Positions 1 through 31,744 of a stretch of 31,744 bases of DNA are shown here, piece by piece. Location of the stretch: the IMG/VR virus record IMGVR_UViG_3300037042_004100, positions 1 to 31,744 of that record. One strand, given 5' to 3'. Within the stretch, counting starts at the first letter, position 1, and each line of letters begins with the position of its first letter. Both the position numbers and the translations under genes were made by a program. The DNA comes from a virus. Below the pieces are notes generated by a model. It made no database searches and had not been told where the DNA came from. It worked only from the letters and a program-made list of their open reading frames with translations.

Positions 1-33
1 ATTGGATTGATGCTGTTGCCGTAACTTGTTCAC

Positions 34-395
34 CGTCGCTCAGGTTGGCACCGCTCAGGTAGGCACCGCTCAGGTTGGCACCGCTCAGGTTGGCATCGCT
101 CAGGTTGGCACCGCGCAGGTAGGCACGCTCAGGTTGGCACCGCTCAGGTTGGCATCGCTCAGGTAGGCACCGCTCAGGTAGGCACCGCTCAGGTTGGCAC
201 CGCTCAGGTTGGCATCGCTCAGGTAGGCACCGCTCAGGTAGGCACCGCTCAGGTTGGCACCGCTCAGGTTGGCATCGCTCAGGTTGGCACCGCGCAGGTT
301 GGCACCGCTCAGGTTGGCATCGCGCAGGTTGGCACCGCTCAGGTTGGCATCGCGCAGGTTGGCATCGCTCAGGTTGGCATCGCTCAGGTTGGCAC
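34..395. repeat. 15-bp tandem repeat array coding pentapeptides
   Basis: About 24 copies of a 15-base unit (ggca[c/t]cgctcaggt[t/a]) run head to tail. Each codes one A(N/Y)LS(G/D) pentapeptide on the minus strand. Units differ mainly at two positions, which swap G/D and N/Y. One unit lacks a single base and shifts the reading frame. Such uniform repeats are prone to slippage and to recombination, so copy number may vary between relatives. Confidence 0.95.
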
Positions 396-474
396 GTTCT
401 CCCGCCGGATCCTTGTTCAGCCACTTGCGGTGACGTTCAAGGATTGCGGGAAGGTCTTGGGATGTAATGGTCAT
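100..474 (-). CDS. pentapeptide-repeat protein, frameshifted, really continues past the left edge
   Basis: The protein starts with a short helical header (ILERHRKWL) followed by about 18 pentapeptide repeats of the form A(N/Y)LS(G/D), the family signature that folds into a right-handed quadrilateral beta-helix. The ATG at 474 is preferred over a GTG at 480 because GGAG lies five bases before it. A single base is missing from one repeat at about 121-128 (aggcacgctc where the other copies have aggcaccgctc). This throws the frame and adds a short unrelated tail (VPTCAVPT) before a stop at 100. If the base is restored the repeats continue to about position 34 and read on into a different C-terminus (DGEQVTATASIQ) that leaves the window. 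This is either a sequencing error, slippage within a repeat, or phase variation. Pentapeptide proteins include gyrase-protecting DNA mimics, but nothing here fixes a function. The gene is the last of its operon seen here and has its own promoter-like motif at 501-529. Confidence 0.85.
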
Positions 475-500
475 TTTCACTCCGTGTTGGCTGCGTCCAT

Positions 501-529
501 CTATCGTGCGGCTTTCCGCCGCATGTCAA
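501..529 (-). promoter_or_regulatory. promoter/operator motif copy 1 (TTGACA with dyad in spacer)
   Basis: On the minus strand TTGACA (529-524) is followed after one base by GCGGC-GGAAA-GCCGC, an inverted repeat filling the spacer, and then GATAGA as a plausible -10. The pentapeptide gene begins about 50 bases after the -35 box. The same layout occurs at 3825-3853 and 4293-4321, so a shared regulator that binds the dyad and blocks RNA polymerase is a reasonable inference. Confidence 0.6.
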
Positions 530-603
530 GCATCCTGTTTCTCCTCCACCAATCCCGCAGATACCACCCCTCCAACTGCCACGCCCCGGCGTAGATTTTC
601 TTG

Positions 604-630
604 CCTAGCGTCACCGGAGGGACGGCTAGG
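604..630 (-). other. hairpin after the wHTH gene
   Basis: On the minus strand CCTAG-C-CGTC pairs with GACG-CTAGG around an 8-base loop, with one bulge. It lies about 30 bases after the stop of the gene ending at 659. The 3' flank is A-rich, not T-rich, so it is not a standard intrinsic terminator. It could stabilise the 3' end of the mRNA. Confidence 0.35.
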
Positions 631-658
631 ACGCGACACTTGCGGGGGCGGTGGGTGG

Positions 659-919
659 TCATCCCTTGCCGTCCAGTATCTGGCGAGCCCGGCTAGCAAC
701 ACCCATGTCCGCGCACGGGATCCGGTACAGGAATGGGCCCGGAATCGGCGCGGGTTTGCATTCAACTTGCAGGAATAGCGGGGCCTTCCGTAGGTCGCGG
801 ATACGCGCAGAGCATCCGGTCTGCGATAGACCAGCGGCGGTAGCGATGTGCGGCAGATAGTGCCAACCTCCATCCTCCATGACTTCCAGTACTGCGCGGC
901 ATCCTTGGGCTCGGCTCAT
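659..919 (-). CDS. small winged-helix-like DNA-binding protein
   Basis: This 86-aa protein has the layout of a compact winged helix. A first helix with LEVMEDGGWH is followed by IATAAGLSQTGCSARIRDLRKA, where the GLSQ turn and the following helix look like a recognition helix. The strand FLQVECKPAPIPGPFLYRI then resembles a wing that ends in the usual Y-R-I/L pattern. Similar end-to-end winged-helix proteins are common among small phage accessory genes and often act as regulators, but no target can be named. The ATG overlaps the stop of the preceding gene in an ATGA, so the two are translationally coupled. It closes the run of small genes after the SSB gene; the 180 bases beyond it hold a hairpin and the next promoter. 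Confidence 0.7.
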   Translation of the reverse strand: MSRAQGCRAVLEVMEDGGWHYLPHIATAAGLSQTGCSARIRDLRKAPLFLQVECKPAPIPGPFLYRIPCADMGVASRARQILDGKG

Positions 920-1140
920 GGCGTTTCCTTGTAAATAACAAATTCAAGCGTTACCAATCCAGTGATTGGGTTCCTACTTTCTGAAAATGAAAGGACTGTA
1001 CCATAGTATTCACAAGTAACTCCGCCGGATTTAACCTCCTGGTTATTAAACCTGAAGGAAAGCGCCGGGGCCTTAGTGCTTTTTGGCGCGGTCCCCACCT
1101 TGGAGTTACCATAGATCAGGTTGTGGATTCTTTCGCTCAT
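916..1140 (-). CDS. hypothetical phage protein (74 aa)
   Basis: I do not recognise this protein. The ATG at 1140 is chosen because GGAGG stands four bases upstream and because it forms an ATGA overlap with the previous gene; an upstream open frame to 1251 is shadow sequence. The product starts MSERIHNLIYGNSKVG and looks like a small beta-rich soluble protein (LSFRFNNQ, EYYGTVLSFSES, LVTLEFVIYKE). It has no membrane segment or metal-binding cluster. It is coupled to its neighbours on both sides. Confidence 0.7.
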   Translation of the reverse strand: MSERIHNLIYGNSKVGTAPKSTKAPALSFRFNNQEVKSGGVTCEYYGTVLSFSESRNPITGLVTLEFVIYKETP

Positions 1141-1328
1141 GTGGCCTCCGTGGGTTGGTGTTTCTTGATCGCCTCGGCCTCGGTCTCTAGGACCGCCCGC
1201 CGTTCCTTGCTGGCATCCCGCCACTCCTTGCGGATAGCGTCTAGCCTGCATTGTCCGTGGTATGTCGTCATTCCCTTAGGTGGGCTGATGGCCATGGCCT
1301 TGTGGCAGTAGACGCAGGTGGCTGCCAT
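1137..1328 (-). CDS. small putative zinc-binding protein (63 aa)
   Basis: The 63-aa product has CVYC near its N-terminus and HGQC about twenty residues later. This C-x2-C / H-x2-C pattern could hold one zinc ion. The C-terminal half is a charged helix (RKEWRDASKERRAVLETEAEAIKK). The ATG at 1328 lies one base after the TAA of the preceding gene, and its stop overlaps the next start (ATGA). The SD is poor, so translation probably relies on coupling. The longer frame to 1454 reads through the upstream gene and is rejected. Function unknown; a nucleic-acid-binding zinc ribbon is possible. Confidence 0.65.
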   Translation of the reverse strand: MAATCVYCHKAMAISPPKGMTTYHGQCRLDAIRKEWRDASKERRAVLETEAEAIKKHQPTEAT

Positions 1329-1329
1329 T

Positions 1330-1539
1330 TTACTTAAATATTTTACATAGAGTTCCGATGGTGAAAATAAAAATAAAGAATACGGCAGCCAGCGAAAGCA
1401 ATACCGCCAATGGGATCCAAAGCGGCGACAGCACCCACCACCAGGGCCATGCAATGTATCCTGTGAGTTTTAGTCCAATAAATAATACGGTAAGAAGTCC
1501 GCAAAATCCTATACCGCCTGATGACCTCGATTCGCTCAT
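1330..1539 (-). CDS. small two-TM membrane protein
   Basis: This 69-aa product has a short polar N-terminus and then two hydrophobic segments, about residues 13-29 (FCGLLTVLFIGLKLTGYI) and 37-62 (LSPLWIPLAVLLSLAAVFFIFIF). The Trp-rich turn AWPWWWV between them is a pattern often seen in small phage inner-membrane peptides. The ATG at 1539 has AGGAG nine bases upstream. It follows a strong hairpin at 1562-1587, so it may be expressed by readthrough or from a promoter in the 240-base gap before it. Function unknown; its size would fit a holin or superinfection-exclusion peptide, but nothing specific supports either. Confidence 0.75.
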   Translation of the reverse strand: MSESRSSGGIGFCGLLTVLFIGLKLTGYIAWPWWWVLSPLWIPLAVLLSLAAVFFIFIFTIGTLCKIFK

Positions 1540-1556
1540 GACTTGATTCTCCTGCC

Positions 1557-1588
1557 CAAGAACCCCACCACGGCAAGCCGGGTGGGGG
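1557..1588 (-). terminator. probable intrinsic terminator after the SSB gene
   Basis: On the minus strand CCCCACC-CGGC-TT-GCCG-T-GGTGGGG forms an 11-bp GC-rich hairpin with a two-base loop, followed by TTCTT. The stem is very strong but the T-tract is short, so termination may be partial. It lies between the SSB gene (ends 1778) and the next small gene (starts 1539). Confidence 0.5.
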
Positions 1589-1777
1589 CGGGGATTACCT
1601 AGACGACCTCGGAGCCAGTCACGCTTTCGCGCCACGGAGTTGAACCGCGCCACCGTCTACGCCGATATGAACCTCGGGCTGAGGGCTGTCCACGCTTTCG
1701 CGTCGTGGGATGGTCGGGGCTTTCAACACCAATCCCCTCCACGGCACCACGCTGGGAGGGGATTGGATTGTCTTGGA
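1589..1777 (-). other. non-coding gap with paired GAAA-tetraloop hairpins
   Basis: No convincing gene is seen here. On the minus strand CGCGAAAGCG, a short hairpin capped by a GNRA (GAAA) tetraloop, occurs twice within a 12-base direct repeat (1620-1631 and 1691-1702). Between them lie CCGA-N8-TCGG and a stem resembling a tRNA T-arm (CGCGG-TTCAACT-CCGTG). No acceptor stem can be built, so this is not called a tRNA. It may be a structured leader or small RNA. Confidence 0.3.
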
Positions 1778-2209
1778 TCAGAACGGAGGTTCGTCGTCAG
1801 CGGCGGCGGGCGCTGGACGTGGGCGGGATGGGGCGGGCGCAGGCGCAGGCGCAGGCGCCCGTTCATCGTCCCCGCCTTCCTTGCGGTCCAGAATCCGTGC
1901 GGTCGTTGCCTCAATCCGCAAGCCAGCCCCCGGACCATTCTTCTCGGTGTTCCATTTCTCCACATAGGCCGGGCCGCTGGCCAGGACCATGGAACCCTTC
2001 ACTCCGTCACGGATAAGCCATTCCGCTTCCTTGCCCCAGATAGAGCCGGATACGCTGGTGTAGTGGTCCTCCCACTCCTTGGACTGGATGTTCTTCACCT
2101 TGGTCTTGTGGTAGCCACGGAACGCGGCGCCGGTGCGGTCGCCGGATCCGATGGGCTTGGGCGGCTCGTACAGGTGAATGATCACCGTGGGGATGATAGC
2201 GGTAGGCAT
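1778..2209 (-). CDS. ssb: single-stranded DNA-binding protein
   Basis: SSB coats single-stranded DNA during phage replication and recombination and recruits partners through its acidic C-terminal tip. The 143-aa product has an OB-fold-like first 100 residues (PTVIIHLYEPPKPIG, VKNIQSKEWEDHYTSVSGSIWG, TEKNGPGAGLRIEATTARILD). A disordered Ala/Pro linker coded by a short GC-rich repeat follows, and the protein ends in DDEPPF, the classic SSB tip. Length fits the family. The ATG overlaps the upstream TAA in TAATG. It sits two genes after a RecA-like Sak4-type ATPase, a partnership known in phages, where annealing by the ATPase depends on SSB. Confidence 0.88.
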   Translation of the reverse strand: MPTAIIPTVIIHLYEPPKPIGSGDRTGAAFRGYHKTKVKNIQSKEWEDHYTSVSGSIWGKEAEWLIRDGVKGSMVLASGPAYVEKWNTEKNGPGAGLRIEATTARILDRKEGGDDERAPAPAPAPAPSRPRPAPAAADDEPPF

Positions 2210-2454
2210 TAGATAGTCTCCCAGAGAACGGACTTTGCCTTGCTGCGGATCCCGGCAACCTGAGCGGCCAAAAGTTCGGCCACGATATCGGCGGCGGGGT
2301 GGCCGATAAGCTCGGACAGGGCCAAAATTTCATCGGGGATCGTGATGGTGATCTTGTTGCCTCGTGAATGGGCGCGGACGTTGAGCGGGTCCACGGTTTC
2401 GGTGTTGGGGAGGATGACCACGGGGGCGAGGTCATCGGCGGAGGTGTCGGACAT
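2209..2454 (-). CDS. small ribbon-helix-helix-like protein
   Basis: The 81-aa protein has a disordered acidic start and then a segment, NKITITIPDEILALSEL...AADIVAELLAAQ, which matches the strand-helix-helix layout of ribbon-helix-helix DNA-binding proteins. The match is by pattern only. ATG 2454 has AGGA five bases upstream; the longer frame to 2580 overlaps the previous gene and lacks an SD. The stop overlaps the SSB start (TAATG), so the two are coupled. Confidence 0.65.
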   Translation of the reverse strand: MSDTSADDLAPVVILPNTETVDPLNVRAHSRGNKITITIPDEILALSELIGHPAADIVAELLAAQVAGIRSKAKSVLWETI

Positions 2455-2495
2455 AGGATTCCTGTTAGGGAGCGGGATTTGGTGAGGGGGGATTT

Positions 2496-2687
2496 CTAAG
2501 CCGGGGAAGCGCATGGCATAGCCTCGGCCTCGCCATGGGCACGCTTTGCGGCGTCGATCAACGTGATCAGCGTTGCCCATTCCAGCGTTGCCCCGGGGAC
2601 GTGATTGATCCGGGCGGAGATAAGCTCTAGGGTCTCAATTTCCCGGCGGCTGATCAGCACAGGGCAGAACTCGGGGGGCTGGCTCAT
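2496..2687 (-). CDS. hypothetical protein (63 aa) coupled to the Sak4-like gene
   Basis: Not recognised. The 63-aa product is largely helical (SRREIETLELISARINHV, LEWATLITLIDAAKRAH) with no cysteine cluster or TM segment. Its ATG overlaps the TGA of the ATPase gene as ATGA, and 41 bases separate it from the next gene. The position between a RecA-like ATPase and SSB suggests a recombination or replication accessory role, by context only. Confidence 0.6.
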   Translation of the reverse strand: MSQPPEFCPVLISRREIETLELISARINHVPGATLEWATLITLIDAAKRAHGEAEAMPCASPA

Positions 2688-3589
2688 GCTCCGACCTCCC
2701 GGGCGATTTCGTTGAGGCGGTCGATGGTTTCGCTGGCGGGTAGCCCGGCCTTACTGAGGGCGTCTAGCGATGCGGCCCGGTCAGGTGATGCGGCAAGGAT
2801 GCGGGTCTTCAAGGCCCCTGCCTCGGCCTTTTGTTCAGTGGTCCAGACTGGCTTTGCCGATGGGATGGCGGCGGTTGCGGCTGCCGGTTGGGCAGCGATT
2901 GGAGCCGGTGCCCCAGACTCCAGCCAACCAAAGACCACCGCGCCAAAGTCAGCCGCGCTAGGGTTCTTCCAGGTCTTGCCGTCAAGATCGGCGCAACGGG
3001 TCTTTGTGGTCCAGGCGTTGTGATCTTGGTCAAGCTCTAGGACAACGTCGAAATCATACTCTACACCATCCCTACACTCTGGCTTTGTCCCAACTTTTCG
3101 AGGCACCTTTTTACCACGATCGTTTTCCTCAATGAGCCATTCCGTTTTGCTGCGTATCGTGGCGATAACATGAATCTTGCTGCCGTTGATAGATTGCATC
3201 AAGGCATCCCAAATTGGAGTAACTTTCCCCCAAGACTGAAAGGAGTTAGACGACCGGCTTCGAGTAGTCTCCTGGTCAACAAGTTCAAGGGCCCCCTTCC
3301 ATCCATGCGTCAAGCTATCAATTATTACCACCTCATAACCAGATTCTTCAGCTGCGTGGATGGCAGCAAGATAAGTGCGTGGGTCCCGGTCGGGGATATC
3401 AAGAACATCGAAATTGAAACGATCGGCATACTTGCATGAAGATCTGTTTTCAGAATCAATAACGGCAACCCTACGGCCTTCGGTGATCGAGAGGGCGGTG
3501 TAGGTCTTCCCCGCTCCGGTAGGGCCAAGGATGGCAAGGCGTAGCTTAGCCTGCGTCTTCTCGGCTTTAGTAAAGGTGAATGTGCTCAT
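2684..3589 (-). CDS. RecA-like P-loop ATPase, Sak4-type recombinase
   Basis: The 301-aa protein starts FTFTKAEKTQAKLRLAILGPTGAGKT: Walker A is residues 22-29 (GPTGAGKT) and Walker B residues 87-91 (VVIID, followed by SLTHGW). The sensor-like segment KIHVIATIRSKTEW and later strands (YDFDVVLELDQDHNAW) complete a compact RecA core. Phage proteins of this type are Sak4-like ATPases of the Rad51/RecA superfamily, which promote SSB-dependent strand annealing. The C-terminal 80 residues are an Ala/Pro linker plus a small helical domain (ALKTRILAASPDRAASLDALSKAGL). ATG overlaps the upstream stop (ATGA). An SSB gene lies two genes downstream. Alternative: a DNA-packaging or partition-like P-loop ATPase, less likely given the context. 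Confidence 0.8.
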   Translation of the reverse strand: MSTFTFTKAEKTQAKLRLAILGPTGAGKTYTALSITEGRRVAVIDSENRSSCKYADRFNFDVLDIPDRDPRTYLAAIHAAEESGYEVVIIDSLTHGWKGALELVDQETTRSRSSNSFQSWGKVTPIWDALMQSINGSKIHVIATIRSKTEWLIEENDRGKKVPRKVGTKPECRDGVEYDFDVVLELDQDHNAWTTKTRCADLDGKTWKNPSAADFGAVVFGWLESGAPAPIAAQPAAATAAIPSAKPVWTTEQKAEAGALKTRILAASPDRAASLDALSKAGLPASETIDRLNEIAREVGA

Positions 3590-3819
3590 TTAAGCTTCCC
3601 GGTGTAAAATGGTTCTTTGGGCATGAATCGCCCGCAAGCCTGTGCCTTGATGGCGGCTAGGTTTATTTCAACGGTGAGGTTCACATATCGCTTATCGGCG
3701 GCATGTCTCCGCTGGTTTTCTGCCCTGATCTTGGCCATTTGCTCCGGGGTTTCCGGTGGCCTTTGGGGCGTTACGTCCGACCATGCGGAATTGCTTCTCC
3801 AGCGTTTTTCACTGCTCAT
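3586..3819 (-). CDS. hypothetical protein (77 aa)
   Basis: Not recognised. A Pro/Glu-rich front (SDVTPQRPPETPEQ) is followed by a basic helix (MAKIRAENQRRHAADKRYVNLTVEINLAAIKAQ). The start is uncertain: ATG 3819 has a weak GTGGACC before it, while ATG 3831 and 3828 in the same frame have no better SD. It overlaps the stop of the membrane-protein gene and its own stop overlaps the Sak4-type ATPase start (ATGA). A dyad promoter motif lies at 3825-3853, so transcription may start almost at this ATG. Confidence 0.6.
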   Translation of the reverse strand: MSSEKRWRSNSAWSDVTPQRPPETPEQMAKIRAENQRRHAADKRYVNLTVEINLAAIKAQACGRFMPKEPFYTGKLK

Positions 3820-4027
3820 GGTCCACATCATGCGGCATCGCGCCGCACGTCAAGTGATATCTTTCGTCACGCTTAACGCTCACCATTACCCAGGCCAGCA
3901 CCACCCCAACCAGCACGGCGGCGACCCGTTCGGCGTTGGTGATTCCGCCCTGCCAGACGATCACGCCAGCCACCCCAACGGACAGAGACGCACACGCCAC
4001 AAGGGCCACGATGTAGCGAAGTTTCAT
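3809..4027 (-). CDS. small membrane protein (72 aa)
   Basis: Two hydrophobic helices are visible: residues 5-25 (YIVALVACASLSVGVAGVIVW) and about 33-50 (RVAAVLVGVVLAWVMVSV). A charged Cys/His-containing tail follows (KRDERYHLTCGAMPHDVDHEQ). The orientation would be a hairpin with both ends in the cytoplasm. ATG overlaps the regulator stop as ATGA, so it is the second gene of the operon. No family assigned. Confidence 0.7.
   Translation of the reverse strand: MKLRYIVALVACASLSVGVAGVIVWQGGITNAERVAAVLVGVVLAWVMVSVKRDERYHLTCGAMPHDVDHEQ
3825..3853 (-). promoter_or_regulatory. promoter/operator motif copy 2 (TTGACG with dyad in spacer)
   Basis: Minus strand TTGACG (3853-3848), one base, then GCGGC-GCGAT-GCCGC and TGATGT at -10 spacing 17. 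It is inside the 3' end of the membrane-protein gene and just upstream of the next start. The match to the other two copies in sequence and spacing is the main evidence; the -10 is poor, so it may be an operator more than a promoter. Confidence 0.45.
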
Positions 4028-4275
4028 TTGATGGCCTTGACCTTGGTGGGGGTACGCTCGGGAGTCTTGACCTTGGTCCCCGGCGGGGCACCCAGCAGGA
4101 TCGGCGCGGCGGTCTGAGCGGCCAGCGGGATGGGCACGCTCCCGGCAATCCAGCGGCGGATAGTGGCCTCATCAACCCCCATACGCCGGGCGGCTTGCCG
4201 ACCGCTTAGGCCGTAATGGTGAATGAGGTCTCGGATGTCCTGGGAAGGCGTGCGTTCTTTGTTTTTCTTCGGCAT
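4024..4275 (-). CDS. helix-turn-helix regulator, first gene of the left operon
   Basis: The 83-aa product has a clear Cro/C1-like helix-turn-helix at residues 12-42. QDIRDLIHHYGLSGRQAARRMG forms the first two helices and VDEATIRRWIAG the recognition helix. A basic, Pro-rich tail follows (TKVKTPERTPTKVKAIK). ATG 4275 has AGGGG five bases upstream. It is the first gene of its operon, directly behind a promoter whose spacer is an inverted repeat (4300-4314). Autoregulation through this dyad is a natural inference, and the same dyad recurs at two other starts. It resembles small phage regulators whose recognition helix carries (S/V)xxTIRRW. Confidence 0.8.
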   Translation of the reverse strand: MPKKNKERTPSQDIRDLIHHYGLSGRQAARRMGVDEATIRRWIAGSVPIPLAAQTAAPILLGAPPGTKVKTPERTPTKVKAIK

Positions 4276-4292
4276 ACTTGCCCCTTGTCCTG

Positions 4293-4321
4293 GTAGCTTG
4301 CGGCGATATGCCGCTTGTCAA
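4293..4321 (-). promoter_or_regulatory. promoter/operator motif copy 3, upstream of the HTH regulator
   Basis: Minus strand TTGACA (4321-4316), one base, GCGGC-ATATC-GCCGC, then AGCTAC at 17-base spacing. Transcription from here would give a roughly 10-base leader with the SD AGGGG of the regulator gene. The -35 is perfect and the -10 weak, as expected for a promoter that needs, or is blocked by, a regulator. Confidence 0.6.
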
Positions 4322-4921
4322 CAAGGTCTATCCCGCGAGTCGTCGGAGCATCACGCAAAACACCCCACCCTTTTCTGCATCCCTATCGGGATTTCAGCCG
4401 CCTCTACTCCGGTGGCCCCTTCTCCTCTCGCGCATGCTGTGCCTCGTATCGTCCCAGGGACGGATGCAGACGGCAGGAGCAAACGACTAACGAACCTTTG
4501 CAGGCGCAAGAGTATTCTAGGGCTACGTCGCTGGTCAGGAACGGCGGGGGGATCGGGCATCGAGGAAACGGATCGAGGCTTGCCGCCCGTCCCTGGTGTT
4601 TCCATATTCACCGATCCCAGGCGCGTATTGGGGTGTGACGTTTGACGCCTCACCCGCCGTGTGCCCAGCCCCCGGCCCCGCTATTGGCCAGCCCCTCCAT
4701 CACGGGGACTTTTAACGCCCCAGGTTTGGGCGGCGGCTGGGTGGACTAGGCCAGTGGGGATGTCTGGAAACAATCCAACCGAACCGCCGTCCTGCCAAGG
4801 TGGAAGCGTTGGGGGTTAAGTCCAACGTGCAGGGCGGCTGTTCGGTTGTACTGCTCTCCTGCGGCTTCCACACCGCATTCGACATGGGCAACTATCCGGC
4901 CATTCCGGAAAGTTCAAGCCC
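4322..4921. other. 600-base intergenic region between virion operon and left operon
   Basis: No gene is supported here; the open frames are short, have no SD and read as low-complexity shadows. The region holds several hairpins: ATCCC-TATC-GGGAT (4379-4392), GTCC-CAG-GGAC (about 4451-4461), GGTG-N10-CACC (near 4593-4612), GGGG-N10-CCCC (near 4704-4722) and a long structured element at 4775-4877. No T-rich intrinsic terminator is seen directly after the stop of the last virion gene, so how that operon ends is unclear. Confidence 0.5.
4775..4877 (+). ncRNA. candidate structured RNA with long stem and pseudoknot
   Basis: An arm at 4776-4795 pairs with 4829-4848 over 20 positions with one mismatch and one wobble. 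Inside it CGTTGG (4807-4812) pairs with CCAACG (4822-4827). A second hairpin TGCGG-N8-CCGCA follows (about 4860-4877). Its loop CTTCCACA is complementary to GTGGAAG (4800-4806) in the internal loop of the first, so a pseudoknot or kissing contact is possible. The plus strand is preferred because the imperfect pairs become G-U wobbles on that strand only. No family is recognised and no clear promoter is visible. Confidence 0.45.
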
Positions 4922-6169
4922 CTAGGGGAAGTCGCTGGCCGTGACCGAGAGCTTGAGGTAGTTGCCGGGGCACCAGTCGCCGTAGAGGGTCGCCCAATGT
5001 GGCGGGCAAATCTGCTCTGGGAAAAAGACCAGAGTATTTTGGATGGTGGTCCCGCCGTTTTCCGTCTCGGTTCGCAGATACACTGCCCCAGCGGGGGGCG
5101 TCACCATTCCCGTTTCGTACCAGTCGCCGTTTATTCCAATGGCAGTTCCAGAAAAGACCGTCCCGCCAGCGTTGATCAGCTTCCCCAGTGCGTTGTACCA
5201 GAATAGTGTATGGGTCGTCCCCGCAATTGTGAAAATGTACCCGTACACCACAATGCGCGCAGATACCCCGGGCCGGATCCAAAATCCGGTGGTCCAATTG
5301 AGGCGGAATGTTGATACGGCTGTCGGGGAGGTGGACGGCACTTCCCCACACCGCATCACCACATCTTGCGTGTCTGGCGTGCCCCCTGTGTGGGATATCA
5401 TGCTTGCCCGGTGCTGGTTCCGGTGGTCGTATTCCGGATAGGTCCATTGACGCTGAACGCAAGGGGTTGGCCTTGGGTTTAGATAAACGCTTTCGGACTC
5501 TGGATACACGGGCTTGATGTGGTTGTCGTATCCACTATATGAATCGATTATTAAATGGACATAATCCGTTCCGCCAAAAATACTTGCCATATTTCCGGAA
5601 GTGTCGTTGATTCCGATAGAGATTGAGCCCTGCAAAGAGTCGTCAAAGACATAAAAATCAAGGGGATAGATGTTTGTGATAAAATAATATCTATCAATTG
5701 CCGCCACGGTATACCCGCCGGAGTTTGTCGCGGTCCCGGTATACTTTTCAAAATATCCAATGTACTTTGCGTTTAAAAGAGCGCCGGTTGAGAAATACGC
5801 AGTGCCCGAAGTGCCTGATGGGGCGTAGATCATCGCCGTGTTGTCTGTCGTAGAATATAGCGTAGCCCACCCAGGCGACGAAAGCGCGGTCAATCTGCAA
5901 AGGTTAGGGGAGGCCCACCCTGACCCGAGGACTCCGAAATTCCAATAAGGTGAAGACCCAACGGGGAACAGTTTCCCGCCGCCTGGATAAGAGTAGGACG
6001 GGAGCGCCCTCGGCACGCACCCGACGGGAACCTCATCCTGCGTGAACTCAATTGTAACCAGATAGATATTACAAACCGGGGTATACCAAGACGGAACAAA
6101 AGACGCATATCCAGGGCTGCTTGGTCCGGTCATCCCACTGGCGACACTCGTCAGCGATACCGTGGGCAT
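4922..6169 (-). CDS. putative tail-tip / receptor-binding protein (last virion gene)
   Basis: The 415-aa product is rich in Gly, Ser, Thr and aromatic residues in a beta pattern typical of tail-tip or host-binding proteins (SIFGGTDYVHLIIDSYSGYD, TTGFWIRPGVSARIVVYGYI, PPAGAVYLRTETENGG). The C-terminal third looks like a carbohydrate-binding-type jelly roll, by pattern only. ATG 6169 overlaps the TGA of the upstream tail gene (TGATG); the frame to 6223 is shadow. As the last gene after tape measure and tail-hub genes, it occupies the slot where siphophages place host-range proteins. It contains an unusual number of cysteines for a phage protein (several of them in its N- and C-terminal thirds). 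Confidence 0.6.
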   Translation of the reverse strand: MPTVSLTSVASGMTGPSSPGYASFVPSWYTPVCNIYLVTIEFTQDEVPVGCVPRALPSYSYPGGGKLFPVGSSPYWNFGVLGSGWASPNLCRLTALSSPGWATLYSTTDNTAMIYAPSGTSGTAYFSTGALLNAKYIGYFEKYTGTATNSGGYTVAAIDRYYFITNIYPLDFYVFDDSLQGSISIGINDTSGNMASIFGGTDYVHLIIDSYSGYDNHIKPVYPESESVYLNPRPTPCVQRQWTYPEYDHRNQHRASMISHTGGTPDTQDVVMRCGEVPSTSPTAVSTFRLNWTTGFWIRPGVSARIVVYGYIFTIAGTTHTLFWYNALGKLINAGGTVFSGTAIGINGDWYETGMVTPPAGAVYLRTETENGGTTIQNTLVFFPEQICPPHWATLYGDWCPGNYLKLSVTASDFP

Positions 6170-8859
6170 CAGGCCCCCACGACATACGGGACGTAGACCG
6201 TCGCATATCCACCGGCAGCACACGGCACCTGATAGGAGGACAGGCTAAGAACCAGAGAGTCTTTAGCGATTTGGAATCTCAGGAGATTGCTTGCCGTGGT
6301 ATCGGCTCCACCGGCTGGATTCTTGATCGTGATCGTTGCTGCCGACGTAACCCAGACCAGGGGTCCGGTTGTCACGCTTGGATCCGTTCCGAGGTCGTAA
6401 GCCGCCGTCAGGCCGTCCGAGTAGGTGGCCGTGATTGAGGTGGGCACAAGCGTGGGGACGGAGGTCAGCGTTGAGGCGCGCTTGAGCCCCTTGATGGTCA
6501 TGGCCGCAATCGTTGCCAGCGTGTTCCCGCTACCGATTAAGAGTTGCCGGTACACCGTGGCAGGCGCCGCCGCCGCCCCCGGCTTTTGGGGCACCACCGG
6601 CACATTCTGCCCCCGCTCTTCCGCACGGTCGGCCCGCTTCTGGAGGTCAACCACGGAAGAGGCCATCGATCCACCCAGGGACGGGCTGGCCGATTGGTTG
6701 ATGCGCGACATCCACGCCGGGGCCGGGGGAAGATCAGTCCGCACGGTGACGCGGCCTTCCTGCCAGCGGTAGGCGACCTCTTCGACGGCGGTATCAAGCA
6801 AAACGTAGTATCCGCCCAAGTCGGTCATGCGTCCGATCATCGTTCCAACCTTGGCCCAGGCCGGGAGGCTATCGATGTTCCCTAGCTCAATCGTCGCCGT
6901 GATGCGCTCGGAAAAAGCGTAGGCTGCGGCAAGATTGGCGAGCCTCTGAGCGGTCGGCCAATCGTTGCGGGCGTGGGTCAGGGTAGCGACAACATCCGGC
7001 TCAATCTGCTCATCAGTCGTGGCCTTGGGTTTGGTGCCAACGATGGCCCCGGCGTGCACCCACCAAGACTGAAGCTCGGGCGCGTCGATGGTCAAAGTCT
7101 TCCGCGCAAGGCCAGCCGTTGATCCGCTTCGGAGTTTCTTGATTTCGATCTTCTGAGCGGACGGGATTGCAACCGTCAACACCACGTCCCGCCAATCTAC
7201 CACGGGGACGCCAACCGCCTCAAGGTCAGCTGCGTCTTCTGCCGTTGGCGACAGGCTGGAGGGCTCCATGCTGGTCCAGTCGCCCTTGCCCAGCCACTCG
7301 GCAGGGGTGGCAATCAACCGGATGCCCGGGGCGCGATCATCGATGTCGAGGCCGAACCCGGGGCGGCGTCCGTATTCCTGGCCGAGGTCGTACCAAAGCG
7401 GCTCGTCTGTGCCGCGAGACTGGACCCGGGCGAATGCCAATGGTGGCAGATACGACGGGGAGGCATCATCGTCGGCCAACCCATACGCAGTGCCATTGGC
7501 AGACACCCCGCGCTTCCACGGGATAATCCGTTCAACTTGCGTTGTAGGCCACGCCGGATCCCGCGCCTCGGACAGGTTGGCGGTGGCGGTGGTTCCATTC
7601 CAAGTGATCAGCGGGAAAAAGTTTGTCGTCGGGGTGCCAACGCCAGGGGTCGCGCTGGTCTTCATCGGTCCGGTGTTGGTCCCTGGTCCAATCAAGAACC
7701 GGGAGAACACGGCGGAAAGAGAAGCCCCGCCGCGAACCTGGGCATTGCGGTCCGCTTGCTGGGACAGGGACAAATCCCCGTAGTCGAAAGCGGTAGAGGC
7801 CCCGGCCTTATATGCCGTCAATGCCGTGGCAGACCAGCCCTTGTCGGCCCATCCGTCTTTGGTGGCCAATGCTCCGGCGAACACAATCGGCCCGCCCACT
7901 AGGCGGATTTCATCGTAGACGCTGGAGGTATCCCACACGACGCGGGGTTGACTGGCAACCGCCTCGTTTCTCAAGTCGATATCGGTCCCCGTGGCGACCG
8001 GGACCCCCGTGTCCCCTTCGGTCAAGAGAGCGTAGACGACAAGTTGCCAATCCCCATTTGTGGCGATGCGGATCGTCCATGAAATCCCATAGGAGCGGGA
8101 GAAGAGAAGGTCAAATATCTGGCCGATGGCCATCCCCGCCACGTCCCAGGACTCCGGAGCGGTGGTATCCTGAATGAAATCGGAAACGGAGGTATCCGCA
8201 ACGATGGTGATGTCCCCGCACCCATCGGGCATTCCCCGGGTTATGACGTGATCGGCCAGCCGCTTTCGTGTCCATAGCTGATACCCAGCCACCCCACACT
8301 GGGAACGTAGGGCAGCGAAAGCCCCGCCAGGGGTTACGGCAGATTCATAATTGCCGATCAATACCCCATTGGAGCCTGGGATGTTGGCCGGTTGTGGCGA
8401 CTGAATAACGGTGCCGGTTGACCCGTCAGACATCAACCACCACTCGGGGATGATCTGGTCTAAGATGGTCCCCAAGCCGTTGGCGGTCATGGTGCCATTG
8501 TAGGATGGATCAACCCCGGGGATTAACCCAGCGTCAAAGGACTCCACTGCCCCGGCCCATTCGACTTTGTTCCAGTCGAATGCCGGTTGTCCATTAACGT
8601 CCGGAGCGGAGCACACCACAACCCACTGGCCGGGGGAAAGTTGATCCGGGGCGCGCTGGGGAACCAGGGTTCCCGGGTCCATCTTGCGGGTACGGACCAC
8701 CTGAAACTGTGCAGCCCCCCGAGAGTTCGCGGACAGCGTGGCGGTAATCGGGATAAGCCTGGACTCGTATTTCCACGAAGACGCTTGATTGTCCCACTTA
8801 AAAAACGTTTGACCCCCAGCTGTACGCCCGGGCAGGATCCAAACGCGGCGAGGGTTCAC
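6169..8859 (-). CDS. tail hub / baseplate-like minor tail protein (896 aa)
   Basis: This is the largest tail gene after the tape measure. The N-terminal part (RRVWILPGRTAGG, ITATLSANSRGAAQFQVV, VEWAGAVESFDAG) has the feel of the tail-hub domains that start many siphophage tail-associated proteins. The middle region contains repeated strand-turn patterns, and the C-terminal part has a Pro/Ala linker (VPVVPQKPGAAAAPATVY) followed by a beta domain. It starts with GTG (8859), in a GTGA overlap with the preceding gene and with GAGGTGG upstream. Position two genes after the tape measure supports a role at the tail tip, where it would form the hub and hold the receptor-binding protein encoded next. 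No enzymatic motif is recognised. Confidence 0.6.
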   Translation of the reverse strand: MNPRRVWILPGRTAGGQTFFKWDNQASSWKYESRLIPITATLSANSRGAAQFQVVRTRKMDPGTLVPQRAPDQLSPGQWVVVCSAPDVNGQPAFDWNKVEWAGAVESFDAGLIPGVDPSYNGTMTANGLGTILDQIIPEWWLMSDGSTGTVIQSPQPANIPGSNGVLIGNYESAVTPGGAFAALRSQCGVAGYQLWTRKRLADHVITRGMPDGCGDITIVADTSVSDFIQDTTAPESWDVAGMAIGQIFDLLFSRSYGISWTIRIATNGDWQLVVYALLTEGDTGVPVATGTDIDLRNEAVASQPRVVWDTSSVYDEIRLVGGPIVFAGALATKDGWADKGWSATALTAYKAGASTAFDYGDLSLSQQADRNAQVRGGASLSAVFSRFLIGPGTNTGPMKTSATPGVGTPTTNFFPLITWNGTTATANLSEARDPAWPTTQVERIIPWKRGVSANGTAYGLADDDASPSYLPPLAFARVQSRGTDEPLWYDLGQEYGRRPGFGLDIDDRAPGIRLIATPAEWLGKGDWTSMEPSSLSPTAEDAADLEAVGVPVVDWRDVVLTVAIPSAQKIEIKKLRSGSTAGLARKTLTIDAPELQSWWVHAGAIVGTKPKATTDEQIEPDVVATLTHARNDWPTAQRLANLAAAYAFSERITATIELGNIDSLPAWAKVGTMIGRMTDLGGYYVLLDTAVEEVAYRWQEGRVTVRTDLPPAPAWMSRINQSASPSLGGSMASSVVDLQKRADRAEERGQNVPVVPQKPGAAAAPATVYRQLLIGSGNTLATIAAMTIKGLKRASTLTSVPTLVPTSITATYSDGLTAAYDLGTDPSVTTGPLVWVTSAATITIKNPAGGADTTASNLLRFQIAKDSLVLSLSSYQVPCAAGGYATVYVPYVVGA

Positions 8860-9248
8860 ACTACCACCTCAAGTGTCCAAGAGATTTCCACCCGGTACGC
8901 AGCAACTGACCCGACCGTGGGACCGTTGCCACGACAGGCGCGCATCACGATTTGGACATCGTCAACACGCACAACGGGGAAGGTCTTGGCGAACGGGTCC
9001 ACGACCTTGACCACGGTCCCCGGCATGGCCTCGACCGTGGTCCTAAGCGCGGCCGCCTGGGACAGCGACACGCAGACGGTAGTTGTCTGGATAGACGAGG
9101 CCGGGGCACGCTTGTGGAGGTTCTGGAAGCCCGAGAAGTCAACGCCAGGGCGTACAAATTGATCGACCACGTTGCGGCCACCGGCAAGGGTTCCTGACCA
9201 TCCGTGACAGGTGACTGATCCGATCGTTCCAGCGGCGACGAGTGCCAT
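8856..9248 (-). CDS. minor tail protein, distal-tail-like (130 aa)
   Basis: A 130-aa beta-rich protein lies between the tape measure and the large hub protein, the position of the distal tail protein (Dit-like) or a hub adaptor. It starts MALVAAGTIGSVTCHGWSG and ends with strands VAAYRVEISWTLEVVV. ATG 9248 is three bases from the tape-measure stop. No specific family is recognised; assignment is from position. Confidence 0.55.
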   Translation of the reverse strand: MALVAAGTIGSVTCHGWSGTLAGGRNVVDQFVRPGVDFSGFQNLHKRAPASSIQTTTVCVSLSQAAALRTTVEAMPGTVVKVVDPFAKTFPVVRVDDVQIVMRACRGNGPTVGSVAAYRVEISWTLEVVV

Positions 9249-9250
9249 TC

Positions 9251-10558
9251 TTATTGCCCTACCAGACTTTGAACAAGGCCAAGGGAGTCAGTCCGCCCGC
9301 CAGTCAATGCCACCTGTTGGGCAGCATATTGGCCAGACAGGGAATTGATGCCGTTGGTAAGCCGGTCAAAGGCTCGCCACAAAGGGCCCTGTTCATCAAG
9401 GGCCTGCTTTAGGGCCTCTAGTTTTGTTGAGTTTTCCCGGTAGGCGTCGGCCTGCAAGTTGATGAGCGGGTTTTGCACGTCGATAAATTGCCGGGTCAGG
9501 GCCTCGATGGAAAGCCCCAGGTTGCCCTGTTCGGCAAGACCCGTGCGCGCCTGGAGCGCCCGCCCGGCGCGGATGTCGCCCGCCACAGAGGAACCCGCTA
9601 GGTTAGCCTCACGCCGTGCGACTTCCTCAGCGGTGACGCGGCGGGACTCACTGACGGACAGGGCCCGGCCGATAGCTACGTTGCCATCACCGCCACGGAA
9701 CCCAACGTCCTGAAGTTGCTTCACGGCCTCTTGCAGCCCGGTACCGCTTAGGGTCGCCAGACGGCGGGCTGCTTCCACGATCTGCCGGGTTGCGTCAAGG
9801 CCACGGCCCCCGCGCTGGGCATCAAGGACCGCGCCTTGTGTGTCGGTAATGCCAAATGAGGTTCCACCCTTGGCCGAAACTGCCGCATCCTTGGCTAGCT
9901 TGGCGAAGGCGGGGCCAAGGGATTCTAACCGCAGGAGGTTAGCCCCCTGGCCTTCTAAGGCACGGACACCGCTCTGCGCCTTCATGTCCCGGGCGGTCCG
10001 GTCCATGGCGGCTTCCTTGACCTGACCATCGACCCTGGCGAGGGCCAGCCGGTTAGAATTGGCCAGGATCCCGTTGAATAGCTTGAGGGTCGCGCCAACG
10101 GCTACGGCCCCAGCGGCCAGGGCTCCGAAACCAGCGCCAAGGGCCCCGACCTCGCCAAGGCCGGAAGCCTGACCGATGGCCCCGCCGAACTTGCCGACAG
10201 ACCTAGCGATCCGCGCCCCGATGGACTTAGACGGGGCGTTAGCGGCCTCTGCAACCTTAGCCGCCTGCTGCTGCGCCCGCTCCTGCGTTTTCTGGTCTAG
10301 CTGCTGCGCCCTGATAGCGGCCTCTGCTTGCTTCTGGCGATACTGCGCGGCCTTAAATGGGTCCAGCTTTGACGATGCCCCAGCCTGACCAAACGTGGGG
10401 ATTCCGGCCTTGGTCTGCGCCTTGTTGGCGGCCTCGGTCGCCTTCTCGCGCAACTTCTCAGACTTAGCGACTTGGTCCGACTTTTTAGCAAGGTTGTCCA
10501 AGCCCTTTTCGGCCTGGGCTTGGCCGATCATTGCTACCGTAAACTCAAGGTCTGCCAT
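9251..10558 (-). CDS. tape measure protein
   Basis: The tape measure sets tail length and passes into the host membrane on ejection. The 435-aa product starts with a short beta segment and then a long Lys/Ala/Gln-rich coiled coil (about residues 15-115, EKLREKATEAANKAQTKAG and AAIRAQQLDQKTQERAQQQA). A Gly/Ala-rich hydrophobic stretch follows (about 128-168, GALGAGFGALAAGAVAVGA), then more helices. This is the expected architecture, and it sits just after the chaperone frameshift pair. At about 1.5 angstrom per residue it predicts a tail of roughly 65 nm, short for a siphovirus. ATG 10558 has CGGAG seven bases upstream. Confidence 0.85.
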   Translation of the reverse strand: MADLEFTVAMIGQAQAEKGLDNLAKKSDQVAKSEKLREKATEAANKAQTKAGIPTFGQAGASSKLDPFKAAQYRQKQAEAAIRAQQLDQKTQERAQQQAAKVAEAANAPSKSIGARIARSVGKFGGAIGQASGLGEVGALGAGFGALAAGAVAVGATLKLFNGILANSNRLALARVDGQVKEAAMDRTARDMKAQSGVRALEGQGANLLRLESLGPAFAKLAKDAAVSAKGGTSFGITDTQGAVLDAQRGGRGLDATRQIVEAARRLATLSGTGLQEAVKQLQDVGFRGGDGNVAIGRALSVSESRRVTAEEVARREANLAGSSVAGDIRAGRALQARTGLAEQGNLGLSIEALTRQFIDVQNPLINLQADAYRENSTKLEALKQALDEQGPLWRAFDRLTNGINSLSGQYAAQQVALTGGRTDSLGLVQSLVGQ

Positions 10559-10561
10559 GGC

Positions 10562-11286
10562 TCAACTCCGAAATACGGGCGCACGCCCGGTGGCCCAAAG
10601 GTGATCGGCTACGGCAGCCGCTTCAGCCGGGGCAAGAGGCGTCCCCGGGTAGACCCCGCCGCACGCCAGCGCAACGGCCCGGCGTCGGCGGGCTAGGCTT
10701 TTGGGTGAGTACCCATGATGGCCGACAAGACCGGTTCAATGTCGGCGGTGGTGATCCACCGGAGGTCCGAAAGAAGCTCAGGGGTCAGGCGGTAACGGGC
10801 CATCAAGGCCAAGGCGATAACGCGCAGGACCTGAGGGTCCGTAAGATTGATGGATTCGGAGGCGATCCGATCAAAGAGCGCGAAAGCCTCGGAGCCAAAG
10901 GCCGTAGCCGGGCCGGTGATCTGACCGGAGAACAAGTCCACGACCTGGGGGGAATGGGTCGCCAGCGGGATCGTCAGGTACAGGCCGGAAGACAACTGGA
11001 GGTCGATACCAGCGGGGCCAGAGTCGCGCCAGAGTTGCCCTGGAGAAGGGAGGACCGCCGGGGCAAGGTAGTGCCGACCATCGGGGAGTGAGCGCCATTG
11101 ACCGGGGCGGTGGTCAGGCTTGGCGCATCCTGTCCAGTAGGCGATCACGCCGTGACCAAGCTCCGGATGCTCCCAATCGGCAACAGACCACGGGCCCGCG
11201 TCCATGATCGGGGCCAGGGCCGGGATCTGGAACGCGGGCGCGGATCGCTGGCCCGGCAGGAAGTAGGCCGGGCTGATCAGGACCAC
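10562..11286 (-). CDS. tail assembly chaperone, -1 frameshift product (G-T type)
   Basis: A -1 shift on CCCAAAA (10705-10699) bypasses the TAG at 10693 and adds 45 residues ending at the TGA at 10562, three bases before the tape-measure ATG. The extension starts SLARRRRAVALACGG, passes through PLAPAEAAAVADHL and ends in APVFRS. It therefore fills an otherwise empty 134-base gap exactly. In lambda and many other phages the long and short products are made at a fixed ratio and load onto the tape measure before tube polymerisation. The coding join is 11286-10699 then 10699-10562. The ratio of products cannot be judged from sequence. Confidence 0.75.
10655..10705 (-). promoter_or_regulatory. programmed -1 ribosomal frameshift signal
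   Basis: Minus strand: slippery heptamer C CCA AAA in the correct phase (10705-10699), a six-base spacer (10698-10693) that includes the TAG stop, then a 12-bp GC-rich stem with one bulge. CCCGCCG-ACGCC (10692-10681) pairs with GGCGT-G-CGGCGGG (10667-10655) around a 13-base loop. Sequence, phase, spacer and stem all match the standard -1 frameshift layout. Confidence 0.85.
10693..11286 (-). CDS. tail assembly chaperone, short (zero-frame) product
   Basis: The gene between tail tube and tape measure encodes the tail assembly chaperone in most siphophages (lambda gpG position). The 197-aa product is unlike lambda gpG in sequence; its C-terminal half is helical (LFDRIASESINLTDPQVLRVIALALMARYRLTPELLSDL). 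The N-terminal half is Pro/Gly-rich. Start is GTG 11286, overlapping the tube gene by ten bases with AAGG upstream. The last codons are CAC CCA AAA GCC TAG, which contain a perfect zero-frame slippery heptamer, so a longer product is also expected. Confidence 0.75.
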   Translation of the reverse strand: MVLISPAYFLPGQRSAPAFQIPALAPIMDAGPWSVADWEHPELGHGVIAYWTGCAKPDHRPGQWRSLPDGRHYLAPAVLPSPGQLWRDSGPAGIDLQLSSGLYLTIPLATHSPQVVDLFSGQITGPATAFGSEAFALFDRIASESINLTDPQVLRVIALALMARYRLTPELLSDLRWITTADIEPVLSAIMGTHPKA

Positions 11287-11669
11287 ACGCCCGCCTTGGC
11301 GCGATAGGTCACAGAGGCGGTCCCGTTGCCATTAGCTGGGGCACCGGGGCTCTTGCCAGTGCAGACGGCGTCGGCAACGGTGAAGGTGATGGTCGGGGTG
11401 CTGGTGGCAGCGCCCGAACCGTCCGCACGGTGGCGGAACACGACCACAAGGGAGGACACCACAGAACCAACCGCCAGGGCGTTAATCCCCGGGAGATTGG
11501 TTGAAGTCGCGGTGATTTCCACGACGTGCTGGTCAGTCATCACGCCGTTAATCGTAATGCCGCCATCATACGAAATATCCGTGACGCTGGCGGATTCGTT
11601 GATGGTCACATCGGTCAGGCCGGTGACTCCCGTACAGGTCAAAGCGCGATAGGCAAGAAGGTCGGCCAT
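11277..11669 (-). CDS. major tail tube protein
   Basis: The 130-aa product is a compact beta-protein (GLTDVTINESASVTDISYDGG, QHVVEITATSTNLPG, GSVVSSLVVVFRHR, TPTITFTVADAVC, NGTASVTYRAKAG). The strand-rich pattern and the position directly before the chaperone pair and tape measure fit the tube protein, which polymerises as stacked hexamers. ATG 11669; 61 bases separate it from the gpG-like gene, and that gap carries one copy of a repeated 22-base element. Its stop overlaps the chaperone start by ten bases. Confidence 0.75.
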   Translation of the reverse strand: MADLLAYRALTCTGVTGLTDVTINESASVTDISYDGGITINGVMTDQHVVEITATSTNLPGINALAVGSVVSSLVVVFRHRADGSGAATSTPTITFTVADAVCTGKSPGAPANGNGTASVTYRAKAGVWS

Positions 11670-11711
11670 GGTGATTCCCTTGCTGGAAAATCATCATGGC
11701 GGCCAGACCTT

Positions 11712-11734
11712 GGCGAACCGGCGCGGGTTCCTAG
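11712..11734 (-). repeat. intergenic 3' element, copy A
   Basis: Minus strand TAGGAACCCGCGCCGGTTCG directly includes the TAG stop of the gpG-like gene. GAACC and GGTTC form a small hairpin. Two more copies sit at 20029-20050 and 26394-26417, each likewise beginning at a TAG stop and filling one of the few sizeable gaps of the operon. Confidence 0.55.
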
Positions 11735-12333
11735 CCCACCCTCAGATTTCGCCCCAAGCTTACCGATAGGAAACGCTGCATCACGGCGATCATCTTTGCG
11801 CGGTCGGCCATATTCGGCTTGACCGGTTCGCGCACGGGTAGGGATCCCGATCCTTCGGCGTGGTACTTCGCATACTCCGGCAGGCGGGCAAAGATGACTC
11901 GGCCCCGGTCACCGGTGGGAACGATAACCACCCGGGCACGACCAGCGGTCACGGCCTGTCGAAGCGTTCCATATCGGACAAGGATTGGGAGGTTTTTGCT
12001 GGATCCAAGACCAGTCATCTCCCCGGTGCTGCTCTGATAGGCCACGGCGGTCATGCCGGAAACCTTGCGGCCTAGTTTCTTCTGCACCTTCCGCAAGTGC
12101 GACGCATTCCCGGCCTTGGCCCTTGCGTAGTCGTACGACAGTGGTGCAAACCGGGCGTTCCCCTGCCCCTTGAAACGGTCATCAACGATCGGATCACCAC
12201 GGCCTGCAACGCCAGCGGAGGAACCCCCGGCCCCACCATTAGCGAAGGCCATGCAGCCTTGCTCAAGCATAGCGCGAAGCCGGGTCTTGGTTTGGTCAAC
12301 CTTGAGCAGCAAGCCACGGGGGTTGGCGCTCAT
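11731..12333 (-). CDS. gpG-like virion morphogenesis / tail completion protein
   Basis: The 200-aa basic protein has the pattern of Mu gpG-like morphogenesis proteins. A helical N-terminus (KVDQTKTRLRAMLEQG) is followed by a Gly-rich loop with FAPLSYDYARAKAG, then SSKNLPILVRYGTLRQAV and the late motif YAKYHAEGSGSLPVREP, close to the Y..YH..G....P.RPF signature of the family. In Mu-like phages gpG helps join head and tail or completes the tail. It follows the MuF-like gene, as in Mu (F then G), with an ATGA overlap. Start is ATG 12333. Confidence 0.7.
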   Translation of the reverse strand: MSANPRGLLLKVDQTKTRLRAMLEQGCMAFANGGAGGSSAGVAGRGDPIVDDRFKGQGNARFAPLSYDYARAKAGNASHLRKVQKKLGRKVSGMTAVAYQSSTGEMTGLGSSKNLPILVRYGTLRQAVTAGRARVVIVPTGDRGRVIFARLPEYAKYHAEGSGSLPVREPVKPNMADRAKMIAVMQRFLSVSLGRNLRVG

Positions 12334-13964
12334 ACCTGCCCCGCGAGATACGACTGCACCTGTCCCTGTGTGGCTGGCGGCAGAGACGACAGGGCCAGCC
12401 CACCGGCCTGGACCTTGGCGGCAAGCGATGCGACCTCACGGGCAGAGAGAGCCCCGGGCGGGCTGGTCATCACCTGGGACACCATGCGGACGATCTCGCG
12501 GCCATCTGGCAAACCCAGACGCTTGGCCTCCAGGAACCCCCGGGCGGTGGCCTCGGCAGGGTTGCCCCGGCTCATCACATCAGCGATGGATTCCCAGCCC
12601 GGGGCGTTGTCGTTTAGCCAGTCCTTGTAGGGCAGGCCCGGAACCGCCTCGGGATTGGCGGGAGCGGTCGGGAGGATCTGGCGAGCGACGGCCCCCGGCT
12701 TCCCTGTAGCGGCAACGTGAACCAGCGTGCAGCGGCAATTGCTTGTAAATGCACCATCGCTCACAACATGCCCGAACGGAGAACGGAAATCGTAAACATG
12801 ACCATCATAATCAAACCGGATGACCTCAACAACCTCATCAAGGATTACCTTGCCGGAGGACTCATTAATGATCTCGCTTACAAATACGGGGTTAGCGCAA
12901 ATGGCGTCCGTAAACGGCTTGTAGAGGCAGGAGTAAAAATGCGGACCAAATCCGAATCGGACCGCATCAAGGCGGGGTGTGTTGACGATATCAACTCCAT
13001 CCTCAGTGATTACGATGCCGGGGAGTCCATTAATTCCATAGCCAATAGGGTATCCATGTCCCGCCCCGCCATCCGGCGATGGCTGATGAAGGCCGGGGCC
13101 AAGATCCGAACCTCTTCTGAGCAAGAGCGAATCAAGTGGGCTTCCATGCCCAAAGATCGTCGGGATGCCCAGGTAGCGGCTGCCCACAATGCTGCGAGGA
13201 TCAAACTCAATGGGCGTCCCCTCACAGCTCAATGTTACCTTGCCGGAGCCAAGGAAAGGGCGGAATCCCGCCGAATGACCCGCTATGAGGCCTCCATCTG
13301 CAACTACCTTCTTTCCCTGGGGCTGGAAGTAATCCCCCAAAAACAGGTAGGCCCCTACAACGTCGATTTTGCCATTGATGGACTCCCCGTCGCCGTGGAA
13401 GTAATGAGGGGAGTTGCGGGCATGCGACACCGGCCCCGCATTCAAAAGCGCACGAAACACTTGCTCGGCGGTGGGTGGGCGGTGGTATTCATCTACCTCA
13501 GCCAAGGAGCCCCCAACGACCTGACGAGGATCGACAAGCACCTTGTCCCCATTGTTGATGCTGCCCGCCGCAATGAGCCCATTGCTGGTAACTGTTGGGT
13601 GATTCGCTGTAACCCGAAGCCTAGCACCGCTCTTTGTGCGGATCTCGACGGCATCCCCTTTATAGAGTGCGCGTGATGCTCCATCAAAGATGCCGGATAT
13701 AGGAGCATCAGGAAGGAAGCACCCGAAGTCCATAGGAGGGATCGGCGCACGGGGATCATCAAGCCGCCAAACGGTACCATGGAGCGCCGCATGAGATGGC
13801 CTCACCCGATCATCCGGCGTCCCAGCGGGATCATGCTCCCCGGGCCCGGTCTGGCACACAAGCTGGACAAATACGGCATCGGCATCAAGAACGCCCTGTG
13901 CCTCGGCCTCTTGCCGGGTCGGGTCGTCAATCGGTAGGCCGGTCAGTGGAGCGGCAATGGGCAT
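12330..13964 (-). CDS. MuF-like minor head protein interrupted by an intein
   Basis: MuF-like proteins sit near the portal and take part in head morphogenesis. The 544-aa precursor is an 81-residue N-extein, a 328-residue intein (residues 82-409) and a 135-residue C-extein, giving a 216-aa spliced protein. Joining the exteins restores the family signature R-P-x-H-A-A-L-x-G-x-V ... D-D-P ... P-P-x-D-F-G-C-R-C. The intein splits it immediately before the CRC motif, whose first Cys is the +1 nucleophile. ATG 13964 is chosen (GGGAAGG upstream); a TTG at 13970 is too near the SD. The C-extein beyond CRC is helical. The upstream gene may supply the helical N-terminal part of the usual MuF domain. 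A nuclease gene lies antisense inside the intein. Confidence 0.85.
   Translation of the reverse strand: MPIAAPLTGLPIDDPTRQEAEAQGVLDADAVFVQLVCQTGPGEHDPAGTPDDRVRPSHAALHGTVWRLDDPRAPIPPMDFGCFLPDAPISGIFDGASRALYKGDAVEIRTKSGARLRVTANHPTVTSNGLIAAGSINNGDKVLVDPRQVVGGSLAEVDEYHRPPTAEQVFRALLNAGPVSHARNSPHYFHGDGESINGKIDVVGAYLFLGDYFQPQGKKVVADGGLIAGHSAGFRPFLGSGKVTLSCEGTPIEFDPRSIVGSRYLGIPTIFGHGSPLDSLLLRRGSDLGPGLHQPSPDGGAGHGYPIGYGINGLPGIVITEDGVDIVNTPRLDAVRFGFGPHFYSCLYKPFTDAICANPVFVSEIINESSGKVILDEVVEVIRFDYDGHVYDFRSPFGHVVSDGAFTSNCRCTLVHVAATGKPGAVARQILPTAPANPEAVPGLPYKDWLNDNAPGWESIADVMSRGNPAEATARGFLEAKRLGLPDGREIVRMVSQVMTSPPGALSAREVASLAAKVQAGGLALSSLPPATQGQVQSYLAGQV
12738..13721 (-). mobile_element. intein in the MuF-like head protein
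   Basis: The intein is 328 residues, from Cys1 (codon 13721-13719) to the final Asn (12740-12738). Block A is CFLPDAPISGIFDGASRALY and block B is RLRVTANHPTVTSNG with the TxxH histidine. Block F is VIRFDYDGHVYDFRSPFGH and block G is AFTSN before +1 Cys. The penultimate residue is Ser instead of the common His. There is no in-frame endonuclease domain. Instead the nuclease is on the other strand (12798-13676) and covers all but the first 15 and last 20 codons. Confidence 0.88.
12798..13676 (+). CDS. homing endonuclease, Vsr/DUF559-like, antisense within the MuF intein
   Basis: The 292-aa product has two tandem helix-turn-helix modules, residues about 15-45 (INDLAYKYGVSANGVRKRLVEAG) and 68-100 (INSIANRVSMSRPAIRRWLMKAG). 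A linker and a nuclease domain of the Vsr / DUF559 type follow: TRYE (E164), YNVDF (D190), AVEV (E201), then basic residues and GWAVVFIYL. This E-D-E core belongs to the PD-(D/E)XK fold seen in EDxHD homing nucleases. Starts at 12717 (GTG) and 12768 (ATG) share the frame; 12798 is chosen because it has GGAA upstream and lies well inside the intein. Its codons lie exactly in register with the antisense intein codons, so absence of TTA, CTA and TCA codons keeps the intein open. It would cut intein-free MuF genes and spread the intein. Confidence 0.8.
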   Translation: MTIIIKPDDLNNLIKDYLAGGLINDLAYKYGVSANGVRKRLVEAGVKMRTKSESDRIKAGCVDDINSILSDYDAGESINSIANRVSMSRPAIRRWLMKAGAKIRTSSEQERIKWASMPKDRRDAQVAAAHNAARIKLNGRPLTAQCYLAGAKERAESRRMTRYEASICNYLLSLGLEVIPQKQVGPYNVDFAIDGLPVAVEVMRGVAGMRHRPRIQKRTKHLLGGGWAVVFIYLSQGAPNDLTRIDKHLVPIVDAARRNEPIAGNCWVIRCNPKPSTALCADLDGIPFIECA

Positions 13965-13966
13965 GT

Positions 13967-14584
13967 TCAAGCCTTCCCGGTTAGAGCCTGACCAACGGCG
14001 CGCACAGCGGCAGCGACCCCGGCAAGGTGGCCCTGTTCAACGGCAAAGGACAGGCGACCAGCGGAGGCATCAGCGACCCGGCCAAGCTCGGACGGGATCG
14101 ACCGTGGATCAACGGTGGTCGAGAGCGGAAGGGCAAGGGCCTGCTGAATGCCATCGCCCAAGGCGCGGGCGAGGTCCATGGCCCACTCCTCAACCGTGAA
14201 CCCCAGAACCGGAAGGCCGGATAGGTCGTCCCGGTCCTGCTCAGTCACGGTTGCAGACAGGCCAAGCGGAACCGCCCGGGTCTGGCCAGCCACAGCGAAG
14301 CCCGACACGATGGCGTCCAGGACAAGCCGGGAGGCGTCAGCGTAGGCGCGGGCTTGGTCGGCCTGGATAGCCTGCTGGACCTTGGGGTCTTGCCGGATCT
14401 TGCGGAGGTCCCGGCCCGGCTCACCCAAGGCAGAGCCACCATCGGCGGCGGCAATGGCCCCGATGATGGCTTGAGACGCGGCAATGGTCGCCTGGGATAC
14501 GTGCCCCATACCGATTGCCTTAGCCTCAGCCATGAGCCGTTGGCGGTCTTCCTCCTCTTTGGCGATGGCCTGGGAGAGATTCAT
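13967..14584 (-). CDS. head morphogenesis-associated helical protein
   Basis: The 205-aa product is almost wholly helical and Ala-rich (SQAIAKEEEDRQRLMAEAKA, VQQAIQADQARAYADASRLV, WAMDLARALGDGIQQALALP, VEQGHLAGVAAAVRAVGQAL). ATG 14584 overlaps the upstream TGA as ATGA; the frame to 14641 is shadow. It is followed within three bases by the MuF-like gene. Because MuF proteins normally have a helical N-terminal half of about this size, this gene may encode that half as a separate chain. That is an inference from order and composition only. Confidence 0.55.
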   Translation of the reverse strand: MNLSQAIAKEEEDRQRLMAEAKAIGMGHVSQATIAASQAIIGAIAAADGGSALGEPGRDLRKIRQDPKVQQAIQADQARAYADASRLVLDAIVSGFAVAGQTRAVPLGLSATVTEQDRDDLSGLPVLGFTVEEWAMDLARALGDGIQQALALPLSTTVDPRSIPSELGRVADASAGRLSFAVEQGHLAGVAAAVRAVGQALTGKA

Positions 14585-15276
14585 CCCCGGGGCAATTCCA
14601 CGGAGCCAGAGATACCGGACAGCGGCGTGGGGCTGGACCAATAGCGGGCCCGGCGAACCTCGTCAGGGATGACGCTGCCACTCTGAAGGCCCTCAAGGTA
14701 GTCATCAAAGGTCGTGCGGTACATCTCGACCAGTCTCCATTCCTGGTTGCCCTCGGAATAGAGGATTTCGCCAAGCTGGCCAGCCGCCCCGATGCACACC
14801 ATGCGGGCGATTGACGGGACGGAGTAGGCCGCGTTTTCGGTGTCCACCTCAGCGGACACATACACAACCTCCTCATCGGCCAGCCCGTTAACGACCGTGA
14901 CAACCCCGGTCGAAAGCGCGGTCGAAAACTGGGAGGCGGCGATGTCCGGGAGCCCGTTGCTAGTGATCCCGACCGATGGCCTGACTTCAAATTGCAGCCG
15001 GTCGCCACGCCAGACACGCACAGACCCGCCGATCAGCGGTTTCATGGTGGTTGCTGGGAGGACGGTCGTGCCAGCAACGCCACGGCGGACGACTTGCTCC
15101 AGGTCGATTTCCTGGATCTGCTGGAATGTCCGTTCTGACATGCTGGCTACAATGGCATCCACGGCGCGGTCCATGGCCGTTTCGATAACGGTCTGTCCAC
15201 CGTAATCGGCGGCGACCGTGTCGTGATACAGGGACACAACCCCGCCGAAGACGGCCCCAAATCGGTTCATGCTCAC
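14581..15276 (-). CDS. putative head-tail connector / minor structural protein (231 aa)
   Basis: Not firmly recognised. The product has an N-terminal helical part (ETAMDRAVDAIVASMSERTF), a central beta part (GSVRVWRGDRLQFEVRPS) and a C-terminal helical part (EWRLVEMYRTTFDDYLEGLQ). Start is GTG 15276, in a GTGA overlap with the upstream gene and with GAGG seven bases before it. It sits among head-completion and tail-joining genes, which suggests a connector or stopper role. Confidence 0.55.
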   Translation of the reverse strand: MSMNRFGAVFGGVVSLYHDTVAADYGGQTVIETAMDRAVDAIVASMSERTFQQIQEIDLEQVVRRGVAGTTVLPATTMKPLIGGSVRVWRGDRLQFEVRPSVGITSNGLPDIAASQFSTALSTGVVTVVNGLADEEVVYVSAEVDTENAAYSVPSIARMVCIGAAGQLGEILYSEGNQEWRLVEMYRTTFDDYLEGLQSGSVIPDEVRRARYWSSPTPLSGISGSVELPRG

Positions 15277-15749
15277 GGTAAAACCTCGTAGGTGTCGCGG
15301 TGGAAGTTCTGCGAGACGGTTAGGGTGGCCTCACGCACATGCCCCCAGGGGCCCTGCTCAAGACCAGATACCCGGTCAGAGCCAAGGACGGCAAGCTGCG
15401 AGCCAAGATTGCGGACGGCAACAAGACAGGCGGACAAAATGTTCTCGCTCAAGTCCTCGGCCTCCTCAATGACACTCCCTCCAACGTGGCAGCGGATTGA
15501 CAAGGTCTGCTCAAGGTCGCCATCCTGCTCAGACGTAACCGGGGTGAAGGTCTGGCCAATCACGGCGACCTCAAGGAACGGCAGCCGCCCCCGATTGCGA
15601 CCGCCGATGAAACCGCCATTTCCACCAAAGACATGAGGGGCGGCGGGGTCGGCCCACACGCCAGCGGAAAGGCCAGCAGCGGCGGCAATCGTGGCCCCTT
15701 GGCAGGCGGTCACGGCGGCATCACGGAGGACGGATCCGGCGGTGGTCAT
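15273..15749 (-). CDS. paralogue 2 of a tandem pair, putative tail-completion protein
   Basis: The 158-aa protein is a clear paralogue of its upstream neighbour. Shared blocks are ACxxATIAAAAGLS.xxW (N-terminal helix), DPAAPHVF, GGRNRGRLPFLEVAV, EQDGDL.QTLSIRCHVGG and WGHVREATLTV.Q. The mix of a first helix and then strands in a ~150-aa protein near the tail tube gene resembles tail-terminator proteins of the gpU type. ATG 15749 is three bases after the upstream TAA. Confidence 0.65.
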   Translation of the reverse strand: MTTAGSVLRDAAVTACQGATIAAAAGLSAGVWADPAAPHVFGGNGGFIGGRNRGRLPFLEVAVIGQTFTPVTSEQDGDLEQTLSIRCHVGGSVIEEAEDLSENILSACLVAVRNLGSQLAVLGSDRVSGLEQGPWGHVREATLTVSQNFHRDTYEVLP

Positions 15750-15752
15750 GGC

Positions 15753-16298
15753 TTAACGATAGTAGGTCTGCACGACGGTTAAAGCGGCCTCACGCACATG
15801 CCCCCAGTGCCCTTGTCGAAGCTCGCCCATACGGCACGGGCCAAGCTCTGGAAGCTGCGTAGGGCTGGCCCGAGTTTCCGCTAGGCAGGCGGAAAGGATG
15901 CGGAGCGTCTGGGAGTCGGACTCTAGCAAGCCGCCCCCGGCGTGGCAGCGGATCACCAGCGTCTGTGTCAGGTCGCCACCCTGCTCAGTGACGACCGGGC
16001 TTCCTGAGTCGGACACTACCGCAACCTCGACAAACGGCAATCGTCCCCGGTTACGGCCACCGATCCAGCCCCGGGCGATCCCGGAGAATACGTGAGGGGC
16101 GGCGGCGTCCGTCCAGGCCGCTGGCGAGAATCCGGCGGCAGTGGCCACCGTGGCAGAGTTGCACGCAGCCACCGCCGCAACACGGAGACGGCGCATCCCA
16201 AAAATCGAATGGATGACCCCTATGGACCCGGCAAGGTGGATTGAGCCGAAGTGAATCGGCCCGAAGTGAACCCCGCCGAAATGAACGTCAGCGGTCAC
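15753..16298 (-). CDS. paralogue 1 of a tandem pair, with an HFG-repeat N-terminus
   Basis: The 181-aa protein is homologous to the next gene across residues about 35-178. Its extra N-terminus is a pentad repeat, VHFGG-VHFGP-IHFGS-IHLAG, which is not in the paralogue and looks like a short pentapeptide-type or beta tether. Start is GTG 16298, in a GTGA overlap with the large structural gene; Met35 (16196) would give a protein without the repeat, the same length as the paralogue. Likely roles: tail terminator or head-tail joining. Gene duplication followed by divergence is the simplest reading. Confidence 0.65.
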   Translation of the reverse strand: MTADVHFGGVHFGPIHFGSIHLAGSIGVIHSIFGMRRLRVAAVAACNSATVATAAGFSPAAWTDAAAPHVFSGIARGWIGGRNRGRLPFVEVAVVSDSGSPVVTEQGGDLTQTLVIRCHAGGGLLESDSQTLRILSACLAETRASPTQLPELGPCRMGELRQGHWGHVREAALTVVQTYYR

Positions 16299-19200
16299 GA
16301 CCCACTCACGACAACGCTTGTCCGGTTGGTCCCGTCATTGTTGGAGGTCACACGACCGGCCCCGGTGGGATCTTTGAAGACCTCAGCCGGGGAACCACGG
16401 CCAGCGGTGGCCCCCACGAGAACGGCGTACATGTCCCGGTGTTCCGCCCCGTAGTTCCGCCCATTCTGGGAGACGACAGCCCACGGGCTGGGGGCGTTGG
16501 CCGTAACAAGCCGGATCCCGCTCTCAAAGTAAATCGGGCCGGTGGAGGTCGCCGCTACCGGGATTGCTCCATCATCACGGTAGAGCCAGCCCCCGGTTAT
16601 CTTGAGCCCCGCCGTCTTTACGTTGTCTAGGTAGATATCGGCAATGTCGTTGTGGATCGTATAGGCCAGAGCGTTGTCCGCTGTAACGGCATTGAAGAAT
16701 ACCTCAATGCCGATGGCAAGTGACTCGTTGTATTTTGCCCAAGCATAAAAACGCTGGAGGCTCGTGGTGTTGTCCGGGTCGTTGATGTCGATTTGAATGT
16801 TCGGGTAATCGGGTGTGAACTCGGTTACAGCAGAGCCATCGATCCCATTTCCAACGTAAATCGAATCCACAACCTGAGAGCCGATCACGCCAAACCCGGA
16901 AATGCTGGCGACCGCGAATCCTTCAAACGGCAGATACCCAGCCCGAGCAATCCGCACCCGCACGGTGTCACCATCGCTGATGCCGGTGCCGGTGTAGTAC
17001 TGATAGATTAACGAGGTCCCAGCCTGTGATTCGTTGTAAATCTCGGTTGAGGTCGTCACGTTGTAAATCTGCACCCGGCTCCCAGCCACAAAGGCGGGCA
17101 TCGTCCCCGCCCCGGTGTACTGGTAGGGATAGACCTCTTGCTGGCTCGTGGCGTCCGTAACTGTGTCGATCCGGATTCCGGTCAGCGCATTGGTGGGGTC
17201 CGCCGTGACCACCGTGACCCGGATCCGCAACTTGAAGCCAGTGGTCGGGGATATGGCACCGGCCCCCGATAGATTCGTTGCGTCCAGGGTTAACCAAGTG
17301 CCGTTCCACCCGCTGCCGAAATCGTACTGGAACTCAAAGGACATATTTGCAGTCAGCGTTCCAGACAGGACGGGGGCGATGTTCGCAAGCGACGTGTGCC
17401 CAATGGCGAAGTAAGGCATCGTTGCGACAATCTGGTCGCCAACGGTCGGCATGGAAAGCTGGCCGCCAGCGGTGAACGCCGGAACACCCGAGGTGACGGC
17501 AAGCTGGTCCGCGCTATCGGCGGTCGGCTCGTTCATGTACAGGCGAACAAGGCCCGTCGTGGGCGAATTAAAAGCGTCCGTCCAGTGAGAGCCGTATACC
17601 GACTGAGCGCCAGTAGACGACGGGGTCCCGTACATGCCCCGGCACACGGAATCCACTTGGCGCACGATGTAGTCGCTAGCGGCACCGCCCCACACGTTGT
17701 CACAGACAAGGCGGGTCGTGGCGTTGTTTGAGTTAAAGACGTTAAGTCGTGCGGTGGTCGTGTAGATCCGGTTAAGCTGGCAATCACTGCAAGTAGCGAG
17801 ATTGACGGCGTATCCGCAAGCATTTGCGCTGCCCATATTCAATGGGGCTGCGATGGTTCCGATGTCGCGGACCTTTATGCCAAGGCATCCGGTCTGAATG
17901 AAAACCAATTGGAAATAAGGATGGACGTTAGACAGGCCACTTAGTAGCGAAATATTTTTTATTTCACAATCAACGGACTGTGTTTGTATAACAATCGCAA
18001 TAAGCGGATTTGTCGAGGTAGTTGCCCCGTTCATTTTGTCTGCGTAAGTGTGATCATTTACACTACAGCGCAGCATCGTGTTGATTAATACCGTGCCGCC
18101 GATAAACGTGTTCCCGTCCATGGTTGAATCAGTCCAGCGAGACACCTCAATCATGCGGTTGTCGCCAAACGCACGCTCTATGGACCCCTCACCCCCAAAC
18201 ATGGTGAAAACGTTATCATTGAACGTAACCCCCGCCCCGTCAGACGATGTCATGATGCGGTCGGCCACGGCGCGGTTATTGATTCTAGTTAGACAGTTCC
18301 TTTGGATGGACGATCCATCGACAAGAATATTCAGGTTGAGAATAGACGCTGTTTGTGGGCAGTCACCGCCCCCGCCGTTGTCGTCGAAAATTAGCGGCAG
18401 CGTGGTGTTGCCCGATTGAATGCCCGCGTTTCCAGGGACACCGCAATTCCGCATCTCCCACTGGTAGGCCCCGCTGGTGTTGTGATACCAGAGGCAGTTC
18501 ACCTTGTCGAAAACCACAATGCCGCCACCGGCTGCGGTGATTTCCCATTTGCTGGTTGCTGAGATAAACCAGTTTTGGTTTCCAGTCCAGGACGCGGAGT
18601 CAGCGGTTGACATCCACGCATTTGGAACCCTGACGCGAAGGCCAGCGGCAGGCTTGAACCCGCAAGCGTTGGTCGCACGGCGGGCAATGGTGATCGTCCC
18701 AAGGGGCGATCGGAAGGTGAAAGCGCCTGACTGAGTGGCGTTCTTTGACAGGGTAACGGACGTATTTGGGACAATCGCGGTGATTACCGCGCCGTCTGCA
18801 ACGTGGCCAAGGGCGTTCGCCGGGGAACCTACTGGCATGCCAACAAGGAAGCCTGCCGTGTCAGTCATCGTCACGATGCCATTTCCGGACGTGCTGGTGC
18901 CGGTGACTTCTTTCCATTGGCCGAACATTTTTCCCCGGATGTCCGTTGGAACCATTTGCACGGAATTCCCCCAGCGGAACCCGGGATTTACCCACTTTTC
19001 GTAGACCCCAGAGCCGACGCCAGTTTCGACCCAAATGATTGGGACGTGATCCAAAACCGGAATAGCAAAGGTCTGGTCATCCGTCCCGTCAGTGATGCCA
19101 AGCTCGAACCAGTCGCCCGTGGCATTCACGGACCCCAGGCGGACGGCGGCGCACGATGAGCCTGCCTCTCCAACGAAATGCAACCACCCGCGCTGCCCAC

Positions 19201-19666
19201 CGGTCGCGCTGTTGGCGGTGATCGTTGCCCCGCCTGGGAGCGTGATGACCTCGTTATCCTGGAATGTGCCGACCTTGGAGCGAAACTTGATCCATCCCGT
19301 TGCGGGGATGGCGGCAGCGGCAGCTACTGGCGCGCCAGGGATTGAGCCCCAGATACCCAGGAACTCACCGGTTGCCCCCGAGGTTGCCCCGGTGCAGTTC
19401 TGGACGCCAGCGGTACCCAAGGCCGGGACGTTGCCAGAGGGGGCATCGTAAGCCATCCACCAAACGCGGGTAGAATCCCACAACACGTCCCCGCCAAGGG
19501 TCGCACTGGGGTTGATGTTCCCAAAGACGGCGGCTTGCTGGCCCCACCGTGTATCGCTGTCGCACGTAAGGGAGAACCCCGCCAAGGTGATGTTTTCACC
19601 GTTAGCGAGGCCCAGGATGCTTGCGCTGTCGAAGTTGCTATCAGCCGTCAGCGTTTGATCTGCCAC
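16295..19666 (-). CDS. large beta-helix-like structural protein / fibre (1123 aa)
   Basis: The product is Gly/Thr/Asn-rich with evenly spaced short strands, the pattern of right-handed beta-helix or fibre proteins. The opening (TLTADSNFDSASILGLANGE, then TCDSDTRWGQQAAVFGNI and TLGGDVLWDSTRVWW) matches a class of large phage structural proteins. The middle (LNILVDGSSIQRNCLTRINN, IMTSSDGAGVTFNDNVFTMF, DGNTFIGGTVLINTMLRCSV) has beta-helix rungs. The C-terminal third holds Ig-like and carboxypeptidase-like beta domains (GAGTMPAFVAGSRVQIYNVT). Start is GTG 19666 with AGGGGT upstream. It lies within the connector region, not after the tape measure, so a head fibre or an adhesin displayed on the neck is possible as well as a tail fibre. 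Confidence 0.65.
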   Translation of the reverse strand: MADQTLTADSNFDSASILGLANGENITLAGFSLTCDSDTRWGQQAAVFGNINPSATLGGDVLWDSTRVWWMAYDAPSGNVPALGTAGVQNCTGATSGATGEFLGIWGSIPGAPVAAAAAIPATGWIKFRSKVGTFQDNEVITLPGGATITANSATGGQRGWLHFVGEAGSSCAAVRLGSVNATGDWFELGITDGTDDQTFAIPVLDHVPIIWVETGVGSGVYEKWVNPGFRWGNSVQMVPTDIRGKMFGQWKEVTGTSTSGNGIVTMTDTAGFLVGMPVGSPANALGHVADGAVITAIVPNTSVTLSKNATQSGAFTFRSPLGTITIARRATNACGFKPAAGLRVRVPNAWMSTADSASWTGNQNWFISATSKWEITAAGGGIVVFDKVNCLWYHNTSGAYQWEMRNCGVPGNAGIQSGNTTLPLIFDDNGGGGDCPQTASILNLNILVDGSSIQRNCLTRINNRAVADRIMTSSDGAGVTFNDNVFTMFGGEGSIERAFGDNRMIEVSRWTDSTMDGNTFIGGTVLINTMLRCSVNDHTYADKMNGATTSTNPLIAIVIQTQSVDCEIKNISLLSGLSNVHPYFQLVFIQTGCLGIKVRDIGTIAAPLNMGSANACGYAVNLATCSDCQLNRIYTTTARLNVFNSNNATTRLVCDNVWGGAASDYIVRQVDSVCRGMYGTPSSTGAQSVYGSHWTDAFNSPTTGLVRLYMNEPTADSADQLAVTSGVPAFTAGGQLSMPTVGDQIVATMPYFAIGHTSLANIAPVLSGTLTANMSFEFQYDFGSGWNGTWLTLDATNLSGAGAISPTTGFKLRIRVTVVTADPTNALTGIRIDTVTDATSQQEVYPYQYTGAGTMPAFVAGSRVQIYNVTTSTEIYNESQAGTSLIYQYYTGTGISDGDTVRVRIARAGYLPFEGFAVASISGFGVIGSQVVDSIYVGNGIDGSAVTEFTPDYPNIQIDINDPDNTTSLQRFYAWAKYNESLAIGIEVFFNAVTADNALAYTIHNDIADIYLDNVKTAGLKITGGWLYRDDGAIPVAATSTGPIYFESGIRLVTANAPSPWAVVSQNGRNYGAEHRDMYAVLVGATAGRGSPAEVFKDPTGAGRVTSNNDGTNRTSVVVSGS

Positions 19667-19678
19667 GGGGCACCCCTA

Positions 19679-19999
19679 TCAGGGAGGGGTTGCCAAGAAC
19701 AAAAGCAGCCCAACCGAGACCGTCCCCGCCGTGGTCGAGGCGAGGAACGTCGAATCAAGCGGGGCTTGATCGTAGACCTCGTTAAACACACCGGGGGGAA
19801 TCTGAATCCCGGTCGTGTTGGCCGTGGTCTGAAGTTCAATTGCGGTGGTGATCGGGTTGATCTTAAAGCCGACCACTTCCCGGGACCCAATCTGCGTCAG
19901 CACACCCCCGGGCAGGAGGGAGCGAAGCGATGCGGCGGCACCGGAAATCGGGGCCATCACTTGGCAGGCAATAACGCCTCGGGGGAATAGCGGGGTCAT
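19679..19999 (-). CDS. small structural protein (106 aa)
   Basis: A small neutral protein with a strand-rich core (GSREVVGFKINPITTAIELQTTA) and a hydrophobic end (GTVSVGLLLFLATPP). ATG 19999 has AAGGA about ten bases upstream. It directly precedes the 1123-aa structural protein with a 12-base gap, so it may be a partner or decoration subunit. The 48-base gap upstream carries copy B of the repeated 3' element. Confidence 0.6.
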   Translation of the reverse strand: MTPLFPRGVIACQVMAPISGAAASLRSLLPGGVLTQIGSREVVGFKINPITTAIELQTTANTTGIQIPPGVFNEVYDQAPLDSTFLASTTAGTVSVGLLLFLATPP

Positions 20000-20028
20000 G
20001 GCGGGATCGTCCTTATTGATTGCGTGCG

Positions 20029-20050
20029 GGCGAACCGGCGCGGGTCGCTA
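20029..20050 (-). repeat. intergenic 3' element, copy B
   Basis: Minus strand TAGCGACCCGCGCCGGTTCG starts with the TAG of the lipoprotein gene. It differs from copy A at two positions and fills the gap before the next gene. Confidence 0.55.
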
Positions 20051-20596
20051 GGGCTTGAGGTCTTTCACCTGCTTTTTGTGGCGTCGGTCCATTTTGCGGG
20101 ATAGGGCCGTCTCCAGCTTCTGGACCGCTGGGGCATTGGCAGAGTCGGCCTTGAAGTCCTCCACAGCGGAGACGACCGCCCCCAGAGTCCCGACAGCACG
20201 GGCCTTGCCAAGCCACTGCCAGAGCCCAAAGGCCAGCCCGGCAATCCCGCCAAGGCCGGGGATCAATCCGCCAAGGCCAGCGGTCACAGCGGGGACGGCT
20301 TGGGCAATCGGCTGCGGAACCTGCACGGAAGTTTCGGCCTTGGCCTGGGTGTCGGTCACTTGGCGGCGCTCAACCGTTTGCACCTGTTCCACCTTGGCGG
20401 GCTGAATCGTCACCTGACCGATAGGGGACTCCACCACCACGGGCGCGGTCGTGGTCTGCGTTGTGGTGCGGACCTGTTCCGTCTGGACCTCTTTGGCGAC
20501 TTCTTCACGAGCGAAACACCCAGAAAGAAGGACGGCGCATAGGATAACCCACACGCCAAGGGAGAGGATGCCAAACGGAAGGCCGGGCCTATTCAC
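20048..20596 (-). CDS. phage lipoprotein (182 aa)
   Basis: A signal peptide with lipobox LLSGC (residues 23-27) predicts cleavage before Cys27 and lipid attachment. The mature part is Thr/Gln/Val-rich and probably extended (residues 28-98). A hydrophobic Gly-rich segment follows (about 103-131, GLGGLIPGLGGIAGLAFGLW) and then a basic tail. GTG 20596 overlaps the previous gene by eight bases with GGGG upstream; the frame to 20626 would bury the signal peptide. Together with the upstream TM coiled-coil protein it could form a two-component envelope system such as a spanin pair, but the second hydrophobic segment is unusual for an outer-membrane spanin. A tail-associated or superinfection-exclusion lipoprotein is an alternative. 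Confidence 0.6.
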   Translation of the reverse strand: MNRPGLPFGILSLGVWVILCAVLLSGCFAREEVAKEVQTEQVRTTTQTTTAPVVVESPIGQVTIQPAKVEQVQTVERRQVTDTQAKAETSVQVPQPIAQAVPAVTAGLGGLIPGLGGIAGLAFGLWQWLGKARAVGTLGAVVSAVEDFKADSANAPAVQKLETALSRKMDRRHKKQVKDLKP

Positions 20597-20984
20597 CTTC
20601 AGGAACCCCCACGTTTGGCAGCACAAGGCGGGGGGTCTCTTGGTTTGCCGAGGCGTAAGCCTGGGGCATGACGACCCGCTTGATGGTCGCCACGTCAGCC
20701 GCCATTTGCTTTGCCTCGGAGCGCATCTCCCGCGTCTCTTCCTTGAGGCGCTGCACGTCGTACCAGAGCGACCACGCCCAGCCAGTGGCGGCGATTACGC
20801 AAGCGGCCCACTTGGCCAGGGTGCCTAGCTCCACCTTGATGCGGGTGGCACTTCCGACAATCGGGGAAGTGTGTGGCATGTGTCCGCTTTCGTCGTCAGC
20901 AATGGAGTGGCTTGATCTGATAATCTGAGTGGTTTCTTCGCAAAATGGCGGACGCGGAGGCGGCGGAGGCGGGCGGTTCGTCAT
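20589..20984 (-). CDS. membrane-anchored coiled-coil protein (131 aa)
   Basis: The 131-aa product begins with a poly-proline run (TNRPPPPPPRPP). It then has one transmembrane segment at about residues 56-74 (LAKWAACVIAATGWAWSLWY) and a coiled coil at 76-105 (QRLKEETREMRSEAKQMAAD). ATG 20984 follows the upstream TAA by one base. The single TM followed by a coiled coil and the overlap with a lipoprotein gene recall inner-membrane spanins, though here the TM is not at the extreme N-terminus. It could also be a holin-accessory protein. Confidence 0.6.
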   Translation of the reverse strand: MTNRPPPPPPRPPFCEETTQIIRSSHSIADDESGHMPHTSPIVGSATRIKVELGTLAKWAACVIAATGWAWSLWYDVQRLKEETREMRSEAKQMAADVATIKRVVMPQAYASANQETPRLVLPNVGVPEGE

Positions 20985-20985
20985 G

Positions 20986-21144
20986 TTACCCGGGTCCGCC
21001 TGCTTCGGTTTCTTGGGCAGACTCGGCAATCTTTTGTCGGGCCGCCTGAAGGATCTGCATCAAGGCTGCATGTCCATCTCGGGGGATGAGCAGATTGCGC
21101 GAATGCTGGTCAATGAAGTCGGTGATTTCGGTGGCGGTGATCAT
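20986..21144 (-). CDS. small hypothetical protein (52 aa)
   Basis: A 52-aa helical protein (TATEITDFIDQHSRNLLI, GHAALMQILQAARQKIAE). ATG 21144 has GAGG nine bases upstream and lies ten bases after the previous stop; the open frame extending to 21444 is antisense/offset shadow of its neighbour. No family recognised. It is tightly packed in the virion operon, one base from the next gene. Confidence 0.6.
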   Translation of the reverse strand: MITATEITDFIDQHSRNLLIPRDGHAALMQILQAARQKIAESAQETEAGGPG

Positions 21145-21154
21145 GGCGGGATCC

Positions 21155-21547
21155 TCACTCAGACGGGGGCGGTGGCAAGGTGGTAGCCTCGCGCACATAC
21201 ACGGCGTTGATGATGGCAAAGCACAGGGCAATGGGCCATTGCTGACCGCCGATTTCCACGGTCTGGCCGATGAGGTCCGAGGCATAGAGCGGGGGGACCG
21301 TGGGACCAATTCCACGAGGGATGACCTCACCGCTGGCAAGGGTGATAGACTTCTCTTGTGGGTACTGGACGCGCCAACCACGGGGGTCTGGCTGGGGAAT
21401 AGATTCACCCGGCGGGATAATGTCGGGGAGACGGACAATCTCACAGGCCATGGCCCGCTGTTTTATCGTAGCGTCTCCATCGGAGCCCACGATTGAGGGG
21501 ATTGACTCGTAAAGGCCAATCGCTTCTAGGATAGTCGGGGGGGCCAT
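21155..21547 (-). CDS. hypothetical virion-operon protein (130 aa)
   Basis: Not recognised. The middle part is beta-rich and Pro-rich (VRLPDIIPPGESIPQPDPRG, GQTVEIGGQQWPIALCFAII) and the end is PPPPSE. ATG 21547 is two bases from the upstream stop. Its position after fibre-like genes suggests a small fibre-associated or chaperone protein, but nothing specific is seen. Confidence 0.6.
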   Translation of the reverse strand: MAPPTILEAIGLYESIPSIVGSDGDATIKQRAMACEIVRLPDIIPPGESIPQPDPRGWRVQYPQEKSITLASGEVIPRGIGPTVPPLYASDLIGQTVEIGGQQWPIALCFAIINAVYVREATTLPPPPSE

Positions 21548-21549
21548 GA

Positions 21550-22287
21550 TCAGTCCGCGTAAAATGGGATTTTTCGGATCGTTCCACTAATTGAAATTCT
21601 AAGATACCCAGTTGGGGTGGCCGGGAGAGCCGAAGCTCCGCCCGCTGCGCCGACAGTGGTCTGTGTGCTGGCTGCCGTTGTTCCGTCCCCGATGGCCAAA
21701 ACTCCCGTACCCGCCCTGAATATTGGGAAATCTCCCATCCATATGCCGTTCGCCCTAGTAGTTCCACTGGCGAGTTGCAGGAGGCCGTTGCCTGCGGCGG
21801 GGGTTACGCCGATGCCGAGGTTGCCACTGGTGTCAAACCTCCCAACAGTCGCAGAGCCGATGTTGAACAGCAAATCGGTAGACGCACTGTAAATCACCGT
21901 TCGGGCATCATACGCGCCGCCAAGGATGGACGAAAAGTTGCCCCAGGCGGCGGTCGTGACTCCATTGCCACGCACAAAATACGATGCCCCTCCGTTTGTC
22001 CCTGAGTTGCCACCGTCTGCTGTAACGTTGGTAAGTCCGGTAGTAGCGACGACACCAAAAAAGTGCGATCCATTGGCCCGGAACGCTTGCGCCGCCGTCC
22101 AAGTCTGCGCCAACCCCAGCAACGCCACGGTTCCGGCAGCATCCGGGAAGGTCACGGTCCGCGCCGTGGTCCCCGTCTTGGTCAACGTCAGGTCGCCGGA
22201 AATACCGGTAGTAGCCAGCCCTGCCAGCCCAAATAGCGGGCGACTTGCGGGCGTCAGCGGGTCAGGGAGTGCGACGGGGATGCCCAT
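21550..22287 (-). CDS. fibre-like protein (245 aa)
   Basis: The product is Gly/Thr/Ala-rich with fibre-type repeats (DLTLTKTGTTARTVTFPDAAG, then NLGIGVTPAAGNGLLQLASG). It ends in PTGYLRISISGTIRKIPFYAD, a close match to the short beta-strand C-terminus (G-Y-x-x-I-x-I-x-G-x-x-x-K-I-P-Y-Y) found at the ends of many phage fibres and head-fibre proteins. It starts at ATG 22287 within TGATG of the upstream gene. Lying soon after the capsid gene, it is more likely a head or neck fibre than the main tail fibre. Confidence 0.7.
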   Translation of the reverse strand: MGIPVALPDPLTPASRPLFGLAGLATTGISGDLTLTKTGTTARTVTFPDAAGTVALLGLAQTWTAAQAFRANGSHFFGVVATTGLTNVTADGGNSGTNGGASYFVRGNGVTTAAWGNFSSILGGAYDARTVIYSASTDLLFNIGSATVGRFDTSGNLGIGVTPAAGNGLLQLASGTTRANGIWMGDFPIFRAGTGVLAIGDGTTAASTQTTVGAAGGASALPATPTGYLRISISGTIRKIPFYAD

Positions 22288-23003
22288 CAGACGGCCCCCT
22301 CCCAGCGGGTCAGTGTGATGATGCCCCGCACGATGGCTTCCGTATTGCCAGCGACACCGCCAGCGTCAGCAATCACATCGTAGAAAACATCAACGCTATT
22401 CTGGCCAGCGGTGATTGCCGTATCCATCTGGGAGAAGAAGGCGGCGGTTTCCGGGACCGTGAAGGCCAGCACGCCAAGAGCGGAACCCGTGATCCCGCTG
22501 TTGAGCGTGTAGAAGGCCGAACCGCCGGAATGGGTTGAGTCCCACACAGTGAAACGGTAGTTGCTGTACCCAGAAAGGTCCACCGCCACACCGGCAGCGT
22601 TCTGCACAGTCATGGTAACGGCAGCCCGGCGGCGGGCGTTCATGGTCAGGTTATATTCTGCGCCGATGCGGGCGGCAGAGGAAGCGGACACGGCAGGGGC
22701 GGCTACCAGCGCATATAGGGAGTCGTTGTCCTGCTGCCCAATCTCGGCCAGCCACAAGCCAGACTCAACCACGTAGCCAGAACAAGCGATAAAGGCTTGC
22801 CACCATCCCAGCGTAACGGGCAGGGTAAAGGCGACTTTATACCGCCCGGTCCCGCCGCCGATTCCGGTTACTGCGTAGGTAGGCGCAACCGAGGCCCCGT
22901 CCAGGTAGGTCACGGGGATTATCGATGCGGCAAGGCCGTCAGTCGCTACCCCTGCCGTGGTCCGTACCGTAACGACCGGAGTGAATGTATCGCCTGCCTT
23001 CAT
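22287..23003 (-). CDS. BppU-N-like head/tail fibre adaptor (238 aa)
   Basis: The 238-aa product has two Ig-like beta halves: DTFTPVVTVRTTAGVATDGL...YKVAFTLPVTLGWWQAFI, and a second of the type seen in BppU N-terminal domains (RAAVTMTVQNAAGVAVDLSG, YRFTVWDSTHSGGSA, GVLAFTVPETAAFF, EAIVRGIITLTRWEG). Such domains anchor fibres to capsids or baseplates. It is followed by the fibre-like gene, so anchor plus fibre is a natural pairing. ATG 23003. A terminator lies just before it, so it may be expressed at a lower level than the capsid protein. Confidence 0.65.
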   Translation of the reverse strand: MKAGDTFTPVVTVRTTAGVATDGLAASIIPVTYLDGASVAPTYAVTGIGGGTGRYKVAFTLPVTLGWWQAFIACSGYVVESGLWLAEIGQQDNDSLYALVAAPAVSASSAARIGAEYNLTMNARRRAAVTMTVQNAAGVAVDLSGYSNYRFTVWDSTHSGGSAFYTLNSGITGSALGVLAFTVPETAAFFSQMDTAITAGQNSVDVFYDVIADAGGVAGNTEAIVRGIITLTRWEGAV

Positions 23004-23024
23004 TCGTGCCCCTTACCCTTACAG

Positions 23025-23058
23025 AAAACAAAAACCCACGCCCCGGATGGAGCGTGGG
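23025..23058 (-). terminator. intrinsic terminator downstream of the capsid gene
   Basis: Minus strand CCCACGC (23058-23052) pairs with GCGTGGG (23041-23035) around a 10-base loop, followed by TTTTTGTTTTC. It lies between the capsid stop (23076) and the next start (23003). It would reduce transcription of everything downstream relative to the capsid gene, unless antiterminated. Confidence 0.85.
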
Positions 23059-23075
23059 CCGTTGTTGCGGTCTGA

Positions 23076-24230
23076 TTATCCCAGGACGAGCTTGAGCAGT
23101 TCCGGGCGAACCACGGAGACGCCCCATGCACTGGAAAGCTCGTAGTTATTCAGGCCGTAGCCCTTGTAGGTCGAGAAGCGGCAGCCGATGCCGGTTTCAG
23201 GATCCATAACCTCGATGTGTTCACCAGCATCGCCACCGTCCGGCAGGCGGGGGAGACGGATAGCCAGACCGATGGCTTCACGGTGGAAGGCCAGATTCCG
23301 GCGACCAGCCGACAGGGTGATGGCGTTGTTGTCCGCAATGCCGTTGACCAGACCGCTGGTGAGGGTCAGGGTGCCCGCGCCGCCAGCGTGGGCAGCGGCC
23401 AGAACATAACGGTTTGTCGTGTCAGCGGCGAACGAAATTACCGTGCCCTCAGGAATGGCACCAGTGCCGGTGTCCACGATGATCGAGGTAGCGCCAGCGG
23501 CAGCCGCGCCGTTGACCAGATAGCCGGTACCGGCAATGGTCGCGCCGGTTTTCACGTCGTTACCCCAAACCACATTGAAGCCAGCAAGCTGGCCGATGAT
23601 GCCCTGGCGCAGGAGGTCGCTGGAGCCAGCCTCGCTCACCTTGACCAACTGGCCCAGGTTTCCGAGGTTGGCCTTGGCGGCGGTGTCGATGAAGAGGAAC
23701 CGGTCTTCCGACGGGGCCAGGGAGTCGTTGAGCAGCTTTTCAGCGCCAGTGATCAAGCTGATATCCGAGGCAAACGGAGTGGTTCCAGCAACGCCGAGGG
23801 ACGCACCGGAAGACGGGGTGCTGGTGCTGTAATAACCGGCGGCGTCAACGTGCAGGCCAGCGATGTCGGCATGCACCTCGTTACGCCAAGCGCGCATGGC
23901 CTGAGCCATGCTCAGGGGCATGAACTCGGGGTTCTGCTGCATGCGCAAAAAGTCGTCGCCCGTCATGTGGAACGGGAACTTGCGGTCCTTGGTGATGGTG
24001 ATGTTGGTGCTGGTCACGGTACGGTCAGATGCAACCGTGAAGGTTGCAGCGGGGGTACGGTCGGCACCAGCAACGGCGGGCGCGAAGGGGACCGGGACGG
24101 ACTGGCTCAGTGCGACCTGATCAGCGCGGAAGTCGGTCATGACCATCGAAGGCAGGGCGGCACGTTCGGCCAGAACCCGGCGCATGGAGGCCGTGAGGTT
24201 GGGGATGATGGGGGTGAAAGTATTGGGCAT
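23076..24230 (-). CDS. major capsid protein, P22-coat-like
   Basis: The 384-aa product has the HK97-fold coat pattern of the P22 gp5 type. An N-terminal arm (MPNTFTPIIPNLTASMRRVL) leads to FRADQVALSQSVPVPFAPAV, then the long spine helix (SMAQAMRAWRNEVHADIAGL), an inserted-domain-like region, and the late segment RNLAFHREAIGLAIRLPRLP. The latter is the typical coat motif where the A domain ends. Scaffold and portal genes come right before. ATG 24230 is three bases after the scaffold stop. It forms the icosahedral shell with the help of the scaffold. Confidence 0.85.
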   Translation of the reverse strand: MPNTFTPIIPNLTASMRRVLAERAALPSMVMTDFRADQVALSQSVPVPFAPAVAGADRTPAATFTVASDRTVTSTNITITKDRKFPFHMTGDDFLRMQQNPEFMPLSMAQAMRAWRNEVHADIAGLHVDAAGYYSTSTPSSGASLGVAGTTPFASDISLITGAEKLLNDSLAPSEDRFLFIDTAAKANLGNLGQLVKVSEAGSSDLLRQGIIGQLAGFNVVWGNDVKTGATIAGTGYLVNGAAAAGATSIIVDTGTGAIPEGTVISFAADTTNRYVLAAAHAGGAGTLTLTSGLVNGIADNNAITLSAGRRNLAFHREAIGLAIRLPRLPDGGDAGEHIEVMDPETGIGCRFSTYKGYGLNNYELSSAWGVSVVRPELLKLVLG

Positions 24231-24233
24231 GGT

Positions 24234-24908
24234 TTACTCTGAGATTTTGAGCTTACCGGCGGCGATGTCGCGGGCGGTAGTGGTTGATTGGGCGGGGTCG
24301 CGCATCCGGGTGGTGTACTCGGAGAGGCTGATGGTCTTGACCGTGGCCCCGGTAGCGGGACGGCCAATTCCTGCGCCAGAACCCGGAGCCGTTGAAGCGG
24401 CGCGGAGGTAGGGGCGCTTATCGAGGATTTCAGCCAAGAACGCATCCACGCCCAGGGGCTTTCCCTCAGAATCAAGACGGGGGCGTCCGCCCTCGCCAAT
24501 GACTACGAGGTTTCCCGTTTCCAGGTCGTAGTCGCAAACCGAACCGGTTAGCGAGAGAATATCGTCAGCGGCTTCGGTGATCACGCCGGGAGTCTTCAGA
24601 ATGGCCGACTTGAGAGCGGTCGCCTTGAGGTTGGCCTTGAGCTTGCCGATGGTCTGGCCGTGCTGTTCGGTCGCTTTCTTGAGGGCCGCTTCAAACTCGC
24701 CCTTGCTGGTGAGCTTGGCCACCTCGGCCTCCTGAGCGGCGGCAGCGGCGGCGGCCTTGGCCTCGGCTTCCTTGGCGCTGAGGGCGGAAACCTGCTCAGA
24801 CAGGGTGCGGAGGCGTTCCTTCTGGTTCTGACGGGCGGCAATTACCTTGTCGGCAATCTCGTCATCAAGTTCCAGCTCGACGCCTTCAAAGTCAACTTTC
24901 TTCGGCAT
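24234..24908 (-). CDS. capsid scaffolding protein
   Basis: The 224-aa protein is acidic at the start (VDFEGVELELDDEIADKVIA). A long Ala/Lys/Glu coiled coil spans residues 25-110 (RLRTLSEQVSALSAKEAEAK, AAAAAAAQEAEVAKLTSKG). A more ordered part follows (VITEAADDILSLTG, VDAFLAEILDKRPYL), with a Gly/Ala-rich tail. This layout and the place between portal and coat gene are typical of scaffolds that direct procapsid assembly and are then removed. ATG 24908. No protease motif is seen, so removal by exit instead of cleavage is likely. Confidence 0.8.
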   Translation of the reverse strand: MPKKVDFEGVELELDDEIADKVIAARQNQKERLRTLSEQVSALSAKEAEAKAAAAAAAQEAEVAKLTSKGEFEAALKKATEQHGQTIGKLKANLKATALKSAILKTPGVITEAADDILSLTGSVCDYDLETGNLVVIGEGGRPRLDSEGKPLGVDAFLAEILDKRPYLRAASTAPGSGAGIGRPATGATVKTISLSEYTTRMRDPAQSTTTARDIAAGKLKISE

Positions 24909-24965
24909 GGTCTATCGCTTTCCCGCCATCCGGCGGAAATTGGCAGGCTTCCGCCCGCCGGGTGG

Positions 24966-26366
24966 TTAGGTCAGGGGGCCGCGCGGTGGCTCGCCAATGG
25001 CCTTGATTTGCTCGGCAAGGATCAAGTCCCGTTCGCTGCCGGGCTCAATCTGGAGGGCATGGCGGGCCAGTTTCTCCCAAGCGGCAGCAACCAGGACCGG
25101 TGGGGCTCCGTTGAGTTTGAGTGAACCGGCAGCCTCCACCGCGCTGGACAGGTCCAGGGGGGCGAACTCGCGGGCGTAGTTCACGGGGTCGGCGGGGGCG
25201 AAGTTGAAGCCAGCGGCGGCGCGCTCCATGACTCGCCGTTCAAATCCCTCGGCCACTTCAGCAAGGCGCGCAAGGCGTGCTTCGATTTCGTTAAAGGCGA
25301 AGGCGCGGGCAACCCCGCTCTCAGGCTGGCCAACCTGGGTTGCGGAACCGGCGACAAGACCGGCGGATCGGTATAGCTCATTGACCTCATAGGCCAATTG
25401 TTCCCGGAGGCTCCCGGCCTGTGAAACGTCAGCGGAAAGTTTGCTTACCCCCGGCGTGGCCCCGCCCTCCTGAGGAGCAAGGCAAAGCGCCATCCCGCTC
25501 CCAATAGTCGCCTGCCCAATCGTATCCTTTGAGACGTTCGTAAAAACGTGCGTCGTGAAGGTGACGTTATGCAACTCCTCCAAGAGGAGCGTTTCCAGCA
25601 CAGCGATGCGTCGTTGACCTTCGCACCATGGGCCAGCAACCGGGGCATCATCGCTGCCAAGTTCCATCCTGATCAGCGGGCAGCCGCCGTAGGTGTGGGC
25701 AACCGGCTCCTCAACCTCCTGCACACGCCAAGAGGCCGGGTTATCCTCCTCCCCGGTAAGGTTGACGCGCTGGGTAGATTCCTCGTTGACCATCCACAAG
25801 AACGGAGCCCCGGAACGGCCCGCCATCACGATGACGGCCTCGACCACGTCATCTTCCCAGCAGCGCTCCCAGATGACCTGTTGCGGCTCAATCTCGCGGA
25901 CAATCGGGCGTGCCCCGGCTGCCTGCTCTTGGGCGGCAGTGCCGTAGACCCCGTCGGCGGTGTTGTCGATGAGCCCGTAAGCCACGCCCAAGACCATTGC
26001 GGTTGTTTCGGTGGATCGGATGACGTTGTGGATCGACTTCCCCCGACCGTTGGCATCGGCCAAGAGCAAGGACGCCATTCCCGAGGCGGTACGCTGGGGA
26101 GACTGACGGAAGACGTGGTCAACGTACCGATCAACAAGGTGACGGACCAGAGGGCGCACCATGGCCGTTTGCTTGCGCCGGGAATACCGCTTGTCCGATT
26201 CGTTCTCGTGCTTGGGCAGGATATCCGCGCCGGTCAGGTCCCCAGCATCGAAATACTCTAGGCCGGAAGCCTCGTAGGACTCCTCCCAAAACTTCCGGGG
26301 CTGGGATAGCCGCTTCCACTCTGCGGAGAGGGGGACTGGATCACCGGGGGCGAGAGTAGGGAACAC
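24966..26366 (-). CDS. portal protein
   Basis: The portal is the dodecameric ring through which DNA enters and leaves. The 466-aa product has a helix-rich start (WEESYEASGLEYFDAGDLTG, YSRRKQTAMVRPLVRHLVDR), a wing/clip beta region (VIVMAGRSGAPFLWMVNEES), and long C-terminal helices (ESGVARAFAFNEIEARLARL). The layout resembles portals of the DUF4055 kind. It lies between large terminase and scaffold. The start is uncertain: the frame is open back to the TAG of the terminase gene, with no ATG and only GTG 26366 or a CTG nearby, and no good SD. Confidence 0.8.
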   Translation of the reverse strand: MFPTLAPGDPVPLSAEWKRLSQPRKFWEESYEASGLEYFDAGDLTGADILPKHENESDKRYSRRKQTAMVRPLVRHLVDRYVDHVFRQSPQRTASGMASLLLADANGRGKSIHNVIRSTETTAMVLGVAYGLIDNTADGVYGTAAQEQAAGARPIVREIEPQQVIWERCWEDDVVEAVIVMAGRSGAPFLWMVNEESTQRVNLTGEEDNPASWRVQEVEEPVAHTYGGCPLIRMELGSDDAPVAGPWCEGQRRIAVLETLLLEELHNVTFTTHVFTNVSKDTIGQATIGSGMALCLAPQEGGATPGVSKLSADVSQAGSLREQLAYEVNELYRSAGLVAGSATQVGQPESGVARAFAFNEIEARLARLAEVAEGFERRVMERAAAGFNFAPADPVNYAREFAPLDLSSAVEAAGSLKLNGAPPVLVAAAWEKLARHALQIEPGSERDLILAEQIKAIGEPPRGPLT

Positions 26367-26393
26367 GCCCGCCAGCGTCTTGGGCGGAGCATT

Positions 26394-26417
26394 GGCGCGA
26401 ACCGGAGCGGTTTCCTA
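26394..26417 (-). repeat. intergenic 3' element, copy C
   Basis: Minus strand TAGGAAACCGCTCCGGTTCG starts at the TAG of the large-terminase gene. It matches copies A and B at most positions and keeps a hairpin (AACCG/CGGTT), with the changes concentrated in the loop. Confidence 0.5.
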
Positions 26418-28577
26418 GAGCCCCGGCAGGGCGATGGATCCATTCGTGACCGGCGGTCTGGTAACGTCCCAGGCGAGGTATCCCAAGGCGTCCAGGATAT
26501 GCCCACGATCCCCCTTATCGCCCGGGTCGTATCCGCCCGAGGTCAGAAGCTTGGTCCGCTCTAGCTCTTGGATAATCCGGGTGCAGCGGGGATGCACGAC
26601 CAACCGTCGGCGACCGTCGGCGGCACAACATAGGCGGGACAGGTTGGCGATACGGGCGGCAACCGGGGGGTTTGCCCCGGACGCGGATCCGGTGTACTTC
26701 CACCCCAGAGATTGCGCGGTCTGCTGCATCACCTTGAACTCACTGTCCCCGGTCGTGCTGCGGGCCTTGCTGCTCTTGTCCGGGTGGAGGTGGACAACGG
26801 CCCGACCCCATCCCTTGGCGTGGGCCTCGTATATTGCCGCGTCCACTGTGGTCCCGCCGGTCAGGAATAGTTCATCAAGGATCCGCACTTCACCGTCCAC
26901 GTATTGGCCAAGACACCAGCCCATGGGATCGACGTTGTAGTCGGCCCCCAGGTGCAGGGGCAGGCCCGGGGCATCGTTGAACTCTCGCACGTTGGCAAGG
27001 GCCAGGAAGCCGGGGTGAGCTCGGGATCCGCCAACGTCAACGGCCAGCCCTTCCAAGTACTGCTTCGCCACGTCAGCGGAGAAGGATGCCATCAGGGAGG
27101 CAACATAGCCCGGCGGAAGGGCCGGGTTCTTGGTGGTCAGTCCCCGGTAATATCGCCGGTCTGGCGTGGGATGGTCGATGAAGTCCCGTTGGACCCAGGT
27201 GTCTAGGCCCTCGGGAGTGGTCGTGCAGAGGAGGTGCAGACGGTGCCATGGGCTATCGGAGAAGCCACGCACACGGGACCGGATCTGCGTGGGGGCATCG
27301 CGCAAAGGGTCTTCGCTGGTCTTGATGCGCGCCGCTTCATCGACCCACCCATGGGCGACCTCAAAACCAGCGAAGCGGCGGGGATCCTCTGCCGATAGAA
27401 GCCAGATAGGATAGTCCCCCACGATGATACAGGGAACGTCAGAGCGGGATTGATCCTTGTATGGCCACCCCCATTCCGTGAGCGCCTTCATGAGGGCCGG
27501 GATCACAAAGCGGTGAAGGTCGCCATAGGTCGGGGCAATCGCCATCCCGGCGCATTGGTTGCGCTGGTGCAGCAAGAGCAATTTCCGAGCACCTGCCCAA
27601 CTCTTGCCGCTGTTGTGGTGCCATAGGCCGTTGGCTAGGTAATGGCCGAAGCCCGGAACGTTGATGTCGTAAAAAACGGAATTCGGAACGTGTTCTACCG
27701 TTGCAATCCTATCCCACCCAACTATATTAGAGCCCATGAAAGGGCTATCCCATGCCTCGCCCCCCTGGATCCCGTAACCCAAAAGCACGCCGTTGGATAA
27801 TGGAGCCTCGAATCCGTGAGCTTCATGCACTTGGCTGGACAACTGGCCAGATTGGGAGAGATGTGCAGATGCGCGGGGAGGATGTTCGACGCCTTCTTCG
27901 TGATCTCGATCTCCCGTCAAATATGCCGCATCATAGGGGAGAAAGCAACCCTGCGTGGAAGGGCGGGGTGATAATCGATAAGCACGGCTACAAATTGATT
28001 TGGAAGCCTGCCCACCCTCATGCATCTGCTTCAGGTCGAGTCCGTGAACATCGGCTTGTGATGGAGCAAGTCCTGGCGCGTTACCTTCTCCCGACTGAGG
28101 TTGTTGACCACATAAACGGGGATACTGGTGATAATAGGCCGGAAAATCTCCGGGTATTTGCGTCAAATGCTGAACACCTAAGGAAGACGCTATCTGGGAA
28201 GAAGCATAACATGTCAGCGGAGAACAGAGCAAAGCTGTCCCGGCTAGTGCGTCTTCGGAACGAATCCAGGCGGTCCCAGAATAAAACCGATGGTCAGGCG
28301 TGACCGTAACGGTTCGACCTGATTCCATGGTGAACCTTAGCATCTTGGAAACCGGGCCGACCACTGGGGGAGGGCATTGGACAACCCCCCTAGTGGTGAC
28401 GCAATAAAACGGAACAGCGGCGGCCCATAGATCGTCTATGCGCCGCTCAGTTCCATCCCCCATAGCGATGAGGGTGTCCCCAGCTAGACACCCAAGGCCG
28501 CCAACGTACAACGATTCCCCTGGTTTCATATCCCACAGAAAATCATGTTGGGCCTTTTGATTGCCGGATACCTGCAC
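26415..28577 (-). CDS. terL: large terminase subunit interrupted by an intein in the Walker A loop
   Basis: The large terminase pumps DNA into the procapsid (ATPase) and cuts concatemers (RNase H-like nuclease). The 720-aa precursor is a 29-residue N-extein ending GGLG, a 293-residue intein, and a 398-residue C-extein beginning SGKSWAGARK. Splicing rebuilds Walker A as G-G-L-G-S-G-K-S; the unspliced protein cannot bind ATP normally. Walker B is WVDEAA, the coupling motif LLCTTTPEG. The nuclease part shows GADYNVDPM, then RILDELFL and VHLHPDKSSKAR with acidic residues in the expected order. Spliced length 427 aa is usual for the family. Start is GTG 28577, the only start before an in-frame stop. 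An HNH endonuclease gene is antisense inside the intein. Confidence 0.92.
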   Translation of the reverse strand: MQVSGNQKAQHDFLWDMKPGESLYVGGLGCLAGDTLIAMGDGTERRIDDLWAAAVPFYCVTTRGVVQCPPPVVGPVSKMLRFTMESGRTVTVTPDHRFYSGTAWIRSEDALAGTALLCSPLTCYASSQIASSLGVQHLTQIPGDFPAYYHQYPRLCGQQPQSGEGNAPGLAPSQADVHGLDLKQMHEGGQASKSICSRAYRLSPRPSTQGCFLPYDAAYLTGDRDHEEGVEHPPRASAHLSQSGQLSSQVHEAHGFEAPLSNGVLLGYGIQGGEAWDSPFMGSNIVGWDRIATVEHVPNSVFYDINVPGFGHYLANGLWHHNSGKSWAGARKLLLLHQRNQCAGMAIAPTYGDLHRFVIPALMKALTEWGWPYKDQSRSDVPCIIVGDYPIWLLSAEDPRRFAGFEVAHGWVDEAARIKTSEDPLRDAPTQIRSRVRGFSDSPWHRLHLLCTTTPEGLDTWVQRDFIDHPTPDRRYYRGLTTKNPALPPGYVASLMASFSADVAKQYLEGLAVDVGGSRAHPGFLALANVREFNDAPGLPLHLGADYNVDPMGWCLGQYVDGEVRILDELFLTGGTTVDAAIYEAHAKGWGRAVVHLHPDKSSKARSTTGDSEFKVMQQTAQSLGWKYTGSASGANPPVAARIANLSRLCCAADGRRRLVVHPRCTRIIQELERTKLLTSGGYDPGDKGDRGHILDALGYLAWDVTRPPVTNGSIALPGL
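27701..27728 (+). promoter_or_regulatory. candidate promoter for the antisense HNH gene
   Basis: TTGCAA (27701-27706), 16 bases, TATATT (27723-27728) on the plus strand, 24 bases before the HNH start. An inverted repeat AGCCC-N5-GGGCT lies between it and the ATG and contains the SD-like AAGGG, so it could damp translation. Confidence 0.5.
27752..28303 (+). CDS. HNH homing endonuclease, antisense within the terL intein
   Basis: The 183-aa product has an N-terminal helix-turn-helix (about residues 20-50: IRELHALGWTTGQIGRDVQM then RGEDVRRLLRDL) and a beta-hairpin (GVIIDKHGYKLIW). The HNH core of the HNH_3 kind is REHRLVMEQVLAR with VVDHINGD (His120), DNRPENL (Asn128-Asn132) and NAEHL. The C-terminal basic segment (SAENRAKLSRLVRLRNES) resembles the DNA-binding NUMOD3 type. 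ATG 27752 has AAGGG about nine bases upstream. It lies wholly inside the terL intein on the opposite strand. It would cut intein-free terminase genes and copy the intein by repair. Confidence 0.88.
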   Translation: MPRPPGSRNPKARRWIMEPRIRELHALGWTTGQIGRDVQMRGEDVRRLLRDLDLPSNMPHHRGESNPAWKGGVIIDKHGYKLIWKPAHPHASASGRVREHRLVMEQVLARYLLPTEVVDHINGDTGDNRPENLRVFASNAEHLRKTLSGKKHNMSAENRAKLSRLVRLRNESRRSQNKTDGQA

Positions 28578-28588
28578 GGCCTAGCGCA

Positions 28589-28909
28589 TCACGCTGGGCC
28601 AATGCCGTCAGTGGGCGGTGGTCCTGGCTCAATCGGTTCGGGGATCAACTCCACCTTGCCCGACAGCTCCACGCTCTTGAGTTTGGGGTAGGCGTATTCC
28701 AGGCTCTTGCCGATGCCAGACAGGCCAGCGGAAACGAAAGCGGGGTCGCCTTTTTCCTCACCGCGCATCAGGATTCTCTGCGATGCCTTGAGCAAGGCGA
28801 TGGGCCCCGGCATGCCGAGAAGGCGTTCCATCTCCTCACGGATTGCAAGGCTGGCCTTGTTGGGAAGCCCGGCAGGACGTCCAGGGCCTCCGCGTTTCAC
28901 TTCGCTCAT
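28589..28909 (-). CDS. small terminase subunit-like protein
   Basis: The 106-aa product begins with a basic segment and GRPAGLPNKASLAIREEMERL, the common opening of phage small-terminase or TerS-like proteins. A helical middle leads to the late motif LEYAYPKLKSVELSGKVEL, also typical. The tail is Pro-rich. Small terminases recognise the packaging site and stimulate the large subunit. It is directly before terL. ATG 28909 overlaps the preceding TAA (TAATG). It is shorter than classical TerS, and the wHTH gene before it might be the true recognition subunit. Confidence 0.65.
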   Translation of the reverse strand: MSEVKRGGPGRPAGLPNKASLAIREEMERLLGMPGPIALLKASQRILMRGEEKGDPAFVSAGLSGIGKSLEYAYPKLKSVELSGKVELIPEPIEPGPPPTDGIGPA

Positions 28910-29283
28910 TACTCCACCTTTCCGGCACCAATCTTGATAGAGTCATCCGACCCCAACAGGGCACCCGTGGTGCTGTGTGGTAACGTGGAACGGTGCTCGG
29001 GGGGAATCGGCGCGGGTTCCTTGATGGCCTTGGGGGCAATGAGGATGTACGTGGCACTGGCCTTCCCCTCGCCCGTGGCGTTCCGGTATTCCGTGCGGAA
29101 CAGGTCGGAGCGCATGCGGACCCAGGCCACCAAGGCGCGGACTTCCCAACCTACGGCATGGGCTACCTCCGTTGACCGGATGGGGCCTCCACCATGGGCC
29201 GTTAGGTAAATCCAGACGTCTTTCCACATGTCAGAGCGCGCATCGGCCTTGATGGTGGCCCTGGTCTTGCCTGCGAGTTTCAT
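28909..29283 (-). CDS. winged-helix DNA-binding protein at the head of the virion operon
   Basis: The 124-aa product has a basic start (KLAGKTRATIKADARSD) and a winged-helix pattern at residues about 20-75: VWIYLTAHGGGPIRSTEVAH, AVGWEVRALVAWVRMRS, then wing LFRTEYRN...ASATYILI. A Pro-rich linker and an acidic tail follow. ATG 29283 is the first good internal start; the frame to 29340 runs into a terminator hairpin and is rejected. As the first gene before the small-terminase-like gene it may recognise the packaging site or regulate the operon. Confidence 0.65.
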   Translation of the reverse strand: MKLAGKTRATIKADARSDMWKDVWIYLTAHGGGPIRSTEVAHAVGWEVRALVAWVRMRSDLFRTEYRNATGEGKASATYILIAPKAIKEPAPIPPEHRSTLPHSTTGALLGSDDSIKIGAGKVE

Positions 29284-29291
29284 GGACTCGG

Positions 29292-29318
29292 AACCTAGCA
29301 CGGTTTCCGAATGGTCAA
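29292..29318 (-). promoter_or_regulatory. candidate promoter of the virion operon
   Basis: Minus strand TTGACC (29318-29313), 15 bases, extended -10 TGC-TAGGTT (-10 at 29297-29292). It lies just after the T-tract of a terminator and immediately before the first virion gene. Transcription would begin nearly at the ATG 29283, giving a leaderless first gene; this makes the assignment tentative. Confidence 0.35.
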
Positions 29319-29329
29319 CGGGGCCAACG

Positions 29330-29355
29330 AAAAACCCCAAGCGTTAAGCCTGGGG
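29330..29355 (-). terminator. intrinsic terminator, copy 2 of a twin
   Basis: Minus strand CCCCAGGC-TTAAC-GCTTGGGG (8-bp stem with one wobble) is followed by TTTTTCG. It separates the right-end accessory operon and the tRNA-like gene from the virion operon. Confidence 0.8.
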
Positions 29356-29438
29356 CATCGTAGCAGCAGGGTAGCCGTTTTTCCCATCCCCCTTTGACGA
29401 CATTCGGCGGGGCCACGTCTGGGCTGTCTACAATAACG

Positions 29439-29463
29439 AAAAACCCCAGCGGTTAGGCCGGGG
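29439..29463 (-). terminator. intrinsic terminator, copy 1 of a twin
   Basis: Minus strand CCCCGGC-CTAACC-GCTGGGG (7-bp stem with one wobble) followed by TTTTTCG. The whole unit including flanks is nearly identical to the terminator about 105 bases further on, so the two arose by duplication. It follows the tRNA-like gene by some 58 bases. Confidence 0.8.
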
Positions 29464-29520
29464 TCGGTCGTGAGCATGTCCGGTTTATGAGGCCGGGGCT
29501 ACTGGCGGTCTAGATCCGCT

Positions 29521-29603
29521 TGGTGAGTTCTACGGGACTCGAACCCGCATTTCCCTTTGGGCGTAATACCATCCGGCGATCAGGCGGATTATACTAAGAA
29601 CTC
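29521..29603 (-). tRNA. non-canonical tRNA-like gene with encoded CCA
   Basis: The 83-nt unit has a perfect 7-bp acceptor (GAGTTCT / AGAACTC), discriminator A, encoded CCA, and a good T-arm (GCGGG-TTCGAGT-CCCGT). The D-arm halves GTATAAT and GGTATTAC match a normal tRNA D-arm but are separated by a 17-nt insertion. That insertion folds as ATCCG-N9-CGGAT and resembles an anticodon arm (loop CTGATCG, GAU if read with T33). The normal anticodon-arm place holds only about 14 nt (GCCC-AAA-GGG). So the cloverleaf is rearranged and the amino acid cannot be assigned with confidence; a decoy, a degenerate tRNA or a packaging/processing signal are alternatives. Confidence 0.55.
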
Positions 29604-29683
29604 AAAACGCCAGCACTTACGCGACTGGCTTACGTTTGGTCATTGAAGAGCTTTCCCCTCATTGCCCACGTTTGGCGATGGGG

Positions 29684-29727
29684 ACCATATGGGAAGCGTC
29701 CTAGACTTCAACTGACAAAAATTGTCA
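29684..29727 (-). promoter_or_regulatory. candidate promoter and dyad upstream of the tRNA-like gene
   Basis: Minus strand TTGAAG (29711-29706), 16 bases, TATGGT (29689-29684), with an upstream inverted repeat TGACAA-AAA-TTGTCA (29713-29727). It could drive the tRNA-like gene; the dyad could be an operator. The rest of the 205-base gap (29604-29808) holds no gene. Confidence 0.4.
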
Positions 29728-29808
29728 CCATACCCCCATCCCCCTTGCCCCGTCCATTTTCCCCCGTACCCCAAGCGCAGCGATGGGAGTGGATGTCCGG
29801 TCCGGGGC

Positions 29809-30081
29809 TTATTTCAAAACATTATCGGACACGATTGTGATGGGAACCCCCATGAAGAACCTGGATTTCCCCCGGCTAAAAAGCCAGTCTATCAGCGGGT
29901 TATCTTCAAAGTCGGAAACAGGCAAACCTTGTGACTCGTAGAGCACAAAGGAAGTCGCCCTGCGTTCAATACGAGAGACATTCTTCAGGGATTGCGCGTA
30001 TTTCTGGAAATTTGGCCAAGCGTAATCCGCCGCCTCCATAGCCCTTCCCGTATCCCGCGAAGTAGAAAGCCAGTCGATCAT
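29809..30081 (-). CDS. hypothetical protein (90 aa)
   Basis: Not recognised. The 90-aa product mixes helices and aromatic residues (DWLSTSRDTGRAMEAADYAW, FQKYAQSLKNVSRIERRATS, PLIDWLFSRGKSRFF). The base composition is lower in GC than the virion genes, suggesting recent acquisition. ATG 30081 overlaps the upstream TGA (ATGA). It is the last gene of the right-end operon before the tRNA-like gene. Confidence 0.65.
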   Translation of the reverse strand: MIDWLSTSRDTGRAMEAADYAWPNFQKYAQSLKNVSRIERRATSFVLYESQGLPVSDFEDNPLIDWLFSRGKSRFFMGVPITIVSDNVLK

Positions 30082-30263
30082 TTGAAACTCCGGGGCGTTT
30101 CCTTGTCATGGTCCTCCGGTTCGGCCATGATCCGGGCGATTCGCTTCAGGCGCTCCGCCTCGGCACGGTCCTCCTGCTCAACCCGGCGCTTCGATTTGCG
30201 CGTGAGAGCGTTGATCAGTAGGATGAAAAGCGCCAGTAGCAGCGCGAGCATGATGATTCCCAT
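30078..30263 (-). CDS. small single-TM protein with a basic coil (61 aa)
   Basis: One TM helix at residues 2-20 (GIIMLALLLALFILLINAL), then a basic stop-transfer stretch (TRKSKRRVEQ) and a charged helix. The N-in/C-in orientation is set by the positive charges after the TM. ATG 30263 has AAGGA six bases upstream; the frame to 30365 is shadow. It could be a small envelope protein; no family recognised. Confidence 0.7.
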   Translation of the reverse strand: MGIIMLALLLALFILLINALTRKSKRRVEQEDRAEAERLKRIARIMAEPEDHDKETPRSFK

Positions 30264-30271
30264 GATGTTCC

Positions 30272-30703
30272 TTATGGCATCCGGTAGAGGAAGACTGTCT
30301 TCCCGCTTTTTATCGTCTGAATATCGGTTCCGGCAAGTGCATCCTGAAGCGTAGGCCCGCTGCACTTAGCTTGCCGTCTCACGTCCTGGACCCGGTGGAC
30401 GGTCCCATCCTTCGGGATAATATCCAGGATGGCATCTCGGGCTTCCGCTGCCCTAGTGGCCCGCTTCTCTTTGATGGACTCTGATTTGTCTTGCACGGTG
30501 ATTACCTTCTTCTGTGGTGTAGGTCGGCTTAAGGCCCTGTCCGCTGATAGCTTGCGCCTTATGGCATTAAGCCGGTCTTTGATCTTTGGGTATCTAGCCC
30601 GGCGCAATTCGTCTTGTCTAGCTTTCTTTATCGGGTCAGATCGTCTGCGTCTGGTGTAGTCGTTTACCCAAATTCGCCGGGCTTCCGGGTCTTTCAATGG
30701 CAT
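30272..30703 (-). CDS. basic protein with C-terminal winged-helix domain (143 aa)
   Basis: The first half is strongly basic with a pattern (KDPEARRIWVNDYTRRRRSD) resembling the KDPE-R-R-Y-x-R-R-R-R start of several phage DNA-binding or HNH-linked proteins. The C-terminal 60 residues form a winged-helix layout (AARDAILDIIP-like DGTVHRVQDVRRQAKCSG, LQDALAGTDIQTIKSGKTVF). ATG 30703 has a strong SD (GGGAGGAA) and overlaps the upstream TAA (TAATG); the longer frame to 30856 lacks support. No nuclease residues are visible, so a regulator is more likely. Confidence 0.7.
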   Translation of the reverse strand: MPLKDPEARRIWVNDYTRRRRSDPIKKARQDELRRARYPKIKDRLNAIRRKLSADRALSRPTPQKKVITVQDKSESIKEKRATRAAEARDAILDIIPKDGTVHRVQDVRRQAKCSGPTLQDALAGTDIQTIKSGKTVFLYRMP

Positions 30704-30921
30704 TACACATTCCTCCCGCCGTTGGCCATGTCCTTCAACGCGCCTCGGAGCATGTCGGCAAGTGGCTCTGGTTTCTCTGGCCGATACCGCCCGACAACGG
30801 TAGGCCATCGCCAGATGCGGCACTCTCGCAGGCGTCCGGTGTGGCCGATGTCCCACCCGTACCCATCGGCTTCTAGTTCCTCAATGATTTGCTCGGCTGA
30901 ATAGAAGCTGGGGATAGTCAT
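30703..30921 (-). CDS. hypothetical small protein (72 aa)
   Basis: A 72-aa protein with a helical start (SAEQIIEELEADGYGWDIGH), aromatic middle (CRIWRWPTVVGRYRP) and helical end (LADMLRGALKDMANG). ATG 30921 overlaps the TGA of the short membrane-peptide gene (ATGA). Its stop overlaps the next start (TAATG). No family recognised. Confidence 0.65.
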   Translation of the reverse strand: MTIPSFYSAEQIIEELEADGYGWDIGHTGRLRECRIWRWPTVVGRYRPEKPEPLADMLRGALKDMANGGRNV

Positions 30922-31061
30922 ATCGTATCGTCCTGCTGCATGCGCTTACCAAGCCAGTACGCCACAAGGATTGGCGAAAACACAGCCAGCCCCAATCCAA
31001 CGGCGATGGCGCACGGGACTGAGAGAATGTAAGTGATAAAGGCTAAGGCAAATCGTTTCAT
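30918..31061 (-). CDS. 47-aa membrane peptide
   Basis: This short gene starts at ATG 31061 with a strong SD (AGGAG, five bases) and ends in an ATGA overlap with the next gene. The product is MKRFALAFITYILSVPCAIA followed by a hydrophobic run (VGLGLAVFSPILVAYWLG) and a charged tail (KRMQQDDTI): two short TM segments or one long one. It may be a holin-like or membrane-sensing peptide. Confidence 0.7.
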   Translation of the reverse strand: MKRFALAFITYILSVPCAIAVGLGLAVFSPILVAYWLGKRMQQDDTI

Positions 31062-31087
31062 GGCTTCTCCTGGGCATCGGCCCGCTG
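31058..31087. repeat. direct repeat A of a gene-junction cassette
   Basis: A 30-base segment containing the stop, start and SD of a gene junction is identical to 31348-31377. It codes the end RADAQEKP and the ribosome-binding site of the next gene. Confidence 0.8.
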
Positions 31088-31351
31088 CGGTTGTGATAGG
31101 CCGCCATCCGTACGAACTGCAATAGACGGCGAGCGGTCCATTACTGTGTTGGGCAGCCTGCGAATACGCCTTTTAGTGTAAAACATGTAACATTTTGCAA
31201 ACTTCATAAACCGTTTGGCTTCGTCTAATGTAAGTGGGATAGACATCTGTGTTATACCTCGGCTTACATGCCGCCCGAAAACAGCGTACATCGGCTGCCC
31301 AACAACTGGATGCATCGGAGCCGATGCCACGGGATTCTTTGTGGTTGTCAT
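31058..31351 (-). CDS. hypothetical protein (97 aa) ending RADAQEKP
   Basis: Starts at ATG 31351 with AGGAG five bases upstream, in an ATGA overlap with the upstream gene. The product has MHPVVGQPMYAVFGRHVSRG near its start, a helix (LTLDEAKRFMKFAKCYMFYT) and a basic end. The last residues QRADAQEKP are the same as those of the upstream gene because the 30-base junction is duplicated. The HPVVGQ segment also recurs in the partial gene at the right edge. Confidence 0.65.
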   Translation of the reverse strand: MTTTKNPVASAPMHPVVGQPMYAVFGRHVSRGITQMSIPLTLDEAKRFMKFAKCYMFYTKRRIRRLPNTVMDRSPSIAVRTDGGLSQPQRADAQEKP

Positions 31352-31377
31352 GGCTTCTCCTGGGCATCGGCCCGCTG
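31348..31377. repeat. direct repeat B of a gene-junction cassette
   Basis: The second copy of the 30-base junction segment. The two copies flank one gene exactly, which would allow that gene to be inserted or lost by homologous recombination without disturbing overlap or SD. Confidence 0.8.
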
Positions 31378-31683
31378 ATCCTGGAGGTTGGGCAGACGGG
31401 TGATCTTGGAAGTCCAAAAGGGGTACGAATCTGTTGATTCCTGATAGGTGGGTTCCCTGACAATTTCAGCAACATCAATACCAACATCCCCGCAGGGATC
31501 AAAATGGCCAAGGATGCGACGGCGAACAAATAGGCGCTCACCATCCTCACCGCCTTCACTCACGGATTTACCGTCAACGCCATCCCTGGCGGTCGCAATT
31601 GATATGGCCGTCTCAGCGTCTTGGAATAATCCAAGGGAATACCAAGTGTCATCGTGATCTACGATAAGTTCATAAATAATCAT
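31348..31683 (-). CDS. hypothetical protein (111 aa) ending RADAQEKP
   Basis: The 111-aa acidic product begins with a strand-rich domain (MIIYELIVDHDDTWYSLGLF, then helix AETAISIATARDG and strand GERLFVRRRIL). This resembles a small beta-alpha-beta adaptor fold, possibly nucleic-acid or protein binding. ATG 31683 has GGAG about nine bases upstream. It shares its last nine codons with the next gene through the duplicated junction. Confidence 0.65.
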   Translation of the reverse strand: MIIYELIVDHDDTWYSLGLFQDAETAISIATARDGVDGKSVSEGGEDGERLFVRRRILGHFDPCGDVGIDVAEIVREPTYQESTDSYPFWTSKITRLPNLQDQRADAQEKP

Positions 31684-31744
31684 TGATTTTGCTCCGGTAA
31701 GGTCTGCCCAACAACGGGATGCACCCGAGGGCCTGACGGCCCCG
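31680..31744 (-). CDS. partial gene at the right edge, HPVVGQ family
   Basis: Only the last 20 codons are in the window (ending RVHPVVGQTLPEQNQ), stopping in an ATGA overlap with the next gene. The HPVVGQ stretch and its DNA (about 31704-31725) match the start of the protein at 31058-31351, so the segment has been copied between genes. Confidence 0.5.
   Translation of the reverse strand, partial: GPSGPRVHPVVGQTLPEQNQ

Follow-up and report, generated by a model that had tools for sequence, protein, structure and literature searches.

The MuF-like minor head protein gene of a viral genome is interrupted by an intein, as judged from its sequence features, and almost the whole of the complementary strand of that intein is a second gene, which encodes a predicted nuclease in exact codon register with it. 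The most likely interpretation, and a very likely one, is that of a mobile intein with its homing endonuclease encoded apart, by an antisense gene. The DNA analysed is the viral record IMGVR_UViG_3300037042_004100 of IMG/VR, taken over its whole length of 31,744 bases and referred to here as the window. The original prediction for this DNA had described the dual coding; the observation is confirmed as real and proves to be general. The evidence is computational and comprises both reading frames, their conservation, the selection acting on them, the predicted folds, the start signals and a signature of mobility.

In the mechanism proposed, the intein lacks an in-frame endonuclease domain, and the endonuclease would be supplied by a gene of its own on the opposite strand of the intein DNA. 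The minus strand would give the MuF precursor, from which the intein should excise itself by splicing. The plus strand would give a Vsr/DUF559-like nuclease with two helix-turn-helix (HTH) units, starting at an ATG and usually a Shine-Dalgarno sequence within block F. The nuclease would cut intein-free MuF alleles at a specific site, and homing would be completed by repair from the intein-bearing copy, which would spread intein and nuclease jointly. The shared DNA may embody a division of labour, in which the HTH half of the nuclease faces a linker predicted to be disordered, and folded structure is predicted both for the nuclease core and for the block B half of the intein.

The intein and the gene on its opposite strand

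The MuF-like gene lies downstream of the genes for TerL, portal, scaffold and major head protein, all of them late genes on the minus strand, and the direction of the nuclease gene opposes that of this late structural operon. The intein had been placed at 12738-13721 on the minus strand, with 328 codons, and these limits hold within the 546-aa MuF ORF, which is open throughout the intein. The insertion point in the host protein is PPMDFG/CRCTL. Block B reads TANHPTVT, block F HVYDF and block G SN/C; Cys1, the TxxH of block B, block F, block G with its terminal Asn, Cys+1 and in-frame insertion are all present in the window and in its relatives. PF14890 is matched in 62 of 66 relatives. Fold searches return RecA, DnaB and other inteins (best E 1.9e-3), and canonical inteins such as PI-MtuI and TliVMA are among the profile and fold matches. 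By the features tested the insert is an intein of the Hint superfamily, and it would be expected to splice. The AlphaFold model is folded at residues 1-130 and 288-328, the splicing core, and mostly disordered between, with pLDDT under 50 over most of residues 131-275; no in-frame nuclease match was found in this middle region. The segment FHGDG...VDVV (intein residues 108-122; about 13356-13400, minus strand) hardly varies in the intein frame, and is conserved there more than the nuclease would require.

Features of the window discussed in the text, by position and strand
Feature	Position	Strand	Remarks
MuF-like minor head protein gene, intein-interrupted	12330-13970	-	546-aa ORF; Pfam Phage_Mu_F at cut-off; TIGR01641 just under cut-off; phrog_15127 head protein
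Intein, 328 codons, Cys1 (13719-13721) to terminal Asn328 (12738-12740), then Cys+1	12738-13721	-	Blocks A, B, F, G
Block B TANHPTVT, residues 38-45	13587-13610	-	Opposite conserved nuclease VIR motif (residues 268-270); block B His invariant
Motif FHGDG, residues 108-112	13386-13400	-	Opposite nuclease catalytic VAVE; pLDDT about 78-90 at intein residues 101-120
Intein middle, residues 131-287, predicted mostly disordered	12861-13331	-	Opposite nuclease N-terminal and HTH part (residues 22-178); intein-frame omega 0.51-0.72
Block F region (DGHVYDFRSPFGHVV)	12762-12806	-	His codon CAT is the complement of the nuclease ATG
Nuclease leader	12778-12797	+	Relatives: GGAGG/GAGG 8-9 nt before ATG; window's own copy (CGGAAATCGTAAAC) weak
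Predicted homing-endonuclease gene, 292 codons and TGA	12798-13676 (ATG 12798, TGA 13674-13676)	+	Homologues in 115 phage records; mean pLDDT 87.4
Two helix-turn-helix units, nuclease residues about 7-43 and 65-98	12816-13091	+	PF19575 HTH_58; 2lvs profile match
Vsr/DUF559-like nuclease domain, residues 162-270, with E164, D190, E201	13281-13607	+	3hrl, 3r3p profile matches; 1vsr fold match with weak E-value
Major head protein gene	23076-24230	-	
341-aa antisense ORF, exact register opposite major head gene	23217-24242	+	Example of a by-product ORF
Scaffold gene	24234-24908	-	
Portal gene	24966-26366	-	
Terminase (TerL) gene	26415-28577	-	

The nuclease gene leaves uncovered 15 intein codons at the N-end, its TGA lying opposite codon 16, and 20 at the C-end, just as had been counted. 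The register is exact, as predicted, intein residue i pairing with nuclease residue j such that i + j = 309. TTA, CTA and TCA, the codons that would close the intein frame, had been said to be avoided, and none occurs among the 23 Leu and 17 Ser codons of the gene.

The reading of this product as a two-HTH, Vsr/DUF559-like enzyme with an E-D-E site is supported by several comparisons. Pfam HTH_58 (PF19575) scores above its cut-off in the nuclease frame, and the HTH part matches the CRISPR repeat-binding protein 2lvs over profile positions 8-101. The core has profile matches in the PDB to 3hrl, an endonuclease-like protein, and to 3r3p (E 3.2e-5), a mobile intron protein that we take to be I-Bth0305I. 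The alignment with 3r3p covers E164 and E201; that PDB chain has Ala where the nuclease has D190, and the EDxHD residues were not all located. E164, D190 and E201 are invariant or near-invariant in 63 relatives. In the fold search 1vsr is returned with a probability of 0.94 and a weak E-value; no PDB fold search gave an E-value below 0.001, and the sequence profile matches are the better evidence. The Pfam family MTES_1575/DUF559 scores 18.3 bits for the nuclease of the window, against a cut-off of 38.2, and at E <0.01 MTES_1575 is matched by 36 and DUF559 by 10 of the 63 relatives. The AlphaFold model is folded over residues 1-270, with the final 17 residues disordered. Matches to the phage homologues extend up to full length, at 26-33% identity.

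The two AlphaFold models together show that the HTH part of the nuclease lies opposite the disordered linker of the intein, and the nuclease core opposite folded intein. In the predicted models about 90 codons (nuclease 179-270, intein 39-130) serve two folded domains simultaneously, and here the nuclease core and the block B half of the intein constrain each other codon by codon. Blocks B and F had both been claimed to be complementary to nuclease codons. This is true of block B; block F lies mostly opposite the start codon and leader rather than the body of the gene.

ATG is the start in 74 of 75 nucleases whose profile match begins at the first column, and it is the complement of the block F His codon. 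A Shine-Dalgarno-like motif precedes 63 of these 74 starts, mostly 8-9 nt upstream, compared with 113 of 708 internal ATGs. The nuclease is probably translated. Against the proposed mechanism, a search of both strands at 12300-14000 gave no sigma-70-like promoter, and the Shine-Dalgarno sequence of the window itself is weak. Since the intein resides in a late structural gene, the antisense gene could be expressed earlier and independently, and the late location suggests why a homing nuclease might leave the frame of its host. The position of the nuclease start and ribosome-binding site in block F, the overlap of the nuclease core with the folded part of the intein and of the HTH part with its disordered linker, and the wide, conserved occurrence of the layout were no part of the original prediction.

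Conservation of the layout and selection in both frames

The layout was followed in 17 phage loci (Salmonella, Escherichia, Pantoea, Cronobacter, Pseudomonas, Klebsiella, Vibrio, Idiomarina-type, Aggregatibacter-type and Gordonia) and in 234 further loci obtained from four IMG/VR scans with nuclease subgroups; the whole-family alignment, A1, was too diverse for a scan of the collection, and subgroup alignments were used. An uninterrupted antisense nuclease and an uninterrupted MuF intein are present in all 17 phage loci, and each phage nuclease homologue checked lies opposite a MuF gene. Searching 398 Pseudomonadota genomes yielded one clear nuclease (L254), which is likewise antisense to an intein; weaker hits in these genomes were treated as ordinary DUF559-like genes and served as a control. 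Another locus from a profile search of genome contigs, L002, was spurious. Among phage records and viral contigs together, a stop-free intein frame lies opposite the nuclease in 252 of 252 nuclease-bearing loci, and all 252 of these frames match the intein profile, while the other two antisense frames hold 1-47 and 3-18 stops. Scans with the window's own proteins gave no viral relatives, so that it has no close kin among the viral sequences scanned. The layout is common to several hundred related phages of Pseudomonadota and Actinomycetota.

The absence of TTA, CTA and TCA on the intein side is partly by construction, because the nuclease ORFs were chosen as stop-free. Two results are free of this flaw. 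Among 184 non-redundant nucleases these codons number 0 in 45,913, where about 890 are expected from base composition; the control, stand-alone and weakly related DUF559-like bacterial genes, has 39 in about 2,830 codons. Conversely, when loci were picked by intein sequence alone, which makes the check non-circular, a full nuclease was present in 84 of 84. Intein-only relatives of this type were absent from the top 80 contigs. Loss of either frame in most relatives would have told against the original prediction, and neither frame is lost.

All loci examined have one uninterrupted MuF-intein ORF, and the host gene is not split in the manner of fractured genes. In L138/L249 (2278-4480) and L172 two nuclease ORFs lie opposite one MuF protein, with the opposite frame open for both; each of these loci has one intein at a second site (ARTE/T). 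The intein of L013 occupies another position in MuF. In two loci, L063 and L064, the nuclease frame is stopped near profile column 165 and the intein frame is open, as expected of a decaying homing nuclease.

Because the register makes each codon specify one nuclease and one intein residue, selection on the two frames could be estimated directly with a codon model that has two omegas. For the 184 sequences the fit gives the nuclease an omega of 0.22 and the intein one of 0.46, estimates that come from a simplified model with a fixed tree shape and from relatives, the window itself having no close relative. Fixing omega at 1 costs 2 delta lnL of 8,486 for the nuclease and 2,351 for the intein, and the result is repeated in four separate clusters. 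Extein controls from the same genes give a forward omega of 0.016-0.022 and a reverse omega of 0.85-0.92, the latter providing a baseline for a non-coding frame. The balance between the two frames shifts along the gene. Over profile columns 53-182 omega is 0.11-0.16 for the nuclease and 0.53-0.72 for the intein; over columns 235-286, opposite block B, the intein is the more constrained at 0.23-0.26, against 0.37-0.40 for the nuclease. Purifying selection thus acts in both frames, as the overlap test suggested with the original prediction required.

Synonymous sites of the nuclease are frozen opposite conserved intein residues. Opposite the invariant His of block B, Val is encoded by GTG in 139 of 139 Val-bearing nucleases, although GTG makes up 23% of Val codons gene-wide, and the nuclease codons opposite other block B residues are similarly frozen. 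The codons for the nuclease VAVE motif opposite FHGDG are near-fixed as well (GCC in 179 of 183, GTG in 157 of 163).

Signs of mobility and alternative readings

The distribution of the intein is patchy. The MuF of Salmonella phage vB_StyS-sam is matched by 349 phage records; in 58 of them the match spans at least 80% of this intein-bearing query, and among the other matches listed most are to the exteins only. In phage MA12 exactly 816 nt (272 codons) are absent at the N/C splice site, with 91.6% identity in the flanks, and Gordonia phages with host genes >95% identical differ in whether they carry the intein. The inteins of Salmonella phage sam and E. coli phage Snoke are 95.7% identical and their exteins 68% and 79%, an excess that is partly a product of double constraint. 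Double constraint alone does not explain this pair, since the intein of sam is only 82% identical to that of Pantoea AH01 at comparable extein divergence. The exact empty site, sporadic presence and apparent transfer are as expected of a mobile element and would fit homing.

It might be proposed instead that the nuclease serves some purpose other than homing, acting in competition between co-infecting phages or regulating the late MuF transcript by antisense transcription. The gene does run against the late structural operon, and homing nucleases can also exclude competitors, a point discussed in PMC7468147. This proposal is nevertheless unlikely: homing fits a pattern in which nearly identical host genes differ by the exact presence or absence of the intein at the splice site, and it fits the transfer signature; exclusion would be an added benefit of homing rather than an alternative to it.

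Less likely still is the possibility of a real nuclease paired with a relic intein, in which the minus strand is merely open and the middle is an inert, unselected linker. Constraint on the intein frame is only moderate in this predicted disordered middle, where an omega of 0.51-0.72 is not far under the value of 0.85-0.92 for an unused frame. All 252 sense frames, however, match the intein profile, the splicing blocks are kept across aligned relatives, and the intein is well constrained over its block B half; the frozen synonymous sites of the nuclease opposite block B and HGDG point the same way. MuF is, moreover, presumably essential, so that failed splicing would be costly.

The reading that the intein is the sole gene, its codon usage leaving the reverse frame open and its relatives showing mirrored similarity there, has a seeming parallel in the 341-aa ORF opposite the major capsid gene of the window, but it has next to no probability left and is already refuted by the selection and fold results, the nuclease frame having known domains, a confident predicted fold, matches to solved nucleases, more constraint than the intein frame through the middle, and a start codon and Shine-Dalgarno signal, and staying open at a GC content of 0.33-0.71. 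The capsid ORF is itself instructive. Though longer than the nuclease, it matches nothing in Pfam and has no homologue among phages, so that ORF length alone proves nothing; and because the capsid protein opposite it matches 78 phage records and the ORF none, mirrored similarity does not explain the 115 records matched by the nuclease.

Relation to known systems

A mobile intein with an antisense homing endonuclease differs from both arrangements known for inteins, as the original prediction had maintained: its nuclease is not in frame, and nothing is split. With canonical endonuclease-bearing inteins such as PI-MtuI and TliVMA it shares the Hint splicing fold, blocks A, B, F and G, and an endonuclease encoded inside the intein DNA. 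In those inteins, however, endonuclease and splicing domains form a single polypeptide read in one frame, whereas the middle of the MuF intein is predicted to be disordered and the nuclease has a gene of its own on the other strand. Vsr-like homing endonucleases also occur with fractured genes (Dassa et al. 2009, as cited in PMC12350094; I-Bth0305I), which share with the MuF case a related nuclease domain (that of 3r3p) and a free-standing nuclease tied to a phage intein. There the host gene and intein are split, with the nuclease between the halves; in MuF both are whole and the nuclease overlaps them in antisense.

Three other cases resemble the MuF layout in one respect each only. The ShiLan insertion (PMC11855218) is open in the host frame and encodes a homing-type nuclease in another frame, but its hidden HNH lies in frame three relative to the methylase, translation from the same transcript is assumed, there are no splicing domains, and its authors do not expect splicing. 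In group I introns, antisense genes for homing endonucleases (for example in Porphyra S1506, PMC2585584) lie on the complementary strand of a self-splicing element; the host element is an RNA intron in rDNA, and the same bases code for no second protein. Ambigrammatic narnaviruses (PMC8316113) have two opposing, almost fully overlapping ORFs on opposite strands. These are RNA viruses, and no known protein is homologous to the product of their reverse ORF; in the MuF case, by contrast, the folds and active sites of both products are recognisable. Inteins in MuF have been noted earlier (PMC11162368, PMC7468147), in passages that do not mention an antisense gene. Full-text searches of the open literature gave no description of a nuclease encoded antisense to an intein; a preprint on actinobacteriophage inteins of "non-canonical architecture" (Gosselin et al. 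2025, doi 10.1101/2025.01.02.630785) and Gorbalenya 1998, both outside that search, may bear on its novelty.

It is likely, with good confidence, that these loci represent a large and old class of phage inteins in which the in-frame endonuclease would have been replaced by an antisense, register-aligned homing nuclease, two folded enzymes, one the splicing core with block B and the other the nuclease core with its catalytic carboxylates, being selected on complementary codons and block F serving also as ribosome-binding site and start of the nuclease. In-register coding on opposite strands has reportedly been argued for early genes, an idea associated with Rodin and Ohno, and few modern cases are known to be well supported. 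The MuF inteins offer a case that nature has replicated in hundreds of phages from Pseudomonadota and Actinomycetota, where opposite strands of one stretch of DNA code in register for two folded proteins that are unrelated and each have an active site. Selection on each strand is measurable codon by codon, and both products can be assayed.

Two loci, L136 and L146, have inteins with a Hint_2-like N-terminal sequence and a different layout that also carry an antisense nuclease, which suggests that the nuclease has moved from one intein type to another.

The full nuclease gene is unannotated in the annotated phage records examined, and databases therefore miss a whole nuclease family. In LC507823.1 (L010) the public annotation has a plus-strand hypothetical protein at 2703-3104, inside the intein and overlapping the nuclease.

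Follow-up and report, generated by a model that had tools for sequence, protein, structure and literature searches.

What are the two long open reading frames that face the inteins of a phage from the opposite strand, and do they belong to the inteins? The question is raised by a 31.7-kb virus contig (the window, the whole 31,744 nucleotides of IMG/VR record IMGVR_UViG_3300037042_004100), in which the head genes lie on the minus strand. Two host genes in the window carry one intein each, and each intein has one nuclease ORF on the plus strand. The original prediction had placed the two inteins and their antisense nuclease ORFs correctly, and the positions that bounded it, 12738 and 28490, are the exact outer ends of the inteins. 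Our analysis makes it highly probable that each element is an intein accompanied by its mobility nuclease, the latter encoded as a separate gene on the complementary strand.

The first host gene (12330-13970, minus strand) encodes a minor head protein of the MuF/SPP1-gp7 type (Phage_Mu_F, E=1.2e-6; phageSPP1_gp7, 2.8e-8), to which the MuF relative at locus L093 is 43% identical. Its intein of 328 residues (intein 1; 12738-13721, minus strand), whose junctions were read from the sequence, extends from C84 to N411 and is followed by Cys (PPMDFG/C84FLPDAP ... GHVYDF ... TSN411/CRC), with Ser, not His, preceding the last Asn. Cys1, block B, block F and a C-terminal Asn followed by Cys or Ser can be read in the sequences of both inteins. 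The Intein_splicing match of intein 1 (3.9e-4) lies under the curated cut-off. In the alignment of its family (A5), C1, T38, N40, H41, P42, H308 and N328 with the following Cys are invariant or nearly so, and the A5 profile matches solved inteins, 2jmz and 2lqm among others (hmmsearch). Inteins also occupy the top Foldseek ranks for the predicted fold (best E 4.8e-3), the AlphaFold model having HINT ends with pLDDT above 90 and residues 131-275 mostly below 50.

The ORF on the other strand (nuclease 1; 12798-13676, plus strand, 292 aa) combines helix-turn-helix (HTH) and Vsr/PD-(D/E)XK-like nuclease regions. It matches HTH_58 (1.2e-7) and, weakly, MTES_1575/REase (1.4e-3), the MTES_1575 score of 19.1 bits falling short of the cut-off of 38.2 for a Vsr/DUF559-like profile. 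D190 is invariant in the family and E164 and E201 nearly so; Foldseek retrieves 3hrl (probability 0.91) and 1vsr (0.89), both weakly (E about 0.25), and the AlphaFold model (mean pLDDT 88) shows helical HTH modules and an alpha/beta core that holds D190 and E201. These weak profile and fold matches and the conserved acidic residues are consistent with a predicted core of the Vsr/DUF559-like kind.

From the coordinates, the two frames are codon-aligned, sense position 1 facing antisense position 3, and nuclease 1 spans residues 16-308 of the 328 of intein 1, block B included. The C-terminus of the nuclease overlaps block B (RLRVTANHP, 13596-13622, minus strand), and in block F (GHVYDF, 12786-12803, minus strand) the His codon, CAT, reads as the start ATG of the nuclease on the other strand. 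At 13356-13406 the same DNA is read as HYFHGDGESINGKIDVV in the intein, on the minus strand, and as YNVDFAIDGLPVAVEV in the catalytic core of the nuclease, on the plus strand; the DFHGD motif of the intein in this segment is under selection of its own across family 1, that is, the relatives of this element. A mini-intein with a nuclease on the other strand had been proposed, and the strand assignment holds, but the two parts are not separable: far from being confined to the linker, nuclease 1 runs through the splicing domain, and in family 1 the nuclease overlaps nearly all of it.

The second host gene (26415-28577, minus strand) encodes the large terminase subunit (PHROG_2, 5e-25) and is interrupted within its Walker A P-loop by an intein of 293 residues (intein 2; 27612-28490, minus strand), running from C30 to N322 and followed by Ser (GGLG/C30LAGDT ... 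WHHN322/SGKS). It matches Intein_splicing (1.3e-6), under the curated cut-off, and intein_Nterm (1.2e-6), above it. A terminase with 62% identity, on contig L082/G001, has the exact empty site GGLG/SGKS; this site and the intein-free MuF genes in the group of phage Snoke show that removal of the intein leaves an uninterrupted host protein. The antisense ORF (27752-28303, plus strand, 183 aa) encodes an HNH nuclease with the motifs EHRLVME and VVDHINGDTGDNRPENL (HNH_3, 2.5e-9; PHROG HNH, 2e-23), the score for HNH_3 (PF13392) being 37.0 bits, above the Pfam cut-off of 24.8. Here antisense position 1 faces sense position 1, as judged from the coordinates. As predicted, the two nucleases belong to unrelated families, HNH and Vsr/PD-(D/E)XK-like, and lie in different antisense phases. 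On L082/G001 the terminase is free of an intein, yet the MuF intein is present with a 40%-identical antisense nuclease; one element occurring without the other, the two must come and go separately. Elsewhere in the window, a protein encoded at 2684-3589 (minus strand) is akin to PHROG 1366 and to Sak4-like ssDNA annealing proteins.

Both elements have many relatives. A tblastn search with nuclease 1 matched 124 phage records and, among the matches listed, the nuclease lies mostly beneath a gene for a head, minor capsid or hypothetical protein on the opposite strand. In the IMG/VR and GTDB-genome collections, the opposite-strand ORF is open throughout, in one fixed phase, for 112 of 114 relatives, L160 and L176 being the exceptions; in IMG/VR, single-protein scans with the window proteins did not find family 1 relatives and a 17-member alignment was too diverse for a pattern scan, the relatives being obtained with closer sub-alignments. 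The nuclease is antisense within an intein-bearing MuF gene at 20 of the 21 loci read in detail. All 20, a count that takes in the window and one IMG/VR contig, share the codon-aligned phase at GC contents of 0.42-0.71, in phages of Gammaproteobacteria and Actinobacteria (Haemophilus, Vibrio, Idiomarinaceae, Salmonella, Escherichia, Klebsiella, Pantoea, Pseudomonas, Gordonia and Mycobacterium). The overlap is almost complete; in Salmonella phages, for instance, the nuclease spans residues 2-252 of the 272 in the intein. At most family 1 loci the nuclease starts at block F, where the His of HVYNL has the codon CAT (or CAC), which reads ATG (or GTG) on the other strand, and where the N-L-Q/E codons after this His complement a Shine-Dalgarno sequence of the GAGG type. 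Two relatives are free-standing, at locus L160 (2932-3756) and in Acinetobacter phage BUCT629 (L106, 1606-2499), where the nuclease gene lies next to a MuF gene without an intein, at the 3' end of that gene; the frames opposite these two contain 12 and 17 stops. Such a position near MuF is possibly an ancestral or a collaborative-homing state, and the nuclease may have been first established near its target and later taken in by the intein.

Among the 80 nearest HNH relatives in IMG/VR, 61 are antisense within an opposite ORF of 374-1255 aa, and 60 of these 61 share the phase of the window. Intein_splicing is matched by 39 of the 52 opposite ORFs scanned, a set that includes those of the window and of one Pectobacterium phage, and most match terminase domains; the junction, where found, is usually HHN/[S/T/C]GK[S/T]. 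The sole HNH in the other, codon-aligned phase (L073, 118-1239, minus strand) faces an ORF with no Pfam match. A P-loop junction with an antisense HNH also occurs in a clamp-loader gene, DNA polymerase III delta'/AAA ATPase (L054, 3009-4856, minus strand), and a terminase of 1255 aa (L016, 1163-4927, minus strand) has an antisense-HNH intein and a downstream in-frame match to LAGLIDADG_3, this gene possibly containing two inteins of different kinds. The HNH relatives of Jack, Vibrio 1.189 and BRkr, considered as antisense cases, were rejected as ordinary annotated genes.

The arrangement is conserved, and its fixation within each family (112/114 and 60/61 in one phase) agrees with the independent origins that had been argued from the window; from these comparisons, each of the two families probably arose on its own. 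That a single phage holds two cases stands as well, although they are nothing special to that phage, each intein being a member of a large family. The expectation that annotation overlooks such genes was borne out, since nearly all the records checked lack an annotation for the antisense gene; for Snoke, only a large intein is annotated.

The main alternative to be weighed against genuine genes is that the antisense ORFs are fortuitous, a by-product of GC-rich DNA, their conservation merely mirroring that of the intein. An ORF of 341 aa opposite the major capsid gene (23217-24242, plus strand), used as a control, is longer than both nuclease ORFs, and another antisense ORF of 237 aa (25548-26261) is likewise without homologues; profile searches found none for the ORFs that face the major capsid and portal genes. 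As the 341-aa control has no profile match, ORF length alone is meaningless in this window. The codon-aligned phase moreover favours open antisense frames at high GC, and the chance of an open frame is 0.012 for intein 1 of the window, weak evidence alone, and 0.31 for L093. In AT-rich members of family 1, however, this chance falls below 1e-8 (down to 6e-9), and for the terminase inteins 51 of 51 sense frames are open against 0.76 expected under synonymous resampling, the frame opposite the window HNH being open in 0 of 2000 resamplings. HNH relatives outside such ORFs face 1-8 stops, and the free-standing relatives of nuclease 1 show the same nuclease without an open opposite frame. The substitution pattern is opposite to that of the exteins: in the middle of the MuF intein, changes silent only in the nuclease are 2.8 times those silent only in the intein (p=4e-7; four close pairs), whereas the same ratio is 0.18 in the exteins (p=4e-52; the four close pairs), and in the overlapped splicing segments of the four MuF pairs the bias is not significant. 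For four terminase pairs, variability summed by sense codon position is 88/177/93 over the HNH gene and 115/57/549 in the exteins; position 2, the most variable over the HNH gene, is the wobble position of the nuclease. At block F, 41 of 47 distinct loci have CAT for His (extein usage predicts 18.5) and 39 of 47 have CTC for Leu (13.7 predicted); none of 200,000 simulations reached the count for either codon, which indicates that translation of the antisense gene has been selected for. Across 48 nucleases, a codon-by-codon scan found strong synonymous constraint over the HINT domain, at the block B codons (z up to 12) and at the VAVEV codons, which spell DFHGD in the opposite direction (z up to 9), with little over most of the HTH region. 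We had considered DFHGD...EIV a mere shadow of the nuclease core YN.DFA..VAVEV, a view that was dropped because the sense motif is itself strongly selected; the synonymous-codon test thus replaces the mirror image by dual coding. With nuclease profiles, a high-confidence predicted fold and the start-codon and Shine-Dalgarno bias also against it, a fortuitous origin is highly improbable, and the claim that the ORFs exceed chance in GC-rich sequence is upheld by profiles, family conservation and codon statistics. Codon-position statistics, synonymous bias, the AlphaFold models and the free-standing relatives establish the antisense frames as real genes; both frames code and are under selection.

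Granting genuine genes, the nucleases could be mostly relics, formerly functional and retained since the sense frame must stay open. Damaged copies do occur: a stop at codon 35 in L131 and a shortened HNH in L045, decaying nucleases whose sense frame is intact, and a frameshift in L176 that breaks both frames. Not every member can therefore be active. General decay is nevertheless very unlikely, given the 2.8-fold preference for nuclease-silent changes where the intein is unconstrained, the invariant or nearly invariant catalytic residues and the selected Shine-Dalgarno and ATG codons. Some group I introns carry antisense endonuclease genes, which lends an initial appeal to the idea that the insert is such an intron and not an intein; the frame open across the insert, Cys1, blocks B and F, the terminal Asn with Cys/Ser/Thr, the HINT fold and the matches to solved inteins leave it next to no chance of being right. 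A non-homing role for genuine nucleases, such as exclusion by cutting the DNA of co-infecting phages or HTH-based regulation, would suit the HTH domains that make up about half of nuclease 1 and the related HNH genes found outside inteins, and exclusion by phage HNH enzymes has a precedent in work that PMC7468147 cites. This role is unlikely, since the gene moves with the intein, free-standing copies adjoin intein-less MuF genes, and presence or absence and allele replacement take place at fixed sites.

We return to an intein with its mobility nuclease in antisense, for which the distribution among close relatives is indirect evidence of homing. The element is mobile: between the sam (Salmonella) and Snoke (Escherichia) loci the overlapped intein DNA differs by 4.5% and the exteins by 30.5%, and between LSPA1 and Snoke by 2.5% and 13%, respectively, while the intein is missing from Escherichia phages whose MuF genes are 88-94% identical to that of Snoke. 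The Gordonia phages Sedona (L089) and Fosterous (L099) have exteins 97% identical and inteins only 34% identical, two alleles at one site, both with antisense nucleases; in KMB36 and Sejanus the intein lies at other MuF sites. Presence and absence, together with recent transfer between phage genera, support homing, and we infer that the nucleases are expressed and active, recognize a target site and drive this process.

In the model we propose, the sense strand would be translated as part of the host gene, from whose product the HINT domain would excise itself, most of the peptide between the HINT halves being a disordered side product of the gene on the other strand. The nuclease would come from the antisense strand, which has a ribosome-binding site and start codon of its own; the Vsr-like enzyme most likely cuts intein-free MuF genes, and the HNH enzyme the intein-free terminase P-loop, repair of the cut allele then copying the intein in. 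In family 1, block F doubles as the Shine-Dalgarno sequence and ATG of the nuclease, and the N-terminal HINT half shares codons with its catalytic core. Expression of the nuclease at another time and level than the host protein, as had been proposed, is conceivable. Promoter scans found nothing convincing in the window, where matches are at chance level (the promoter-like TTGCAA-16-TATATT at 27701-27728, plus strand, 24 nt upstream of the HNH ATG, is 1 found for 1.0 expected), nor a convincingly placed match in LSPA1 (4 against 1.1 expected). An advantage of the antisense arrangement is plausible. On balance we favour the broader proposal that these elements form a widespread and so far undescribed class of phage inteins, whose homing gene lies wholly in antisense and is codon-locked to the splicing domain, with block F serving as ribosome-binding site and start and with codons shared by a catalytic strand and an intein motif, so that each partner constrains the evolution and loss of the other.

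In our literature search no account of inteins with antisense nucleases came up, although a 2025 preprint on actinobacteriophage inteins may overlap. That preprint, by Gosselin, Arsenault and Gogarten, reportedly deals with inteins of 'non-canonical architecture', and Gorbalenya is said to have treated 'Non-canonical inteins' in 1998. Antisense coding would add a third solution to the two, in-frame and split-gene, by which inteins carry a mobility nuclease. It involves two unrelated nuclease families, of which family 1 alone accounts for at least 120 public phage records, nearly all unannotated where checked, and offers a clear natural example of dual coding in antisense, in which evidence at the codon level points to selection on both strands. 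Phage 'mini-inteins with long linkers' may persist since they are not nuclease-less, which can now be tested. Pipelines that forbid antisense nested genes systematically miss such nucleases, and sense-frame profile families contain segments shaped by the antisense gene.

Compared with canonical homing inteins, in which a LAGLIDADG or HNH nuclease is in frame, the present elements share the HINT domain, a fixed site in a conserved motif, sporadic distribution and the linkage of nuclease and intein; they differ in that the canonical nuclease is within the spliced-out polypeptide, whereas in our elements it has its own gene on the opposite strand. Split inteins ('fractured genes') have a gene for an EDxHD/Vsr-like endonuclease between their halves. 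They thus resemble our case in a nuclease of Vsr-like fold encoded apart from the splicing domain, but there the nuclease sits between the parts of a split host gene, whereas our inteins are continuous and have the nuclease in antisense. The inteins in MuF or head proteins of Salmonella and E. coli phages (Snoke, PMC6776784; vKMB36, PMC11162368) are members of family 1, described in the available parts of those reports as inteins only, with no mention there of an antisense nuclease. The nearest published case we found is the ShiLan domain (PMC11855218, 2025), a hidden HNH in a mycobacteriophage DNA methylase, which its authors regard as neither intein nor intron and for which they detected no Shine-Dalgarno sequence; for overlapping frames in actinobacteriophages, that paper cites the Gosselin/Arsenault/Gogarten 2025 preprint (bioRxiv 10.1101/2025.01.02.630785) and Gorbalenya 1998. 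The ShiLan HNH is akin to that of intein 2 (P0004; 45% over residues 63-136; tblastn, JN020143), and both kinds of element are mobile, with an HNH read in another frame of an insertion across which the host frame stays open. The window elements nevertheless fall outside a ShiLan-type definition, the ShiLan HNH being on the strand of its host gene and lacking a splicing domain, while here the nucleases are antisense within true inteins, with splicing domains and a Shine-Dalgarno sequence present.

Follow-up and report, generated by a model that had tools for sequence, protein, structure and literature searches.

In the usual description, an intein consists of a splicing domain to which a nuclease domain may or may not be joined within one polypeptide. 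Where nuclease domains are present in inteins, they occupy a conserved site (PMC6801210). The closest described systems to the locus reported here are the terminase inteins of mycobacteriophages (PMC5050341), in which an intein in the terminase P-loop likewise comprises a Hint domain and carries a nuclease between its splicing halves for homing. In these inteins, however, the nuclease forms one domain of the intein protein, whereas in the window (the whole stretch of viral DNA analysed here, 31,744 nucleotides of IMG/VR record IMGVR_UViG_3300037042_004100) it is encoded by a separate gene on the opposite strand and the intein polypeptide has a linker modelled as disordered. This linker lies between both Hint halves, as do the nuclease domains of the inteins in PMC6801210, but with its nuclease on the other strand the window intein does not qualify as an intein with an in-frame nuclease domain.

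Three further systems share single aspects of the arrangement. The ShiLan element, an insertion in a phage methylase (PMC11855218), contains an HNH gene in a second frame while remaining open in the frame of the host gene, but this HNH is encoded on the same strand as the methylase, and the authors of that study detected no splicing domain; the window locus, with an opposite-strand nuclease and a clear Hint domain, is not of the ShiLan type. The out-of-frame HNH of ShiLan is nevertheless a distant relative of the window HNH (45% over residues 63–136), so that overlapping arrangements occur more than once in this nuclease group. In nuclear group I introns such as Didymium L2066 a homing nuclease gene lies antisense in a self-splicing element, and both antisense expression and cleavage have been demonstrated (PMC9548176); as the element is an RNA intron, its other strand need not stay an open frame. 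Split inteins in fractured genes also have a separate nuclease gene between two intein halves, but differ from the window, where the host frame is continuous. The open-access literature searched yielded no description of an intein with a homing nuclease gene on its antisense strand, although priority cannot be regarded as firm.

The large terminase gene of the window, with the intein in frame, occupies positions 26415..28577 of the minus strand (720 codons in an open frame, GTG start as listed). It was assigned to the terminase large subunit by PHROG (E 5e-25) and showed a weak match to Pfam Terminase_6N (E 1.9e-4) under the gathering cut-off. The intein spans 27612..28490 on the same strand and comprises 293 residues, from Cys1 (28490–28488) to the last Asn (27614–27612), followed by Ser+1, and is inserted inside the Walker A motif between GGLG and SGKS. 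This is where the sequence-only reading had placed it, and its coordinates proved exact. The class 1 splicing signature is intact (CLAGDTLI, TPDH, and HHN followed by S) and is kept in relatives. The Pfam Intein_splicing match of the window protein (E 1.3e-6, 28.7 bits) did not reach the gathering score of 35.8, which is a detection threshold and not a biological criterion; NCBIfam intein_Nterm was matched above its own cut-off, and a profile of the intein alignment also matched solved inteins at the sequence level.

An AlphaFold2 model built from 42 intein sequences contained two confident stretches, at approximately residues 1–95 and 260–300, separated by a linker mostly below 50 pLDDT. The N-terminal splicing half with blocks A and B (28212..28490, minus strand; TPDH of block B at 28301–28290) was modelled as a Hint fold mostly above 90 pLDDT, and the C-terminal half with blocks F and G and HHN was placed at 27612..27728 of the minus strand from the fold model and the sequence coordinates. 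The linker in between (27729..28211, minus strand) consists for the most part of sequence antisense to the HNH gene. In a Foldseek search of the PDB the top matches of the intein model were solved inteins (DnaB, CDC21 and RecA; E down to 1.5e-7), and the window intein thus meets, as a model prediction, the Hint fold criterion for a class 1 intein. No nuclease family was found in the intein frame of the window with Pfam, NCBIfam or PHROG. An Rfam scan of the window returned no RNA family at gathering scores, and hence no known intron family was detected in it. In an inteinless relative of the terminase (L083), whose C-extein is 65% identical to that of the window, GGLG is joined straight to SGKS; the two share only 27 of 40 bases around the insertion site, so that L083 is not necessarily cleavable.

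The nuclease gene lies antisense inside the intein at 27752..28303 of the plus strand, is intact and encodes 183 amino acids, with codon position 1 of the HNH frame opposite codon position 1 of the intein frame. Residues 100–136 (28049..28159, plus strand) matched Pfam HNH_3 with an E-value of 2.5e-9 and 37 bits, above the gathering cut-off of 24.8, and 13 of the 14 PHROG matches of the protein are named HNH endonuclease. The protein is full length, with the conserved segments EHRLVMEQ, DHINGD, NRPENL and SNAEHL all present, and the catalytic residues are invariant in an alignment of the 49 family members. The AlphaFold2 model derived from these 49 sequences reached a pLDDT of 88; no structure was retrieved at E ≤0.001 in the fold search, the best solved-structure match being the homing endonuclease I-HmuI with a weak E-value of 0.11 and a probability of 0.98. 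The motif criterion for an HNH homing endonuclease is therefore met at the level of sequence, while cleavage of an inteinless allele is inferred from sequence alone.

An HNH_3 gene on the opposite strand of the linker had been proposed from the letters of the window, and this held, being supported by the Pfam match and by dozens of relatives. The accompanying claim that the splicing blocks are free of overlap failed for block B, because the stop codon and last codons of the HNH gene face TPDH and the residues beyond it; in many relatives the 3′ end of HNH extends even further into the intein.

Scanning IMG/VR with the window HNH protein yielded 198 relatives; the 80 best matches were retained. 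In 60 of these the HNH gene was nested antisense in an open frame of 411 to 1256 codons, in one phase throughout; in the remaining 20 the intein phase was interrupted by 1 to 8 stops within the match. Among 58 aligned antisense frames, Intein_splicing was detected in 39, Terminase_6N in 27 and Terminase_3 in 13 (E up to 0.01), and the frame ends showed the Cys, the block B His and the Asn before Ser, Thr or Cys, mostly within P-loops. Eight near-duplicate loci were kept out of this alignment, and five of its rows without intein blocks (L067, L068, L069, L074 and L075) were left out of the phase and stop counts. The resulting set of 53 loci (52 and the window) includes four in which one intein end is absent from the contig or the alignment (L025, L026, L059 and L060), and its members are not fully independent as it contains near-duplicates. 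The antisense phase was identical in all 53 nested loci.

The converse scan, using a profile of seven related inteins, gave 94 relatives, and each of the best 80 retained carried a same-phase HNH match on the other strand, although some contigs overlap with those of the HNH scan. None of these 80 intein frames contained a stop, and one stop was found inside the HNH match in seven of them. At L176 (1687–2340) and L180 (2501–3142) about 80 linker codons are gone and the HNH gene is truncated, with the splicing blocks retained. These two resemble natural linker deletions, and the retained blocks suggest that the deleted part of the linker is dispensable for splicing, an activity that is itself inferred. 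A scan of a genome collection gave six loci, three of them nested, and says little about bacterial frequency as only a single pattern was used and so few loci were obtained. A separate observation concerns L017 (173–3937, minus strand), where the 1255-residue frame that carries the intein and the antisense HNH shows, close to its end, an additional match to LAGLIDADG_3, possibly a second intein of the classical kind.

Constraint on the two frames was assessed by shuffling synonymous codons within each HNH gene, for the matched part only. In 300 shuffles of the window gene a mean of 7.46 stops arose in the intein frame and no shuffle was free of stops, whereas none is present in the actual sequence. 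Over the 53 loci (6961 codons) 202.4 intein-frame stops were expected and none was observed, while the other two antisense phases contained 326 and 225. Likewise, pairs of Phe followed by Ile, Met, Thr, Asn or Lys, which force a stop in the intein frame, were expected 22.5 times and never occurred. The absence of stops in the 53 loci is partly a matter of choice, as these were picked for an open antisense frame; the informative figure comes from the 80 loci retrieved solely through HNH similarity, 60 of which are open, and in a single phase, when about 3.8 stops per locus are expected. Among HNH genes at least 70% identical, each of the 11 pairs had a dN/dS of 0.10–0.23 in the HNH frame, whereas the same DNA read in the intein frame gave 0.78–2.0; selection in the overlap therefore maintains the HNH protein. 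Hence, the antisense nesting of HNH in the intein is not due to chance, and in the overlap the HNH gene is under purifying selection and the intein frame must remain open. The view that the intein frame is passive across the nuclease gene was thus upheld, but its description as simply antisense sequence without stops is an understatement, since stops are actively avoided.

As regards expression of the HNH gene, the plus-strand promoter TTGCAA-16-TATATT proposed by the sequence-only reading is present at 27701..27728, 23 nt before the HNH start codon, and is sigma-70-like. Taken alone it does not exceed chance: it was the only promoter found when both strands of 26300–29000 were searched, with 1.1 expected in shuffles, and 12% of shuffles of the window HNH upstream region scored equally well or better. 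In the family, by contrast, this position is enriched for promoters. Across 49 loci plus-strand promoters before the HNH start exceeded both shuffles (p 5e-6) and the other strand (p 1.6e-5), with scores of at least 10/12 in 18 loci on the HNH strand and in two on the other strand; two perfect TTGACA/TATAAT pairs were among them. A Shine–Dalgarno-like AAAGGG (27739..27744, plus strand) 7 nt before the ATG is weak, with four matching bases, and matches of at least five bases were seen at 37% of the 49 first HNH starts compared with 7% of control positions. Expression of HNH from an internal promoter is thus an inference from sequence, the signals of the window itself being weak.

With regard to mobility, pairwise distances were compared over 39 loci. 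HNH distances correlated with those of the intein blocks (rho 0.49) and of the exteins (0.43), and intein with extein distances (0.36); the partial correlations were 0.40 for HNH and intein given extein and 0.32 for HNH and extein given intein. In many locus pairs HNH and intein were more alike than the exteins, and the pattern therefore reflects in part vertical descent and in part joint transfer. Intein and antisense HNH were also found in hosts other than terminase, namely an SNF2-type helicase (L004) and a DNA polymerase III subunit (L055). In addition, one contig of an Acidobacteria metagenome-assembled genome (L100) has the intein in a 1478-aa helicase-like gene, as judged by eye, and another (L101) has a long frame with an antisense HNH. 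Isolated phages carry the arrangement as well: eight records of Pectobacterium and Dickeya phages contain the region at full length and 91–100% identity. In phages Ymer and Taid it is annotated as one hypothetical protein with the HNH gene unannotated, and both frames of Pectobacterium phage Ymer could be read from the sequence.

Taken together, we consider it very likely (probability about 0.85) that the locus is a mobile intein whose two genes occupy opposite strands and whose antisense HNH serves as the homing nuclease; splicing, cleavage and homing are all inferred. In this model the minus strand would give one precursor consisting of the terminase N-part, a Hint half, a disordered linker of about 160 residues, the second Hint half and the terminase C-part, which, judging from the intact catalytic residues and the fold, would splice itself and restore Walker A. 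The plus strand of the linker would encode the HNH homing nuclease as a separate gene that has a start of its own and, among family members, also its own promoter and a ribosome-binding site. This nuclease is proposed to cut inteinless terminase genes near the P-loop, whereupon repair would copy the whole intein in. Selection in the overlap would act on the HNH protein, and as the intein frame would only have to avoid stops, both genes could move and persist as one unit. This reading is limited by the lack of cleavage, splicing or transcript data, by the E-value of the I-HmuI match and by the unremarkable promoter of the window. The earlier propositions that packaging depends on splicing and that the nuclease cuts an empty terL likewise remain inferences.

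Of the alternatives, a split intein, whose two halves would be produced as separate chains on either side of an independent HNH gene and joined by trans-splicing, has a precedent in fractured genes with split inteins that reportedly flank a free-standing nuclease (Dassa 2009), but is very unlikely here. It would require a broken host frame, whereas the frame is continuous and without stops in all 53 loci of the aligned set and all 80 of the intein-side scan, where many would be expected, and this absence demands read-through translation of the intein frame. It is also very unlikely that the nuclease has decayed in the window phage and that the intein alone is maintained: HNH genes are indeed truncated in two relatives, but that of the window has kept its full length and conserved segments, and the opposing intein frame still avoids the 7.46 stops expected. 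A role of the HNH protein in packaging, as a cofactor of the terminase and not a homing enzyme, is likewise hardly tenable, as the antisense HNH also occurs in the SNF2-type helicase, DNA polymerase III subunit and Acidobacteria helicase-like inteins, and the terminase of L083 has no intein. The possibility that the HNH frame is open merely by chance, opposite an intein linker that is real but degenerate, can be all but excluded: although long antisense frames are common in GC-rich genes and many appear in the list of open reading frames of the window, it is contradicted by the curated HNH_3 match, the 49-member family with invariant catalytic residues and the confident fold, and refuted by the low HNH dN/dS in every pair.

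A parallel to the proposed two-gene mobile intein is found in the same window. The MuF-like gene (12330..13970, minus strand) carries a second intein of 328 residues (12738–13721, minus strand), opposite which a nuclease-like gene is located at 12717..13676 of the plus strand; its listed start falls in the C-extein, and a start at 12768 lies inside the intein. The encoded protein has a helix-turn-helix and a weak MTES_1575 match below the cut-off, and is what we take to be a nuclease, called Vsr-like here as our own label. Its antisense phase is in-register in six of six loci, unlike that of the terminase-intein HNH, and the phase counts in both families thus bear out the earlier suggestion that the two differ. 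Stops were absent from the MuF intein frame in eight of eight loci, whereas 58.7 are predicted for synonymous codon choice at the GC3 of the genes themselves. No relative was retrieved by a viral scan based on the MuF nuclease protein alone, and a scan of a phage collection with the MuF nuclease gave 124 records; the six named phages examined carry the MuF design, such as Aaphi23, Gordonia Malisha and Salmonella W5_chr3. The L083 virus, which lacks the terminase intein, carries the MuF nuclease at 39% identity. The presence of two nuclease types in two phases implies at least two origins of the antisense design.

A bolder reading, which we consider more likely than not, is that inteins with antisense nucleases form a widespread and unrecognised class of phage mobile elements with at least two origins, P-loop inteins having an HNH in one phase and MuF inteins a Vsr-like nuclease with a helix-turn-helix in another, and that they uncouple expression of the nuclease from the essential late gene. 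Such uncoupling, if true, costs about 160–180 codons kept open on both strands, and a benefit of separating the nuclease from terminase expression is inferred. The two strands of a single DNA stretch encode a splicing protein and a nuclease, respectively, both frames being measurably constrained, which provides a clean natural system for the study of double-strand coding, with isolated carrier phages at hand. The arrangement also offers an explanation for apparently nuclease-less inteins whose linker is long and disordered, and genes on the opposite strand may by implication have been overlooked when intein nucleases were surveyed.

Two minor features of the window lie apart from the inteins. 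ARAGORN reported a tRNA-Ala at 10106–10189 (minus strand), inside a long frame of the same strand (9251–10558), which is probably spurious, and at the window edge (2–480, minus strand) pentapeptide-like repeats are present in two overlapping frames.
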